Positions 1-64,000 of a stretch of DNA of 64,000 nt are shown here, piece by piece. Within the stretch, counting starts at the first letter, position 1. The number at the start of each line of letters is the position of its first letter. A program made the position numbers and the translations under genes. The stretch lies in the NCBI GenBank assembly GCA_028282805.1, contig JANQHD010000006.1:1-64000 (forward strand), read 5' to 3'. This DNA comes from Phycisphaeraceae bacterium (GTDB lineage Bacteria > Planctomycetota > Phycisphaerae > Phycisphaerales > Zrk34). The notes below the pieces were generated by a model. It had not been told where the DNA came from. It saw only the letters and a program-made list of their open reading frames with translations, and made no database searches.

Positions 1-359
1 ACTACATCGGTGACGACCTGGGTGCGCCCGGCGGCATCTTCGACTGGTTCAACGACCCCGCGCTGGGCAACGGCGACATGTCCGGCAGCGACGCGACCGG
101 GGCCGCCAACACCTGGTACCTCGACAACTGGACCGAGGTCTTCCGCGACCGTAACAACAGTTTCCAGTCCGAGACCAACATCGCCCTGCCCGGGGCTGGC
201 GGCAACGAGATCTACCTCGCCTTCTGGCTGGACAACGGCGACCACGACCTGGCGAAAATCGACAACATTGTCGTCTCCGCCACCCCGATCCCCGAACCCG
301 GCTCGCTCGCCCTGCTGGCCGTTGGAGCCGGCCTGATGACCCGGCGGCGGAGGGCCTAA
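1..359 (+). CDS. PEP-CTERM sorting domain protein, C-terminal part
   Basis: Open from the window edge (first full codon at 3), so the N-terminus lies outside. The last ~25 residues carry the tripartite PEP-CTERM signal: a Pro-Glu-Pro motif (PIPEPGSLALLAVGAG), a short hydrophobic helix and a terminal Arg cluster (TRRRRA). Known: such tails are recognised by the exosortase system, cleaved, and the protein is released or attached to the envelope or exopolysaccharide. The remaining visible ~90 residues are rich in Asn, Asp and aromatics, as in secreted beta-sandwich domains of this class, but I cannot assign a family. No exosortase gene is present in the window. Confidence 0.85.
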   Translation, partial: YIGDDLGAPGGIFDWFNDPALGNGDMSGSDATGAANTWYLDNWTEVFRDRNNSFQSETNIALPGAGGNEIYLAFWLDNGDHDLAKIDNIVVSATPIPEPGSLALLAVGAGLMTRRRRA

Positions 360-481
360 ATGCCCGGGCTCAGGGCATGCTCTGTCGCGAGATACACGAT
401 GGGGTGATTCTTATAAAAACCCGCCAAACCTACCCTTTGTGTGGATTGTAAGCCGTAAATCATACCGATAACATTTCACAA

Positions 482-590
482 GCTTGAGGGATCAAGCAAG
501 CCCCGCCCGGAACGCCGGGAGCGAGAAAAGACGTCGGGGTCGAGAAAAGAACAAGCCCCTTGTCAAACGACAAGGGGTTTTGTTTTGCGC
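482..590 (+). ncRNA. Candidate structured small RNA or structured 3' UTR
   Basis: Consecutive helices can be drawn. Positions 482-487 pair with 492-497 and enclose a GGGA (GNRA-type) tetraloop. 501-505 pairs with 535-539 and encloses a second hairpin, 506-510 with 515-519, loop AACG. The sequence GAGAAAAGA occurs twice (523-531 and 542-550), once inside and once just after the second helix. The chain ends in the intrinsic terminator at 553-586. I match it to no named RNA family. It could be an independent small RNA or the 3' UTR of the PEP-CTERM gene. Confidence 0.3.
553..586 (+). terminator. Intrinsic terminator
   Basis: A perfect 9-bp stem (556-564 with 569-577, loop AAAC), extended by a G-T and two A-T pairs, is followed by TTTTGTTTT. 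It can end the PEP-CTERM transcript or the candidate RNA upstream. Confidence 0.85.
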
Positions 591-628
591 CAGTGAACAG
601 TCACAACCCCATTGAATCTTACAGGTCC

Positions 629-726
629 ATAGCACCGAGCGGGAGCCCGGAGCATGCGGCACCAAAGCATTCTTACGCGTTGCCCAAGCCCGTTGATCCA
701 TGCTCCGGGCTCCCGCCCGGTGCTAT
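629..726. repeat. Long inverted repeat, 28-nt arms
   Basis: The arm at 629-656 is the reverse complement of 699-726 except for one position, separated by 42 nt. The arms are GC-rich and contain GGGAGCCCGG. There is no T-tract, so this is not a standard terminator. It resembles REP/MITE-like palindromic elements dispersed in planctomycete intergenic DNA. Dispersal elsewhere in this genome cannot be tested here. Confidence 0.7.
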
Positions 727-759
727 CGCTCACCATCCAGTTCACTTGATATTGACACC

Positions 760-1203
760 TCAGATCGTCGCGCTCAACCCAGCAGCCAAGTCCTCTAGTG
801 TGCCCGCATACACGCCGGTAGCCTCGGCATCCTCGATATCCATCAGGAACTTCTCAACTGCATGCTCGCGACCGACGTGCTGCAGAAGCGCCTCGGCCAA
901 GCCACGCGCAGAATAGACTTCCTGCTTGCTCCGCTTGTAATCCACTTCATGTAACAGCAGCTGACTCAGCCGAACTTTGGCCCCAAGGCTCAGCGGTTCT
1001 AAAATAATTGCAAACCCACCCCGAGTATGCCCGATCGCGAACTTGACAAAATCCGCGTCTACGCCGACAGGCTGCGTGCTCTCCACGCTGATCTCAATTC
1101 CCAGATCGCTTGTCAACTCTACTTCGGCCATATGGCCCACGATATAACTGCTGCCGCCAGCCATTTGATTGATCTCACGAACAGAAAAGACAATCGGCTT
1201 CAT
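760..1203 (-). CDS. Uncharacterised protein, coupled to ilvB
   Basis: 147 residues, function not recognised. Its ATG lies 12 nt beyond the ilvB stop, with a GAGAAG ribosome-binding site overlapping the end of ilvB. A TTG start at 1215 is possible but less likely. The N-terminal half is rich in beta-forming residues and contains a short Glu/Asp/Ser/Val region; the C-terminal half is probably helical. It is not an ACT-domain acetolactate synthase small subunit, which would be the expected downstream neighbour. Base composition is slightly lower in GC than the neighbours. Translational coupling to ilvB is inferred from spacing. Confidence 0.65.
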   Translation of the reverse strand: MKPIVFSVREINQMAGGSSYIVGHMAEVELTSDLGIEISVESTQPVGVDADFVKFAIGHTRGGFAIILEPLSLGAKVRLSQLLLHEVDYKRSKQEVYSARGLAEALLQHVGREHAVEKFLMDIEDAEATGVYAGTLEDLAAGLSATI

Positions 1204-1215
1204 CGGGCTTCTCAA

Positions 1216-3015
1216 TCAATCAAAATCCCCGAGCACCATGTCGTCCACCGTCTTGCCCGCCGGCATCATCGGGTAGACGTGCTCGTGTTTCTCGACCAGG
1301 CACTCGAGCACGGCCGGGCCTTCGTGGGCGAGGAACTGCGACATGACTTGCTTGAGATCTTCGCGCTTCGTGCAGCGAAAGGCCTTGCAGTGCATCGCCT
1401 CGACGAGCTTGCAGAAGTCGGGGTTGTGCATCTCGGTGTGGCTGTAGCGCTCTTCGTAGAACAGGTCCTGCCACTGCTTGACCATGCCCTGGAAGTCGTT
1501 GTTGAGGATGATCGTCTTCGCGGGGATGCCGTACTGCGCCGCGGTGGCCAGCTCCATCGCGGTCATGCAGAACGACCCGTCGCCGTCGAAGCTGTACACC
1601 GGCAGGGGCTCGCGGCCCTCGCGCTCGGCCTGCACCATCTCGCCGAGCTGCGCGCCGATCGACGACGGCACGCCGAAGCCCATCGTGCCCAGCCCGCCGC
1701 TGGTCAGCCACTGGCGCGGGCGCGAGAACTCGAAGAACTGCGCCGCCCACATCTGGTGCTGACCGACGCCCGTGGTGACGATCGCCTCGCCCCCCGTCTG
1801 CTTGTAGAGCTCTTCGACGACCTGCTGCGGCTTGATGTGGCCCTCGCGCTCGTCGGCGTCGTAGGCGAACGGGTGGTCCGTCTTCCACTTGACGCACCGG
1901 TCGACCCACGCCTTGCGCTGACGCGCTTCGAGCAACGGCAGCAGCAGCTCGAGGTTCTGCTTCGCGTCGCCCTCGACGCCGATGGTCACGGACACGGCCT
2001 TGTTGATGTTCTCGGGGGCGATGTCGAAGTGGATGATGCCGCCGCGGCCGAGGCGTTCGGCCTCACGCGCGGAAGGGGCGAACTTGCTCAGGTCGCCGGT
2101 CACCCGGTCGTCGAACCGTGCGCCCACGGCGATGACCACGTCGGCGTCGCGCATCGCCCAGTTGCCGTACGCCGAGCCGTGCATGCCGAGCATGTGCAGC
2201 GAAAGCTCGTCGCGCTCGTCGAAGGCGCCCAGGCCCTGCAGCGTGGTGGTCACGGGGATGTGCGCCTTGCGGGCGCACGCGCCGAGCACCTCGGTTGCGC
2301 CGGCGAGGATCGCGCCTTGGCCGACGTAGAACAGCGGCCTTTCGGCGCCGTTGATCAGCTCGGCGGCGCGGTCGATCTCGCTGGACGTGCCGAACTCGCG
2401 GATGTGGTAGCCCGGCAGGTACGGGTCGGTGCTGACCGGCTTGCGGAGCACCGACGCGGTGATGTCCTTCGGCAGGTCGACGAACACCGGGCCCGGCCGG
2501 CCGGTGGTGGCCACGTGGAACGCGGTGTTGATCGCGCGGGGGATGTCTTCGACGCGCTTGACCAGCGTGTTCCACTTGGTGCAGGGGCGGGTGATGCCGG
2601 TCATGTCGGCTTCCTGGAACGCGTCGGTGCCGATCGCGCCGGTGGCGACCTGGCCGGCGAAGACGACCATGGGCGTGCCGTCCATCAGCGCGTCCTGCAT
2701 GGGCGTGACGGTGTTGGTCGCGCCGGGCCCGGAGGTCACCAGGCACACGCCGGGCTTGCCGGTCACGCGGGCGTAGCCCTCGGCCATGTGGCCGGCGCCC
2801 TGCTCGTGGCGGGTGAGGATGAACTTGAAGTGTTCGGATTCGTGGATGGCGTCGAACACGGGCAGGATCGCCCCGCCGGGGTAGCCGAAGATCACTTCCA
2901 CGCCGTGCTCGCGCATCAGCTCGTGGAAGATCTGGGCGCCGGTCATGCCGACGAAGCGGTCGGTGGTGGGGGCGGTTTCGTGGTCGATCTGTGTGTTCAG
3001 TTCGGGGGTGGCCAT
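1216..3015 (-). CDS. ilvB: Acetolactate synthase, large (catalytic) subunit
   Basis: 599 residues, normal for the biosynthetic enzyme, which condenses two pyruvates (or pyruvate with 2-oxobutyrate) using ThDP, FAD and Mg in the first common step of Val, Leu and Ile synthesis. Seen: the N-terminal pyrimidine-binding domain with the catalytic Glu region (IFGYPGGAILPVFDAI), the central FAD-type domain, and the C-terminal ThDP motif from FDGDGSF to LNNDFQGMVKQW. The start has a good AGAGG site (ATG at 3015). No ilvN/ilvH small-subunit gene follows, so the regulatory subunit must be elsewhere. Expression is probably controlled by the Val/Ile-rich leader peptide at 3139-3231. Confidence 0.95.
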   Translation of the reverse strand: MATPELNTQIDHETAPTTDRFVGMTGAQIFHELMREHGVEVIFGYPGGAILPVFDAIHESEHFKFILTRHEQGAGHMAEGYARVTGKPGVCLVTSGPGATNTVTPMQDALMDGTPMVVFAGQVATGAIGTDAFQEADMTGITRPCTKWNTLVKRVEDIPRAINTAFHVATTGRPGPVFVDLPKDITASVLRKPVSTDPYLPGYHIREFGTSSEIDRAAELINGAERPLFYVGQGAILAGATEVLGACARKAHIPVTTTLQGLGAFDERDELSLHMLGMHGSAYGNWAMRDADVVIAVGARFDDRVTGDLSKFAPSAREAERLGRGGIIHFDIAPENINKAVSVTIGVEGDAKQNLELLLPLLEARQRKAWVDRCVKWKTDHPFAYDADEREGHIKPQQVVEELYKQTGGEAIVTTGVGQHQMWAAQFFEFSRPRQWLTSGGLGTMGFGVPSSIGAQLGEMVQAEREGREPLPVYSFDGDGSFCMTAMELATAAQYGIPAKTIILNNDFQGMVKQWQDLFYEERYSHTEMHNPDFCKLVEAMHCKAFRCTKREDLKQVMSQFLAHEGPAVLECLVEKHEHVYPMMPAGKTVDDMVLGDFD

Positions 3016-3138
3016 GATGGGAGCCTCTAATTCTATCGCGTGCCGGGCCGGTGGGGCCGGGCGGTGAGTTTATGAAACAAATCGGACTGTGCAGCCGAGT
3101 CAGCGTAACTTTGGTTGTGGAGGGTGCGGGTCAACCGC

Positions 3139-3231
3139 TCAGCTAACAGCGACCGGCACAACGACAGCAATAATGGCCACGGCGGTGGCCATGGTTAGGG
3201 ACAGGCGGGAGCTGGAGCTGTCGTTGCTCAT
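3139..3231 (-). CDS. Val/Ile-rich leader peptide of ilvB (candidate attenuator)
   Basis: A 30-codon ORF ending 123 nt before ilvB. Its C-terminal part reads AVAIIAVVVPVAV: 8 of 13 codons are Val or Ile. They include ATT-ATT and two GTT codons, which the surrounding genes largely avoid. Known: short peptides rich in the regulated amino acids precede ilv operons in enterobacteria and actinobacteria and sense aminoacyl-tRNA through ribosome stalling. A perfect GGCCAC/GTGGCC hairpin lies inside the ORF (3175-3190). I find no terminator with a T-tract before ilvB, so any mechanism may be Rho- or translation-based. The rest of the ilvB upstream region (3271-3442) holds no gene. Confidence 0.6.
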   Translation of the reverse strand: MSNDSSSSRLSLTMATAVAIIAVVVPVAVS

Positions 3232-3240
3232 CGGGGGCAA

Positions 3241-3270
3241 AGTATATCGACCCGCGGGTCCGCAAAGCAA
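3241..3270 (-). promoter_or_regulatory. Sigma70-type promoter for leader peptide and ilvB
   Basis: On the minus strand TTGCTT (3270-3265), an 18-nt spacer and TATACT (3246-3241). The predicted start falls about 3 nt before the leader-peptide ATG, so the peptide would be read from a nearly leaderless message. Confidence 0.5.
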
Positions 3271-3442
3271 GGGAAAAACGACGGTGGGCCGAGGATTCTG
3301 CCAAATCACCGAGTTTTTGGGCAACATATGCCCCCGCCCTGGCGTTAACCCCCTGAAGCGGGCATTTTCAGGCCCGAAACCCGGTCGGCCCGGCGGTAGA
3401 ATGCAATCGGACCCGATCGCGGCCCGTTAGACAGGTGTGTGG

Positions 3443-4006
3443 ATGGAACATTCGCTGGACGAAACCTTGGCCGCCGCCGGGGCGGGAGACGAGTCGGCTT
3501 GGCGTCGGCTGGTCGAGGCGTACACGGGCCGGGTGTACGGCGTGATCTACCGCCAGTGCGGCGACGCCGAGCTCAGCGAGGAGATCACCCAGACCGCCTT
3601 CGTCAAGGTGGTCGCGAAGCTGGGTGACTACAACGAGACGGGGCGCTTCGAGGCGTGGCTGTTCCGCATCGCCACCAACTGCCTGCGGGACGAGATGCGC
3701 CGGCGCAAGCGACAGGCCAACACCGTGGACTTCGCCGCCACCCCGCCGGAATCGATCGGCTACACCGGCGACGAGGCCCACGAGCCCGACGCCCCCCTGC
3801 TCGCCGCCGAGCGGAACAGCCGGTTGGCCCAGGCCGTCGCCGAGCTGCCCGAAGCGGACCAGCAGTTGCTGAACATGCGATACGTCGGCGAGCTGAGCTA
3901 CCAGCAGATCGCCGAGGCGCTCGAACAACCGCTGGGCACCGTGCTCGCCCGCGGGCACCGGGCGCTGAAGAAACTCAAAGCCAAGCTGGCCGAGGAGGCC
4001 GCTTGA
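3443..4006 (+). CDS. ECF-family RNA polymerase sigma factor
   Basis: 187 residues. Region 2 is seen around DAELSEEITQTAFVKVVAKL and FEAWLFRIATNCLRDEMRRR. Region 4 helix-turn-helix is seen at LSYQQIAEALEQPLGTVLAR. It lacks regions 1 and 3, as ECF factors do. The ATG at 3443 has an AGGTG site 6 nt upstream; a GTG at 3437 is also in frame. It is the first gene of a three-gene run: 12 nt later comes a single-TM protein, then a secreted protein. This is the usual sigma / anti-sigma / envelope-sensor layout. Confidence 0.92.
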   Translation: MEHSLDETLAAAGAGDESAWRRLVEAYTGRVYGVIYRQCGDAELSEEITQTAFVKVVAKLGDYNETGRFEAWLFRIATNCLRDEMRRRKRQANTVDFAATPPESIGYTGDEAHEPDAPLLAAERNSRLAQAVAELPEADQQLLNMRYVGELSYQQIAEALEQPLGTVLARGHRALKKLKAKLAEEAA

Positions 4007-4018
4007 GGAACCGCAGCG

Positions 4019-4606
4019 ATGAACCGCAAAGACCTGAACATCCCGATCGACGACGAGCTGAAGGCGCTGGAGCGTGCGCTGGCCGACGAGCTGCGGGTCG
4101 ACACGCCCGCGGGTTTGGCCGACCGCGTGTTCGACGCGACGCTGGCGCCGATGCGCGACGAGCTGGCCGGGCTGCAAGAGGTCGAAGGCAAGCTGCGCGA
4201 CGAGCTGGCCGTGCCGACGCCGCGGGGTTTGGCCGAGCGTGTGTACGCCGCGTCGGTCGAGCGGCTGCCGGGCCGCGCCGAGCCGGAGCCGGTGATCGCG
4301 CGCATCGGCTGGGTGCATTCGAAGGCCTGGCGGGTCGCCGCGGCGGTGGTTTTGGTGTTGGTGCTCGCGGCGATCTGGCTGAAGCCGAACACGCCGGCCG
4401 TCACCGACGACCCGGCGCCCGACACCGTCGCCGTGGACGACTCGCTGACCGAAGCACAGATCGAAGCGCAACTCAGCGCGGAGCTCGACGAGATCGCCAT
4501 GCTCGTCAGCAACGCCACCTACCAGCCCCTCGACAGCTACAACCTCGACGAGTTGGTTGAACTGGACGCGCTGCTCGACCAGATGATGGGCGAAACGAAC
4601 GGTTAG
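4019..4606 (+). CDS. Single-TM protein, probable anti-sigma factor
   Basis: 195 residues. A soluble N-terminal part of ~100 residues carries a tandem duplication: VDTPAGLADRVFDATL near 28 and VPTPRGLAERVYAASV near 66, each following a DELA/DELR stretch. One TM helix at about 108-123 (VAAAVVLVLVLAAIWL) is followed by an acidic periplasmic tail. No zinc-binding HxxxCxxC anti-sigma motif is present and I cannot assign a family. Position directly after the ECF gene, N-in topology and duplicated amphipathic segments suggest that it sequesters the sigma factor; this is inference. Confidence 0.7.
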   Translation: MNRKDLNIPIDDELKALERALADELRVDTPAGLADRVFDATLAPMRDELAGLQEVEGKLRDELAVPTPRGLAERVYAASVERLPGRAEPEPVIARIGWVHSKAWRVAAAVVLVLVLAAIWLKPNTPAVTDDPAPDTVAVDDSLTEAQIEAQLSAELDEIAMLVSNATYQPLDSYNLDELVELDALLDQMMGETNG

Positions 4607-4680
4607 TTCAGCCACAACTCTGATCGCTGCCCACAGGGGGCACGCAGGCAACCGGCGCTCGCCGGAAAGGAACACCGAAG

Positions 4681-5589
4681 ATGAACGCAACTAGCAAGTG
4701 GATGTGGATGGTGTGCGGCTGCATCGTCGCGGCGCTGGCGCTGGCCGACGTGGCCCAGGCGCAGGACCGCGGCGGCCCGGGTGGCGGCCCCCCCGGCGGC
4801 GACCGGCGCAGCGACGCCCCACGCAGCGACCGCGGGCCCGGTGGTGATCGGCGCGGCGGTTGGGGCGGCGATCGGCGCGGCGGCTGGGGCGGCCAGATGG
4901 AAGAGCTCACCGACGAGCAGCGCGAAGAGGCGATGGCGGTGTTCAAGGACATGAACCCCGAGCGCTACGAGCGCACGCAGGAATGGGCCAAGAACAACCC
5001 GCAGATGGCCGACCGCATGGCGAGCATGGTGTATCGCCAGCTCAAGCACCTGATCGAGATGAAGAAGAACGACCCGATCCACTACCGGGCGATCGTCAAG
5101 GGACGCAAGCTCGACGGTGAGCTCCGCACGCTGCGCCAGCAGATCCGCGCCGCCCAGCAGGCCGGCGACGAGTCCAAGGCCGAGCAGCTGACCATCAAGC
5201 TGCGCGACCTGCTCGAGGAGCGCTTCGAGGTTCAGCAGACCCTCGACCAGAAACGCCTGGAACAGATGAAGCGCGACGCTGAGAAGCTCGAGGAGAAGAT
5301 CGCCAGCGACGAGGCGAAGAAGGACGAGGTCATCGACGAACGCCTGGCCAAGTACCTGTCGGCCGAGCACGACCCCGAGATCGACGGCTGGCGTCGCCCG
5401 CAAGGCGGTGAGCGCGGTGACCGCGGCCCACGCGGCGAAGGCGACCGCGACGAGCGACGCGACCGCTGGAACCGGGGCGGCGACCGCGATGCGCCCCGCG
5501 ACGCCCCGCGCGATCGCTGGGGACGCGGCGGCGACCGTGACACCGACGCCGACAAGGCCGAGAGCACCGAGAAGACCGGGCGCGATTGA
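4681..5589 (+). CDS. Secreted charged helical protein with Arg/Gly-rich segments
   Basis: 302 residues. A signal peptide ends near ADVAQAQ. A Gly/Arg/Asp-rich stretch of ~45 residues follows, then a long highly charged helical region (about 75-235, starting ELTDEQREEAMAVF) and a second Arg/Asp/Gly tail (RGGDRD-type repeats). The helical core with its LTDEQ start resembles periplasmic CpxP/Spy/CnrX-like sensors and chaperones, but similarity is only at pattern level. An AGGAA site precedes the ATG. As third gene of the ECF operon it may be the envelope sensor or a main target. The low-complexity arms could bind polyanions. Confidence 0.65.
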   Translation: MNATSKWMWMVCGCIVAALALADVAQAQDRGGPGGGPPGGDRRSDAPRSDRGPGGDRRGGWGGDRRGGWGGQMEELTDEQREEAMAVFKDMNPERYERTQEWAKNNPQMADRMASMVYRQLKHLIEMKKNDPIHYRAIVKGRKLDGELRTLRQQIRAAQQAGDESKAEQLTIKLRDLLEERFEVQQTLDQKRLEQMKRDAEKLEEKIASDEAKKDEVIDERLAKYLSAEHDPEIDGWRRPQGGERGDRGPRGEGDRDERRDRWNRGGDRDAPRDAPRDRWGRGGDRDTDADKAESTEKTGRD

Positions 5590-5630
5590 GCGACAAGCAA
5601 CCACCGACCCGCAATGCCCACCCACAGCCA

Positions 5631-5662
5631 AAGCCCACCCATGGCAATGGGTGGGCTTTTTT
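5631..5662 (+). terminator. Intrinsic terminator after the ECF operon
   Basis: A perfect 12-bp stem (5631-5642 with 5647-5658) with a 4-nt loop (GGCA), followed by TTTT. It lies 41 nt after the secreted-protein stop codon and isolates the operon from leuB. Confidence 0.9.
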
Positions 5663-5749
5663 CTATGAAGCCCGCTCGGCCGAGGCGATATGCCCGCCGC
5701 CGCGACATTTGCTAACCTGTGCGGCTCGACCTTGCGAGGAGATGCGACC

Positions 5750-6835
5750 ATGGCGTTGAAACTGGCGGTGATCGGCGGCGACGGGATCGGACCGGAAGTC
5801 ACTCAAGCGGCCCTGCGCGTGCTCGAAGCGGCGGCGAAGGCGACCGACCTCACCTACGAAACCACCGACTTCCCCTTCTCGGCCGACCACTTCATCGAGA
5901 CCGGCCACGTGCTCGACGACGACGACATCGCCACGCTCAAACGGTACGACGCGATCGTGCTCGGCGCGGTCGGCGGCGCGCCCAACGACCCCCGCCTCGC
6001 CGGCGGCGTCATCGAGAAGGGCATCCTGCTCAAGCTCCGCTTCGACCTCGACCAGTACATCAACCTCCGGCCGGTCAAGCTCTACCCCGGCATCGACACG
6101 CCGCTGGCCGGCAAGGGGCCCGACGACATCGACTTCGTCTGCGTCCGCGAGAACACCGAAGACCTGTACTGCGGGCTCGGCGGCATCATGCGCAAGGGCA
6201 CGCCGAACGAGGTCGCCAACCAGACCATGGTCGCCACGCGGTTCGGCGTCGAGCGCTGCATCCGCTACGCGTTCGAGCTGGCGCGCAGCCGGCCGCGCAA
6301 GCACCTGACGCTGGTGCACAAGACGAACGTGCTCAACTTCGCCGGCGACACCTGGCACCGCGCGTTCGTCGAGGTCGGCGAAGAGTACAGCGACGTGGAA
6401 ACCGCCTACAACCACGTCGACGCGTGCTGCATGTTCATGGTCGCCAAGCCGGAGGTGTACGACACCATCGTCGTGCCCAACATGTTCGGCGACATCATCA
6501 CCGACCTGGGCGCGGCGATCGCCGGGGGCATGGGCATCGCCTCGTCGGGCAACCTCAACCCCGACGGCGCCGCGCCGTCGATGTTCGAGCCCGTGCACGG
6601 CAGCGCCCCCGACATCGCCGGGCAGAACCTGGCCAACCCGATCGCCGCGATCGACTCGATGGGCCTGCTGCTCCGCGAGACCGGCCGGATCAAGGGCGAC
6701 GCCGCCGCGGTCAAGGCCGGCGACCTTGTCGGTAAGGCCGTGCAGGCCAGCACGCACCACTTCGCGGGCAAACGCCTCGACCGCAGCGGCTATGCGTGCG
6801 ACGAGGTCGCCGCGATGATCATCGACGCGCTGTAG
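5750..6835 (+). CDS. leuB: 3-isopropylmalate dehydrogenase
   Basis: 361 residues. Oxidative decarboxylation of 3-isopropylmalate in leucine synthesis, NAD-dependent. Seen: GDGIGPEV near the N-terminus, substrate-loop region RFDLDQYINLRPVKLYPG, VRENTEDLY, the Lys/Asn catalytic region HKTNVL, Asp-rich metal site NMFGDIITDLGAAIAGG, and the NAD-binding segment EPVHGSAPDIAG. The sequence follows the short actinobacterial/planctomycete type rather than the proteobacterial one. The ATG at 5750 has a GAGGAG site; the frame is open further upstream but without a ribosome-binding site. With ilvB this is the second branched-chain amino-acid gene in the window, but it is a separate transcription unit. 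Confidence 0.9.
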   Translation: MALKLAVIGGDGIGPEVTQAALRVLEAAAKATDLTYETTDFPFSADHFIETGHVLDDDDIATLKRYDAIVLGAVGGAPNDPRLAGGVIEKGILLKLRFDLDQYINLRPVKLYPGIDTPLAGKGPDDIDFVCVRENTEDLYCGLGGIMRKGTPNEVANQTMVATRFGVERCIRYAFELARSRPRKHLTLVHKTNVLNFAGDTWHRAFVEVGEEYSDVETAYNHVDACCMFMVAKPEVYDTIVVPNMFGDIITDLGAAIAGGMGIASSGNLNPDGAAPSMFEPVHGSAPDIAGQNLANPIAAIDSMGLLLRETGRIKGDAAAVKAGDLVGKAVQASTHHFAGKRLDRSGYACDEVAAMIIDAL

Positions 6836-6860
6836 CGTGCGATCCGTTATCCTGTAAGGC

Positions 6861-7677
6861 ATGGCGATTCCGGCAACCGCATCGCAAGGTGGGCCCTCGG
6901 TGGCGTACATCGCGCGCGGGCAGCTGTTCATCAAGCGGCCCGGCGACGCGGCGCCGCGCGCGATCGACAGCGCGTTTGCCGAGCAGGTCCACCAGCGACA
7001 GGCCACGGACGCCGAGCGGCGCGGCTGGCAGAGCGGCAACCCCATCTGGAACACGATGCAGGAGCCGACCGGCTGGGCGGGCGTGATGCAGCCGCAGGCG
7101 GTCGCGTCGCAGCGGCGTGTGATGTTCGGCGGCGTCACCGCCGCGGGCGGTGAGCACGCGATGATCTACGTGCTGCACACCGACGCCATGAGCGGCATGT
7201 TCGAGTACACCCCCGAAGACGACCACGAACGCCGGCTGGTCCACCGCCAGCAGCTGTTCCTGCGCGACCTCGACCGCCACACGCGCGACGGGCGCATCGC
7301 CTGCTCGGCGGAGATGGAAGACGGCACGTCGCGCATCGTCGTCGCCGAGCCCGACGGCGGCCGGCGCAAACAGGTCACCGAGGGCGACACGCGTGACGAG
7401 AACCCCGCGTGGCAGCGCGACGCCGACGGGTCGACGCTCGTGTTCCAGTCCGCCGGCATCGGCCGCGACCCCTGCGGCGAGTCCATCGGCCTCGGGCCAA
7501 GCCGGGTCGAACGGCTCGACCGAACGGCTCGCCACGCACGTGATCGGCTACGACCTGGCCGAGTCGGGCGTGGTGTACACCGACGGCTTCCGCGTGCAGC
7601 ACCGCGACGACGACGGCCGGGTCACCACGATTTGCAAGGGCCAGCTCATCGAGCGGGTCGTGGCGCTGCGCGACTGA
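6861..7677 (+). pseudogene. TolB-like beta-propeller protein, frameshifted
   Basis: The first frame runs from ATG 6861 and shows WD40/TolB-like repeats (SRIVVAEPDGGRRKQVT, then DENPAWQRDADGSTLVFQS). Around 7490-7500 the coding pattern moves to the +1-offset frame and continues as STERLATHVIGYDLAESG to the stop at 7677. The original frame continues to 7754 as Arg-rich nonsense. One extra base (or two missing) in the GGGCC stretch explains it. This may be a real mutation or a sequencing/assembly error. If repaired, the product is ~270 residues, cytoplasmic or partly exported, with no clear signal peptide. A TATCCT hexamer lies 7 nt before the ATG. Confidence 0.7.
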
Positions 7678-7793
7678 AACGGCCGCGGCCGGGCCACGAC
7701 TACCGACCCGACGCGGGCGGACCGACTAACCTTTTCGCCGGTGGAACGCACTGACAGGCAGCCGGGCCGCACCCGGTAAGGTTTTGGTGCTCG

Positions 7794-9041
7794 ATGCAAA
7801 CGATCAACGGCAACTCGACCGGGCCCACGACGGCGGCGGATCGCATCGCGTCGATCGACGTGCTGCGCGGCTTTGCGCTGCTGGGCATCCTCGTGATGAA
7901 CATCCGCACGTTCACCATGATCGAGGCGGCGTACTTCAACCCGCGGGCGGCGGGCCCGATCGAAGGGCTCGACCACGCCGTGTGGTGGCTGGGCCAGCTG
8001 CTGGTCGACACGAAGTTCATGTCGCTGTTCTCGATGCTGTTCGGCGCGGGCGTGGTGCTGATGTACGAACGGCGTGACGCGGCGGGCCTGCGCTCGGCGG
8101 GCCTGCATTACAGGCGCATGGCGGGCTTGCTGTTGATCGGCCTATGCCACGCGTACGCGCTGTGGTACGGCGACATCCTCGTGACCTACGCGCTGTGCGG
8201 GCTGTGGTTGTTCCTGCTGCGCAAGCGCGGGCCGGTGCTGCTGATCACGCTGGGCGTGCTGTTCCTGGCGGTCGGTTCGGGGTTGAACCTGCTGTTCGGC
8301 CTGACGATCGACCACTGGCCGGCCGAGGCCCAGCGGGAGATCCACACGATGCTCTCGCCCACGCGCGAGATGGTCGACGCCGAGCTGGCGATGTACCGCG
8401 GCGGCTGGCTGGACCAGATGGAACACCGCGCGCCGATGTCGCTGTTCATGCAAACGTATGGTTACGCGATGTGGGGCCTGTGGCGGCCGGGCGGCATGAT
8501 GCTGATGGGCATGGGGCTGATGAAGCTCGGCGTGCTCAACGGCAAAGCGTCGCGCGGCGTGTACCTCGGCCTGGTCGCGGCGGGGTTCGCGGTGGGACTG
8601 CCGTTGGTCGCGTGGGGCTTGGCGGCTTACCCCGCCGACATGCGCGGTACCGCCGAGTACCTGTACCTCGGCTCGCAGTACAACTACTGGGCCAGCGTGT
8701 TCGTGGCGCTGGGGTACGTGGGCGTGATCATGCTCGCCTGCCGCGGCGGCGTGGGTCGGTGGCTGTCGCCGCTGGCCGCGGTGGGCCGCACGGCGTTGAC
8801 GAACTACATCGGCCAGACCGTCATCTGCACCATGCTGTTCTACGGCACGCTGCACAACCTCGGATGGTTCGGCAACGTGAGCTGGGCGGCGCAGGTGGGC
8901 GTGGTCGCGGGCGTGTGGCTGTTGCAGCTGACGGCCTCGACGCTCTGGCTCAAACGCTACCGCATGGGCCCGCTTGAGGCGCTGTGGCGCTGGGGCAGCT
9001 ACGGCAAACGCCCGGCCCTGCGGGCCGTCGCTAAACGGTAA
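7794..9041 (+). CDS. DUF418 / YeiB-family membrane protein
   Basis: 415 residues. The N-terminal signature (RIASIDVLRGFALLGILVMN) is typical of the YeiB/DUF418 family, related to heparan-alpha-glucosaminide-acetyltransferase-like proteins. Some ten hydrophobic helices alternate with short loops. The C-terminal DUF418 portion contains GRTALTNYIGQT and ends in a basic cytoplasmic tail. The family is integral to the inner membrane and its substrate is not established. It follows the frameshifted TolB-like gene by 116 nt and converges on the TlpA-like gene with only 22 nt between stops. Confidence 0.9.
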   Translation: MQTINGNSTGPTTAADRIASIDVLRGFALLGILVMNIRTFTMIEAAYFNPRAAGPIEGLDHAVWWLGQLLVDTKFMSLFSMLFGAGVVLMYERRDAAGLRSAGLHYRRMAGLLLIGLCHAYALWYGDILVTYALCGLWLFLLRKRGPVLLITLGVLFLAVGSGLNLLFGLTIDHWPAEAQREIHTMLSPTREMVDAELAMYRGGWLDQMEHRAPMSLFMQTYGYAMWGLWRPGGMMLMGMGLMKLGVLNGKASRGVYLGLVAAGFAVGLPLVAWGLAAYPADMRGTAEYLYLGSQYNYWASVFVALGYVGVIMLACRGGVGRWLSPLAAVGRTALTNYIGQTVICTMLFYGTLHNLGWFGNVSWAAQVGVVAGVWLLQLTASTLWLKRYRMGPLEALWRWGSYGKRPALRAVAKR

Positions 9042-9063
9042 AGATGCGGCTGCCGGCGGGCGC

Positions 9064-10164
9064 TCAGCCGGCCTTCTTCGCGTCGCGTTTGGCGAGCAGC
9101 TCGGGGATGAGCGTGTCGAGCTTGCCGCGGGCGGACGTGGAGTAGAGGTTGCCGTCGGCGTCGACGATGAACAGCGTCGGGATGCCGGAGATGCTCCAGC
9201 CCTTGGAGAACTCGCTCTGCCAGCCGTTGCCCTGGTAGTACTGAAGCCAGGGGATCTCGTTCTCAGCCACGAAGTCCTTGAGCTTCTTCAGGCCGCCCTG
9301 CGCTTCGGGCCGGTCGAGGCTGACGCCGATGAACTCCACGCCCTGCGCCTTGTGCTTGGTGTAGAGCTCCTTCATGTGCGGCATCTCCGCCACGCAGGGC
9401 CCGCACCACGTCGCCCAGAAGTCGATCACGACGACCTTGCCCTTCAGGTCCTTCATGTCGACGTGCTTGCCGGTGATCGCGTCGTCGAACGCGAGTTCGA
9501 AGGGCTTGCCGATCTGCGCGAGCTGCCTGAGCTCGCCCTTGCAGCGCGCCGCGTCGCGTGAGTCGGGGTAGTCGTCGATGATGCGGTTGAGGATGGCGAC
9601 CTTCTTCTCGGTGTCGTCTTCCAGGCGCGCCAGCGACGACAACAGCGAGGCGGCGCGTTTGTCGTCCGGGTACGCTTCGACGAACGCCTCGGCCGCGGCC
9701 GCGAACCGCTCCCGCCCGTTCGCCGTGCGCATCAACGCGTTCACACGGGCGAACTCGACGTCGGCCCGCCGCGCGTGATCGGGGTGATCCTTGAGGAAAC
9801 GCTCGGTCTCGGACAACACCGCGTCGGCCTTGCCGTGGTACGCCAGCGTGCCCCAGCGGTTGAGCAGCAGCGGCACGGCCTGCTCATGACGCGGGGCGAC
9901 CTCGTAAAGCTCCTTGGCCAGGCGGGCGCGCTGGTTCATCGCCTCGCGGCGCTGTTCGAGGAAGGAGGCGGTGTAGCCCTCCTCGGTCCGCCGGGTCGAA
10001 TCGTACCGCGGCATCTCGACCGCCTCGAAGTCGGCGAGGATCGCCTCGGCGGTGCGCGGCGCCTCGGCGGCGGCCGTTTCGGTCTCGGCGGGTTGCGTGG
10101 TCTGGGCCCAGATCGGCGCAGCGATGGCGGTCGCGATCAACAGTGTGGCGATGCGGTATGGCAT
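9064..10164 (-). CDS. TlpA-like thioredoxin-fold protein with helical repeat domain
   Basis: 366 residues. Signal peptide (MPYRIATLLIATAIAAPIWA), then ~200 residues of helical, TPR-like sequence, then a thioredoxin-fold domain with WATWCGPCVAEMPHMKELY, the redox-active Cys-x-x-Cys of the TlpA/ResA/AhpC-TSA group, and a cis-Pro region at GIPTLFI. Known members reduce disulfides outside the cytoplasm. The ATG at 10164 is chosen for its AGGGAG site and signal peptide; an upstream in-frame Met exists. It is preceded on the same strand by the pseudopilin gene, 63 nt away. Confidence 0.88.
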   Translation of the reverse strand: MPYRIATLLIATAIAAPIWAQTTQPAETETAAAEAPRTAEAILADFEAVEMPRYDSTRRTEEGYTASFLEQRREAMNQRARLAKELYEVAPRHEQAVPLLLNRWGTLAYHGKADAVLSETERFLKDHPDHARRADVEFARVNALMRTANGRERFAAAAEAFVEAYPDDKRAASLLSSLARLEDDTEKKVAILNRIIDDYPDSRDAARCKGELRQLAQIGKPFELAFDDAITGKHVDMKDLKGKVVVIDFWATWCGPCVAEMPHMKELYTKHKAQGVEFIGVSLDRPEAQGGLKKLKDFVAENEIPWLQYYQGNGWQSEFSKGWSISGIPTLFIVDADGNLYSTSARGKLDTLIPELLAKRDAKKAG

Positions 10165-10227
10165 GGCGTGCTCCCTGAGTAGATGAGGCATTCTACCCAT
10201 TCACACGCCGGGCCGGGTTGGATTTGC

Positions 10228-11103
10228 TCAGAAGACCTCTTTGGGCCCACCGCCGCCGCCGTCATCGCCGCCGCCGAGGGTGTCTTCCGGGCTGCCGTCG
10301 GCCCACGCGATGTGCCGGACGCCCCCGTTCCACTTGGCGTTCCACCGCTGCTGCCACAGGTCCCAGACCTTGACCGTGTCGGAGTGGCCGTCGACGTACG
10401 ACATGCTGATCACGAAGCCGCGGTGGCGGTCGAAGCAGACCCGGCGCATCAGGCCGGTGTCTTTCGTGCCGCTGTCGGTGCCCGCGCCGGTGTCGGGCGC
10501 CTTGTCGGTGGGCAGGGGCCAGGTGTCGGGCCACATCGAGTCGACGAACACCGGCGTCTCGGCGGGGAACTCCACGCTGGACACGTTCCCGCCGAACCAC
10601 AGGTCCAGCTGTGATTCGTCGGGGGTGTTGCCGTGGCCGCTGCCGCCGAAGCCGCCCTTGCCGTTGTTGTTCGGGTCCTCGATAGCGCTGTGGTAGAGGT
10701 ACGCGTTGAACCCGTAGCTGGTGATCACGTCTTCGTGCGGGGGCGTCATCTTCCAGCGGTACGCGTGCGTCGCGTCGCCGTGCGGGTGCGTGCCGGGGGT
10801 GTCGGGCCGGGGCTTGCTGGCCGAGGGGCACAACAGCTTGCTCATGTCCTCTTCGATGTAATCCTCGATCCGCAGGAAGTGCAGCTCGCCCGACCTGTAC
10901 TCCCACAGCTTGTCGTCGCGTTCGGTCATCGCCCCGCGCCACGCCTGCATGTGGTTGCGCGTCTGCGTGCCACAGACCGCGGTCTTCGCCAGCTCTCGCG
11001 CGCCGTTGATCGCCGGCAACAAAATGCTCAACAACAGCGCGATGATCGCGATCACCACGAGCAGCTCGACCAGCGTGAACGCCTTGCGTGTGTGCCGGGA
11101 CAT
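10228..11103 (-). CDS. Prepilin-type N-terminal cleavage/methylation domain protein
   Basis: 291 residues. The N-terminus [20 protein letters not shown] is the class III prepilin signal: basic leader, Phe +1 after the cleavage site, Glu +5, then a hydrophobic helix. Most of the remainder is a large periplasmic domain with an H/D/G-rich segment and a terminal Gly/Asp tail. Paralogues of this kind (DUF1559-like pseudopilins) are highly multiplied in Planctomycetota. Known: PilD-type peptidase cleaves and methylates the N-terminus. ATG 11103 has a GGAGG site. It lies divergent from the alpha/beta hydrolase gene. Confidence 0.9.
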
Positions 11104-11243
11104 GATTTGCCTCCAGTGCGCCGAAACGCCTAAACCGCCCGCGGGGCGCGTTTGTGGCCGGTTCAAGGCGGAAATGAGTTACCCGGCGCATCGCAGGCGT
11201 CTATCTCATCATAGCCCTCGAAGGGCTTGAAGGGGTAAAGGAA

Positions 11244-12125
11244 TTGCGCAATCGGATTCACAAAAAGCTATGTGGCTTTTGCCAAGAGGCGATGGCGGCG
11301 GCCTGCCTCGTGGCGTGCGCTTGTGCCGCGTACGCCGAGCCCGCAACACCCGCCCCACCCGATCGGGTGGTTTATAAAACCGTCGGCGACGTGACGCTCC
11401 GCCTGCACATCTTCAAGCCCGCCGGCCACACCGCCGACCAGCCGAAGCCCGCGATCGTCTTCTTCCACGGCGGCGCGTGGAACACCGGCACGCCCAGCGC
11501 CTTCTACCCGCAGGCGCGCCACCTCGCCGAGCGCGGCATGGTCGCGATCAGCGCCGAATACCGCCTGAAAAACAAGCACAAAACCACGCCCTACGAGTGC
11601 GTCAAAGACGGCATCAGCGCCATGCGCTGGGTCCGCGCCCACGCCGGCGAACTTGGCGTCGACCCGGGCCGCATCGCCGCGGCGGGCGGCTCGGCCGGGG
11701 GCCACGTCGCCGCCGCCACCGCGACCGTCACCGCCGGCTACCTCGACGAAGACGAAGACCAAACCGTCAGCTTCCGACCCAACGCGCTGGTGCTGTTCAA
11801 CCCCGTGTACAACAACGGCCCGAACGGCTGGGGGCACAAACGCCTGGGCAAGCGATGGCGCGACATCTCCCCGGCGCACAACCTGCACAAGGACATGCCG
11901 CCCACGCTCGTCATGCTCGGCGACAAGGACAAGCTCGTGCCCGTGCCCGTCGCCGAGAAGTTCCGCGACGACATGCGCGAGCTCGGCGTGCGCAGCGAAC
12001 TGAATATCTACCCCGGCAAAGAACACGCCTTCTTCAACCCCGGCCGCAGCGAAGACGGCTACGAGCTGACCCTCGCCGATACCGACGCGTTCCTCGTTTC
12101 ACTGAGGTACTTAACCGAACCATAA
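11244..12125 (+). CDS. Secreted alpha/beta hydrolase (carboxylesterase-like)
   Basis: 293 residues. Signal peptide with a basic n-region (RNRIHKK) ending near CACAAYA. Alpha/beta hydrolase fold of the BD-FAE/Aes (HSL-like) type: oxyanion HGGAW (FFHGGAWNTG), nucleophile elbow GGSAGGH, acid in GDKDKLVP, and catalytic His in GKEHAFF. The substrate is probably an acylated sugar or short ester; inferred from family only. The TTG start at 11244 gives the basic n-region and follows an AGGGG stretch; ATG 11292 would give a poor signal peptide. Confidence 0.88.
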   Translation: MRNRIHKKLCGFCQEAMAAACLVACACAAYAEPATPAPPDRVVYKTVGDVTLRLHIFKPAGHTADQPKPAIVFFHGGAWNTGTPSAFYPQARHLAERGMVAISAEYRLKNKHKTTPYECVKDGISAMRWVRAHAGELGVDPGRIAAAGGSAGGHVAAATATVTAGYLDEDEDQTVSFRPNALVLFNPVYNNGPNGWGHKRLGKRWRDISPAHNLHKDMPPTLVMLGDKDKLVPVPVAEKFRDDMRELGVRSELNIYPGKEHAFFNPGRSEDGYELTLADTDAFLVSLRYLTEP

Positions 12126-12214
12126 GCCGATCACGCGACGCAAACCGGCACGCCGCGAGCGTCTAACACCACGGCCGAACCCCGACGCTCGCGCATCGGC
12201 CACGAGGGCACCAC

Positions 12215-12778
12215 ATGAACGACCCACTCGAACGCAAACACCTCGACCCGGCGGCCAAGCACAAACCGCTGCGGAACAAGCTGCGCGTGATCGGGCCGAT
12301 CGTCTTCCTCACCGGCCTCGGCCTGCTCGGCTGGGGGCTGTACGACGTGTTCCTCAACGACAACCTCGGCTTCCACTTCAGCCCGTTCGTGGGCATGCTG
12401 CTGATGTTCATCGGCGCGAGCATGTCGATGATGGGCTACGCCGGCGCGATGGCCCGCTACCACGCCAACGAGGTGCTGCCCGTGGCCAAAGACGGCGTGA
12501 ACTACATGGCCGAGGGCACCCAGGACGGCGTCCGCACCGCCACCCGCGCCCTCGCCGAGGGCCTGCGCGAAGGCCTCGCCGGCCAACCGCTCGTCGACCT
12601 CGGCCGCAGCGGCGCCCTGCTGCACTGCCACCAGTGCAACGCGCTGAACCAACTCGGCTCGAAGTTCTGCGACCAGTGCGGCGTCGAGCTGACCAAGACC
12701 AAACCCTGCCCCACCTGCGCCGAACTCAACGACGGGAACGCGAACTATTGCGATCATTGCGGTCACGAGTTGGCCTGA
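12215..12778 (+). CDS. Two-TM protein with C-terminal double zinc ribbon
   Basis: 187 residues. Two TM helices at about 25-46 and 58-77, a helical linker, then two zinc ribbons: CHQCNALNQLGSKFCDQCG and CPTCAELNDGNANYCDHCG, giving four CxxC pairs. Such ribbons on membrane proteins are common in bacteria and their targets are generally unknown; the orientation predicts a cytoplasmic zinc domain. Followed by the inverted-repeat element at 12791. No operon partner. Confidence 0.8.
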   Translation: MNDPLERKHLDPAAKHKPLRNKLRVIGPIVFLTGLGLLGWGLYDVFLNDNLGFHFSPFVGMLLMFIGASMSMMGYAGAMARYHANEVLPVAKDGVNYMAEGTQDGVRTATRALAEGLREGLAGQPLVDLGRSGALLHCHQCNALNQLGSKFCDQCGVELTKTKPCPTCAELNDGNANYCDHCGHELA

Positions 12779-12790
12779 TTGCACGCCCCC

Positions 12791-12876
12791 CCGTTAGCCC
12801 CGGGTTCCACCCGGGGGTTCTTTCCCGGGGTTCCGGGGGTTTTCCGGAACCCGCCGGTAAAACCGCCGGCTAACGG
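12791..12876. repeat. Inverted repeat bounded by 9-nt arms, CCCCGGGG-rich
   Basis: CCGTTAGCC (12791-12799) and GGCTAACGG (12868-12876) are perfect inverted ends. The interior is a chain of CCCGGG/GGTTCC-type palindromic pieces. There is no T-tract. It resembles the other GC-rich intergenic inverted repeats in this window and may be a dispersed element. Confidence 0.6.
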
Positions 12877-12915
12877 CAAGACCACGCCCGAACGGCAATT
12901 TTTGAGATTTTTTAA

Positions 12916-12943
12916 TTGACTGGCTGAAACCGGGCGATATGTT
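12916..12943 (+). promoter_or_regulatory. Sigma70-type promoter of the small ORF unit
   Basis: TTGACT (12916-12921), 16-nt spacer, TATGTT (12938-12943), in a locally AT-rich patch. The predicted start is near 12950, about 25 nt before the small ORF. Confidence 0.6.
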
Positions 12944-12974
12944 TATCGTCTTGGATACCAGTGAGATTGTCACC

Positions 12975-13103
12975 ATGAACCGCAACGCGCTAAACAACCC
13001 GACCATGCGATACGCCTCGACGCAGGCGGGCGTGGTGTGTTCGCGCGGCGGTTTCGGTCGCATCAACCACGTCAACACCAAGCAGGAAACAGGCGGACCG
13101 TAG
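12975..13103 (+). CDS. Small 42-residue ORF, function unknown
   Basis: ATG 12975 to TAG 13101-13103. The product is basic and hydrophilic, starts MNRNALNNPTMRYAST, has one Cys, a GGFGR segment and no TM helix. It is framed by a clear promoter 32 nt upstream and an intrinsic terminator 30 nt downstream, so it forms a ~215-nt transcript of its own. A weak GTGAGA ribosome-binding site precedes it. The transcript could equally be a small RNA. I recognise no family. Confidence 0.45.
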   Translation: MNRNALNNPTMRYASTQAGVVCSRGGFGRINHVNTKQETGGP

Positions 13104-13132
13104 CGGCAATCACGCGTTTTTTAAGCGTTTTC

Positions 13133-13166
13133 AAGCCCCGCGGTCCAGAAGATCGCGGGGCTTTTT
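13133..13166 (+). terminator. Intrinsic terminator of the small ORF unit
   Basis: A perfect 10-bp stem (13133-13142 with 13154-13163) with an 11-nt loop, followed by TTT and a second T-run. It lies 30 nt after the small-ORF stop and 52 nt before the first acetyltransferase start. Confidence 0.88.
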
Positions 13167-13217
13167 GTTTGTGGTTTTTTGCAGGGAAACAAGGGCTTTC
13201 GGGAAAGGAGGCCAGCC

Positions 13218-13808
13218 ATGACGGTGGTCTATTACCAAGGGGATCGCATCTACTTTCGGCCGCTCGAGGTCGACGATGCGCCGCAACTCGAACGTTGGGT
13301 CAACGACCCGCGCGTCTGGTCGACGCTCGGGCGGCGGTTGCCCATCAACGAGCTGCGCGAGCGCGAGTGGCTGGAGCAGTACGGCAAGGACGAGGCGCAC
13401 GTGCGCTTCGGCATCGTCGTGCGCGAGACCGACCAGATGATCGGCACCGCCGGCCTGCACAACATCGACCGCGACAACCGCAAGGCGGAGTTCGGGATCA
13501 TGATCGGCGACGTCGATTCGCACGACCAGGGCTACGGCAGCGAAACCGCGAAGCTGGTGCTGAAGTTCGCGTTCGAGGAGCTGAACCTGAACCGCGTGTA
13601 CCTCGGCGTGTTCGCCAACAACCCGCGCGGCATCCGCGCCTACGAGAAGGCCGGGTACCAGTACGAGGGCCGCGACCGCAAGGCGTACTGGCGGCACGGC
13701 AAATACCACGACATGCTGCGTTACGCGGTGCTGCGCGACGAGTGGGCCGTGCTGGAGCGTATCGACGAGCAACTGCAGGAAATCGAAACCGAGGAGGTGG
13801 TGTCGTGA
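13218..13808 (+). CDS. GNAT acetyltransferase, RimJ/RimL-SpeG type
   Basis: 196 residues. Starts with the substrate-side strand RIYFRPLEVDDAPQLERWV. Acetyl-CoA-binding region is around GIMIGDVDSHDQGYGSETAK, where the usual Q/R-x-x-G-x-G/A loop appears as HDQGYG. C-terminal LNRVYLGVFANNPRGIRAYEKAGY is the typical motif B region. Likely N-acetylates an amine such as a polyamine, antibiotic or protein N-terminus; the target is unknown. ATG 13218 has a strong GGAGG site. Its stop overlaps the next start (GTGA), so the cassette is translationally coupled. Confidence 0.9.
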   Translation: MTVVYYQGDRIYFRPLEVDDAPQLERWVNDPRVWSTLGRRLPINELREREWLEQYGKDEAHVRFGIVVRETDQMIGTAGLHNIDRDNRKAEFGIMIGDVDSHDQGYGSETAKLVLKFAFEELNLNRVYLGVFANNPRGIRAYEKAGYQYEGRDRKAYWRHGKYHDMLRYAVLRDEWAVLERIDEQLQEIETEEVVS

Positions 13809-14248
13809 CGCAAGTAATCACACAGATTGAGGTCTGGCCTTACTGCGACCTGGACCGGGCGGGCGTGGTGAAGCTGTGGAACGAAGTGTTCCCCGACCCG
13901 ACGCCGCACAACGCACCGGACCTGATGATCACGCGCAAGCTGGCGCAGCAGCGCGGCTTGTTCTTCGTGGCCCTGGCCGACGGTGAGGTCGTCGGCACCG
14001 CGCTGGCCGGTTACGACGGCGTGCGCGGCTGGCTGTACAAGCTGGCCGTCGCGCCGGAGCATCGCCGGCAGGGCATCGGCCGGTCGCTGGTCGCCCACGC
14101 GGTCCGTGCGCTGAAAGCCATGGGCTGCGCGAAGGTGAACCTGCAGGTCACGGCCGACAACGAGGCGGCGGTGGCGTTTTACGAGTCGCTCGGCTTCGCC
14201 GTCGAGCCGCGCGTGAGCATGGGCCTGCGTTTGAAAACGAGCGAATGA
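13805..14248 (+). CDS. GNAT acetyltransferase, RimI/YpeA-like
   Basis: 147 residues, GTG start overlapping the upstream stop by 4 nt, with a GGAGGTGG site inside the upstream gene. Canonical acetyl-CoA motif A: LYKLAVAPEHRRQGIGRSLV (RRQGIG loop), followed by VNLQVTADNEAAVAFYESLGF. The substrate is unknown. Closest in form to the small YpeA-type enzymes. Confidence 0.9.
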   Translation: MTQVITQIEVWPYCDLDRAGVVKLWNEVFPDPTPHNAPDLMITRKLAQQRGLFFVALADGEVVGTALAGYDGVRGWLYKLAVAPEHRRQGIGRSLVAHAVRALKAMGCAKVNLQVTADNEAAVAFYESLGFAVEPRVSMGLRLKTSE

Positions 14249-14745
14249 TGGACGAAGCCCCCTCCATACGCCCGGCCGAGCCGCGGGACCACGAGGCCAT
14301 GGCGGAGATGATCCGCCGGGCCTTTGTTCCGCCGGCCGTGGCGTTGGGCATCACCACCGACAACTGCCCGGTGCACCCGTCGCTGTACACCGTCGACTGG
14401 ATATGCCACGACATCGACAAGGGCCGACGCTTTTTCGTGCTCGAGCGCGACGGCGAGTTGTTCGGCTGCGTCGGCGTGCGGCTAAGCGACGACGGCTCGT
14501 GCGAGCTGACGCGCCTGGCCGTGCCGCCCGAGTTGCAGCGCCGGGGTTACGGGGCGATGCTGACCGCGTTCGCCGAGCGCTACGCGGCCGAGCAAGGCGT
14601 CAAGCGCATCGAGCTGCACATGCTCGCCGAGTTGGACGACCTGCGACGATGGTACGAACGCCGCGGGTACCGGTACCTGCAGACCGTCGAGATCGACGTC
14701 GTGCCGCGCCCCGTCGGGCAGATGGCCAAGTGTTTGGAGGCATGA
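14245..14745 (+). CDS. GNAT acetyltransferase
   Basis: 166 residues, ATG overlapping the previous stop (ATGA). Motif A TRLAVPPELQRRGYGAMLTA (QRRGYG loop) and downstream DDLRRWYERRGYRYLQTVEI. The N-terminal half (IRPAEPRDHEAMAEMIRRAF) is the substrate-binding side. The third coupled acetyltransferase in a row; target unknown. Confidence 0.9.
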   Translation: MMDEAPSIRPAEPRDHEAMAEMIRRAFVPPAVALGITTDNCPVHPSLYTVDWICHDIDKGRRFFVLERDGELFGCVGVRLSDDGSCELTRLAVPPELQRRGYGAMLTAFAERYAAEQGVKRIELHMLAELDDLRRWYERRGYRYLQTVEIDVVPRPVGQMAKCLEA

Positions 14746-14748
14746 GCG

Positions 14749-15462
14749 ATGAATACAACGACACACATCGTGACGATGGGCGGCGGTGGTTTTTCGATGG
14801 AACCGAACAACCCGCTGCTCGACGACTACGTGCTGGGCCTGACCGGCAAGGCTCGGCCGCGTGTGTGTTTCGTGCCGACGGCGAGCGGCGATGCGGCGCA
14901 GTACACCGAGCGGTTCTACCGCGCGTTCAACACCGACCGCTGCGCGGCCAGCCACCTGCCGTTGTTCGGCCGCGACGCGACCGACCCGCGCGACCACCTG
15001 CTCAAGGCGGACGTGATCTACGTCGGCGGCGGCAACACCGCCAACATGCTCGCGGTGTGGCGCGTGCACGGCGTCGATACCGTCATGCGCGAGGTGTGGC
15101 AGCGCGGCGTCGTGCTCGCGGGCGTCAGCGCCGGGGCGATCTGCTGGTTCGCGTGCTCGGTGACCGATTCGTTCGGCCCGCTGGCGGCGCTGCGCGACGG
15201 CCTGGCCATGCTCGCCGGCAGCTGCTGCCCGCACTACGACGGCGAAGCCGACCGGCGGCCGACGTACCACCGGCTGATCGCCGAGGGTTTTCCGTTGGGC
15301 ATCGCGCTCGACGACGGCGCCGCGGCGCACTACATCGACGGTGAGTTGTCGCGCGTCGTGACCTCGCGGCCGACCGCCGGGGCGTACCGTGTCGAACCGA
15401 TCGACGGCGAAGTACGTGAGCGCGAACTGCCTGTCGAGTACCTGGGGGCGAACGATGGGTGA
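14749..15462 (+). CDS. PepE-like peptidase S51 / class I glutamine amidotransferase-like protein
   Basis: 237 residues, 3 nt after the previous stop. GGGGFSMEPNN at the N-terminus, IYVGGGNTANMLAVW, then the nucleophile elbow LAGVSAGAICWF with the Ser characteristic of peptidase E (alpha-aspartyl dipeptidase family S51). Known members hydrolyse N-terminal Asp dipeptides or related amides; several relatives have other activities. Its position inside a GNAT cassette suggests joint action on one small molecule or peptide. Confidence 0.85.
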   Translation: MNTTTHIVTMGGGGFSMEPNNPLLDDYVLGLTGKARPRVCFVPTASGDAAQYTERFYRAFNTDRCAASHLPLFGRDATDPRDHLLKADVIYVGGGNTANMLAVWRVHGVDTVMREVWQRGVVLAGVSAGAICWFACSVTDSFGPLAALRDGLAMLAGSCCPHYDGEADRRPTYHRLIAEGFPLGIALDDGAAAHYIDGELSRVVTSRPTAGAYRVEPIDGEVRERELPVEYLGANDG

Positions 15463-16337
15463 CGTGACGGTCCGCGTGCTGGAGCCGGGCGACGAGGCGC
15501 TGGTCGAGGCGTTTCTTCAACCTCGGCTGGACTCGTCGATGTTCCTGCTGGCGAACTCGCGGCGGGCCGGTCTGGCGTACCGCGACGAGCTTTACCACGG
15601 CGTGTACGCGGGCGCATTCAACGGCGACGGCGAGATCGTGGCGCTGGCATCACACTTCTGGAACGGCGTGATGAACCTGCAAGCGCCCGGGCACTTGGAA
15701 GCCGTGTGCCGGGCCGCGGTCGAGGCGAGCGGTCGGCCGGTCCGGGGCGCGGTCGGCCCGACCGAGCAGGCGGCGGCGTGTGTCGCGCTGTATGACCTGC
15801 CCGAAACCGGCGACGCGGTGCAACTCAATGCGCACGAAAACCTGTACGCGCTCGACCTGGACGAACTCCGCCTGCCCGAAGCGCTGGCCGACGGCCGGGT
15901 GATCGGCTGGAGGCGCGCGACCGCGAGCCGTTTATCGACATGATGCGGCCTACCAGATCGATGACGCCGGGCACAAACCAGGCGAGGCACTGGAACGACG
16001 CCTGGTCGAGTTCTACGAATACGGCCTGGCCGAGCCCGAGCGTTGGGTGGCGGAATGCGACGGCCGGGTCGTGGCGATGAGCGGGTTCAACGCGCGGATC
16101 GCCGAGGTGGTGCAGGTTGGCGGGGTGTACACGCCACCCGAGCTGCGCAGCCGGGGGTATGGCCGGTGTGCCGTGGCGGCCTCGCTGCGCGACACGCGAT
16201 CGGCCGGGGCACGACGGGCGATCTTGTTTACGGATGTCGACAACCACCCGGCCATCCGAGTCTACGAATCGTTGGGCTTCCGCCGGATCGGCAACTACCG
16301 TATCCTGATCCTCCACGAGGGGGTGAAACCCGTGTGA
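15455..16337 (+). pseudogene. GNAT acetyltransferase, disrupted by two frame changes
   Basis: ATG 15455 overlaps the pepE-like stop. The N-terminal ~150 residues (VRVLEPGDEALVEAFLQPRL through LPEALADGRVIG) are in one frame, which stops at 15943. Coding then continues as EARDREPFIDMM in a second frame (about 15910-15944), and as AYQIDDAGHKPGEALERRL in a third to the stop at 16337. That last part contains a good motif A, YTPPELRSRGYGRCAVAASL. The fused reading resembles GNATs with an N-terminal DUF4081-like domain. Two changes within 40 nt may be real decay or sequence error. Confidence 0.7.
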
Positions 16338-16372
16338 ATCGCGATTCTTGGGCCCAAAACGGGTGGCGGGCC

Positions 16373-16401
16373 TTGACATAACACCGCGATCGTGACATAC
16401 T
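16373..16401 (+). promoter_or_regulatory. Sigma70-type promoter of rho
   Basis: TTGACA (16373-16378), 17-nt spacer, CATACT (16396-16401). The predicted start is near 16408, giving a ~73-nt leader before rho. Rho is autoregulated in many bacteria; no specific structure was recognised here. Confidence 0.7.
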
Positions 16402-16480
16402 TTGGCTTAGACGTTTCACCGGAACTGCTTTGTAACCCTGTCCAAAGCCCGGTGGACCCCGAAAAAACCTGGTAAAGGCC

Positions 16481-17686
16481 ATGCCTAAACGTTCCGGCAT
16501 TCTCGAGATGCCGCCGGACCGTCCGGATGGACGGTTGCGACGGTTCGACAAGACCCTGATCACCTCGCCCGGCGACCCGCTGGTCCCCGCCCGCCTGGTG
16601 GCGAAATATCAGCTGCGCACGGGGCTGATGCTCGACGTGCAGATCGGCGACGCCCGCGGGCCCGAGCCGAACGGCAAGCGGAAGAAAAAGAAGAGCAAGG
16701 CCCAGAAAGAGATCGCCGCGGCGCCGCGCGTGGAGCGCATCGTGCACATCGACGAGACGCCCACCGAGCAGTGGAAGCCGCCGAAGACGCTGGAGGACCA
16801 GACCTCGATCGACCCGCAGCCGAGGCTGACGCTGGAGTACCCCGGCTGCCCGGACGCGTGCCGGTTGATCGACCTGTTCTGCCCGATCGGGCGCGGCACG
16901 CGCGGCATGATCGTCAGCCCGCCGAAGGCCGGCAAGACCACGCTGCTGCAACAGATGGCCACGTCCCTGCAGAAGAACCACGGCGACCTGGTCGTGTGGG
17001 CGCTGCTGATCGACGAGCGGCCGGAGGAGGTGACCGACTTCCGCCGGAACGTGCCGTGCGAGGTCTTCGCTTCGAGCAACGACCACCCCGCCGAGCGGCA
17101 CGTGGGCCTGTCGATCTGCGCGATCGAGCGGGCCAAGCGCATCGCCGAGCAGGGCAAAGACATCGTGCTGCTGATCGACTCGCTGACGCGCATCGGCCGG
17201 GCGTTCAACACCGCGCCCAACCAGCAGCAAGGCGGCCGGACGCTCTCGGGCGGGCTGGACATCAAGGCGTTGATGATCCCCAAGCAGCTGTTCGGCGGGG
17301 CGCGCAAGATCGAGGGCGGCGGGTCGCTGACCATGCTCGCCACCTGCCTGGTCGACACCGGCAGCCGCGGCGACCAGGTGATCTTCGAGGAGTTCAAGGG
17401 CACCGGCAACATGGAGCTGATCCTCGACCGCGACATCGCCAACCAGCGCATCTACCCCGCGATCGACCTGGCCGCGTCGGGCACGCGCAAGGAGCACCTG
17501 TTGCTCGACGAACAGACCTTGAAGACCGCCACCGCGCTGCGCCGCCGGCTGATGGACATGAAGCCCATCGACCAGGTGCAGCAGCTGCTCAAGGCGATGG
17601 AGCACTTCAAGACCAACGACGAGCTGGTCGGCAAGACCCGCAACGGCAACGGCTCGCCCAACGGCGCGACCGCCGCCGCGGGGTAA
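16481..17686 (+). CDS. rho: Transcription termination factor Rho, short divergent form
   Basis: 401 residues. RecA-type hexameric helicase core intact: Walker A SPPKAGKTTLLQQM, LLIDERPEEVTDF, Walker B LLIDSLTRIGRAFNT, the Q-loop region LSGGLDIKAL, and the C-terminal EEFKGTGNMEL...SGTRKEHLL signature. Oddities: the N-terminal helical domain (about 45 residues in E. coli Rho) is missing. The cold-shock-like RNA-binding domain starts at once (SGILEMPPDRPDG), its usual GFGFLR motif is not present, and a Lys-rich insert (GKRKKKKSKAQKE) sits inside it. RNA entry may differ from E. coli Rho. It may be a paralogue. Confidence 0.92.
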   Translation: MPKRSGILEMPPDRPDGRLRRFDKTLITSPGDPLVPARLVAKYQLRTGLMLDVQIGDARGPEPNGKRKKKKSKAQKEIAAAPRVERIVHIDETPTEQWKPPKTLEDQTSIDPQPRLTLEYPGCPDACRLIDLFCPIGRGTRGMIVSPPKAGKTTLLQQMATSLQKNHGDLVVWALLIDERPEEVTDFRRNVPCEVFASSNDHPAERHVGLSICAIERAKRIAEQGKDIVLLIDSLTRIGRAFNTAPNQQQGGRTLSGGLDIKALMIPKQLFGGARKIEGGGSLTMLATCLVDTGSRGDQVIFEEFKGTGNMELILDRDIANQRIYPAIDLAASGTRKEHLLLDEQTLKTATALRRRLMDMKPIDQVQQLLKAMEHFKTNDELVGKTRNGNGSPNGATAAAG

Positions 17687-17757
17687 GGCCGCTCGCGGCT
17701 TAGCGCGGCCCAAAAACCGCCCACACCGCTTCGTGCGGGGCGTTTCGGGGGCCCTTG

Positions 17758-17787
17758 TTGAATGGATTCGACGGCGGCGAGTATACT
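17758..17787 (+). promoter_or_regulatory. Sigma70-type promoter of the putative export operon
   Basis: TTGAAT (17758-17763), 18-nt spacer, TATACT (17782-17787). The predicted start is near 17794, ~79 nt before the GAF-HlyD gene. No other promoter-like sequence is evident in the short gaps before the next two genes, supporting one transcript to 24000. Confidence 0.6.
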
Positions 17788-17872
17788 GCGTGACTGTCGG
17801 CCGAGCGCCACAAACCGAGTCGATGCCAACGCTTACGGCGGCTCGGTCACCCGTGAGTAACAGGAGTTTTCC

Positions 17873-19768
17873 GTGGCGGTAGAACTGAAAACAGCCGGGC
17901 GTCAGCCTCGCGGCTGGGAGCAGGTTGTCGGCCAGGTCAACGCGGCCGCCGACGCCGCCGGCTTCCACGCGCACATGCTGGACCTGCAATGCCGGGTGGT
18001 CGCGGCGCAGTACGGCGTGCTGTGGGCGCGCGGCGAACAGGGCGTGCAACACGTGGCGCTTTGGCCGAAGAAGGTCACCACCGAGGGGCTGCACCCGGAC
18101 CTGACCAAGGCGCTGTCGGACGCGGCCGAGGGCGGGTTCGACAACGGCATGAGCCAGGTGCTGGTGCTCGCCACGGCGGGCCAGCCGGCCGACGCGCCGG
18201 GGGCCCACGTGTTCGTCACGGTCATGCGCCGCGCGGGCCAGCCGATGGTCGTTTCCACCGTCGTCGCCGACGTGCGCGACCCGCAGGTGATCGCGGCCAC
18301 CGCCCCGCTGCGCGAGATCGCCGCCGGGCTTTACGAGGGCTACTACCACCGGCTCGAAGCCGCGTCGCTCGCCGAGCGCAACCAGCACGTCCAACAGGCC
18401 GTCGCCCTGCTGGCGGTCATGCAGGAGGGCAAGGGCTTCAAGGGCGCGTGCATGAACCTGGTCAACGAGCTGGCGCACCAGGTCGGCGCCGACCACGTGT
18501 CGATCGGTTGGGTGCGCGGCCGGTCGGTCAAGCTCACCGCCGTCAACGACACCGACCACGTCAAACGCCACAGCGAACGCGCCGCCGAGCTCGAGATGGC
18601 GATGGCCGAGTGCCTCGACCAGCAGCAGCCGATCGTCTACCCGCTGCCCGACGACGCCGAGCCGATGCTCGCCGAGGCCGTGGTGTACAGCCACCGCAAC
18701 CTTTTGGCCGGCAAGCCCGAGCAGAACGTGATCTCGCTGCCGCTGCGTCAGCGCGACGAACTGGTGGGCGTGATCACCGCCGAGCGGCGCGACGAGGCGT
18801 TCGACGAGACCACCGTCCAGCGTTTGCAGATGACCGCCGACGTGATCGCGCCGCAGCTGCAAGACCGGTTCGAGTCCGACCGCTGGCTGGTCGGCCACGC
18901 CTGGCGCACGGTCCGCAAGGGCGCCTCGTACTTCGTGGGCGCGCGGCACGTGGGGTGGAAGCTGCTCGGCATCGCGTGCTTCTGCCTGCTGGTCTACACG
19001 CTGATCGGCAAGTGGGACTACCGCGTCAGCGCCCCGTTCCGCTTCGAAGCCCACAACCGCAAGTTTGTGCAGGCGATCTACGGCGGCCGGCTCGACAAGG
19101 TGCACGTGCAACCCGGCGACAAGGTCGCCCAGGGCCAGCTGCTCGCAGAGCTCAACAGCCGGGAGCTGCGGCTCGAGCGCATCCAGGCGCAGAGCGAGCA
19201 CGACCTGGCGCGGCTGCAACGTGACCAATCGATGACGCAGGGCAAGCAGGGCGAGGCTGCCCAAGCCAGCGCACGCATGCGGCAGCTGCAAGCGCGGATC
19301 GACCTGCTCGACGAACAGATCGCCGCGACCGCGATCCGCAGCCCGGCCGACGGCTCGGTGCTCGCCGGCTACTGGCACGACAAGGTCGGCAGCACCGTCA
19401 AACAGGGCGACACAATGTTCGAGGTCGCGCCGCTGAGCGACCTGACCGCCGTGATGCGCGTCGACGAGGCCAAGGTGCACCGCATCATGGCGGCGCTGGA
19501 AGAACACGACGACCAAGTGACCGGCGACCTGGCCACGCGGGCCCAGCCGTCGAAGACCTTCCGCATCCGTTACCAGCGGATCGTGCCCATGGCCAAGCCG
19601 GTCGAGGGCGAGAACGTGTTCGAGGTGTGGTGCGCCCTCGACGAGCCGGCGCCATGGCTGCGCGACGGCATGGAGGGCAACGCGCGCCTCGACGTCGGCC
19701 GCGAGCCCATCGCCTGGATCCTCACCCACCGCCTGATCGACGCGGCCCGCCTGTGGCTGTGGTGGTAA
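17873..19768 (+). CDS. GAF-domain membrane-anchored HlyD-like adaptor
   Basis: 631 residues; GTG start with AGGAG six nt upstream. Order of parts: a cytoplasmic N-terminal region (1-160), a GAF-like sensor domain (about 170-330, VQQAVALLAVMQEGKGFKGA to VITAERRDEAFDETTVQRL), one TM helix (361-379), then a periplasmic HlyD-type adaptor. The adaptor has a split lipoyl half (FVQAIYGGRLDKVHVQPGDK), a short helical hairpin (430-485), the second lipoyl half (IRSPADGSVLAGYW) and a beta-barrel segment. Known HlyD proteins bridge inner-membrane exporters to TolC. A cytosolic GAF on such a protein could gate export by a ligand. First gene of a three-gene operon. Confidence 0.85.
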   Translation: MAVELKTAGRQPRGWEQVVGQVNAAADAAGFHAHMLDLQCRVVAAQYGVLWARGEQGVQHVALWPKKVTTEGLHPDLTKALSDAAEGGFDNGMSQVLVLATAGQPADAPGAHVFVTVMRRAGQPMVVSTVVADVRDPQVIAATAPLREIAAGLYEGYYHRLEAASLAERNQHVQQAVALLAVMQEGKGFKGACMNLVNELAHQVGADHVSIGWVRGRSVKLTAVNDTDHVKRHSERAAELEMAMAECLDQQQPIVYPLPDDAEPMLAEAVVYSHRNLLAGKPEQNVISLPLRQRDELVGVITAERRDEAFDETTVQRLQMTADVIAPQLQDRFESDRWLVGHAWRTVRKGASYFVGARHVGWKLLGIACFCLLVYTLIGKWDYRVSAPFRFEAHNRKFVQAIYGGRLDKVHVQPGDKVAQGQLLAELNSRELRLERIQAQSEHDLARLQRDQSMTQGKQGEAAQASARMRQLQARIDLLDEQIAATAIRSPADGSVLAGYWHDKVGSTVKQGDTMFEVAPLSDLTAVMRVDEAKVHRIMAALEEHDDQVTGDLATRAQPSKTFRIRYQRIVPMAKPVEGENVFEVWCALDEPAPWLRDGMEGNARLDVGREPIAWILTHRLIDAARLWLWW

Positions 19769-19797
19769 CGACGAAACAAAACACGTAACGAGCCCAC

Positions 19798-21951
19798 ATG
19801 GAACGCCCCACGTTCAGCCCATCCTGGAGCCGGGTCAACCGGCTCACCCCTTCCCTGCGAGCGCAGGTGCAGGTGCGCCGGCGCGTGCTGCGCGGCCAGC
19901 CGTGGTACGTGCTGCACGACCCGCTCGGCAACCAGTTCTCGCGGCTGAACCCGGTGGCGTACCACTTCGTCGGCCTGCTCGACGGCCACCGCACGGTCGA
20001 AGAGGCCTGGCAGATGACGCTCCAGCGCCACGGCGACCACGCCCCCACCCAACACGAGGTCATCGCGCTGCTCGGGCAGCTCAACCAGGGCAACCTGTTG
20101 AAGATGGACCTGCCCGCCGACGCCGAGCCGCTGATGCAGCGCCACCGGCGCAAGCGCATCAAGCACTGGGCCGGGCAGGCGATGAGCGTGCTGTTCGTGC
20201 AGATCCCCGTGTTCAACCCGCACACACTGCTGGTGTGGCTGCTGCCGTTTTTCCGGCCGCTGCTGACGAAGTGGGGCTTGGCGCTGTGGGTGATCTGGCT
20301 GACGTTCTGCGGCGCGGTGTTCTTCCCCAACGCCGGCCCGTTCATCCGCGAGAGCACCGACCTGCTTTCGAGCCCGTCGAACTGGGGTTACCTGATCCTC
20401 ATGTTCATCGCGCTCAAGGCGATCCACGAGCTCGGCCACGGGCTGATGTGCCTGCGCTTCGGCGGGCCGGTCTACGAGGCGGGCATCATGCTGCTCGTAC
20501 TCGTGCCCAGCCCGTACATGGACACCTCCAGCTCGTGGGGCTTCGACAGCAAGTGGAAACGCCTGCTCGTCGGCGCCGCGGGCATGATGTTCGAGCTGAC
20601 CATCGCCGGGGCCGCGGCGTTGCTGTGGGTCCACGCCGACAACGTGCTCGTCAAACAGCTGGCGCACCACGTCGTGCTGCTGGCGTCGATCGCCACGATC
20701 CTGTTCAACGCCAACGCGCTGATGCGGTTCGACGGCTACTTCATGCTCAGCGACCTGCTCGAGATCCCCAACCTCTACGAGCGCGCCAGCCGGCAGCTGA
20801 AGTACCTCTTCCAGAAATACCTCTACCGTCTGCCCAGCGCCCAGCCCGTCACGGCCGACCGGTCGGAGCGGTGGGTGCTGCTGGTGTACGGCATCGCGGC
20901 GCTGATCTACCGCGTGCTGGTGATGTTCGCCATCGCCCTGTTCATCTCGGGCAAGCTGTTCACGCTCGGGCTGGCGCTGGCGATCTGGACCGTGGGCTCG
21001 TGGCTGATCTTCCCTGTGCTCAAGTTCATCCGCTGGCTGGCGGTCGGCGGCGACCTGCACAAGAAGCGCCAGCGCACCATCGCGATCACCGCGGCGGTGG
21101 CGGCGGCGCTGCTGCTCACGTTCGGGTGGGTGCCGTGGCCGCAGCACCGGCGCGCGATGGGCGTGGTCGAGGCCGCGGAACGGGCCGAGCTGATCGTGCA
21201 GACCGACGGGTTCGTCACCGCCGTGCACGCCGAGCCGGGCGACTTCGTGCAAGCCGGTCAGTTGATCATCGAGGCCGACAACCCCGTGTTGCGGGCGCAC
21301 CGGCGTGGGCTGCGGGCGGACCTCGACGCGACCCGCGTCGCGCTGCTCAACGCGCTGAAGGACAGCCCCGCCGACCAGCACGCGGCCCACGCGCGCATCG
21401 CCGCCTACACCGAAGAGCTGACGCAGATCGACCAGCGCCTCGAAGAGCTGAACATCCGCAGCCCGATGGCCGGCCAACTCGTCGCGCCGCCCATGCAGCC
21501 GCTCGTCGGCCGGTACCTCAAGCCCGGCCAACAGCTCGCGACCGTGATCGACCCGCAGACGCTGCGCGTGACCGCGCTGGTCGACCAGGCCGCCAACTCG
21601 CTGGTCGCGCTCGAAGGGGTCGAACGGGTCGAACTGCGGGCGCGAGGCCAAGCCAACCACACCGTCAAGAGCAAGCTGATCAAAGCCTTCGACTCCGGCC
21701 GGCGCACGCTGCCCCACCCCGCGCTGGGCACGGCCGGCGGCGGCGCCATCGCCATGGACGCCGACGACCCCGACCAACAGAGCACGCTGCGCCCGCAGTT
21801 CTACCTCTGGCTCGACCTGCCCGAATCGTCCAACGCCTTCGAGCTCGGCCAGCGCGTGCACGTGCGCTTCACGCTCAGCGAACCCAAGCCCCTCATCGCG
21901 CAGTTCTACCACCGCCTGCGACAGACCTTCAACCCCGGCGCCGCGCTGTAA
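19798..21951 (+). CDS. PqqD-like / M50 site-2 protease / HlyD fusion protein
   Basis: 717 residues. Residues 1-105 look like a PqqD-type peptide-binding domain (VLRGQPWYVLHDPLGNQFSRL, then DGHRTVEEAW). About 130-440 is a polytopic membrane domain with the M50 metalloprotease motif HELGH (210-214) and the second S2P signature NANALMRFDGYF (304-315). From ~455 a periplasmic lipoyl/HlyD adaptor follows (VQTDGFVTAVHAEPGDFVQA, helical hairpin, NIRSPMAGQLV). PqqD-like domains bind leader peptides of secreted or modified peptides, and M50/HlyD fusions occur in export clusters. The gene lies 29 nt after the GAF-HlyD gene. It may recognise, and possibly trim, the exported substrate. Confidence 0.88.
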   Translation: MERPTFSPSWSRVNRLTPSLRAQVQVRRRVLRGQPWYVLHDPLGNQFSRLNPVAYHFVGLLDGHRTVEEAWQMTLQRHGDHAPTQHEVIALLGQLNQGNLLKMDLPADAEPLMQRHRRKRIKHWAGQAMSVLFVQIPVFNPHTLLVWLLPFFRPLLTKWGLALWVIWLTFCGAVFFPNAGPFIRESTDLLSSPSNWGYLILMFIALKAIHELGHGLMCLRFGGPVYEAGIMLLVLVPSPYMDTSSSWGFDSKWKRLLVGAAGMMFELTIAGAAALLWVHADNVLVKQLAHHVVLLASIATILFNANALMRFDGYFMLSDLLEIPNLYERASRQLKYLFQKYLYRLPSAQPVTADRSERWVLLVYGIAALIYRVLVMFAIALFISGKLFTLGLALAIWTVGSWLIFPVLKFIRWLAVGGDLHKKRQRTIAITAAVAAALLLTFGWVPWPQHRRAMGVVEAAERAELIVQTDGFVTAVHAEPGDFVQAGQLIIEADNPVLRAHRRGLRADLDATRVALLNALKDSPADQHAAHARIAAYTEELTQIDQRLEELNIRSPMAGQLVAPPMQPLVGRYLKPGQQLATVIDPQTLRVTALVDQAANSLVALEGVERVELRARGQANHTVKSKLIKAFDSGRRTLPHPALGTAGGGAIAMDADDPDQQSTLRPQFYLWLDLPESSNAFELGQRVHVRFTLSEPKPLIAQFYHRLRQTFNPGAAL

Positions 21952-21975
21952 CGCCGCCGCCACCAGGCACCCAAC

Positions 21976-24000
21976 GTGACCACGGCCACGACACAACCCG
22001 GCCCGCTGCAGTCCGACCTGATGATGTGGTCGATGCTCCGCACGCGCCGCCAGCGCAAGCCCATGCCGCGCGGGCTCGACGCCATCGCCAACCAATGGCT
22101 CGGCCGGGCCAGGCACGCGCGCATCAGCCTCGGCTACCTCCGCAAGGAAGCCGACGCCGTGGTCGCCCGCGAGAAAGAATACGAGCAGATGCACGGCGAA
22201 ACGCTCGCCGAACAACTGCTCGAACTGCGCGGCACCTTCCGCCGCGGCCGGCAGACACGCCAACACGTCCGCCAAGCCCTCGCCGCCGTGCGCGAGACCG
22301 CCTACCGCACCACCGGCGAACGGCCGTACCCCCAGCAGCTCATGGGCGCCCTGGGCCTGTTCCACGGGCAGATCGTCGAAATGGTCACCGGCGAAGGCAA
22401 AACCCTCACCGCCTCCGTCGCCGCCACCCTGCTCGCCTGGTCCGGCCGACCCGTGCACGTGGTCACCGTCAACGACTACCTCGCCGAGCGCGACGCCGAG
22501 GGCCGGCGGGTGCTCTTCGAGAAGTGCGGCCTGCGCGTCGGGGCGCTGACCGGCGAGATGCCCGAAGACCAACGCGCCGTCGTCTACCAGCAGCCCATCG
22601 TGTACGCCACGGCCCGCGAGATCATGGCCGACTGGCTGCGCGACCAGCTCAAGCTCGGCCGGCTGGCCGACCCGGTGTCGACGCGCTGGCTGCACAGCCC
22701 CGTCTGGCGCGCCGGCCAGGTTCAGGCGCAGCGCAGCCCGACCCTCGTGCCGGGCCTGTTCGCCGCGATCGTCGACGAGATCGACGCGATCCTCATCGAC
22801 GAGGCCGTCACCCCGCTGATCATCGCGCAGCAGCTGAGCGAAAACCCGCAGGCCGATCTGTACCGCCGCGCCCGCAACATCGCCGTCGAACTCGAGCCGC
22901 GCACGCACTTCACCATCGACCCGTCCGACCGCAAGGTGAAGCTCACGCCCACCGGCCGGCGCGCCGTCGGCCACCTCGTCGACGACTCCGACCTCGCCGA
23001 CGCCCACCCGATCTGGCACGCGACGCGCATGCGGCAGGAACTCGTCGAGCAGGCGCTCACCGCCGAGCACTGTTACCACCACGGCCAGCACTACCAGCTC
23101 ATGGAAGAGAAGGTCGTCATCGTCGACGAGTACACCGGGCGGTTCATGTCCGACCGCCAGTGGCAGCACGGCCTGCACCAGGCGGTCGAGGCGAAAGAGA
23201 ACATCGAGATCACCGCCGACCAGCAGACGCTCGCGTCGATCAGCTTCCAACGCTTCTACCGGCAGTACACGCACCTGTGCGGCATGACCGGCACCGCCGC
23301 GGAAGCCAAGCCCGAACTCGAACGCACCTACGGCGAACCCGTGCGGATCATCCCCACCCACCGGCCCGTCCAACGCAAGCGCTGGCCCAACCGCCTGTTC
23401 GCCCGTTCGATCGACAAGCTCCAGGCCATCGTGCAACAGATCGAACAGCTGCACGCCGAAGGCCGGCCCGTGCTCATCGGCACGCGCTCGGTCGACCTGT
23501 CCGAACAGCTCAGCGAGACGCTCACGCAACTCGACCTCGACCACGAGGTGCTCAACGCGGTGCGCCACGAGCAGGAAGCCGACATCATCTCCGGCGCCGG
23601 CCGGCGCGGCGCGATCACCGTGGCGACCAACATGGCCGGCCGCGGCACCGACATCAAGCTCGGGCCCGGCGTCGCCAAGCTCGGCGGCCTGCACGTCATC
23701 CTCACCGAGCTGCACACCGCCAAGCGTGTCGACCGCCAGTTCATCGGCCGCAGCGGGCGCCAGGGCGACCCCGGCTCGGCGCAGTGCTTCGCGTCGCTCG
23801 ACGACGAGCTGCTCGTGCGCTACCTGCCGCGCACCGCGCGGGCGCTGCGGCGCCGCTACGCCAAACGCCGCGGCGAGCTGCCCGGCTACCTCGTCAACTT
23901 CTTCAGGCTCGCCCAGGCACGCGCCACCCGCATGGCCCTGCGCGCCCGCCTGGCCATGATCCGCCACGACCACCAGCTCGACCAGTCGCTGCCGGGCTGA
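21976..24000 (+). CDS. Short SecA-like ATPase
   Basis: 674 residues against ~830-900 for housekeeping SecA. Conserved motor: MVTGEGKTLTASVAATL (Walker A), VNDYLAERD, VDEIDAILIDEA (Walker B), CGMTGTAAEAK, TNMAGRGTDIKLGPG, GRSGRQGDPGSAQ. A reduced preprotein-binding region is present between motor halves. The C-terminal part is short: the scaffold end is retained, but there is no zinc-binding CxCxSG tail. This pattern fits an accessory SecA2-type motor. GTG start, 24 nt after the M50 gene, so co-transcribed with two HlyD-type membrane proteins. Inferred role: powering export of a special substrate, most simply the neighbouring giant protein. Confidence 0.88.
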   Translation: MTTATTQPGPLQSDLMMWSMLRTRRQRKPMPRGLDAIANQWLGRARHARISLGYLRKEADAVVAREKEYEQMHGETLAEQLLELRGTFRRGRQTRQHVRQALAAVRETAYRTTGERPYPQQLMGALGLFHGQIVEMVTGEGKTLTASVAATLLAWSGRPVHVVTVNDYLAERDAEGRRVLFEKCGLRVGALTGEMPEDQRAVVYQQPIVYATAREIMADWLRDQLKLGRLADPVSTRWLHSPVWRAGQVQAQRSPTLVPGLFAAIVDEIDAILIDEAVTPLIIAQQLSENPQADLYRRARNIAVELEPRTHFTIDPSDRKVKLTPTGRRAVGHLVDDSDLADAHPIWHATRMRQELVEQALTAEHCYHHGQHYQLMEEKVVIVDEYTGRFMSDRQWQHGLHQAVEAKENIEITADQQTLASISFQRFYRQYTHLCGMTGTAAEAKPELERTYGEPVRIIPTHRPVQRKRWPNRLFARSIDKLQAIVQQIEQLHAEGRPVLIGTRSVDLSEQLSETLTQLDLDHEVLNAVRHEQEADIISGAGRRGAITVATNMAGRGTDIKLGPGVAKLGGLHVILTELHTAKRVDRQFIGRSGRQGDPGSAQCFASLDDELLVRYLPRTARALRRRYAKRRGELPGYLVNFFRLAQARATRMALRARLAMIRHDHQLDQSLPG

Positions 24001-24023
24001 TCACCTCACCGACCGCGTGCCAC

Positions 24024-24052
24024 AAAAAAAGCCCCCGAACGCGTCGGGGGCT
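24024..24052 (-). terminator. Intrinsic terminator of the giant gene
   Basis: An 8-bp GC-rich stem (24031-24038 with 24044-24051) is followed, reading the minus strand, by seven T (A-run at 24024-24030). It lies 24 nt after the giant gene's stop. On the plus strand it lacks a T-tract, so it mainly serves the minus-strand gene. Confidence 0.85.
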
Positions 24053-24075
24053 TGGGGTGTCGGGTGCTTCGGCGA

Positions 24076-27000
24076 TCAGGTCGCCGCGGGGATCGTGAAC
24101 GCGAAGCGGGCGTTCACGCCGTTCAGCAGGGCCGTGCCCGCGGGGTCGCCGATGGTGGTCAGCGCCGAGCGGTGGCCCGAGCGATCGACGATCGGATCGG
24201 TCGCGTCGCCGACCAGCACGACGTCGAACATCACCACCGCATCGTCGAGCTCCTCGACCGGCAGCTGGTTGAACGGGGCGGGCCTGACGATGTCGATGAA
24301 GCCGAGCGTCCGGCCGTCCGTCGTCAACACCTCGCCGTACTCGAGGGTCACGTTGTCGACCAGCGTGTAGCTGTCGTCGAGGAAGTTGTTGTCGGTATCC
24401 ACGAACTGCATGACCGCGACGGTGCCGTTGTCGGTCGGGATGCCGTTCGCCGGGTCGATCGCCTGGGACAGCCGGACCGAGTCGCTGTTGACCGGCTCGG
24501 TCAGCACCAAGCGGAGGCGGTTGGGCGACTCGAAGGTGACGTTCAGGCCGCCGTTCTGGTCGAGGTCGAACTGGTTCTCGTTGCGCACCGGGTCGAAGAC
24601 CGGGACCTCGACGCCCTCTTGGATCTCGACGGTGGGGGCCAAGAACGGGTCGGGGTGCTCCTGCATCTCGAGGCGGAACGGGTTGGTGCGGATGTTCGTG
24701 CGGCCGACGCCCTGGGTGGTGACGACCACGGACTGCCGCGTCGGCGCCGAGGTGTCGACCTCGGTGATGTTGAGCCTGCCGATCTTGCTGGAGGCGACGC
24801 CGCCGGCTTCGACGGTGTTGATGATCCGGTCGCCGACCTGGCGCCGCAGGAAGACGTTGTGGTCCGCCGGCAGGCCCGGGCCCTCGCCCAGCGCCGGCAG
24901 CACACCCACGGTCAGCACCGAGTCGGTGAACAGGCCGAACGTCGCCGAGCCGAGGTAGCCGCCGTAGATCAGGTCGTCGGCGGTGTTGAACAGGCCGTCG
25001 GCGCCCGCGTCGATGCCGTAGGCGAACAGCGCGTCGTTCGACGTGCCGGATACCCGCAGGTTTCGGCCGCCGGAGGTCACGATGACCTGGCCGCCGAGCA
25101 CGTGGTTGAACGTGGCGTTGGTCAGGGCGTTGCCGACGATGAGGGCGCCGGCGTGGGTGCCCTTGATGCCGACGTTGCCCGCGGTGCCGGTGATCCGCAG
25201 CACGCTGCCCGCGTCGGTGTGGCTGGCGAGGTCGACGCGCTTGGCGTCGCCGTGCACCGTCGCCCGCGCCGTGGCGCCGAGCGTGCCGGTGAACCTCAGG
25301 TTGGACGCCCCGTTCATGTCGAGCGTGCCGCCGAACGCGCCGCCGAACGTGGCGCTGCCGGCCATGCCGAGGTGGAGCTCACCCGTGGCGAGCACGTCGC
25401 CGCCGACCGTTGTCGTGCGGTTCGAGCCGAGCCTCATGTGCCCGGCGAAGTCGCCGGTGCGCTGGCTGTAAGTCGACAGCTCGCCGCCGAAGTGCAGCAT
25501 CGCGCCATCGAGCACGTTGTTGGTCAGCGTGACGGACCGGCCGTTGCCCTGGATCTCGAGCACGCCGCCGAAGTCGCCGGTGCGCTGCGTCAGCGAACTC
25601 AGGTCGCCGGCGCTGGCCAGGACGCCGAAGAAGTCGTCGTTGAGCGTCACGCGTTTGAACGTGTTGCCCGTGGTGACGAACCGGCCCTGGTAGACGCCGT
25701 TGATGGTCAGCGAGTCGACGTGGGTGGCGATGATGCCGCCGGAGTTGGCCTCGTCGGTGTCGACGAGCTGTGCGAAGCGGTTCGCCGCCGGGTTGGCCGC
25801 GGTCTCGAAGGTGAAGAACTCGCCGGTCCCGCCGTCGTCGAACGTCAACCCGGTCACGTTGCTCGACAGCACCGACTGGGTCGTGAGCACCGTGATCACG
25901 CCCGTGCCCGGGTCGATCTGGACCACGTTGCGACCGGCGTTGTCGAAGGCGATCAGCTCCATCGCCACGCCGTCGTACTCGAGCGCATCGACGGTGATCG
26001 GGTCGCCGGCGGAATCGACCACCGGCACGCCCGCCGCGAAGGTGCCCGTGGCCACGTCGTAGTTCACGAGCTGCGAGCCGCCGCCGGCCGCGGGCATGAT
26101 GAACAGGATGTCGTTGGCGGCCGTGTCCGCCGTGAACGGCAGGTTGTCGCTCGCCGCCACGATTGCCGGCTGGCCGGTGTCGTCCGACAGCGTCAGCAGC
26201 CGGCTGAACGCGCCGGTGACCGTGTCGACCGTGCCGAGCACGGCCACGCGGCCGGTGGCGTCGGCGGTGTCGACCGGGTTCGTGAAGAACATGCCGTTGC
26301 CGGCCGTGTCGTAAGCGAACGTGCGGAAGTTCGTGCCCGTCGAGCCCACGGCGAACGCGTCGAGCGCGTTGTACGTCGCGTTGGCCAACGCTTGGTCGGT
26401 CACCTCTTGGAACAGCGAAGCGTCGGCCAAGTCGGCTTGGTCGAGGAACAGCATCTGGAACGTCGCGCCGTCGCTGTGCATCGCCAGCAGGTTGCCGTCG
26501 GCGTCGAAGCCGATGCCCTTGATGCTGGTCGAGCCCGCGCCGCCGCCGTTGATCTGCACGTTGCCGATCACGGTGACCGCGCCGGTCGCCGAGTTGATGG
26601 TCACCAGCTGGTCGGTGGTGCCGCCCACACGACGCAGGCCGTAGATCGTGCCCGTGCCCGGCTGCACGGCCAGGCCGGTGAACGCGTCGGTCACCACGCC
26701 GCCGTCGTCGAGCAGCACGCCCTGCAGCGCATCGCTGGAAAGGCGGTGGACCAGCAGGTCGCCGCCGCCGTCGGGCACCGTTTCGATCTCCGCGATCGCC
26801 CGATCGCCGGCGTTGCCGATCGCCGCGTTGCCGTCCACGTCCGAGATGATCGCGATCAGGCGATCGAACTGGTCGAACGCGATCGAGTCGACGTGCGAGC
26901 TGAAGCTCGCGACCGGGAACGTGTTACGCAAAGCGCCGATCACGGTAAACGTGCCGGTCGTGTTGTCGAACCTCACCAGCTGGTCGACGCCGGTGCTGGC

Positions 27001-30000
27001 ATCGATCGCGTACACCTCGCCGGCGGAGTTGACGGCCAAGCCGCTGAGCTGCACGCCCACGCCGATGTCGCCGCCGACCTTCCGCGTCGGCGACGGGTCA
27101 TACAACCGGGCCGCGGCGAACAGGTCGGCGCCGTTGAAGTCCATGCCGAGCAGGTCGGCCGCGTTGCCGGTGTAACCGTCAACCACGTTGACCGTGCCGA
27201 GCACGCCGCCGGGGCCGTCGAGCGTCGGGTCGATGTTGTCGAGCACGCCGCCGCCCGCGTGGGCCCAGAAGATGCCGGCCCCGTCAACGGTCAGCGTGTT
27301 GTAGACCGTGTTGGCGTAGGTGCCGAGGTTGCTGAGCAACGGCGTGGCCGAGCCGGTGTTGATCGTCGCCCGCTTGACCGGGCCGCCGATCACCAGGCGG
27401 CCGGGGCCCTGGTCGTCGAGGGTCAGCGACGAGACCTCGCCGCCGATCTGGCCGGACAGGTTGCCGCCGAGGTCGTCGAAGGTGAACGTCTTGACCGGGC
27501 CGTCGACCCAGATGTCGGGCGCATCGGTGCCATCGCCGACGATGTCGCCGTCGAACACGAACGAGCTGACGGTCGAGTCGTCGGTGCTGAGCAGGCGGCC
27601 GATGTTCACCGCGCCGCCGCCGGTCACGGTGACGCGCGAGGACTTGGTCGTGCCGTTGAACACGATCGCGTCGATCACGCCGTCGCCCGGCACCGCGTCG
27701 TAGATGTCGACCGACTCGCCCGGCTTGCCGGTGAGCGTGATCGTCGCGCCCTCGGCGGCGTAGACGAACGGCGTGCCGCTGACCGCCGAGCCCACCAGCG
27801 CCGGCAGCGGGCTGCCGAGGTCGGTGGTGATGTTGGCCAGGGTGTAGGTCACCGCGTCGTCGACGACGCCCGCGCCCGTGGCGCTGTTGGACTTGATCGT
27901 GGTGTCGCTGAACACGCCCGACGTGCCGTCGATCGCACCGCTGAGCCGGCTGATCGTGCTCATGCCGCCGGTCATGGATGTGGCCACCGCGGGCGCGACG
28001 AAGTCGCCGGCCGCCCCGGCGTCGGTGCCGGCGCTGATGAAGCTGCCGTTGGTCAGCCCGCCGCCGGTGATCGACACCGAGCGGGACGAGCCGAGGTAGA
28101 CCGCCGCGTCGGCCGCGCTGCGTGCGGCGTTGACCTCGGTGGCGTCGGCCAGCGGCGTCGCGTCGTTGACCACCGCGTTGATCGCGCTGGGGCCGTGGAC
28201 GTAGCCGAACATCGCCGAGCTGTTGTCCATCGTGCCGCTGGTAAACGTGTCGGTGTTGCCGCCCGAGGCGTAGACCGAGTTGGTCATCGACGCGGCGGTG
28301 AAGCGCGACACGTGCGCGATGCGCGTCGCTTCGTTGGCGTCGTTGCCGGTCGGCGTCGGGGCGAAGACGTCGTCGTCGCCGTCGGAGACGCCGAACTGGA
28401 TCAGCGAGTTGTCGATGCTGGTGGCGCTGAAGCTCTTCGCGCCCTGCGCGAAGGTGATGACCGAACCGACGATCGGGCCGGCGAAGCTCATCGTGCCGCC
28501 GTTGCCCTCGCCGACGAGGTTGACGGTGGTCGTGCCGCCGACGGTGGACCGCACGATGTCCCGGCCCACGTGCAGCGTGTCGCCGAGGGCCTGGCTCATC
28601 AGGTCGCCGCCGACGCTCAGCGTCAGCTTGGCGTCGATCAGGCTGTCGGTCGCGACCATCCAGTCGCCGCCGATCGTGGCGCGGGTGCCCCGGCTGTTGT
28701 AGCCGACGTTCAGGTCGCCGGCGAAATCGTTGGTCACCGACAGCGTGTTGAGGTAACCCAAATCGATGTCGGCGCTGGCCGCGACGCTGTCGCCCACGGT
28801 CAGCGAGCCGAGCCCGTGGGTAAAGTTGATCACCGCGCCGGAGTTGACCATGCCCGGGATGCGGATCGACTTGCCGGACACGCCGGAGATCGTGCCGTTC
28901 AGGTCGCTGCCGGTGATGGTGACGCTGACCACGTCGCCGGCCAGCGCTTGCAGCACGCCGTTGAGGTCACCGCCGCGGAGGTCGAACTTCGTGATGTCGC
29001 CGAGCAGCGACTGCAGCGTGAAGCCCGCCGCCAGGTCGCCGCCGGTCAGCGTCGCCGACTTCACGTTGCCGCCGACGGTGAACAGGATCGTGGTGCGCCC
29101 GTCGCCGAGGTCGCCGCCGGTGAAGGTTGCCCTGCCCAACTCGCCGCCGATGGTCACCGCGTCGTGGATCAGGTTGTCGCCGAGCGCGTGGAACTGCGTC
29201 GTGTCCGCCGCGGCGAAGCCGTTGGCCAGGTCGAGGTCGGCGGCGTTCAACCGCAACAGCTGCGAGGTGACGCCGTCGTTGGTCTGCGCGATCAGGTTGC
29301 CCTCGGGGTCGAAGCCGACGCCGATGATGTTCGTCACGCCCGCGCCGCCGCCGAGCACCTCGGCGCTGCCGATCGCGGTGACCGCGCCGGTCGTGGGGTT
29401 GATGGCGACGAGGTCGTCGGTCGCGCCGCCGGTCCGGCGGTTGGCGACGATCGTGCCGTTGAGGCCCGCGAGGTTGTTCGGGTCGTTAGGGTCGTTGAAC
29501 ACGGCCAAGCCGGTGAACGCGTCGACCACGCCGCCGCCGTCGAGCGCCACGCCCTTCATCGTCGTGTCGCCGACCGCGTGCACTGCGACCACGCCGCCCA
29601 CGGCCTCGATATCGATCTCGACCAGCGCCACCTCGGCCGCGTCGGCGCCACTGCCGTCGCGGTCGCTGACCAGCGCGATTAGCTGACCGAGCCCGTCGAA
29701 AGCCATGGCCAGGAGGTTCTGACTATAGGTATCCGACGCGCCGCCAACCTTGTTCTGCATCTCGCCCACGACGGTGAACCCACCCGTGGCTGGGTCGATG
29801 ACGATTAGCTTGTCGGTGCCGTCGATGGTGTCCACCGCGTACACCTCACCGGTGACCGGGTGGATCGCCATGCCGCGCAGGTCGGACGTGGCCGCCGTCA
29901 CCGCGCCGGTGATCGGGTCGATGAGGACCAGCTCATCGGTCACGCCGCCCGTGCGACGGATCGCGTAGAGCCGGCCGTTGAGCGGGTCGGACGGGCTGGC

Positions 30001-33000
30001 CAGGTTGTTGTACACACCGAAGCCCACGAACGGGTCGAGCACCCCACCGCCGTCGAGCAACACGCCCTTCGCCGACGGATCGCCGATCTTGTGCACCTCG
30101 ACCACGCCGCCCACGGCCACGCGGTCGATCTCGACCAGCGCCGCCTCGGACGGGTCGGCACCGGCGCCGTCGCGGTCGCCGACCAGCGCGATCAGCCGGC
30201 CGAGTTCGTCGATCGTCAGCGCGAACACGTCCTGCGAGTAGCGGTCGTTGGCGAAGGCGAAGGTGTTCCGCAACTCACCCACGACGGACAACGCGCCCGT
30301 GATCGCGTCGATCATCACCAGCGTGTCAACGCCACCGATCGTGTCGATGCGGTAGGTGTCGCGCGTGGTCGGGTCGACCGCGGCCACGCTCAGGTCGGCC
30401 GGGTCCGGCGTCAGCGCGCCGACCGTGCTCAGCGGCCGCGGGTCGGCCGGGAACAACGGCTGGCTGCCGACGAACGGGCTGGCGAACAGCGTGCCCATGC
30501 CCGCCGCGTCGTAGGAGAACGTCCGCAGCACGCCCGTCGAACTCGGGTCGACCGCGAACACGTCGTGCGTCGTGGGGATCGTGAACGCGACGTTCGTCAC
30601 CTTCATGTTCGACAGGTTGCCGCCGACGAACAGCAGGCCGTGGACCTGGCCGATCACGTCGAGCGTGCGCAGGTCGCCGGAGACGTACACGTCGGCCGCC
30701 AGCACGGTCAGCACGCCGCCGGAGCTGTTGCCCACGCGCAGCGTGTTGAGGTTGCCGTCGACCACCAGCTCGTCGCCGACCCGGCCGAACTGCCCGGTGA
30801 CGATGATCTGGCCGACGTCGCCGGTGAGGTCGGCGCTGCCGAAGAAGCTGCCCTTGATGGTGATGCGGGAGACGACCAGGCCGCGGGTCAGACCCACGCC
30901 GCGCGCCTCGATGTCGCCGGTCATGTCGCCGCCGACGGTGACGTTGCGGATGATGCCGTCGGCGAAGAGCGAACCGACCAGGTCGCCGAGGATGTTGATC
31001 GTGTTGATGTTGCCGTTGGGGCCGACGGCCTGGACCAGCGAGTCGCCCAGCAGGTTGCCGCGGAGCGTGAGGCTGTTGAGCGGGCCGGCGATGGTCATGG
31101 TCAGCGTCCGCACATCGGCGCCGGGGTTGAAGCGGCCGAGCTTACCGGTGGTGACCTGCACGTTGTCGATGGTCGCCGGGTCGTCGTCTACGCTCTTGCC
31201 GGTGGTGATGGTGCTGATCTCGTTGGCGAAGTCGAACGTCGAATCGACGATCTTGTGGGCGCGCAGGTTGTCCATCTCGACCGTCGCCTGCGCGGTGGTG
31301 CCGTTGATCTGGCCCGCGACCATTTCGTAGCGCCGGTTCGACGCCAGCGCCAGCGCCAGGTCGTTGAGCACGGTCAACGGCTGGTCGAAGCGCGGGTCGT
31401 GCGCGAACCGCGTGCTCGGGCTCACCGACCCGCTGAAGTCCGCGACCGCCAGCAGCTTGCCGTTGCCCGTGGCGACCACGTCGCCGATGGTCGAGTCGGC
31501 CAGCAGGGACACGCCGACCAAGCCGAAGCCGCCGGCGGTGACGTGGTTGAGCTGGCCGTTGCCGCTCGTGGCGAACACCGAGTGGAAGATGCCGAAGCCG
31601 TTGACCGTGACGTTCCCGGTGAAGGTGCTGGCTTCGAACTCGCTGCCGATGATCCCGCCCGAGCCGTTGAGCACGATGGTGTCGATGAAGCCCGCCGTCG
31701 CCTCGGTGCGGTCGGTCTTCGCCGACATGCTCAGCAGCTGCAGTACGTTGACCGTGCTGTTGATGATCGAGCCGTGGGTCAGCTGGATGCGATCGATCTG
31801 CTGGGTGGAGACGATGTCGCCGAGGATATCGGAGCCCGAGCCCTGGTTGAGGACCAGCTGGATCGCGCCGTTGGCGTACAGGCCGCCGTGGCTGAACGAG
31901 CCGCTGCCGGACGGCGCGAGCACCTCGCCGATGTTGACGCGCTGGATGTCGCCCTGCACGAAGACGGGGGCGAGCAAGCCCTGGGGGCTGTCGGTCCGGT
32001 TGACCTCGTCGGCGTTCGCCAGCAGCGAACCGAGCGTGCCGCCGATCGAGAGGTTGCCCAGCGACTTCCAGCTGCGGGCCTGGATCACGCTGCCCGTGAC
32101 GTTGACGCCGAACTTCTGGTTGTCGAACGGGTAGGCGGTCAGCACGTTGTCGCGCCGGTTGACCACGGCCCCCGAGTGGGTCATGGGCAGGCCGATGTCG
32201 CCCTTGCCGAACAGGTTGCCGATGCTGGTGGCGTTGATCGAGACCATCTCGCCGCCGGTGGCGTTGTTGATCTGGGTCAGGCCGTTGCCGTTGATCGTCA
32301 TCACGTCGACCACCACCGGGCCGTTGAGCACGACGCTGATGTCCGTGCCCTGGCCGAGGATGAGCTGGCCGTTCTGGTCGGTGACCGCGCGGCCGAGGCC
32401 GTCGACGTTGATCGTGCCGATCTCGACGGTGCCGTTGTTGGGCGTGTTCAGCGACGAGGCCGTGAAGCCAAAGTCGCTGCTGGTCACGCTGACCAACACG
32501 CTGCCGCCCGAACCGCGGATGCCGTACTGGTTGATCGTCAGCGCGCCGGCCAAGCCGATGCCGGCCGTGCCGGGCCGCAGGACCACGCGGCCGCCGCTGT
32601 CGTCGACGTGCTCGAACGCCTGACCGGGGTCCAGCGTCTGCGGGGCGAACGAACCGGACGCGAACTGGTTGTCCTGGAAGATCGCCCCGTCGACGATCAT
32701 GTAGCGCACGTTGCCGCCGGGCCCCGTGGTGATGGCCGGGCCGCCCTCGGCGGCTCCGCCGAGGTTGCCGTTGACGTCGATCAGGTCGATGATGCCGTCG
32801 GCGCCCACGCCGTCGGTGTTGAGTCGGATGAAGGTCGGCGATTGACCGTTGTCGGCGCCGGTGATGGTGCCCGCGCGGATCACGCCGATGCCCTTGTTGG
32901 TGTACATCGACCCGCTGAGCGTCGCGGCCGCGTCGATGACCTGGATGTAGTCATCGATCGCCGCGGCGCCCGTAAGCGGATCGACGCTGTTGAACGTGAC

Positions 33001-36000
33001 CCGGCCGGCGGTCGACTGCAACAAGCCGACGCCGCCGTTGGGCACGACCAGGATCGGCGTGCCGACAACCGCGTTCTGGAAGATCGTCGAGATCTCGCTG
33101 CCGATCAACGCGCGGAGGTCGCCGTTCTGCGTCTGGATGATCCCGCCGCTGGTGCCGGTGTTCATCAACAACAACCCGCCGGCGTTCAAGACGCCCAAGT
33201 CGCCGTCGAACACGGTGAACGCCTGCGCGCCGGCGCCGAGCAGGTTGTTGGTCGTGCGGATCGCACCCAGGCCCAGCTCTTCCACGCCCTGGATCGTCAG
33301 CGTGTATGCCTGGTCGCCACGCGGGATGTTGGCTTCGTCGGCGTCCTGGGTCGTGTTGAAGTTCGTGTTGTTGATCGCCGCCACCGCGAAGCGGTACTCG
33401 CCCGGCCGGTCGGCGGTGAAGCGGAGCGGCGTGGTGGAGTCGAAGAAGCCCGTGATGCCGTAGTTCGTCGCGATCAGCCGGCCGTCGGGATCGAACACGC
33501 CCACGCCGACATTCGGGTTGTTGATCAGCACGTCGACGGTCTGGCCCGCCATCAGCGACACCGCGTAGTAGTCGACCAGGTCGTTGGGGGTGTTGCTTGC
33601 CTCCACGTTGCCGGTCACGGAAGCGAACGCCACGCCGTCCGGGTCGAAGCTGCGCAGCGTGCCCAGCCGCTGGGCCGTGTCGAAGGTGTCGTTGAAGTAG
33701 GTCGACCCGCCGTCGTAGAGCTTCAAGGCGCTGAACGCCGCCGAGATCGAGCGCTGCGTCGGGTTCGCGCCGGTCACCGTCTGCCGGCCCTCGTGCTCCG
33801 TGGTCGGGGCGGTCGGGTCGGTGAAGAACAGCGCCGAGTCCAGGTTGTTGATCGTCGCCGTGCCCACGAACGAGTTCAGCGCCCACACCTGCCCCAGCTG
33901 GCCGCCGATCGTCATGTCGAAGTGGGTCATGTAGTTCGGCAAGGTCGGGTTGCCGTTGGCGGTGTTGACCGTGGTCTGGTTCGTGCCCAGCGACGAGGCG
34001 GAGATCAGGTTGTGCAGGTCGCCTTCGACGTTGAAGTTGCCCGGGATCGTCACGGCGCCGAACGTGGTGCCCGCGGTCGCGCCGGTGAGGATCGAGCCGG
34101 CGTAGAACGTGTTGGCCGAGCCGTAGAGGTCCACGTGGCCCGTGACCTTGCCGCCGATGAGGAAGTCGCCGAAGTGCTGCGACTGGTCGGTGTCGGTTGC
34201 GATGCCGCGCAGCGTCATGATCACCGCGGACTCGTCCGCGCCGGCCTCGGCCAGGACGCCCTGCTGGCTGAGCAACAGGTCGTCGCCCGTGGCGTTGTCG
34301 ACGACCATGAACTGGTCGCGCGTGAAGTTGTACGCCAGGCCGCCGACCGTCGGGCGCACCGAGCCCTTCTCGGTCTTCAGCACCTCGCCCACCGCCACGG
34401 CGCCGGCGCCGAGGGTCGTGGTGATGCCGGTCACCAGGGCATTGCTGGCGTTGAGGCCTTGTGCGTCGAACAGGTCGATGTCCATCACCCGGCCGTTGGT
34501 CTGGTCGTGCACCACCAACGTCTGGCCGAACCGGTCGAACGACATCGAGCGCAGCGTGAACGGCGTCTGGTCGAGGTTGCCGGGGAAGTCCTCGCGGTCG
34601 GTGAACAGGTCCGCGTCGGCCACGACCGAGCCGTCGGTCGCGTCGACCTCGTAGATGCGCCCGTCATTGCCGATCAGGTACATCGCCTGCTGCGCCGGCG
34701 GCCCGGCGATGTTCGGGCTGGCGAACGGCGCAAAGGCGATCGAGCTGACGCCCGCCGTCTGGAGCAGCGGGTCCAGCACGCCACCCGTGCCCAGCGGGTC
34801 CACCGGCGTGAACTCGACCGTGTTGGAGCTGACGAAGACCGAGTCGCCCCCAAGGTTCAGGTCGAAGCTGATGAATCGACCGTTGGCGTCGGTCTCCAAG
34901 CCGAACAAGGTGGTCGACGCCGAACCCGCCGTGTTGTAGGCGACGGAGTTGGTCGGGTCGGCCGGGTCGATGATGATCAGGTTGTCCGTGCCGGCCGCGC
35001 GGTTGTAGGCGAACAACCGGCCGAAGCGGTCGAAGGTCAAGCCGTCTACGGTCGCCGCCGAGCCGCCCACCTCGATATCGCCCAGCGTCGCGACCTCGCC
35101 GGTCGCGGTGTCGATCGTGATCAGCTGGTGCGTGCCGGCGTTGTCGCGCACGGCGAACAGCGTGCCGTCGGCCGAGAACGCCATCGCGACGATCTCGTCG
35201 GTGATCGCCACGCCGCCCTCGGTCAACTCGATCTCGCCGCCCTGCCCGTTGTCGCTGACGGCCTCGAGGTCGTTGAAGTTCAGGTCGAAGTCGAGGTCGG
35301 CACCAGTCGTGTTCAGCGTGTACAGCACACGATTGCCCGTGATCGCCGACGGGGCGACCAAGAGCACGAGCGGGTCGTCAGCCGGGTCGAGACGGTTCGG
35401 GTCGAAAACGATCTCGTCCACGGTCGCCATCTTGACAAAGCTGCCCGGGGCGTCGCTCTGGTAGATCGTGCCTCGGAATCCCGCGCCGCCCGAGTTGCTG
35501 GAGGAGTAGAGGTCCAGGTCGCCGAGGCCGGTGTTCTCCACGAACAGGATCGAAGATTTGTCCGTCGACAGCGCCATCGTCTCCGGCGAAAAAGAACCGG
35601 GCAAGCTGCCGCCCAGACCGGACGCCGTCAGGTCGATCGGCACGAGGTCGGGCTCGGTGCCGATCGTGCCGAGCACCAACTGGTCCGGCGTCGTGGGGTC
35701 GGCGTCGTGGTCGATGCCGTAGACGGCGTAAAGCTGTTCGTTGCCGTCGAAATCGAGGTCACCGTAGGCGAAACCAAGCGCGTCGCGCAACGGGAGGTTG
35801 AAACCGCTGGCGCCCCCGGTGTCATCGAAGAACACCTCCGCGTGCATGAACACCTGACCGGTCGCCGGGTCGATGAACGCGATCTGATCGGCCGGGGCCG
35901 TGTCCAGCGGGTTCGTGTTCAGGATGGTCGTGACGATGCCCCCGCGATCGTTGACCTGGTCGACATCGAGCACCAGGAACGAGTCCGGCCGGGTCAGGTC

Positions 36001-38910
36001 GCGCCGGATCGCCAGCCCCGCCCCCAGATCGACGTTGCCCTGGATCAGTCGATCGCCGACCGACGTGGCCAGGCCCTTGACCGGGTTGACAAAGACCAAC
36101 TCGTCGGTGGTCGCATCGGTCGCGATGAACGCGCCCAGCGTACCGTCGAACGGGTTGGTTAACGCGGGGTTGAACGCCAAGCCCTGCAGGTCCAGGCCGC
36201 GCACCGGTCCCTGGTGGTCGTTGGTGTCGACCGACAGGCCGATCGAGGTCGCCTCCGGAATCGTTTTTTCAAGGTTGACGTGGTAGTACTGGCTGCTGTT
36301 GCCGTTCGAACTGATCGCCAGAATCTGGGTGTCGGCGACAGACGCGTTGTCCTCGAGCGGGGCGATCCCGGTCATCGTCAAGATGGAATTGCCGTTCGGA
36401 TCGACGACGAAATCGGCGCCGGTCAGCGCCAGCGCATCGCCGTTGGCCCGGAAATCGGTGTCGGCGGGGTTGACGTCGATGATGGCCTGGCCCGCCACGC
36501 TGCCGTTATCGTCCAACGAATCCAACAGCACCAGCAGCCGCGTGGTGGCCGAGGTGTTCTGGTCGAACACGAGCGACTGCACGCGCACCCTGTCGACCGC
36601 GTAGTCGATGTGGTGCGGGTCGGCGTCGGACGCGTTGTTGACCTGGCCGAACGTGCCGGCGACCAGCGTCAGGCTGGCGGCGACGTCGGGCGCGGTCACG
36701 TCCATGGCGAACAGCCGGTCGACCAACACGCCGGACTCGTCCATCTCGGCGACGAAGTAGAGCATCGCCGGGTTGTCCGGGTCGAACGCCGCGGCGCGGA
36801 CGTCGTTGACCTGCACGACGAAGTCGCGCCCGGCGGGCAGCGCCGCGTCGACCGCCGCGATCAGCGCGTCGTTGAGGTCCGCGATCACGTTCGCGTCGCC
36901 GCGGTTGGGGCCGATCGTCGTCAAGCCAAGGAACTGGACCAGCCGCTGGGTCTCGTCGGCGGCGTTGACCACGTCGACCACGTTGAAGCTGTACGTCTCG
37001 CCGTTGGTCCGCGAGGCCAACGCGTTGAGGTTGATGCTGTCCGAGCCGGCCTCGTCGAACGCGAACGTGCCCTGCGGCACGACCGTGTCGGTGATGCTGG
37101 TCGGCCCAAGGTCCTGCGTGCCGTCGAGGTAATCGGTCAGGGACGCCGAAACCACCACGCCCGAACGGATCTTCGTGGGGTTGGAGTTCGGCTGAATCGG
37201 GTCAGAGGGGTCGTGCTCGCCCACGCCGTCGTCGGGCGTCTGCTCGATGCCCAGGGGCAGCACGCCGATCTGCGTCAGCAGGTCCAGGTCCGTGATCGGC
37301 AGGAGCGGTTCGGTGGTCGGCGAGGTGGGCGTGCGGAGCACGAAGTCCTTGTGGCCGATGTACACGCCGCCGATGCCCGCGTCGAAGTTGATGATGCTGT
37401 TGGGCAGCGGGGTGTTGAGGGTGGTGACCTGCAAGTCGTACCCGGGGGTCGTGGTCACCAAGGCCGTGTTCGCGTTCTGCGGGCTCAGCGCCGAGACGCC
37501 GGTGAAAGGCGTCAGCCAGCTATTGGTCGCATTGAGCGGCAGGACGAACTGCCGCGTCGAGATCGTGATCGACGAGCCGGGGCTGGCGTGCGAGACGTAG
37601 ATGCCGAACAGCTGGTTGTTGCCGTGGCCCAGCGCGTTGACGTAGACCAGTTCGTCGGTCGACGCGTCCGTGGCGATGTAGGCGCCGTTCTGACCGGTGA
37701 ACGGGTCGACCAAGTTCGGGTGGAACGACAGGCTCTGCAGGTCGTTGCCACGGAAGGCGGGGTTGTTGTCCGACAGGTCGCGGCCGGGCCCGAGGTTGGT
37801 CAACACGACGCCGGCGCTCGCGTCGATCCGGAAGATGTCGCCCGCGCCGCTCTGGACGGCCAGGAAATCGTTCTGGGTTTGTAGCGGGTCGTCGGCACCG
37901 AAGATCGCCAAGCCGGTCAGGTTGAGGATGTCGCCCAGGTTGGTGTTGGTCAAGGTGGCGATGGTCGCCGTGGTCAGGGAGTCCAGCGGGTTGATCTCTT
38001 CGATCGCTTGCGTATCCGGAGCCAAGCCGTTGAACCGGGTGACCAACGCCAGCAGGCGCCGACCGGTGGGGTCCTGCAACGGGTCGGTCGCGTCGACCTG
38101 GTCGAAGTGCAGCGCATCGACGCGGAGGGTGCTGTTGGCGCCCTGGCCGAACGTGCCGATCGGGCCGGTGACGGTGCCGGTCGTCACGTCGACCGAGTAG
38201 AGGGTGTCGATGTCCTGGTTGTTGACGTTGATGCCGGCGACGAAGTAGAGGTCGTTGGTGCTGGTCGGGTCGATCGCCGCGCCGCGGATCGCGTTGACGG
38301 TGGACAGGCCGGTGCCGTCGACCGGCAGCTGGCCTTGCAACTCGGCGATGACGGTCGTTGCGCCGGTGGCGGTGTTGACCGAGAGCAACTCGACGAGGCG
38401 CGTCTGCGCGTTGTTGACGGTGACGGTGCGGACGTTGATGGAGAACGTCGCGCCGGCCGGGTCGGTGGCCAGCGACTGGAGCGTCACGTTGGCCGAGGGC
38501 AGGGCGTTTGTGCCGACGTTCACCCCGCCGGTGATCGGGTTGAAGACGGTGGTGGGGCCGATCAGCCGTGTGCCGTCGGCGCCGAAGCGGAAGCGGCTGG
38601 AGTCAAACGGGAGATGCACGGCGGTGTTGATCCCGCGGGTCGGGCTGATGACGAACTCGCCGCCGAGGTCGCCGATGGCGATCAGCGCGTGCTCGTTGGC
38701 GTCGCCCGGCGTGATGTCGCGCGTGCCGATCAGCTCGATGATGGCGTCGCCGGTGACCGTGATGTCGACGACCTGGTTGTCGACATCGATGTAGCGGAAG
38801 GTGTCGCCGCCGACCAGCGTGGTCAGCATCTTCCGTTGTTCCAGCGTTTCGAGCTGGTGCACGGGGGCGGTTTGGGGTGATGGGTCCGGTTTCTTGCCTC
38901 GTTTGGTCAT
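24076..38910 (-). CDS. Giant repeat protein with LEPR-XLL-like N-terminal signal
   Basis: About 4,944 residues. ATG 38910 has an AGAGAGG site; an upstream in-frame Met lacks one. The basic N-terminus contains TLEQRKMLT (residues 22-30), close to the LEPR-XLL sorting motif of very large secreted proteins, and has no classical signal peptide. The body is Gly/Asp/Thr/Val-rich and I see no cysteine in it. Parts: propeller-like repeats (for example QLITIDTATGEVATLG), a PPC-like domain near 1740-1880 (DYYAVSLMAGQTVDVLI), beta-solenoid-like runs with GGDL/GDL turns (about 2200-2800 and 3240-3500), and three similar ~155-residue modules. The C-terminal ~250 residues form a distinct domain ending FAFTIPAAT; there is no PEP-CTERM or LPxTG tail. 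Probably a surface or matrix protein. Confidence 0.9.
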   Translation of the reverse strand: MTKRGKKPDPSPQTAPVHQLETLEQRKMLTTLVGGDTFRYIDVDNQVVDITVTGDAIIELIGTRDITPGDANEHALIAIGDLGGEFVISPTRGINTAVHLPFDSSRFRFGADGTRLIGPTTVFNPITGGVNVGTNALPSANVTLQSLATDPAGATFSINVRTVTVNNAQTRLVELLSVNTATGATTVIAELQGQLPVDGTGLSTVNAIRGAAIDPTSTNDLYFVAGINVNNQDIDTLYSVDVTTGTVTGPIGTFGQGANSTLRVDALHFDQVDATDPLQDPTGRRLLALVTRFNGLAPDTQAIEEINPLDSLTTATIATLTNTNLGDILNLTGLAIFGADDPLQTQNDFLAVQSGAGDIFRIDASAGVVLTNLGPGRDLSDNNPAFRGNDLQSLSFHPNLVDPFTGQNGAYIATDASTDELVYVNALGHGNNQLFGIYVSHASPGSSITISTRQFVLPLNATNSWLTPFTGVSALSPQNANTALVTTTPGYDLQVTTLNTPLPNSIINFDAGIGGVYIGHKDFVLRTPTSPTTEPLLPITDLDLLTQIGVLPLGIEQTPDDGVGEHDPSDPIQPNSNPTKIRSGVVVSASLTDYLDGTQDLGPTSITDTVVPQGTFAFDEAGSDSINLNALASRTNGETYSFNVVDVVNAADETQRLVQFLGLTTIGPNRGDANVIADLNDALIAAVDAALPAGRDFVVQVNDVRAAAFDPDNPAMLYFVAEMDESGVLVDRLFAMDVTAPDVAASLTLVAGTFGQVNNASDADPHHIDYAVDRVRVQSLVFDQNTSATTRLLVLLDSLDDNGSVAGQAIIDVNPADTDFRANGDALALTGADFVVDPNGNSILTMTGIAPLEDNASVADTQILAISSNGNSSQYYHVNLEKTIPEATSIGLSVDTNDHQGPVRGLDLQGLAFNPALTNPFDGTLGAFIATDATTDELVFVNPVKGLATSVGDRLIQGNVDLGAGLAIRRDLTRPDSFLVLDVDQVNDRGGIVTTILNTNPLDTAPADQIAFIDPATGQVFMHAEVFFDDTGGASGFNLPLRDALGFAYGDLDFDGNEQLYAVYGIDHDADPTTPDQLVLGTIGTEPDLVPIDLTASGLGGSLPGSFSPETMALSTDKSSILFVENTGLGDLDLYSSSNSGGAGFRGTIYQSDAPGSFVKMATVDEIVFDPNRLDPADDPLVLLVAPSAITGNRVLYTLNTTGADLDFDLNFNDLEAVSDNGQGGEIELTEGGVAITDEIVAMAFSADGTLFAVRDNAGTHQLITIDTATGEVATLGDIEVGGSAATVDGLTFDRFGRLFAYNRAAGTDNLIIIDPADPTNSVAYNTAGSASTTLFGLETDANGRFISFDLNLGGDSVFVSSNTVEFTPVDPLGTGGVLDPLLQTAGVSSIAFAPFASPNIAGPPAQQAMYLIGNDGRIYEVDATDGSVVADADLFTDREDFPGNLDQTPFTLRSMSFDRFGQTLVVHDQTNGRVMDIDLFDAQGLNASNALVTGITTTLGAGAVAVGEVLKTEKGSVRPTVGGLAYNFTRDQFMVVDNATGDDLLLSQQGVLAEAGADESAVIMTLRGIATDTDQSQHFGDFLIGGKVTGHVDLYGSANTFYAGSILTGATAGTTFGAVTIPGNFNVEGDLHNLISASSLGTNQTTVNTANGNPTLPNYMTHFDMTIGGQLGQVWALNSFVGTATINNLDSALFFTDPTAPTTEHEGRQTVTGANPTQRSISAAFSALKLYDGGSTYFNDTFDTAQRLGTLRSFDPDGVAFASVTGNVEASNTPNDLVDYYAVSLMAGQTVDVLINNPNVGVGVFDPDGRLIATNYGITGFFDSTTPLRFTADRPGEYRFAVAAINNTNFNTTQDADEANIPRGDQAYTLTIQGVEELGLGAIRTTNNLLGAGAQAFTVFDGDLGVLNAGGLLLMNTGTSGGIIQTQNGDLRALIGSEISTIFQNAVVGTPILVVPNGGVGLLQSTAGRVTFNSVDPLTGAAAIDDYIQVIDAAATLSGSMYTNKGIGVIRAGTITGADNGQSPTFIRLNTDGVGADGIIDLIDVNGNLGGAAEGGPAITTGPGGNVRYMIVDGAIFQDNQFASGSFAPQTLDPGQAFEHVDDSGGRVVLRPGTAGIGLAGALTINQYGIRGSGGSVLVSVTSSDFGFTASSLNTPNNGTVEIGTINVDGLGRAVTDQNGQLILGQGTDISVVLNGPVVVDVMTINGNGLTQINNATGGEMVSINATSIGNLFGKGDIGLPMTHSGAVVNRRDNVLTAYPFDNQKFGVNVTGSVIQARSWKSLGNLSIGGTLGSLLANADEVNRTDSPQGLLAPVFVQGDIQRVNIGEVLAPSGSGSFSHGGLYANGAIQLVLNQGSGSDILGDIVSTQQIDRIQLTHGSIINSTVNVLQLLSMSAKTDRTEATAGFIDTIVLNGSGGIIGSEFEASTFTGNVTVNGFGIFHSVFATSGNGQLNHVTAGGFGLVGVSLLADSTIGDVVATGNGKLLAVADFSGSVSPSTRFAHDPRFDQPLTVLNDLALALASNRRYEMVAGQINGTTAQATVEMDNLRAHKIVDSTFDFANEISTITTGKSVDDDPATIDNVQVTTGKLGRFNPGADVRTLTMTIAGPLNSLTLRGNLLGDSLVQAVGPNGNINTINILGDLVGSLFADGIIRNVTVGGDMTGDIEARGVGLTRGLVVSRITIKGSFFGSADLTGDVGQIIVTGQFGRVGDELVVDGNLNTLRVGNSSGGVLTVLAADVYVSGDLRTLDVIGQVHGLLFVGGNLSNMKVTNVAFTIPTTHDVFAVDPSSTGVLRTFSYDAAGMGTLFASPFVGSQPLFPADPRPLSTVGALTPDPADLSVAAVDPTTRDTYRIDTIGGVDTLVMIDAITGALSVVGELRNTFAFANDRYSQDVFALTIDELGRLIALVGDRDGAGADPSEAALVEIDRVAVGGVVEVHKIGDPSAKGVLLDGGGVLDPFVGFGVYNNLASPSDPLNGRLYAIRRTGGVTDELVLIDPITGAVTAATSDLRGMAIHPVTGEVYAVDTIDGTDKLIVIDPATGGFTVVGEMQNKVGGASDTYSQNLLAMAFDGLGQLIALVSDRDGSGADAAEVALVEIDIEAVGGVVAVHAVGDTTMKGVALDGGGVVDAFTGLAVFNDPNDPNNLAGLNGTIVANRRTGGATDDLVAINPTTGAVTAIGSAEVLGGGAGVTNIIGVGFDPEGNLIAQTNDGVTSQLLRLNAADLDLANGFAAADTTQFHALGDNLIHDAVTIGGELGRATFTGGDLGDGRTTILFTVGGNVKSATLTGGDLAAGFTLQSLLGDITKFDLRGGDLNGVLQALAGDVVSVTITGSDLNGTISGVSGKSIRIPGMVNSGAVINFTHGLGSLTVGDSVAASADIDLGYLNTLSVTNDFAGDLNVGYNSRGTRATIGGDWMVATDSLIDAKLTLSVGGDLMSQALGDTLHVGRDIVRSTVGGTTTVNLVGEGNGGTMSFAGPIVGSVITFAQGAKSFSATSIDNSLIQFGVSDGDDDVFAPTPTGNDANEATRIAHVSRFTAASMTNSVYASGGNTDTFTSGTMDNSSAMFGYVHGPSAINAVVNDATPLADATEVNAARSAADAAVYLGSSRSVSITGGGLTNGSFISAGTDAGAAGDFVAPAVATSMTGGMSTISRLSGAIDGTSGVFSDTTIKSNSATGAGVVDDAVTYTLANITTDLGSPLPALVGSAVSGTPFVYAAEGATITLTGKPGESVDIYDAVPGDGVIDAIVFNGTTKSSRVTVTGGGAVNIGRLLSTDDSTVSSFVFDGDIVGDGTDAPDIWVDGPVKTFTFDDLGGNLSGQIGGEVSSLTLDDQGPGRLVIGGPVKRATINTGSATPLLSNLGTYANTVYNTLTVDGAGIFWAHAGGGVLDNIDPTLDGPGGVLGTVNVVDGYTGNAADLLGMDFNGADLFAAARLYDPSPTRKVGGDIGVGVQLSGLAVNSAGEVYAIDASTGVDQLVRFDNTTGTFTVIGALRNTFPVASFSSHVDSIAFDQFDRLIAIISDVDGNAAIGNAGDRAIAEIETVPDGGGDLLVHRLSSDALQGVLLDDGGVVTDAFTGLAVQPGTGTIYGLRRVGGTTDQLVTINSATGAVTVIGNVQINGGGAGSTSIKGIGFDADGNLLAMHSDGATFQMLFLDQADLADASLFQEVTDQALANATYNALDAFAVGSTGTNFRTFAYDTAGNGMFFTNPVDTADATGRVAVLGTVDTVTGAFSRLLTLSDDTGQPAIVAASDNLPFTADTAANDILFIMPAAGGGSQLVNYDVATGTFAAGVPVVDSAGDPITVDALEYDGVAMELIAFDNAGRNVVQIDPGTGVITVLTTQSVLSSNVTGLTFDDGGTGEFFTFETAANPAANRFAQLVDTDEANSGGIIATHVDSLTINGVYQGRFVTTGNTFKRVTLNDDFFGVLASAGDLSSLTQRTGDFGGVLEIQGNGRSVTLTNNVLDGAMLHFGGELSTYSQRTGDFAGHMRLGSNRTTTVGGDVLATGELHLGMAGSATFGGAFGGTLDMNGASNLRFTGTLGATARATVHGDAKRVDLASHTDAGSVLRITGTAGNVGIKGTHAGALIVGNALTNATFNHVLGGQVIVTSGGRNLRVSGTSNDALFAYGIDAGADGLFNTADDLIYGGYLGSATFGLFTDSVLTVGVLPALGEGPGLPADHNVFLRRQVGDRIINTVEAGGVASSKIGRLNITEVDTSAPTRQSVVVTTQGVGRTNIRTNPFRLEMQEHPDPFLAPTVEIQEGVEVPVFDPVRNENQFDLDQNGGLNVTFESPNRLRLVLTEPVNSDSVRLSQAIDPANGIPTDNGTVAVMQFVDTDNNFLDDSYTLVDNVTLEYGEVLTTDGRTLGFIDIVRPAPFNQLPVEELDDAVVMFDVVLVGDATDPIVDRSGHRSALTTIGDPAGTALLNGVNARFAFTIPAAT
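26575..27024 (-). repeat. Propeller-like module C of the giant protein
   Basis: Encodes GEVYAIDASTGVDQLVRFD ... RLIAIISDVDGNA ... GLRRVGGTTDQLVTINSATG, clearly similar in order and spacing to modules A and B about 2.3-3.8 kb upstream in the gene. More diverged than A and B are from each other. Confidence 0.65.
29365..29846 (-). repeat. Propeller-like module B of the giant protein
   Basis: Encodes GEVYAVDTIDGTDKLIVID ... QLIALVSDRDGSGADAAE ... VANRRTGGATDDLVAINPTT. It aligns with module A in sequence and spacing, with an offset of about 520 nt. This indicates a recent tandem duplication inside the gene. Confidence 0.7.
29900..30370 (-). repeat. Propeller-like module A of the giant protein
   Basis: Encodes DTYRIDTIGGVDTLVMID ... 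RLIALVGDRDGAGADPSE ... YAIRRTGGVTDELVLIDPIT. First of the tandem pair with module B. Confidence 0.7.
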
Positions 38911-38922
38911 CACAACACCTCT

Positions 38923-38939
38923 CTGACGAGTTGCGTCAG
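38923..38939 (-). promoter_or_regulatory. Hairpin just upstream of the giant gene's ribosome-binding site
   Basis: CTGACG (38923-38928) and CGTCAG (38934-38939) form a 6-bp stem with a 5-nt loop, ending a few nt before the AGAGAGG site. It could modulate translation start. No convincing promoter was found in 38940-39061. Confidence 0.3.
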
Positions 38940-39061
38940 TACCACTTCGCCCGTCTTGGGCCTGAACCGCATCACGATCCGTCAAACGGTCTGAGCCTTC
39001 ACGGATTGATCCATCCCTCTCCACGCCACGATGGCGGCCGCGCGTGTCCTTACGCGTCGGT

Positions 39062-39421
39062 TTATTCGGCGCTGCTTGCGGCGCCGGAAAGCAGGCGTTT
39101 GCGCTGATCGATCTCGAGCGGGCCGTACATCTTCTCGTAGTTGGCCACGACCTGGTTCAACGCCAGCGCCAGGCGCTTGGCGCCCCACGGGCTGAGCACG
39201 ACGCGCTGATCGATTTTCAATAAGGCTTTGTTTTCGCCCGCCGCCTGGATGCCGCTGGCGAAGTCGAGGTAGATCTCTTCGGCCGAGCCCCACACGCGGC
39301 TGGTCGAGCTGTAGAGCTTGGCGGTCGCGCTGTCGTCGAGCTGCAGTTCGATCGGGCGGTCGCCTGGCGCGCCTTCGGGTTGGATCACGTCGTTCGGCGC
39401 GGCTTGTCCTGAATCAGTCAT
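39062..39421 (-). CDS. DUF3467-family protein
   Basis: 119 residues. The segment SAEEIYLDFASGI ... LLKIDQRVVLSPWGAKRLAL ... NYEKMYGPLEID is the DUF3467 signature, a small cytosolic family with no established function that is common in Planctomycetota. ATG 39421 has a GGTGGAAG site; the upstream Met at 39496 has none. It has its own promoter (39529-39557) and lies 151 nt upstream of the giant gene on the same strand, so read-through into that gene is possible. Confidence 0.82.
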   Translation of the reverse strand: MTDSGQAAPNDVIQPEGAPGDRPIELQLDDSATAKLYSSTSRVWGSAEEIYLDFASGIQAAGENKALLKIDQRVVLSPWGAKRLALALNQVVANYEKMYGPLEIDQRKRLLSGAASSAE

Positions 39422-39756
39422 CGAGTTCTTCCACCTGTGGTTGTTGGAATGCGCTGCGGGGTGTTGATGCTCAAACCCCTGAGTCGGCGGGAACAAGAAC
39501 GGGGTCTTGTCGGTGCTAACCGGCGTACTTTATACCTGCCGCCCACATATGTGTCCAGAAACGAAAAGCCAAGCGAGCTATGACCTTAGCGCCGCCCGGG
39601 CCCCGTAAAAACCGTGCCGATCACCCCGAAAAAGCGCGGCCGCGCCACCCCCGACGCCCCGCCGGGGGTGTTGGGTTTGAACGAGGGTTTTCGCTCAGGG
39701 ATCGCGCCGCAACACGCCGTTTTCACCGCCTCAAGGCCGGTTGTCGACGCCGGGCC
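39422..39756. other. Intergenic stretch upstream of the DUF3467 gene
   Basis: No gene-like ORF. It holds the minus-strand promoter at 39529-39557 and, beside it, the palindrome ACATATGT (39545-39552). The remainder toward 39756 is the 3' side of the periplasmic adaptor gene, with no recognisable intrinsic terminator. Confidence 0.5.
39529..39557 (-). promoter_or_regulatory. Sigma70-type promoter of the DUF3467 gene
   Basis: On the minus strand TGGACA (39557-39552), 17-nt spacer, TATAAA (39534-39529). The leader would be ~100 nt. The best promoter-like sequence upstream of the giant gene on this strand. Confidence 0.6.
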
Positions 39757-40620
39757 TTACTCCGCCGCCCCGCCCCCCGAAACCAGCTGCACCGGGAACC
39801 CGGCAGGCATCGCCTTGTCCGGGTTGTCGATCTCAAACACGCACCGAAACGTCCGGCTCGCCGGGTCGATCACCTTTGAGGCGTAGGTCAGCCGACCTTC
39901 GATCTGGCGATCTATCGGCTTTCCGGCACTGAGCTTATAGGTTTTGCCGACCACCATTTTTTCGTATAGATCCACCGACAGGTGGATCTCGGCTTTCAGC
40001 GTGCGCAGGTCGATCAGCACAACGATCGGGTCGCTCGGCCCCACCGTCGCCCCCGGGTCGGCCGCCACCCGCGTGACCAGCCCCTCCCACGGCGCGGTCA
40101 TGGTCAGCCGTTCTAACCGCGCCTGCTCGAGCTTCAACTCCGCCTCGGCCACGGCGATCGCTTCGGCCGCCGCCTCTACCGCCACCTGCGCCAAGTCCCG
40201 GCGGAGCTTGGCGCGGCGCACCTCCCACTGCCGCGCCGCATCCTGCGCAAACGCCTTGGCGACCTGTTCGTGCATGATCTCCGCCTCGGCCAACTCCAAC
40301 CGGGCGCGCTCGAGGGCGCTCCGACTCGTCGCACGCAGCTTCACCGCCTCCACCACCGCCGCCTGCAACTGCCGGTCCATCTCGACGAGCTTCTGGCCCT
40401 CCGCGACCCGTTGGCCCTCTTCGACGTGCACCTTCAGCAGCTTGCCTTCCATCGGCGTGTGCAGCGCGACCTGCCGCTTGGGCAGCGCCAGGCCGGGCAA
40501 CCGGTCGATCGTCGCGCGGTCCGCGAGTGTCGCCACCGGCTGAGCAACGGCGTGCGTCACACACACCAAGCCCAGCGCGATCGCACACACCCACGCCTTG
40601 ATCCCGTTGACAAGTTTCAT
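39757..40620 (-). CDS. Periplasmic adaptor (membrane-fusion) protein
   Basis: 287 residues. Signal peptide ending near VTHAVAQ. Lipoyl half 1 (ALHTPMEGKLLKVHVEEGQR), alpha-helical hairpin (about 85-160), lipoyl half 2 (LTMTAPWEGLVTRVAADPGA) and beta-barrel (VLIDLRTLKAEIHL ...), ending shortly after without the membrane-proximal domain. It overlaps the TolC-like gene by 4 nt (ATGA), so the pair is coupled. No RND, ABC or MFS pump gene adjoins it. Confidence 0.88.
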   Translation of the reverse strand: MKLVNGIKAWVCAIALGLVCVTHAVAQPVATLADRATIDRLPGLALPKRQVALHTPMEGKLLKVHVEEGQRVAEGQKLVEMDRQLQAAVVEAVKLRATSRSALERARLELAEAEIMHEQVAKAFAQDAARQWEVRRAKLRRDLAQVAVEAAAEAIAVAEAELKLEQARLERLTMTAPWEGLVTRVAADPGATVGPSDPIVVLIDLRTLKAEIHLSVDLYEKMVVGKTYKLSAGKPIDRQIEGRLTYASKVIDPASRTFRCVFEIDNPDKAMPAGFPVQLVSGGGAAE

Positions 40621-42455
40621 GGCTCAACCCTTTCGCCGGCGTCGGCAGGCCCGTCGATCGCCGCGGCGCGCTCTTGTTGCATCAAACCAGATCGCCCCGG
40701 CCTAGCCGCGTCTTCGAACGCGATGCCGCGCTCGTCCAACAGCGTGCCGATCGCCTGGTAGAACCGCACCCGCGCAATGTTGTAATTCACCAGCGCCCGC
40801 ATCTCCTGCAGCTCCGCGTCGGCCAACCGTTGCTGGGTGCGCAGCTTCAAATCCAGCAGGAACTCGGGCGTGAGTGACTCGCCCATCTGTTCGCGTTCGC
40901 GCAGGGCACGCAGGTTCTCCGCCGCCGCCCGGCGTGCCGCACGCGCGATGCCCACCACCTCGTAAGCGCTGGTCATCGCCCGCATCGACTGCTTGACCGA
41001 AAGGATCACGCCCCGCGCCGTGTCGCGGTAGTTCACCCGCTGGGCCAGGGCCGTGAGGCGCGTCCGCTGGTAGACCGCGTCCGCGGCCCGGTTGTTGAGC
41101 GGCCGCTCAAACCGCAGGCCCACGAGGTAATCGATCACGTCGTCGTCGATATCGCCGTAGCTCTCGCCGACCGTCTGGTCCAGGCCGAACGTCCGCACCT
41201 GGCCGGTCAGGTCCAGCCGGGGCAACCGCTGGTTGTCGGCGACCTTGCGTTGAACACCCACGTCTTCCAGGTCGATCAACACCTGCCCCAGCTCCGGCCG
41301 ACGCTGGATCGACACCGCCACGGCGTCGTACAGCTTCCAACCGTTGGGCAGTTCTTCGGGGAAATCGCTGGGCTCGACCAGCGTCTCGGTCATCAGCGGC
41401 AGGTCGGGCGAGTCCAGCAATCGCTTGAGCTGGTCCGACGCGTCGCGCAAGCCCACGCGCGCCTGCACCAGCGCGATCTCGTTGGCCCGCACCTCGCGCT
41501 CGGCCTGGGCCAGCTGCACGGGGTTGACGTCCACGTCCCGCCGCTTGTCGAGCTCGTCGCGCGTCTTGCGCGTTTCGTCGAGCAAGTCCTGCTGGATCGC
41601 CAACCGGTGGCGGGCGAACACCAGTTCCCAGTAAGCCGCCTCGGTCTCGGCGACCAGTTGCAGCAACCGCTGCTCGAGGCCGAGCACGTCGCGCCGCTTG
41701 GCGTTGTTGGCCAACACGATCTGCGCGGTGTTGACCTCTTCGCCGAAGTCGCGCAGCAACGGCTGGGTCAGCTCCAGGCCCACGCTCGCCGTCGACGCCG
41801 GGTCGGGCAAAAACGCCGTGCCCGGCGACTTGTCATCGATCCAATCGACCCGGCTGGAAATCGCCAGCTCCCCGCCGGTGTACAGCCGGCTGCGCACGCC
41901 CGCTTGCACCGATGCCGTGTCCCGCACGATCGCGTCGGCTTCGACCGGCACGCCACCCAGCGCGCTGGCGGCTTGCGGGCGGTCGGTCTGGCCGACGTTG
42001 GCTTCCGAGAACGCGACCGGGTCGAACTGGCCCCGGGCCTCGGTGATCTGCGTGTCGCGTATCTGCGGCGCGATCCGCGCCACCTCGGTGCTGAGGTTGT
42101 GGCGCAGGGCCGTCATGATCGCCTGCTGCAAAGTCATCCGCACGTGCTGCGGCTCGGTGCCGTCGAGGCCCTCGCCGGGGTTGACGGCGCTGTCGCGGTG
42201 GCGGCCGGGCCCCGACACGCGGTCGAGCTCACCGATGCGCTGCGGGTCGATGCCGAGCTGTCGCAGGTCGATGTCGTTGCCCACGGCGCCCGGCTCCGCC
42301 TCGTGGTCGATCGCCGCCCGCGCCCGCGCGATCACGTCGCGGCGCAGCTGCTCGCCGTCGTCGGCCACGAACGGCGACTGGCAGCCGCCGGCCCACAACA
42401 AACCCAGCAACAGCACGCGGGCGACCGGCACGGTTTGTGAGGCGTCGTGTTTCAC
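40617..42455 (-). CDS. TolC-family outer-membrane efflux protein
   Basis: 612 residues from the GTG chosen; the frame is open to 42536. The GTG start gives a signal sequence VARVLLLGLLWAGGC with a lipobox-like Cys, so the protein may be a lipoprotein like many OprM-type channels. Two repeats of TolC helical architecture are seen: LRHNLSTEVARIAPQIRDTQ ... LLQLVAETEAAYWELVFARH, and the second around VAVSIQRRPELGQVLIDLED. Known: forms the trimeric outer-membrane exit duct for tripartite exporters. The ribosome-binding site is weak for every candidate start. Confidence 0.85.
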   Translation of the reverse strand: MKHDASQTVPVARVLLLGLLWAGGCQSPFVADDGEQLRRDVIARARAAIDHEAEPGAVGNDIDLRQLGIDPQRIGELDRVSGPGRHRDSAVNPGEGLDGTEPQHVRMTLQQAIMTALRHNLSTEVARIAPQIRDTQITEARGQFDPVAFSEANVGQTDRPQAASALGGVPVEADAIVRDTASVQAGVRSRLYTGGELAISSRVDWIDDKSPGTAFLPDPASTASVGLELTQPLLRDFGEEVNTAQIVLANNAKRRDVLGLEQRLLQLVAETEAAYWELVFARHRLAIQQDLLDETRKTRDELDKRRDVDVNPVQLAQAEREVRANEIALVQARVGLRDASDQLKRLLDSPDLPLMTETLVEPSDFPEELPNGWKLYDAVAVSIQRRPELGQVLIDLEDVGVQRKVADNQRLPRLDLTGQVRTFGLDQTVGESYGDIDDDVIDYLVGLRFERPLNNRAADAVYQRTRLTALAQRVNYRDTARGVILSVKQSMRAMTSAYEVVGIARAARRAAAENLRALREREQMGESLTPEFLLDLKLRTQQRLADAELQEMRALVNYNIARVRFYQAIGTLLDERGIAFEDAARPGRSGLMQQERAAAIDGPADAGERVEP

Positions 42456-42568
42456 GGTTGAGTTCGCTCCCCGAAATCCTTGCGCGTACCACACGAGCAA
42501 GGGCGGCATCCTACCGCAAACAATTCGCCCGTGCATACCGGCTCAAACCCCCACCGGCCCCTCGTGTT

Positions 42569-43684
42569 TCAACCCGCCGACACCAGCATCACCCACGCCA
42601 AATACCCCAACAACGCCGCGACCGGCAACGTCGTCACCCACGCCAACGCGACCCGCCCGACCACCGCCCAGTGGGCCCGGCGGTTGGCGGCGCCGATACC
42701 GAACAACGCCCCGCAACTCACGTGCGTCGTGCTCACCGGCAAACCGTGCAGCGATGCGGTCGTCACCAGCGCCGCGGCCACGGCGTTGGCGCTGAACGCC
42801 TGGCCGTCGTTCATCTCGGTGATGCGGAAGCTCATCGTCTGCGCCACCCGGCGTACCATGACCAGCCCCCCCACCGCGATCGCCACGCCCACCGCCAACA
42901 GCGACGAAACACGCCCCACGAACTCGACGGCGACCAGCAGCGCCGCGACCTTGGGCGTGTCGTTCAAGCCACGCGCGAAGCTCAACGCGCCGGCCGTCAG
43001 CAGGTGCGCCGCGTTCAACACGCCCTGCGCTTCGACACCCGCCACGCGCCCCCGGTAACGCTGCCGGCAGTTCGCCGCTTCGTCGGCGGTCAGCTCCACG
43101 CCCGTGGTTTGCATCGCGAGCACGCCGTCGCCCGACACCGTGACCGGCTCGTACCGTCGCCCGATGCACACGCACGTCTCGTGCGTCACGCGCAGCCGCC
43201 GGCGCACCGCGCGCAGCACGACGTACACCGCCAGCGCCAACGCCATCGCCGCCAGCGGCGCGACCAGCAGCGGCTTGAAAAACTTGTCCCACACCGCCGC
43301 CCACCGCAGGCCCGACGCGGCGACGCCGATGCCCACGATCGCGCCCACCATCGAGTGCGTCGTCGAAATGGGCATCGACAGGCGTGTGGCGACCAACACC
43401 GTCGCCGCCGCCGCCAGCCCCACGCACGCGGCGAACACCGGCTGCTGCCAGATCGCGTCGTCGACGATGCCCTTGCCCTTGAACTTCGCCACGAGTTCAG
43501 CCCCCAACCAGATCGCCGCGACCGAACCCAGCATCGTGGTGATCGCCGCGTACACGACCGCGCAGCGCAGCGATACCAGGCGCGAGCCGATCAGCGTCGC
43601 CACGCCCTTGGCGTTGTCGTTGGCGCCGTTGGCAAACGCCAACAACAGCGCCGCGATCGATACCGCGATCAACACAGCCGTCAT
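42569..43684 (-). CDS. PiT-family inorganic phosphate transporter
   Basis: 371 residues with the family's inverted duplication. GANDNAKGVATLIGSRL near the N-terminus and RGLNDTPKVAALLVAVEF in the second half are the two PHO4 signatures; PISTTHSMVGAIVG and PVSTTHVSCGALFG are the paired re-entrant segments. About ten TM helices with a central cytoplasmic loop containing a Cys pair. Imports phosphate using the proton or sodium gradient. ATG 43684 has a GGGAG site. No PhoU-like partner is adjacent. Confidence 0.92.
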   Translation of the reverse strand: MTAVLIAVSIAALLLAFANGANDNAKGVATLIGSRLVSLRCAVVYAAITTMLGSVAAIWLGAELVAKFKGKGIVDDAIWQQPVFAACVGLAAAATVLVATRLSMPISTTHSMVGAIVGIGVAASGLRWAAVWDKFFKPLLVAPLAAMALALAVYVVLRAVRRRLRVTHETCVCIGRRYEPVTVSGDGVLAMQTTGVELTADEAANCRQRYRGRVAGVEAQGVLNAAHLLTAGALSFARGLNDTPKVAALLVAVEFVGRVSSLLAVGVAIAVGGLVMVRRVAQTMSFRITEMNDGQAFSANAVAAALVTTASLHGLPVSTTHVSCGALFGIGAANRRAHWAVVGRVALAWVTTLPVAALLGYLAWVMLVSAG

Positions 43685-43759
43685 TTCTGCTCCCTGTGTG
43701 CGGGCGGCAAACCAACACGTACAGCGTCAAAGGTAGTGACGCACGAGCGGGCGATTATT

Positions 43760-44782
43760 TTACGTGTTTATCGCTTGAAGCAGCTTGTTCACGACCACAC
43801 CGGGCTGTTCGGCGCCGCAAACGCACGCGCTGACCGCCACGCCGCGGGCCCCCGCCGCGACGACCCGGTCGACGTTGTCGGGCGTGATGCCGCCGATCGC
43901 CAGGTGTGGCGTCTGCGGGTAGCGCTCGACGAACTGCGTCACGTACGCCAACCCGCTAGGCCGGCGCCGCTTGGTCGAGGTGTCGAACACCGCGCCCACA
44001 CCGCAATAATCCGCCCCCGCCTCGACCGCCGCGCCCGCTTCGTCGAGGTCGTGCGTGCTCACGCCAACCACCAGCTCGCGCCCCGCGACCCGCCGCACGT
44101 GCGCCACCGACAGGTCGCCCTGCCCGAGGTGCACGCCATCCGCCCCCGCCAACAGCGCCACGTCGGGCCGATCGTTGATCACCACCGCCGCCCGCGGCTT
44201 AGCACAACCCACCAACCGCCCCGCCCGCTCCAACAGCTCGCGATCACCCAACCCCTTCTCGCGCAGCTGCACGCAGTCGACCCCGGCCTCGACCGCCTGT
44301 TCGACCACCGCCAACCAATCGTGGTGCGTGCACAACGACTCGGTCACCAGCAAACACAGCCGCCAACCCGACGGGTCGGCCGCCGTCATCCGTGCCAGCA
44401 GCTGCGCCTCCAACTCGTAGCCCCGGTACCGGCATCGCTCGATGCGCGCCGCGAACACCGCGTCGTGCAGCTTGCCGAACTCTTCGCAGCAACGCAGCGC
44501 CTCGCTCAGCCGCTTGCCCGCCGCGACCACAACCGCCCGGCTCGACGCGCGCTGCGCCTCGGCCTCCGTGCCGATCGCCGTGCCCACGTCGCCCGGCGTG
44601 TCGCGCCAAAACGCCACGTCCGGCAACGCGCGCAGCGCCTCGGCCAAGTCGTGCCGCAGCTGTTTCAGCGAAGCCGACAACCGCGCATCGTCGAGCAGAA
44701 AGCGGGCCGCGTCTTCCATCACACGCAGCGCCTCGCGGGCGCGGTTGGCGTTGGCGTCGAGCAAACGGTTCGTGCGTGACAT
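43760..44782 (-). CDS. thiE: Thiamine-phosphate synthase with N-terminal extension domain
   Basis: 340 residues. Residues 1-~130 form the helical domain found fused to ThiE in cyanobacteria and planctomycetes (LLDANANRAREALRVMEDAA, then LRHDLAEALRAL). Residues ~140-340 are ThiE: CVQLREKGL, VINDRPDVALLAGADGVHLG, GVSTHDLDEA, GADYCGVGAVFDTSTK, LAIGGITPDN. It joins HMP-pyrophosphate with thiazole phosphate to give thiamine phosphate. The GVGP motif is changed to GVGA and the usual PTPTK to DTSTK, a conservative drift at the phosphate-binding edge. The start lies 3 nt after the glycosyltransferase stop. Confidence 0.9.
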   Translation of the reverse strand: MSRTNRLLDANANRAREALRVMEDAARFLLDDARLSASLKQLRHDLAEALRALPDVAFWRDTPGDVGTAIGTEAEAQRASSRAVVVAAGKRLSEALRCCEEFGKLHDAVFAARIERCRYRGYELEAQLLARMTAADPSGWRLCLLVTESLCTHHDWLAVVEQAVEAGVDCVQLREKGLGDRELLERAGRLVGCAKPRAAVVINDRPDVALLAGADGVHLGQGDLSVAHVRRVAGRELVVGVSTHDLDEAGAAVEAGADYCGVGAVFDTSTKRRRPSGLAYVTQFVERYPQTPHLAIGGITPDNVDRVVAAGARGVAVSACVCGAEQPGVVVNKLLQAINT

Positions 44783-44785
44783 CGC

Positions 44786-46549
44786 TTACCACCCCGCCAT
44801 GACCGGCGTCTTCTGGGGTGTGCGGTACAGCTCGTAGCCCGGGCCGTGGTCGAGCCGGCCGATGAGCTGGTACTGATTTTCAACCAGCGCCGGCACGATC
44901 GCGGCGTCGCTGCGCACGATCAACACGCCCGGCTGCGCAATCGGCCGAAGCGCCGTCTGTTCGGTCACCGCCATGACCGGCTCGCCGATGTAAAACAGCA
45001 TCGCATCGTTCAGGTCGGCGTCTTCCGGCGCCGCCATCTGCCACAGCGACAAGCCCCCCGCCACCTCGCGCACCTGCTCGGCCGCCAGCCGCGCCGGCTG
45101 CACGCTGTGGTGAGATCGGCTGTAGCTGAAGTACCCCACCGTCAGCGCGACCAGCATCCAAACGAACGTCGCCACGAACGCCTGGCCCGGCTTCCAGCGC
45201 CAGTGGTAAACCGCCCCCAGCACCGCCACCACCAGCAGCACGCCGCCCACGCTCGCCATCACCGGCAGCGACAACCCCGGCAACTCCACCCGGTCCATCC
45301 AGCCGCGCGCGATCATGTCCTCCTGCAACAGCACAAACGCCGGGTACCCCGCCGACCCACCGACCACCAGCACCCAATGCGGCACACGCAGAAAGTTGAT
45401 GCCCGGGTCGGGTATCCCCTCGCCCGCCAACGTCACGTGGTACGCCCAAAGCTGCGCCACCAGCAGCCCCATCGCCGGCAGCAACGGCAACGCGTACCGA
45501 TATTCCTTCGCCACCGGCACCGAAAGCAGCACGAACAACGCCACGAACCACATCCACGCGATCAGCAACCGCCGGCGGTGCGTGCCGCTGGCGCGCATGA
45601 ACGGCTGAAACAACGCCGCGACCAAACACACCGACCACGGAAAAACCATCATCAACAGCAACAGGTAGTAGTACGCCGGCTCCGCCGAAGACACGCTCCC
45701 ACGCCACGCCCGCAGCCAAAGCGTCAGCGCATCCTCGTACATCTCCGCCGTCTGCAAGTACCACGGCGCCGCCACCAACAACCCCAGCAGCAGCGCAAAC
45801 AGCAAGCCGAACGAGTTGCCCAGCCGCCGCGTGCGCGTCACCACGATCGCCCCCACCAACGGCACCGCCACAAACACCAACGCCACCGGCCCCTTGGCCA
45901 GCAACGCCGCGCCCAGCGTCACGCCCGCGATCAGCCAGCCCGCCACCCGCCGGCCCAGCCGGCTCTTCGGTTGCATCGGCCGCATCGCCCACAACGCCGC
46001 CGCCACGCTCAGCGTCACCCACGCCATCAAGTGCAGGTCCGCCGAGTCAAAACGCGCATAACGCACGAACAGCAAACCCGTGCCCACCACCATCGCGCCC
46101 ATCCGCCCCACGCGCACGCCCCCCAGGCTGTAACCCGCCCAGTACGTGCCCGCCAACACCAACAAACCCAACGCCATCGACACCAGCCGCGCACGCAACA
46201 CCAGCGCATCGGTCGTCGCCGACTGCGGGTCCATCCCCGTCCAACTCAGCATCGTCGTCCACACCGACAACGGCGAACGCGTGTACTGCGGCTTGCCGTT
46301 GACCCGCGGCTGCCACCACGTCCCGTCGACCGCGCCGCCCGACTGCGCCCACGTCTGCCGTGCCGGCAGCAGCACATCCAACTCCTCGCCCTGCGTCACG
46401 TCCGGCCGGGCCATCTCCACCACGATCGGCGGCAGGCACAACGCCAACACCAGCAAAAGCATGCCGAACACGCGCAGCCGCTTCGCCGGCGGCGGCGGCA
46501 TCGTCACGCGCTTCGGCAGGGCCGGCCGACCGGCCGCTGAGTTGTTCAT
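44786..46549 (-). CDS. ArnT/PMT-family (GT83-like) membrane glycosyltransferase
   Basis: 587 residues. A proline-rich cytoplasmic start, TM1, then the periplasmic loop with the catalytic-type acidic pair (TQGEELDVLLPARQTW) and YTRSPLSVWTTML, followed by about 11 more TM helices including LLAKGPVALVFVAVPL, and a C-terminal periplasmic domain. Known relatives move sugar from a polyprenyl-phosphate donor to lipid A or protein. The acceptor here is unknown. ATG 46549 is chosen; a GTG at 46561 is possible. Likely co-transcribed with the pseudoprotease gene upstream (80 nt) and thiE downstream (3 nt). Confidence 0.87.
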   Translation of the reverse strand: MNNSAAGRPALPKRVTMPPPPAKRLRVFGMLLLVLALCLPPIVVEMARPDVTQGEELDVLLPARQTWAQSGGAVDGTWWQPRVNGKPQYTRSPLSVWTTMLSWTGMDPQSATTDALVLRARLVSMALGLLVLAGTYWAGYSLGGVRVGRMGAMVVGTGLLFVRYARFDSADLHLMAWVTLSVAAALWAMRPMQPKSRLGRRVAGWLIAGVTLGAALLAKGPVALVFVAVPLVGAIVVTRTRRLGNSFGLLFALLLGLLVAAPWYLQTAEMYEDALTLWLRAWRGSVSSAEPAYYYLLLLMMVFPWSVCLVAALFQPFMRASGTHRRRLLIAWMWFVALFVLLSVPVAKEYRYALPLLPAMGLLVAQLWAYHVTLAGEGIPDPGINFLRVPHWVLVVGGSAGYPAFVLLQEDMIARGWMDRVELPGLSLPVMASVGGVLLVVAVLGAVYHWRWKPGQAFVATFVWMLVALTVGYFSYSRSHHSVQPARLAAEQVREVAGGLSLWQMAAPEDADLNDAMLFYIGEPVMAVTEQTALRPIAQPGVLIVRSDAAIVPALVENQYQLIGRLDHGPGYELYRTPQKTPVMAGW

Positions 46550-46629
46550 GGGTGTAACCACGCGCTAATCCCCACAGGGCAAGCGCCCATGGTAATCCCT
46601 GCGGTTCGCCGGCCACAAATCCCCCGTGC

Positions 46630-48591
46630 TCAGCTGCCCCTTCGGGTCGTCGACCCGCGCTTCGAAGGCGGTTGCGGCTTACGCACGTCGTCCTCATCCT
46701 GCGGGTTGGCCAACGGTACGACAAAGCCCCCCGTCACGATCGGCATCGCCGCCATGCCGTCGCCCTCCTGCACGAACCCCGCGATCACCCCGCCCGCCAG
46801 CGCCACCTTCGCCCGGGCGCTGCCCTCCAGCCGCACCCCGTCGAGCAGAAAGTACCCGCCCGACACGCGGTCGCGGTCCAGCCCGATGCCGATCACCGCA
46901 CCCGCCCCGCCCGGCACCTCCACCCCACGCCGCAACGTGCCGATCAGCACCACCGGCTTGCCGATCATCTCCGGCCCGCCAACCAGCGCCGGCTTCGAAT
47001 GCTCGGCCAACAACCCCGTCAGCGCCACCGTGTGCTTCTCCGCCATGGCCCGCAGGTTCTCACGCACGTAACGCGACACCTCCCCCATCGCCGGGTCGCC
47101 CTTGCTGGTCTGCGCCAACACCGTCGTGAAGTTCGCCACCGAACGCCACAGCGACTCGCCGTCGTTCAAACCCGTGCCGTCGCACACCCGGCACGCGAAC
47201 TCACGATCTTCAAACACCGGCTCGCGCACGTTACCACTCTTGCGGTAGCCGACCTTCACCCGGCGCGTGATCACCGGGTCGCCCTTGCACGCGGCACATT
47301 CGTGCGTCTGGTGCAGCTGTGTGCCCTGGCGGCGCAGCTGCTGAGCGGTCTGCGCCGCTTCGACCCGCAGCCGCGGGTACGTCGTCAGCGGCAACTCGCC
47401 TTCCGCCAGCTTGCGCTGCGCCCCGGCGAACGTGATCGGCTCGAGCGGCTGGCGCCCGATCAACTCGGCCAGCTTCGCCGTGCTCACCACCCGGCCGTCG
47501 CGCGAACGGGCCGCCAGCGCGAACGTGCCAAAACCCACCAGCTCGCCGTGCTCGTTGAGCACGGGCATGCCCGCGTGCCGCGGGCCCAGCGGCTCTTCGA
47601 GCAGCAGCCACCGCGAACCCGCGCGGTGCTCGAGCACCGCCCGCAAGCGCGCGTCGAGCTCCGTGTAACCCACGACCTTGTCCACCTCGGCCTTGGCGAT
47701 GTCGTAGCGCCCGCCGCTGACGGCGCCCACCCACAGCACCGCCTTCTCGGCCAGCTCGGCCCCCGCCAAGGCCAACGGCTCGACCAGCGCCGCGGTCGGC
47801 GCGTGCGACAGGTCCAGCCGCACCAACGCCAGGTCCGCGTCTGTGTCGACCATCACCAGCTCAACCCCCACGGGCGCCCGTGCGCCGGGTATCTGCACGC
47901 GGCCGCCGGTCACCCCCCGCAACAAGTGGGCGTGGGTCACCGCCAGGCCCTTCTCGCCGACCAGCACCGCCGTAGCGAGCGACCGGTGCCAATCGGCGTC
48001 GCGCTGAAGTTCAAGTTGCACCGTAGCACGGCGCAACCGCGCCAGCGCCGCGTCGGCGCTCAGCGGGCCGGCGGGCGCATCGGGGTCAAGCGAATCGACG
48101 TGCTCGGCGTCGGCCGCGTGCTCCGCGACGCCGCGCTGCCAGCGCAGCTTAACCGACTCGCAGCGGCCGAAGCGCAGCGTGAGTTCGTCTTTTCGCATCT
48201 TCGCGACCGCCGAGGCCCACTCGGCCTGCAGCGCCTTGTCGGCCTTGCCGTTGTAAACCAGTTGCGGCTCGCCCTCGGCGGCGCTGAGCACGAGCGTGTG
48301 CCGCTTGCCGGTCAGCGCGAGCTTGATCGACGTGTACCCCGGTTTGACCCGCACGTACGACGCGTCCGTGGTGAACGTAAAACTGACCGGCCCCTTGCGG
48401 AACGGCGCGAAGTTCATCTCCAGCTCGGGCGTGCTGTCCGATTCGCGCGTGATGCTCGCCGACGCGCCGTCGACGGCCCACTTGGCGTTGTCGCGCGAAT
48501 CGCCCTGCAATAAGTCCGGCTCTTCGGCCCCCGCTGCGCAAACCAGCGAAAGCGCCGCCACCACGGTTAGCCAAACGTATGTGCGTTTCAC
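46630..48591 (-). CDS. Secreted trypsin-fold pseudoprotease with Cys-rich insertion
   Basis: 653 residues, GTG 48591 placed behind a GGAGG site. Signal peptide (VVAALSLVCAAGA). A chymotrypsin/DegP-like fold spans ~190-380: His222 in LAVTHAHLL and Asp253 in DTDADLALVRLD are in place, but the nucleophile position of the GNSGGP motif reads RHAGMP, with Ala340 instead of Ser. This makes it catalytically dead if the alignment is right. Behind it is a DnaJ-like zinc pair, CAACKGD and CRVCDGTG (432-435, 467-470), separated by a basic strand. A C-terminal domain of ~140 residues is unassigned. Possibly a binding or scaffold protein in the envelope. Confidence 0.75.
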   Translation of the reverse strand: MKRTYVWLTVVAALSLVCAAGAEEPDLLQGDSRDNAKWAVDGASASITRESDSTPELEMNFAPFRKGPVSFTFTTDASYVRVKPGYTSIKLALTGKRHTLVLSAAEGEPQLVYNGKADKALQAEWASAVAKMRKDELTLRFGRCESVKLRWQRGVAEHAADAEHVDSLDPDAPAGPLSADAALARLRRATVQLELQRDADWHRSLATAVLVGEKGLAVTHAHLLRGVTGGRVQIPGARAPVGVELVMVDTDADLALVRLDLSHAPTAALVEPLALAGAELAEKAVLWVGAVSGGRYDIAKAEVDKVVGYTELDARLRAVLEHRAGSRWLLLEEPLGPRHAGMPVLNEHGELVGFGTFALAARSRDGRVVSTAKLAELIGRQPLEPITFAGAQRKLAEGELPLTTYPRLRVEAAQTAQQLRRQGTQLHQTHECAACKGDPVITRRVKVGYRKSGNVREPVFEDREFACRVCDGTGLNDGESLWRSVANFTTVLAQTSKGDPAMGEVSRYVRENLRAMAEKHTVALTGLLAEHSKPALVGGPEMIGKPVVLIGTLRRGVEVPGGAGAVIGIGLDRDRVSGGYFLLDGVRLEGSARAKVALAGGVIAGFVQEGDGMAAMPIVTGGFVVPLANPQDEDDVRKPQPPSKRGSTTRRGS

Positions 48592-48664
48592 GGTCACACC
48601 TCCACGCCGGGGTCGGCTGGTGGTAAGACGCACACCACCCGGTCGGCATTTCGTGCGGCGCAGG

Positions 48665-51586
<2,922 letters not shown>

Positions 51587-51701
51587 GGCGGGGTTCGGTG
51601 GTCATACAAGGGCGGTGGATTCACGAGTTTAGGCCGCGTGGGGCCGGGTCGCAAAGCGGGCTTGAAAGATGCAGCGGACGCAGCCGTCTTGCGGTAGGAG
51701 G

Positions 51702-51707
51702 TATGAT
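51702..51707 (+). promoter_or_regulatory. -10-like hexamer 6 nt before a start codon
   Basis: TATGAT followed by ACACGC and the ATG at 51714. The spacing would place the transcript start at or next to the A of the ATG (leaderless). An AGGAGG stretch lies further upstream, at a distance poor for translation initiation at this ATG. No good -35 was seen. Confidence 0.35.
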
Positions 51708-51713
51708 ACACGC

Positions 51714-52997
51714 ATGCTCACCCGCACCCTCTGTATCGTGGCCGCGCTTTGTTTTTCGACGACCGCCCGGGCCCAGCTGCCCGATTGGTCGCAGTGGCGC
51801 GGGCCGAACTTCGACGGCTCGACGGTCGGCTACAACCTGCCGGTCACCTGGTCGCAGACGCACAACGTCCGCTGGTCGGCGCCCATGCCGGGCCTCGGCG
51901 GCGGCACGCCGGTGGTGTGGAAAGAAATCGTGTTTGTCAACTCCGTCGACAAGGCGTCGGGCAAGAACGTCTGCCTCGCGTACGAGTTGAAGACGGGCAA
52001 GCCGCTGTGGAAGCACGAACTCGGCACCGCCGTGCCCGTCCGCCGGCTGGGCGACGAGTCGGGCTGCTCGCCGGTGGTCAACGACGAGGTCGTCGTGTTC
52101 ATGTTCTCCAGCGGCGACATGGGCTGCTTCGAGCACGACGGCCGGCTGGTGTGGAAGCGCAACATCCCCAAGAAGCACGGCGCGTTCGGCATCCGCTGGG
52201 GCTACAACGCCAGCCCCCTGCTGCTCGACCAGACGCTGTACCTGTCCGTGCTCGACGAGGGCAAGGGCGACTCGTACCTGCTCGGCATCGACCTGCTCAA
52301 CGGCACCGACGTCTTCCGCGTCACCCGCAACATCGCCGCGCGCGAAGAGTCGCGCGACTCTTACGCCACGCCCATCCCCCGCAAGGCCAAAGATGGCTAC
52401 GAGGTCGTGCTCATCGGCGCCGACCACCTGACCGGCCACGACCCCGTCACGGGCAAGGAGAAGTGGCGCTGGGGGACGTACAACCCAAACAACCAGCGCC
52501 ACTACCGCATGGTGCCCACGCCCACGGAGCACAACGGGCTGATTTATTTTTCGACGCCGCAAAAGTTCAAGAAGTTCTACGCCGTCCGCGCCCCCGAATC
52601 GGGCACGGTGGGCGCAGATCATGTTGCGTGGACCTCCGACCAGGTCACCACCGACGTGTGCTGCCCGCTGGTCTACGACGGCCTGCTGTACGTGCTCGAC
52701 GGCGATGCGCGGCAGCTGGCCTGCTTCGACCCGGCCACCGGCGAGCTTCACTACAAGCAACCGCTGCCCCGCGGCCCGCGGATGCGCGGCTCGCCCGTCG
52801 CCGCCGACGGCAAGATCTACTTCATCGACATGGAATCCAACGCCTTCGTCGTCAAGGCCGGCAAACAGTTCGAGCTGCTCGGACAAAACGCGCTGGGCGA
52901 CCAGAACCGCACCCGCTCGACCATCGTCATCGCGGGCGATGCGCTGCTGATCCGCACCGGCGCACGCCTGTTCTGCATCGGCAAAGCCCCGGGGTGA
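51714..52997 (+). CDS. PQQ-binding-like beta-propeller repeat protein
   Basis: 427 residues. Signal peptide (LTRTLCIVAALCFSTTARAQ), then eight-bladed-type PQQ/BamB-like repeats: WSQWRGPNFDGSTVGYNLPV, AYELKTGKPLWKHELGTAV, GHDPVTGKEKWRWGTYNP, LACFDPATGELHYKQPLP. The opening DWxQWRGPxxxG motif is typical of the planctomycete outer-membrane/periplasmic PQQ-like family. Enzymatic activity is not evident; most such proteins are thought to be binding or scaffold propellers. Divergent from gcvP. Its stop codon lies inside a long inverted repeat (52984-53075). Confidence 0.88.
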   Translation: MLTRTLCIVAALCFSTTARAQLPDWSQWRGPNFDGSTVGYNLPVTWSQTHNVRWSAPMPGLGGGTPVVWKEIVFVNSVDKASGKNVCLAYELKTGKPLWKHELGTAVPVRRLGDESGCSPVVNDEVVVFMFSSGDMGCFEHDGRLVWKRNIPKKHGAFGIRWGYNASPLLLDQTLYLSVLDEGKGDSYLLGIDLLNGTDVFRVTRNIAAREESRDSYATPIPRKAKDGYEVVLIGADHLTGHDPVTGKEKWRWGTYNPNNQRHYRMVPTPTEHNGLIYFSTPQKFKKFYAVRAPESGTVGADHVAWTSDQVTTDVCCPLVYDGLLYVLDGDARQLACFDPATGELHYKQPLPRGPRMRGSPVAADGKIYFIDMESNAFVVKAGKQFELLGQNALGDQNRTRSTIVIAGDALLIRTGARLFCIGKAPG

Positions 52998-53075
52998 GCG
53001 CAGCGAACCCCGGGGGTGATTGAACAAGCTGACCGCGCCGGATCCCCGGGGTTCGCTCCGCTCACCCCGGGGCTT
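52984..53075. repeat. Long inverted repeat, 32-nt arms
   Basis: The arm at 52984-53015 is the reverse complement of 53044-53075 except for one position, with 28 nt between. Both arms are bounded by CCCCGGGG blocks around a GTGAGCG/CGAAC core. The left arm includes the stop codon of the PQQ-like gene. There is no T-tract. It may stop transcription by structure, but looks more like a dispersed palindromic element. Confidence 0.8.
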
Positions 53076-53089
53076 GGTAAACTAACGCC

Positions 53090-53566
53090 ATGCCCATCGC
53101 CGCCCCGAAGCTCGAAGGTTACGACGCCGACCAGATCGGTCTGATCGTCGTCGACCACGGCTCGCGCCGCAACGAATCGAACGACATGCTGCTCGAAGTC
53201 GTCGCCATGTTCGAGAAGCTCAGCGACTACCCCATCGTCGAGCCGGCGCACATGGAGCTGGCCGAGCCGACCATCGCCCAGGCGTTCGACAAGTGCGTCG
53301 AGCGCGGCGCGAAGCTGGTGGTGGTGCACCCGTACTTTTTGTTGCCCGGCCGGCACTGGGACCAGGACATCCCGGACCTGGTCACCGCCGCGTCGTACAA
53401 GCACCCACACATCAAGTACCTGGTCACCGCGCCGCTGGGTCTGCACGAGCTGATGGCCGAGATCATGGACGAGCGCATCAAGCACTGCCTGGCGCACGTG
53501 GCCGGTGAGGCCGACGAATGCCCGGTCTGCGCCGGCACCGGCAAGTGCAAGCTCCGGGGCTCGTAA
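53090..53566 (+). CDS. CbiX/SirB-like chelatase with Cys-rich C-terminus
   Basis: 158 residues. VVDHGSRRNESNDMLLEVV carries the catalytic His of single-domain cobalt/iron chelatases; EPAHMELAEPTIAQAFDKCV and VVHPYFLLPGRHWDQDIPDL are the conserved metal-site and active-site stretches. Known members insert Co or Fe into sirohydrochlorin for cobalamin or siroheme. A C-terminal CPVCAGTGKC forms a possible extra metal or Fe-S site. TAAACT lies 6 nt before the ATG and there is no ribosome-binding site, pointing to a leaderless message. Confidence 0.85.
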   Translation: MPIAAPKLEGYDADQIGLIVVDHGSRRNESNDMLLEVVAMFEKLSDYPIVEPAHMELAEPTIAQAFDKCVERGAKLVVVHPYFLLPGRHWDQDIPDLVTAASYKHPHIKYLVTAPLGLHELMAEIMDERIKHCLAHVAGEADECPVCAGTGKCKLRGS

Positions 53567-53569
53567 GGC

Positions 53570-53899
53570 TCAAGCCGGCTCGGTGACCACGGCGGTGCCG
53601 TAGGCGAGGATCTCGGCGGCGCCCTGCATCATGCTCGCGGTGGTGAAGCGAACGCCCACCACGGCGTCGGCGCCCAGTTCGCGGGCGCGGTCGGTCATGC
53701 GGTCGATCGCCTGCTCGCGCGACTCGGCGACCATCTTGGTGTAGTCGGCCACCTCGCCGCCGACCAGGTGCCGGAAGAACGCGGCGATGTCGCGCCCCAG
53801 GTGGCGGGCGCGGATGGTGTTGCCCTTGACCAGCCCGAGGGTGCGGACGATGCGCCGGCCGCCGACCTGGTGCGATGTTGAAAGCGTGACCTGGTTCAC
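53570..53899 (-). CDS. YbjQ / heavy-metal-binding-domain family protein
   Basis: 109 residues. VRTLGLVKGNTIRARHLGRD and ELGADAVVGVRFTTASM are the YbjQ (UPF0145) signatures; the family forms pentameric beta barrels of unknown function. The GTG start overlaps the anti-sigma stop (GTGA) and has a GAGGTGG site, so it is the third gene of the second sigma operon. It converges on the chelatase gene with 3 nt between stops. Confidence 0.88.
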   Translation of the reverse strand: MNQVTLSTSHQVGGRRIVRTLGLVKGNTIRARHLGRDIAAFFRHLVGGEVADYTKMVAESREQAIDRMTDRARELGADAVVGVRFTTASMMQGAAEILAYGTAVVTEPA

Positions 53900-54357
53900 A
53901 GTTCCACCTCCCGGTGATACTTGTCGCTCGGCAATGTGACGAAGCGACGGATTAAAACGCTGAGGAACACCGCCAGCGAACCGGTGACGACCGCGGCGAT
54001 CGCGATGCGGACCACCACGGGCGCCGAGCCGTCTTCCCACAGCGCGCCCAGCAGTTCGAAGCAGCCCCAGCCGCCGAGCAGCAGCAGGCCGACGACAACC
54101 GCGATCATGCCGCCGATGTGCAGCGGGCGGTAGACCAACCGGCCGACCAGCCCGCGCTCGAAGGCGCGCCACGCCTGTTCCGTGGGTTCGATGAGGGTCA
54201 TTTTCTGTTGCACCTCCGCAAGGTGTTGCATGGATTCGAACTCCCGGCGGGTGTCGGGGTCGGCGGCGAGCAGCTGTTCGAGCCGCCGCCGGCCTTCGGC
54301 GTCCAGTTCGCCGTCGAGCTGCGCCATCATCAGTTGTTGCAGTTGCTCTTTGCTCAT
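53896..54357 (-). CDS. Probable anti-sigma factor, membrane protein
   Basis: 153 residues. N-terminal helical region MAQLDGELDAEGRRRLEQLL resembles the first helices of zinc-finger-type anti-sigma domains, but the Cys/His zinc ligands are missing. Two TM helices at about 82-103 and 114-135, with a basic C-terminal tail. ATG overlaps the sigma stop (ATGA). The role is inferred from that coupling. Confidence 0.75.
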   Translation of the reverse strand: MSKEQLQQLMMAQLDGELDAEGRRRLEQLLAADPDTRREFESMQHLAEVQQKMTLIEPTEQAWRAFERGLVGRLVYRPLHIGGMIAVVVGLLLLGGWGCFELLGALWEDGSAPVVVRIAIAAVVTGSLAVFLSVLIRRFVTLPSDKYHREVEL

Positions 54358-54896
54358 GGCGTTTGCTCCTCGAAGCGCCGGCGCAGACGATCCCGGGCCG
54401 CGTACAGCCGGCTGGCCACGGTGCCCCGCGGCACGCCCAACGCCTCGGCGATCTGTGCGTAGTCCATCTGCTCGAAGTGCCGCATGTGCAGCAGCCGGCG
54501 GTCGTCCTCGCCGAGGCTGTTGATGGCCCGGCGGAGCTGTTCGACCTGTTCGTCGGTTTCGACCAGCTGCTCGGGCGTGATGGTCCACGGGGGCAGCTGC
54601 TGTTCGTCGGCGGCCTTGGCCGGCCGGCGGCGTTTGACGAACGAAAGCGCCGCGTTGCGCGCGATCGTGTGCAGCCACGGGTAGAACGGTCGATCGGCGT
54701 CGACGCTGCGGATCGCGCGGAACGCCCGCAGGAACGACTCCTGCGTCACGTCCAGCGCATCGTCGGGGTTGTGCACGATCGCCAGCGCCGCCCGGTAGAC
54801 CCGCAGGCGGTAGCGGTGGACGAGGGTGGCGAACGCCTCGCGGTGGCCGTCGTGGCAGGCCCGGATGCACCGTTGGTCGTCGTGTTGTTCTGTTAT
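54354..54896 (-). CDS. ECF-family sigma factor with no standard start codon
   Basis: Region 2 (FATLVHRYRLRVYRAALAIV, DDALDVTQESFLRAFRAI, FYPWLHTIARNAALSFVKRR) and region 4 (MDYAQIAEALGVPRGTVASR) are intact. The frame is open from a TAA at 54917-54915, but no ATG, GTG or TTG occurs before GTG 54776, which lies inside region 2. I place the start at ATA 54896, 9 nt after AAGGG, giving ~180 residues. A base error upstream is an alternative. Operon with anti-sigma and ybjQ genes, all with 4-nt overlaps. Confidence 0.75.
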   Translation of the reverse strand: MTEQHDDQRCIRACHDGHREAFATLVHRYRLRVYRAALAIVHNPDDALDVTQESFLRAFRAIRSVDADRPFYPWLHTIARNAALSFVKRRRPAKAADEQQLPPWTITPEQLVETDEQVEQLRRAINSLGEDDRRLLHMRHFEQMDYAQIAEALGVPRGTVASRLYAARDRLRRRFEEQTP

Positions 54897-55004
54897 GACG
54901 AACCGCCCTTCTACTTACCCATACTCGGCAAGCCGGCCGCGCTTCGTGCAGGTGTGGCGGATTTTTCAGATTTTATGTGCGCCCCGGTCAAACGCGCAGC
55001 CCCG

Positions 55005-55033
55005 CCGGCCCGGCTCGGGTCAACCCGGGCCGG
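55005..55033. repeat. GC-rich perfect hairpin between hcp and the sigma gene
   Basis: CCGGCCCGG (55005-55013) pairs with CCGGGCCGG (55025-55033) around an 11-nt loop, 26 nt after the hcp stop on the minus strand. No T-tract, so at best a weak terminator or transcript stabiliser. Confidence 0.5.
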
Positions 55034-55058
55034 GGGGCCGACGACCCAAGGGGAAGGG

Positions 55059-56360
55059 TCACGCAGCGCCGGCGGCCAGCACCGCTTGGCAGTCGGCCTT
55101 GCCGTCGTCGCCGATGAGTTTCAGGTCGAACTGTTCTTGCAGGATCGCGAACACGTTGGGCGAGACGAACGCCGGGGGCTGGGGCCCGATGCGGATGCCC
55201 TTGACGCCCAGGCTCAGCAGCGTCAACAGCACGGCGACCGCCTTCTGCTCGAACCAGCTGATGACCAGGGTCAGCGGCAGGTCGTTGACCGTGCAGTCAA
55301 ACGCTTCGGCCAGCGCCGAGGCGACCATGATCGCGCCGTAGGCGTCGTTGCACTGGCCCATGTCGAGCAGGCGCGGCAGGCCGAGGTGTTGGCCGTAGTC
55401 GTATTCGCGGATGCGGTACTTGCCGCAGCCGAGCGTGAGGATGAACGAGTCGTCGGGGGCAGCCTGCGCGAAGTCGCTGTAGTAGTTGCGGCCGGGCTCG
55501 GCGCCGTCGCAGCCGCCGATGAGGAAGAAGTGGCTGATCTGGCCGGCCTTGACCGCGTCGACGATCGTGCCCGCGTTGTCGAGCAGCACGGAGCGGTGGA
55601 AGCCGACGGTCGACTTACCCTGCGGGTCGTCGGCGAGCGGCGCGCATTGGCGGGCCTTGGCGATGACGGCGCTGAAGTCATCATCGCAGATGCGCTGGCC
55701 GTCGGGCACGGCGGTGGCGCGCGTGGTGAACAGGCGGTCGGCGTAACCGTCCTTCGGGATCAGCACGCAGTTGGTCGTGCCCACGATCGGCCCGGCGAAG
55801 CGGTCGAACTCGGCCTTCTGCTTCTGCCACGCCCCGCCGTAGTGGCCCGCGAGGTTCGGGTGCTGCGCGAGCTTGGGGTACATGTGCGCCGGCAGCATCT
55901 CGCCGTGGGTGTAGATGTTGATGTCGGTGCCTTCGACCTGTTGCAGCAGGTGGTGCAGGTCGAGCAGGTCGTGGCCGGTCACGAGGATGCCGGGCCCGGC
56001 CTTGGTGCCCTCGAACACCTCGGCGGGCTGGGGCTTGCCGAACATCTCGACGTGGCCCTCGTCGAGCAGTTGCATGACGCGCAGGTTCATCTGCCCGCAC
56101 GTCATGCACAACTCGAACAAGCTGGCCTGGTCGAAGTTGACGTTGGTCATGGTCGCGAACAGCGCCTCTTCGATGAACGCGGAGACCGTTTCGTCGGATT
56201 TGCCGAGCCGGCGGGCGTGGTGGGCGTAAGCGGCCATGCCCTTCAGGCCGTAGAGCAAGATTTCCTGTAGGGATTGGACGTCTTCGTCTTTGCCGCACAC
56301 GCCGGGGCTGGTGACGCAGGCGGTGCAGTGGGCGGTCTGTTCGCACTGGTTGCAAAACAT
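55059..56360 (-). CDS. hcp: Hybrid cluster protein (Hcp), short class-III-like form
   Basis: 433 residues against ~550 for class I/II. N-terminal cluster ligands MFCNQCEQTAHCTACVTSPG then VCG: spacing C-x2-C-x8-C-x6-C. The hybrid-cluster ligands lie in the second half, for example TLGCGKYRIREYDYG and MGQCNDAYGAIMVASAL. The missing ~110 residues correspond to the deleted second helical bundle of class III proteins. Known: reduces NO (and hydroxylamine) to protect against nitrosative stress. AAAGGA precedes the ATG. Divergent from a Crp/Fnr gene with an FNR-type box between them. Confidence 0.9.
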   Translation of the reverse strand: MFCNQCEQTAHCTACVTSPGVCGKDEDVQSLQEILLYGLKGMAAYAHHARRLGKSDETVSAFIEEALFATMTNVNFDQASLFELCMTCGQMNLRVMQLLDEGHVEMFGKPQPAEVFEGTKAGPGILVTGHDLLDLHHLLQQVEGTDINIYTHGEMLPAHMYPKLAQHPNLAGHYGGAWQKQKAEFDRFAGPIVGTTNCVLIPKDGYADRLFTTRATAVPDGQRICDDDFSAVIAKARQCAPLADDPQGKSTVGFHRSVLLDNAGTIVDAVKAGQISHFFLIGGCDGAEPGRNYYSDFAQAAPDDSFILTLGCGKYRIREYDYGQHLGLPRLLDMGQCNDAYGAIMVASALAEAFDCTVNDLPLTLVISWFEQKAVAVLLTLLSLGVKGIRIGPQPPAFVSPNVFAILQEQFDLKLIGDDGKADCQAVLAAGAA

Positions 56361-56391
56361 GGGTGTCCTTTCACGACGCAAGGGGTCGGGC

Positions 56392-56397
56392 AGTATG
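56392..56397 (-). promoter_or_regulatory. -10 element of hcp
   Basis: CATACT on the minus strand. The inferred start near 56385 places the centre of the FNR-type box (56426.5) about 41.5 nt upstream, the class II activation position. Confidence 0.5.
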
Positions 56398-56419
56398 ATG
56401 GGCGGGCGGGCCAGCCGCA

Positions 56420-56433
56420 TTGACCTGGATCAA
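56420..56433. promoter_or_regulatory. FNR/Dnr/HcpR-type operator
   Basis: TTGAC-CTGG-ATCAA, one mismatch from a perfect TTGAT-N4-ATCAA palindrome, in the 99-nt gap between hcp (minus) and the Crp/Fnr gene (plus). The box is 27 nt before the regulator's start, where binding would probably repress or autoregulate it. Confidence 0.7.
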
Positions 56434-56459
56434 TTGGCTTTGAAAAAAGTGAGCCGCCG

Positions 56460-57140
56460 TTGTCTGAGCGCGTAGCGAGTTTGATCCGCGACTGCCCGTT
56501 TTTCAGCGGGCTGGACGACCGTTCTGTCGGTTTGCTGTCGGCGATGGCCGCGGGCAAGCGGTACGAAGCGGGCGAGATGATCTTCCGCCAGGGCGACGAC
56601 CCGCCGGGGGTGTTCATCGTGACCTCGGGGCAGGTGCGGGTGTACAAGCTGGCGCCCCACGGCAAGGAGCACGTGCTGCACCTGCCGGGGCCGGGCGAGA
56701 CGTTTTTGGAAGTCGCGGTGCTGGGCGGATTCGCGTGCCCGGCGTTTGCCGAGGCGGTCGAGCCGAGCGATTGCCTGTTGCTGCCTGCGCAGAAGTTCCG
56801 CCGGGCGGTCGACGAGGACCACGCGCTGTGCCGGCAGCTGCTGTTTGGCATGTCGCGCTCGGTCCGCCGGCTGGTGGGGCTGATGGAAGATATCGTGCTG
56901 CGCGACGCGGCCGGCCGGGTGGCGCGTCACCTGCTGGCGATGCACGCCGACCAGGGCGAGGTCATCGAACTGCCCGCCCTGAAAAAGCACCTGGCCAGCC
57001 ACCTGAACCTGACCAGCGAGACGCTCAGCCGCACGCTGCGCCGGTTGACCGAGGCGGGCCTGATCGACTCGACCGAGGGCCAGGCGGTGCGCGTCTGCGA
57101 CCCCGACGGCCTGGGCGAGATCGCGGCGGGCGTGGGCTGA
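56460..57140 (+). CDS. Crp/Fnr-family transcriptional regulator
   Basis: 226 residues from TTG 56460. Cyclic-nucleotide-binding-type beta roll ([20 protein letters not shown]), dimer helix ([20 protein letters not shown]), and winged HTH ([20 protein letters not shown]) with the Glu/Ser/Arg recognition pattern of FNR-type proteins. No N-terminal Cys cluster, so not an Fe-S FNR; closer to Dnr/NnrR/HcpR, which sense NO through haem. Adjacent to hcp with the shared box, it is the probable hcp regulator. Confidence 0.9.
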
Positions 57141-57172
57141 AAAAAACAAACCCCTTAAAAACCGAGGCTTTT

Positions 57173-57201
57173 TTGTGCGCCGGCCGGGCCGTTGCTATCC
57201 T
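57173..57201 (+). promoter_or_regulatory. Promoter of sucD, leaderless type
   Basis: TTGTGC (57173-57178), 17-nt spacer, TATCCT (57196-57201), then 7 nt to the ATG at 57209. No ribosome-binding site is visible. Confidence 0.5.
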
Positions 57202-57208
57202 TCCGCCC

Positions 57209-58111
57209 ATGAGCATCCTCATCGATCGCGAAACCAAGGTCATCTGCCAGGGCATCACCGGCTCGGCGGGCGCGTTCCACACCAAGGGTTGCCTCGAGTA
57301 CGGCACACAGATGGTCGGCGGCGTGACCCCCGGCAAGGGCGGGCAGAAAGACGACCACGGCCTGCCCATCTTCAACACCTGCTTCGACGCCGTGCAAGCC
57401 ACCGACGCCACCGCCAGCATGATCTTCGTGCCGCCGCCGTTCGCGGGCGACGCGATCCTCGAAGCGGCCGCCGCCGGCATCGAGGTGATCGTGGCCGTGA
57501 CCGAGGGCGTGCCGACGCTGGACATGATCAAGGTCCGCAAGGCGCTGGACACCGACCACCCCAACATCAAGCTCGTCGGCCCCAACTGCCCCGGCGTGAT
57601 CACGCCCGGTCAGTGCAAGGTCGGCATCATGCCCGGCTATATCCACACGCCCGCACCCGAAGCGACCACCGGCAAGGCCATCGGCATCATCTCCCGCAGC
57701 GGCACGCTGACCTACGAGGCGGTCTGGCAGACCTCGCAGCGCGGTATCGGGCAGACGACTTGTGTCGGTATCGGCGGCGACCCGGTCAAGGGCCTGAACT
57801 TCATCGAGCTGCTCGACCTGTTCGAGGCCGACGACGAAACCGCGGGCGTGCTGATGATCGGCGAGATCGGCGGCGACGACGAGGAGCGGGCCGCCGAGCA
57901 CATCAAATCGAGCATTCAAAAGCCCGTCGCGGCGTTTATCGCCGGCCAGACCGCCCCCCCCGGCAAGCGAATGGGACACGCGGGTGCGATTATCTCATCC
58001 GGTTCGGGCAAGGCGGTCGATAAGATCAACGCCCTGACCGCCGCGGGCGCCGCCGTGGCCGAGTCCCCGGCCGACATGGGCGCCGCCATGGCCGAGGCGC
58101 TGGCACTCTAG
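57209..58111 (+). CDS. sucD: Succinyl-CoA synthetase, alpha subunit
   Basis: 300 residues. CoA-binding Rossmann start ([20 protein letters not shown]), [20 protein letters not shown], and the phospho-His region [18 protein letters not shown]-cycle enzyme forming succinyl-CoA with NTP. The beta-subunit gene sucC is not adjacent, which is unusual because the two are normally in one operon. Confidence 0.95.
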
Positions 58112-58227
58112 GCCGCTTTGTGCCTATCATACGCACCACCTGTCGCCTGTCGCTCCAGGTGAAAACGCAGACGCAGCCCCCACGCCGGCTTGTTGCCGCT
58201 CGCCGGCTTAGCAATCAAGGACCCCCC

Positions 58228-59109
58228 ATGACCTCAAGCAAGGCCGACCGGCCCGTGCAAAGGCGCGGTATTCATCTTTCGCAACTCGACTGGCCTGTGG
58301 TCATCGGCATCGTCGCGCTGCACGTCGGCGCGGTCTTCGCCGTCTTCCCCGCGATGTTCTCGTGGAGCGGCGTGCTCATCGCGCTGTTCCTCTGTTGGGT
58401 GACCGGCGGATGGGGCATCACGCTCTGCTACCACCGGCTGCTGACCCACCGCAGCTTCAAGACCCCCAAGTGGTTCGAGTACTTCCTGACCACCTGCGCC
58501 TGCCTCGCGTGGCAGGGCGGGCCGGTCAACTGGGTCGGCACCCACCGCATCCACCACAAGCACTCCGACGAAGAGGGCGACCCGCACTCGCCCGTGCAAG
58601 ACGGCTTCGCCTGGGCGCACGTGTTCTGGTGCATGCACAAGCACACCGACGGCATCCGCGCCGCCGACGCCGCCAAAGACCTGCAACGCGACTTCGGTCA
58701 ACGCTGGCTCAACAAGCTGTTCATCGTGCCGCAGTTCGTGCTGGCCGCCCTGCTGTTCGGCATCGGCTACGCCGTCGAGGGGCCCATGCTCGGCCTGTCG
58801 TGGATCGTGTGGGGCGTGTGCCTGCGGACCATCCTCGTCTACCACGGCACCTGGTTCGTCAACTCCGCCTCCCACACCTGGGGCTACCGCAACTTCGAGA
58901 CCAAGGACGCCTCGACCAACCTCTGGTGGGTCGCCCTGCTCAGCTTCGGCGAGGGCTGGCACAACAACCACCACGCCCACCAGCGCTCCGCCGCGCACGG
59001 CCTGCGCTGGTACGAGTTCGACCTGACCTACTGGACCATCCGCGCCCTGGCGCTGGTGGGCCTGGCGCGCGACATCGTCATGCCCGAGCCCGACCAGATG
59101 CCCCGCTGA
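58228..59109 (+). CDS. Membrane fatty-acid desaturase (delta-9 type)
   Basis: 293 residues. Three histidine boxes of the stearoyl-CoA desaturase-like group: HRLLTHRSF, HRIHHKHSDEEGDPHS and HNNHHAH, with four TM helices in two pairs. A di-iron enzyme introducing a cis double bond into acyl chains in the inner membrane. ATG 58228 has an AAGGA site; the longer open frame upstream is not used. Its last 32 nt overlap, tail to tail, the end of the gene at 59078. Confidence 0.92.
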   Translation: MTSSKADRPVQRRGIHLSQLDWPVVIGIVALHVGAVFAVFPAMFSWSGVLIALFLCWVTGGWGITLCYHRLLTHRSFKTPKWFEYFLTTCACLAWQGGPVNWVGTHRIHHKHSDEEGDPHSPVQDGFAWAHVFWCMHKHTDGIRAADAAKDLQRDFGQRWLNKLFIVPQFVLAALLFGIGYAVEGPMLGLSWIVWGVCLRTILVYHGTWFVNSASHTWGYRNFETKDASTNLWWVALLSFGEGWHNNHHAHQRSAAHGLRWYEFDLTYWTIRALALVGLARDIVMPEPDQMPR

Positions 59110-59776
59110 CCCCAACTGGGGCGCGCCCCCACGCCGAGACCTGCACCACGACCTTTCGCAGGTTCAGCCAGACCAGCAGAAAAACCGGCAGCGCCAAGCC
59201 CCACGCCACCTGCAACAGCGCCCCCACCACCATCGCGCCCTGCATCATCGGCCCGAACAGCCCGGTGAACGGCTGGCCGTGCTCCGGTGCCGGCGGGTTC
59301 TTGGCCTCCATGACCTCCGCCATCACGTCCGCCATGTCCATGTTCATCTGCGCGCTGTAGTACGTCGAAGCCAACACGAACGGTACGCTCAGGCACGCCC
59401 ACAGCAACGCCCCCTTGCGCGACCAGCGCCAGCGGCACAAAAAGCCCACCGCCGACACGATCAACAGCACCGCCAACGGCAACCCCACCAACCCCAACGC
59501 CGCCAAGATCGGCGCGTGCGCGTCCTGCACGGCGCGGATCGCATCGGTGTGTCTGTCGCCCGTGAACACGTGTTCCGATGAAGACCGCAGCGAATGGTGG
59601 ATGATCGCCGCCAGGTGACCGAACAAGTTAAGCGCGCCGAAGAGGATCGCGATCACGCCCACCACCAACGGCCACACGCTCCGCCGGCCCGGCGGCAACG
59701 GCGGCGGCGCGGCCGGTGCAGGTGCGGGTGCGGGTGCGGGTGCGGGCGCTTGGGCCTGAGTGTGGTATTCGTCCAT
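59078..59776 (-). CDS. Uncharacterised four-TM protein with Ala-Pro repeat
   Basis: 232 residues. A short cytoplasmic start with an (AP)n run and PPPLPPG, then about four TM helices (WPLVVGVIAILFGALNLFGH; LAALGLVGLPLAVLLIVSAV; WACLSVPFVLASTYY; GALLQVAWGLALPVFLLVWL) and a basic tail. ATG 59776 has a GGGGTGAGG site. Function unknown. It follows the response regulator gene by 22 nt on the same strand, so may be its operon partner. Confidence 0.7.
   Translation of the reverse strand: MDEYHTQAQAPAPAPAPAPAPAAPPPLPPGRRSVWPLVVGVIAILFGALNLFGHLAAIIHHSLRSSSEHVFTGDRHTDAIRAVQDAHAPILAALGLVGLPLAVLLIVSAVGFLCRWRWSRKGALLWACLSVPFVLASTYYSAQMNMDMADVMAEVMEAKNPPAPEHGQPFTGLFGPMMQGAMVVGALLQVAWGLALPVFLLVWLNLRKVVVQVSAWGRAPVGVSGASGRARA
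59715..59750. repeat. Hexamer repeat (GGTGCG)n encoding Ala-Pro
   Basis: Six consecutive 6-nt units, four of them perfect GGTGCG, giving the Ala-Pro run of the membrane protein. In-frame slippage would change linker length only. Confidence 0.85.
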
Positions 59777-59798
59777 CGCCTCACCCCATCGTTGAAGT

Positions 59799-60464
59799 TC
59801 AGTCCGTGAAGCCCTGCTTGCGGTACTCGTCCAGCCGGTAGTACAGCGTCCGCACCGAGATGCCCAGCTCTTCCGCGGCCGTCCGGCGGTTGCCGTCGTG
59901 CCGCGCCAGCGCATCCAAAATCGCCTTGCGCTCCAGGTCCGCCAGCGACGTCGGGCCGTCGTCTTCGTCATCATCGTCGAACACCACCGGCGCACCGGCC
60001 TCGGGCGCATCCGCCTGTTGCGCGGCCTGTTCGGTGTCGACCTGTTCGCCGAGCTGTTCGATGACCAGCTTGCGGATGCGCTTCTGCGCCCGGTCCAACG
60101 CGATCTCCAAATCGCCGAGATGGCACGGCTTGGTCAGAAACTCGACGACGTCCAGGTGGATCGCTTCCTTCGCCGCATCAAGGTCGCCGAAGCCCGTGAG
60201 GATGATCGCCTGCGTGTCCGCCCACTTGGCACGCACCTGGCGCAGGCAGTCCAACCCGCTCATGCCCGGCAGGTTCAGGTCCAGCAGCACGATCGGCCAG
60301 GGCTCGTCTTTCATCGCCTCCAGCGCCGCTTCGCCGGTGCCGACCGTCACCGCGCGGTAGCCGAGCTCCGGCATCATCCGGCCGTACAACTCGGCGAGGC
60401 GCGGCTCGTCCTCCACGATCAACACCCGCCGGTACTGTTCGAGCAGTTGTGCTTCGTCCGTCAT
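59799..60464 (-). CDS. Response regulator, REC plus Fis-type HTH
   Basis: 221 residues. Receiver domain with VLIVEDEP, phospho-acceptor LLDLNLPGMSG and Lys in FLTKP. Then a helical and Asp-rich linker, and a C-terminal Fis-type HTH (GNRRTAAEELGISVRTLYYR). No sigma54 AAA domain, as in PrrA/RegA/ActR-type regulators. Its start lies 3 nt after the kinase stop, so the pair is one operon and the kinase is the cognate partner. Confidence 0.92.
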   Translation of the reverse strand: MTDEAQLLEQYRRVLIVEDEPRLAELYGRMMPELGYRAVTVGTGEAALEAMKDEPWPIVLLDLNLPGMSGLDCLRQVRAKWADTQAIILTGFGDLDAAKEAIHLDVVEFLTKPCHLGDLEIALDRAQKRIRKLVIEQLGEQVDTEQAAQQADAPEAGAPVVFDDDDEDDGPTSLADLERKAILDALARHDGNRRTAAEELGISVRTLYYRLDEYRKQGFTD

Positions 60465-60467
60465 CGC

Positions 60468-61907
60468 TTACCCCGCGTGCTGCGGCAGCTCGAACACGAA
60501 TCGGCTGCCTCGGTTCGGCCCGTCGCTGTGGGCCGTGATCCGCCCGCCGTGGTCCGCCACGATCGCGTGCGTGATCGATAATCCCAAACCCGTGCCCCGC
60601 TCGGCGCCGCGCCGGCGGGTGTAGAACGGCTCGAACACGTGGTCGAGCGTCTCGCCGTCCATGCCCGCCCCGTCATCGCTGACGCTCACGCGCACTCGAT
60701 TATCGCCCCGATCGACGCGCACGGCCACACGCCCGCCCACCGCCGTCGCCTCGAACGCGTTGGTCACCAGGTTCAACACCACCTGCTTCATCTGCGCCGC
60801 ATCGACCAGCACCACCAACCGACCCTCGCCCACCGTCACCTCGAACTGCCGGTCCCGGTAACGCGGCAGGTCAGCCACGAGCGCCTTGACCTCGTTGACC
60901 ACCACCGCCATGTCCGTCGGCTCGCGCTGGCCGCTGCCGCCGCGCGACAGGCTGAGCAACTTCTCCGTGATCTTCTTGCAGCGAAACGCCTCGTCGCAGA
61001 TCGCCCGCAGGCCCGACGCCATCGGGTCGTCGGCCTCGCACTTGCGCAGCGTCAGCTCCGCGTGGCCGGCGATGATCCCCAGCGGGTTGTTGATCTCGTG
61101 CGCCACGCCCGCCGCCAGGTAGCCCACGCTCGCCAACCGCTCCGAGCGCACCAGCTCCCGGCTGGCGTCCTCGACGCGCCGCTCCATCTCGCGGTAAAGC
61201 GTTTCCAGCTCGTCGGCCATGCGGTTGAACTGCCGCGCCAACTCGCTCAGCTCGTCGTGGCCCGCCGTGGCCAGGCGCTGGTCGAAGTGCCCCTTCGCCA
61301 ACCGGCGCGCCGCCGCGTCGAGCCGGCGCAGCGGCCGCATCACGCCCCGGTACTGCCCCACGCCGATCAGCACCGCCGCCCCCAGCGTGACCACCGCCAG
61401 CACCGCCGAGGTCAGCGTCGTCACCCACAGCCGCCGGCGGGCCTCGCCCTGCACGCGGTCGATCTCCGTGGTCGTCCGCCCCGCCAGCTGCGCGTTGGTG
61501 TTCAACAGCTGGTTCAACGCCGCCACCGCCTCGGTGCGGTCCGACTCGATCTCCAACGGCATCGTCGACTCGAGCTGCTCGATCAGCACCGCGAGCTTGC
61601 GCAGCGACTCGGCAATCATCACCGCCATCGCCGGGTCCTTCAGCTCCAACGCCTCGAACTTCTTCTGCGCCTGCCGCAGGTGCACCACCGCCTCTTCCGC
61701 GTCGGGCACCGGCGTCAACAGCGTCGCCCGCGCCGCGACGATCGGCGTGCCCGATTCATAAACGCTGCGCAGCAAATCGTACTCCCCCAACGCCTCGCCC
61801 AGGTTTCGGTTCAGCCCCAATAGCCCCCACACCGCCGACCCGCCCAACATCGCCGCCAGCAACACCAGCGCCACCTGCGACATCGCGATCTTTCGGCTCA
61901 ACGTCAT
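60468..61907 (-). CDS. Membrane sensor histidine kinase
   Basis: 479 residues from ATG 61907. TM1 (about 8-30), a ~130-residue helical periplasmic sensor, TM2 (about 162-185), HAMP (RPLRRLDAAARRLAKGHFDQ), a coiled-coil, then HisKA with VAHEINNPLG (phospho-His) and HATPase_c with NLVTNAFEA (N box), DDGAGM (G1) and GTGLGLSI (G2). All catalytic boxes are intact. The signal is unknown; the sensor resembles four-helix-bundle input domains. Confidence 0.92.
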   Translation of the reverse strand: MTLSRKIAMSQVALVLLAAMLGGSAVWGLLGLNRNLGEALGEYDLLRSVYESGTPIVAARATLLTPVPDAEEAVVHLRQAQKKFEALELKDPAMAVMIAESLRKLAVLIEQLESTMPLEIESDRTEAVAALNQLLNTNAQLAGRTTTEIDRVQGEARRRLWVTTLTSAVLAVVTLGAAVLIGVGQYRGVMRPLRRLDAAARRLAKGHFDQRLATAGHDELSELARQFNRMADELETLYREMERRVEDASRELVRSERLASVGYLAAGVAHEINNPLGIIAGHAELTLRKCEADDPMASGLRAICDEAFRCKKITEKLLSLSRGGSGQREPTDMAVVVNEVKALVADLPRYRDRQFEVTVGEGRLVVLVDAAQMKQVVLNLVTNAFEATAVGGRVAVRVDRGDNRVRVSVSDDGAGMDGETLDHVFEPFYTRRRGAERGTGLGLSITHAIVADHGGRITAHSDGPNRGSRFVFELPQHAG

Positions 61908-61996
61908 GACCGACACATCATAACGCCTCGCCCACCCACGCATCGCCCGGCTGCAACGTTAGCCCGGTCGCCCGCGACCGGCACGCCCGGGTTCGA

Positions 61997-63139
61997 TCAC
62001 GCCAGCCGTCGCGCCACGTGCGCCACGACGCGCTGGTCGTAGCGCAGCACGAACAGCGTGTACGGTGTGCCGCCGGCGCCGCGCAACTGTTTTTGAACCA
62101 CATCGGGGTCGACCGCCCCGCCACGGGTTTTGACCTCGACCAGACCCGCGTCGCGCTCAGCCAAGTAACGCCCGACCTTTTCCAGCCGCCAGGGCATCGA
62201 CGCGACGTGCTCGAAGCCCGTCACCCACGGGCTGTCGAGCGGGCCGTCGCCGGTCAGCAACCCCAGCTTCGGGTGCGTGGCGACCACGCCGAGCTTTTCA
62301 CACAGGTTGCCGATCAGCCCCGCGCGCTCGACGGCGGGGTCGACCGTGTGCAGGTATTTACCCGGCCGGCCGATCGGTATGCGCATCGGCGCCCCGGCCA
62401 GCGTCACGCCCGCCGGCAACAGCGTGGCGGCGCGCTCGTGCCTTACCAGCCGCCCGCACCAAAGCACCGCCTGCACCAGCGTGCCGCCGTCGCTGATCAT
62501 TTCGACCTCACCCGCGGGCAGCGCATCGAGCTCGACGCCCGGGCCGAGCTTGACCGCGCCGTCGGGGCAACGCGTCAGCAGGTTGTCGATGAACGCCGGG
62601 CCCGGCTGGTAATCTTCATATCGGTGCGTGCGCCGATCGCCCCGCCGGCGCGCCGGGTCGAGGTGAAACACCTCGTCGCGCAACCCCAGCGTCGCCACGT
62701 CCGCCACGATCGCCCCCGGCTCGCGCCCCGTCACCGCCTCGACGTTCCGCTGCGCCATCCACACACGCAGCGGGTCGCGGTCGACGAGCGTGACCGCCAT
62801 GTGTTTGGCCAACGCCATCGCGTCGCCGCCGATGCCGCAGCACAGGTCGTGCAAACCTTCGACGCCGGCCTCGACGAAACGCCCGGCCTTGTACGCCGCA
62901 ACACGCCCGCCCGTGGCCTGCTCGACACCCGCCACGTCGGCGACGAGCCGGTCGGCGCCATCGAACTTCGCCTGCGCCTTGCGCCGGGCACAAACCAGCT
63001 CGATCGCACAGCTCACCAGCGGCGCATCCCACCGCTTCCGCAGCCGGGCGACGCCGGCGGGGTCGAACGCCTCCATCGCCGCGGCATGTGCGAGCAATTC
63101 CGCCTCGTGCGTGAGCAGTTGTTGCCACCGGTCGATCAT
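61997..63139 (-). CDS. Class I SAM methyltransferase with THUMP-like domain
   Basis: 380 residues from ATG 63139. SAM motif I HDLCCGIGGDAMALAKHMAV, acidic motif II in VTLVDRDPLRVWM, and a DPARR motif (HLDPARRRGDRRTHR). The C-terminal half has the THUMP-like region (WVTGFEHVASMPWRLEKVGR, then EVKTRGGAVDPDVVQKQL). Such proteins are predicted RNA- or cofactor-directed methyltransferases; the substrate is unknown. Upstream Met codons in a poor region are not used. Confidence 0.85.
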   Translation of the reverse strand: MIDRWQQLLTHEAELLAHAAAMEAFDPAGVARLRKRWDAPLVSCAIELVCARRKAQAKFDGADRLVADVAGVEQATGGRVAAYKAGRFVEAGVEGLHDLCCGIGGDAMALAKHMAVTLVDRDPLRVWMAQRNVEAVTGREPGAIVADVATLGLRDEVFHLDPARRRGDRRTHRYEDYQPGPAFIDNLLTRCPDGAVKLGPGVELDALPAGEVEMISDGGTLVQAVLWCGRLVRHERAATLLPAGVTLAGAPMRIPIGRPGKYLHTVDPAVERAGLIGNLCEKLGVVATHPKLGLLTGDGPLDSPWVTGFEHVASMPWRLEKVGRYLAERDAGLVEVKTRGGAVDPDVVQKQLRGAGGTPYTLFVLRYDQRVVAHVARRLA

Positions 63140-63496
63140 CGCCCGATCGTAACAAACCCGAGCCCGGTTGTGCCCGGCCGCGCACCGGGCTTTCGTTCGG
63201 GCAACGGGCGGCGTTCGCACCGTTGATTTCGGGCTTGTATCGAGGTTCACGCGCCCCCACCGACGGCGCGGTGCGCAATGCGAACCGTCGGCGCGCACCC
63301 CGTCGCGCACCGATGCGTCGCCGTGCGCACCGTGCCGAATCAAAAACCACGCTCACGCCCCGCAACCACGGCATGGCGCGTTCGTGCGCGCCGCACCGCG
63401 GCGCGCAAAAAACGAACGATCCGCTATTACGCGTTGGTCGGAACGATAAGCTCGAACCGCGCGCGGCGGGCCGAGCACGAAAAGATCAGCGGGGCC
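63140..63496. other. Gene-free stretch, GC-rich, with recurrent GCGCACC motifs
   Basis: No coding pattern on either strand; the open frames here are shadows or low-quality extensions. The heptamer-like word GCGCACC and its complement recur several times between 63180 and 63400, and a strong extended hairpin sits at 63380-63417. It may be a regulatory, structural or decayed region between the S9 peptidase and methyltransferase genes. Confidence 0.5.
63380..63417. repeat. Extended GC-rich hairpin
   Basis: GTTCGT (63380-63385) pairs with ACGAAC (63412-63417). GCGCGCCGC (63386-63394) pairs with GCGGCGCGC (63398-63406) around ACC, with one 5-nt A bulge. It is 80 nt downstream (minus strand direction reversed) of the S9 peptidase stop and has no T-tract in either direction. 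Confidence 0.6.
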
Positions 63497-64000
63497 TCAC
63501 CCGCCGTCGAGCATGCCCAACCGCCACATCATAAACAGCCGCGCGTCGGCCACGTCGCGGATGCGCAGGTTCAGCGGCTTGCCCCCGCCGTGGCCCGAGT
63601 CGCGGTCGACCCACAGCAGCACGGGGTTGGCGTCGTCGTGGGCCTGCGCCACCGACTGCATCAGCGCCGCGAACTTGCGCGCGTGCAGCGGGTGCACGCG
63701 CGTGTCGTTCTCGCCGGCGGTGATGAACATGGCGGGGTAACGCACGGTCGGCTCGACGTTGTGGTACGGCGAGTACTTCAACAGGTACGCGAACTGCGCC
63801 GCGTCTTCCGACGAGCCGTACTCGGGCACCCAGTAGCGCGCCATGAGGAAGCGCTGGTAGCGGATCATGTCGAGCAACGGCACGTCGCTGATCACCGCGG
63901 CGAACAGGTCGGGCCGCTGCACCGCGACCGCGCCGGTGAGCAGGCCGCCGTTCGACCCGCCGGAAACACCCAGGTGCGCCGGCGAGGTGTACTTGTTTTC
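63497..64000 (-). CDS. Prolyl oligopeptidase (S9A) C-terminal part
   Basis: 168 codons, continuing beyond the window. Nucleophile elbow GVSGGSNGGLL, catalytic Asp in ITAGENDTRVHPLHA, and catalytic His in DRDSGHGGGKP: the complete alpha/beta-hydrolase triad of the prolyl oligopeptidase family. Cleaves short peptides after Pro. The N-terminal propeller and any signal peptide lie outside the window, so its location is not known. Confidence 0.93.
   Translation of the reverse strand, partial: ENKYTSPAHLGVSGGSNGGLLTGAVAVQRPDLFAAVISDVPLLDMIRYQRFLMARYWVPEYGSSEDAAQFAYLLKYSPYHNVEPTVRYPAMFITAGENDTRVHPLHARKFAALMQSVAQAHDDANPVLLWVDRDSGHGGGKPLNLRIRDVADARLFMMWRLGMLDGG

Follow-up and report, generated by a model that had tools for sequence, protein, structure and literature searches.

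What is the purpose of a locus that combines a SecA-like ATPase, a PqqD-M50-HlyD fusion and a GAF-HlyD adaptor with the gene of a giant protein? Such a locus lies in a window of 64,000 nucleotides (the whole stretch of DNA analysed) from a Phycisphaeraceae bacterium; its contig, C56, belongs to a genome of 3.9 Mb in which the canonical SecA is encoded elsewhere. The initial annotation read the locus as a possible dedicated export system for the giant and was aware of no published system so composed. The latter statement has to be withdrawn, as the machine locus has been published without its cargo. Kamneva, Poudel and Ward (2015) described a conserved locus of secondary SecA_DEAD, HlyD, Peptidase_M50 and GAF proteins in which they found no ABC pump, and suggested that it works in the manner of type I secretion, SecA being the ATPase and the M50 protein a possible pore (PMC4452313). 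They named no substrate, termed the role completely unknown and mentioned neither PqqD nor giant proteins (PMC4452313). From comparison of the sequences, we consider it likely that the locus encodes a dedicated TolC-type exporter, lacking an ABC transporter, for LEPR-XLL proteins, here chiefly the Cys-free giant of 4,944 residues.

Gene content and organization of the locus

A Pfam/NCBIfam scan recovered every gene named in the initial annotation where it had been placed (Table 1). The genes for GAF-TM-HlyD, PqqD-M50-HlyD and the SecA-like protein follow one another on the plus strand with intergenic gaps of 29 and 24 bp. Convergent to them on the minus strand are the TolC, periplasmic adaptor, DUF3467 and giant genes; the adaptor and TolC genes overlap by 4 bp, 75 bp separate the giant from the SecA-like gene, and the whole set lies between rho and the Pit-type transporter. 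The scan of window genes, which extended from rho to gcvP, gave no ABC domain, and no pump gene was detected next to the adaptor/TolC pair, as the annotation had observed. The window carries the features of the published locus, namely a second SecA_DEAD protein without SecA_SW, adjacent M50/HlyD and GAF/HlyD genes, and an additional HlyD/biotin-lipoyl protein with an OEP gene nearby (39757-42536). Outside the locus, a gene for a fused ThiD2-thiamine phosphate synthase (43760-44782, minus strand) adjoins the Pit-type transporter, and two GNAT acetyltransferase genes overlap by 4 bp (13037-14745, plus strand).

Table 1. Positions in the window of the locus features and of the flanking genes.
Feature	Position	Strand	Basis
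rho (flank)	16481-17686		
GAF-TM-HlyD inner-membrane adaptor, 631 aa	17873..19768	+	Pfam/NCBIfam: GAF, one TM (about 359-382), HlyD
PqqD-M50-HlyD fusion, 717 aa	19798..21951	+	Pfam/NCBIfam: PqqD aa 37-101, Peptidase_M50 198-320, HlyD
PqqD/RRE-like domain, candidate leader-binding site	19906..20100	+	Pfam PF05402; strand/helix order of model
HELGH zinc-protease motif	20425..20439	+	H210, E211, H214 invariant in alignment
SecA-like motor, 674 aa	21976..24000	+	Pfam/NCBIfam: SecA_DEAD, PP_bind, P-loop_SecA; without SecA_SW
Giant LEPR-XLL-type protein, 4,944 aa from ATG, proposed cargo	24076..38910	-	
LEPR-XLL motif LETLEQRKMLTT, giant aa 20-31	38818..38853	-	Homologues with LE[TSA]LEPR[VIL]LLTT
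DUF3467 protein, directly upstream of giant	39062..39421	-	Pfam/NCBIfam
Periplasmic adaptor, RND_mfp family, signal peptide	39757..40620	-	TIGR01730 above cut-off
TolC-family outer-membrane factor (OEP/TolC-like), probable lipoprotein (LWAGGC)	40617..42536	-	Pfam/NCBIfam
PHO4/Pit transporter (flank)	42569-43684		

The giant protein and its N-terminal motif

The giant contains no Cys and 0.9% Lys, and a sequence scan found no GGxGxD (RTX) repeats in it. Its N-terminus has neither a hydrophobic signal peptide nor a hydrophobic core; the N-termini of other LEPR-XLL proteins appear basic, not hydrophobic. The NCBIfam LEPR-XLL model NF012209 (cut-off 17 bits) gave the giant no score and its homologues 15-18 bits. 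The giant's motif, LETLEQRKMLTT, is off consensus and aligns with LEPR[VIL]LLTT of its relatives; homologues in six genomes (G003, G005, G008, G021, G033 and G042) share its N-terminal region with the motif LE[TSA]LEPR[VIL]LLTT. A chance LExRxxL match was rejected on the evidence of these homologues. The description of the giant as LEPR-XLL-like in the initial annotation is thus upheld by homology, that is, by the consensus-motif homologues and an LLTT-type profile built from them with the window sequence included, and not by NF012209.

Of 61 genomes searched, ten encode proteins significantly related to the giant's first 700 residues, and all ten carry M50-HlyD. In the phylum sample the LLTT profile matched ten genomes, all with M50-HlyD, with weak matches only in five. 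In G033 and G042 the SecA-like, DUF3467 and giant genes stand in a row on one strand (from G033:C1:438345 and G042:C89:116931 onward), far from GAF/M50; the giant frames have 19,806 and 17,845 residues, and the portions read from both ends contain no Cys. The G021 giant and GAF-M50-DUF3467 are arranged divergently. On a contig other than that of the operon, the source genome encodes a second LEPR giant (G000:C54:30630-43886, plus strand), a frame of 4,419 residues carrying YEPLERRVMLSA close to the N-terminus, so that the system may serve more than one client.

The adaptor and protease proteins

The GAF-HlyD protein is predicted to place its GAF domain in the cytosol and its HlyD part in the periplasm. 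In the structure model of M50-HlyD the N-terminal region has the strand-helix order expected for a PqqD/RRE domain, and structure-model comparison matched the C-terminal HlyD part to the MexA/MacA/AcrA adaptors (E about 1e-12). All 119 M50-HlyD relatives examined retain HExxH, three of them as non-HExGH variants, and 112 of the 119 retain FDGY.

The SecA-like motor

Over the motor, the SecA-like protein and the canonical SecA of the genome share 35% identity. Among 97 relatives the motor motifs are largely intact (GEGKT in 92, the DE-D box in 82, TNMAGRGTD in 90). All 65 complete frames measured end 71-93 residues past GRQGD; canonical SecA has about 350 more. We take this shortening to be the loss of the helical wing, the two-helix finger and the tail. 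In SecA, the two-helix finger and wing act on SecYEG.

A SecA2-type variant, in which the SecA-like protein uses ordinary SecYEG to bring the giant to the periplasm and HlyD/TolC serve the outer membrane only, is unlikely in our estimation, though there are points in its favour: the homology to SecA is clear and includes the DEAD, clamp and P-loop domains, and the NCBIfam SecA2 models give 379-485 bits. These scores are all far under the cut-offs (484.6/1085, 470.9/930, 434.2/725 and 379/1100 bits), the wing/finger region is lost family-wide, the giant has the N-terminus described above, and the operon has a gene for a multi-spanning PqqD-M50-HlyD protein but none for SecY. SecA2-only systems are known in Gram-positives (PMC4452313).

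In three close relatives, G033, G042 and G051, the operon has no SecA-like gene. Dispensability was rejected as an explanation, since the protein is encoded elsewhere in those genomes; in two of these three (G033 and G042) its gene adjoins the giant. Three operon-less genomes carry canonical SecA alone.

Conservation of the operon and linkage to LEPR-XLL genes

A full M50-HlyD gene is present in the source genome and in 38 of the 60 nearest genomes, and in none of family f3. At least 583 M50-HlyD relatives occur in the genome collection; 80 loci from many phyla were retrieved, and the operon is kept in Planctomycetota, Verrucomicrobiota, Nitrospirota, Proteobacteria, Desulfobacterota and others. 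In the 61 well-covered loci (7 kb present on each side) M50-HlyD is accompanied by GAF-HlyD in 59 and by the SecA-like gene in 51, bearing out the initial annotation's reading of the three genes as one operon.

A further adaptor stands beside the operon in 50 of the 61 loci, a DUF3467 gene near it in 20 and a TolC relative in 8; counted over 119 loci, a TolC-family gene adjoins the operon in 19. Many Verrucomicrobiota/Desulfobacterota loci have a TolC/adaptor pair directly upstream of GAF-HlyD. In the frames of ten planctomycete relatives, no TolC partner was seen by eye upstream of the operon-adjacent adaptor. The inclusion of DUF3467 in the system, as first annotated, is consistent with its recurrence at the locus, and the membership of the window's adaptor/TolC pair is less certain. 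A SecB-like fold considered for DUF3467 was dropped (AlphaFold model pLDDT 82; best PDB match E 0.43, not significant).

With a strict in-house model, for which zero reversed or internal slices scored as a control for chance matches, a LEPR-XLL protein was found near M50-HlyD in 7 of the 61 loci. In five Verrucomicrobiota/Kiritimatiellae/Proteobacteria loci (L160, L168, L183, L184 and L197) the LEPR-XLL gene comes right after the SecA-like gene, or after SecA-like plus adaptor. LEPR-XLL frames of 14,390 and 6,258 residues end just ahead of DUF3467-GAF-M50-SecA in a Sulfuritalea MAG and a Desulfomicrobium MAG, respectively, and Methylobacterium/Methylorubrum relatives carry the operon about 10 kb from a frame of 13,600-15,200 residues. 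Among 44 operon-bearing non-planctomycete genomes, 35 encode LEPR-XLL proteins, in frames of up to 17,246 aa; in about 13-15 of the 44 such a gene shares the operon's contig and is no more than about 12 kb away (contigs paired by length or coordinates), compared with about 0.6 expected.

A divergent M50-HlyD locus (L089, L090, L091 and L280, in G005, G007, G003 and G021, respectively) has no SecA-like neighbour and has the window-type DUF3467. In G021 an LLTT-type giant lies beside it, which hints that the system has a second subtype.

Co-occurrence of LEPR-XLL proteins with the operon

The initial annotation had asked for a search of planctomycete genomes for co-occurrence, and an association was found with LEPR-XLL proteins, most of which are giants. 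NF012209 exceeded its cut-off in 22 of 42 Planctomycetota genomes with M50-HlyD vs 1 of 106 without it (148 genomes; Fisher p=1e-13), and in a separate sample of 232 Gammaproteobacteria, the class of G213, in 18 of 29 vs 4 of 203 (p=7e-16); these counts are uncorrected for kinship within each sample, and MAG gaps remain in them. Two of the four gammaproteobacterial exceptions are matches in frames of 99 and 168 residues, which are probably due to chance. Within the taxonomic order to which the window belongs, a LEPR DNA motif occurred 121 times in 39 operon-bearing genomes vs 25 for the reversed-pattern control, and 9 times vs 12 in 22 operon-less genomes.

These data bear on the reading that the operon handles other substrates, such as peptides or small molecules in the style of daptide/epipeptide-type M50 proteins, with LEPR-XLL proteins tied to it by co-regulation or lifestyle alone. 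The M50 part is indeed nearest to the NCBIfam daptide HExxH model, scoring 158 bits where the cut-off is 300, and PqqD-like domains bind RiPP leaders. The association in two separate samples and the physical linkage, including that in G033/G042, nevertheless make this reading improbable; lifestyle alone fails as an explanation because lifestyle does not predict neighbouring genes.

The initial annotation held that regular occurrence of the operon without LEPR-XLL proteins would speak against its proposal. In Gammaproteobacteria this is not the pattern, as 16 of 18 genomes with the full-type operon (M50-HlyD above 400 bits) have a LEPR-XLL protein; in Planctomycetota it is only partly excluded. 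Several observations count against the exporter reading. Twenty of the 42 M50-HlyD-bearing planctomycetes, mostly those with divergent M50-HlyD, have no NF012209 match over the cut-off. G143, G306 and G429 encode LEPR-XLL proteins that seem genuine (23-29 bits), and in these genomes the M50-HlyD profile finds generic HlyD only; the LEPR-XLL proteins include frames of 7,373 residues (G429:C57:21725) and 726 residues (G306:C348:1100), and the G429 and G306 proteins possibly use another export route. A published Vibrio LEPR-XLL giant carries RTX and might leave the cell by a standard type I system (PMC10868602).

The operon's absence from G143, G306 and G429 would also fit a conventional split type I system, in which an ABC or RND pump encoded at a distance would move the giant through MFP and TolC, themselves classic type I/efflux parts, and the SecA/M50 operon would have a regulatory or quality-control role. 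We give this little credence, given a giant without RTX repeats and the lack of an ABC pump both in the inspected window genes and in the published loci (PMC4452313). Co-occurrence and linkage together strongly support the dedicated apparatus first annotated, with export itself the inferred part.

Proposed mechanism and significance

In the exporter that we favour, transport, recognition and cleavage of the leader, and the location of the cargo at the surface are all inferred. The basic N-terminus with its LEPR-XLL motif would act as an address tag, to which the PqqD-like domain would bind in the cytosol with the small cytosolic protein DUF3467 as partner. The SecA-like ATPase, which keeps the nucleotide-binding domains and the preprotein clamp and has lost finger and wing, would then feed the unfolded chain to the multi-spanning M50 protein, where it would cross the inner membrane, although SecYEG could instead be the pore. 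From there a tunnel of HlyD domains (M50-HlyD, GAF-HlyD and the free adaptor) docked on TolC would lead onward. The conserved zinc site of M50 would probably trim the tag, and the GAF domain may serve as a gate.

The co-occurrence of the machine with LEPR-tagged giants across several phyla suggests, at the level of genomes, an answer to the purpose of the orphan machine. Two orphans would explain each other: a SecA/M50/HlyD locus on record since 2015 without a substrate, and a LEPR-XLL tag, carried by some very large bacterial proteins, without a known exporter. If true, this would be a route by which chains of 5,000-20,000 residues leave diderm cells with neither Sec signal nor ABC pump, and would add a SecA-driven branch to TolC-type export. 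The prediction is testable in the genetically tractable Methylobacterium/Methylorubrum relatives. That these parts form a widespread, distinct secretion class (N-terminal LEPR-XLL tag, PqqD-like reader, finger-less SecA motor, M50 protease/channel, HlyD-TolC duct, giants of up to ~20,000 residues, many phyla) is a wider claim, for and against which we see the balance as even.

Comparison with known systems

Type I secretion (HlyB-HlyD-TolC, including that of giant RTX adhesins) likewise uses HlyD adaptors and a TolC duct for very large, Cys-poor cargo without a signal peptide. In contrast, the present operon has no ABC transporter, a SecA-type motor and an M50 protease/PqqD fusion; the cargo has no RTX, and an N-terminal tag is proposed instead of the C-terminal type I signal. 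Like the SecA2 accessory Sec pathway, the locus has a modified second SecA with a role, putative here, in exporting certain surface proteins; it differs in reaching no SecA2 cut-off, in lacking the wing/finger region and SecY2, and in its HlyD/TolC partners. The RiPP PqqD/M50 maturases (daptide HExxH, YydH/LiaK) have a related M50 protease, and a PqqD-like leader-binding domain is found here, whereas the M50 part here is fused to HlyD, falls under the family cut-offs and is linked to giants and not small peptides.

The open-access passages naming LEPR-XLL give no exporter for these proteins, and a search of open-access journals found no publication linking the SecA/M50/HlyD locus to LEPR-XLL. 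The locus of Kamneva et al. agrees with ours in its genes, operon arrangement, SecA_DEAD without SecA_SW and overlapping taxa, with an OEP gene nearby in some; the difference is the link to LEPR-XLL giants, which comes from the present analysis. The machine was thus already known, and its assignment to a LEPR-XLL cargo looks new as far as searchable, with good support from genomics.
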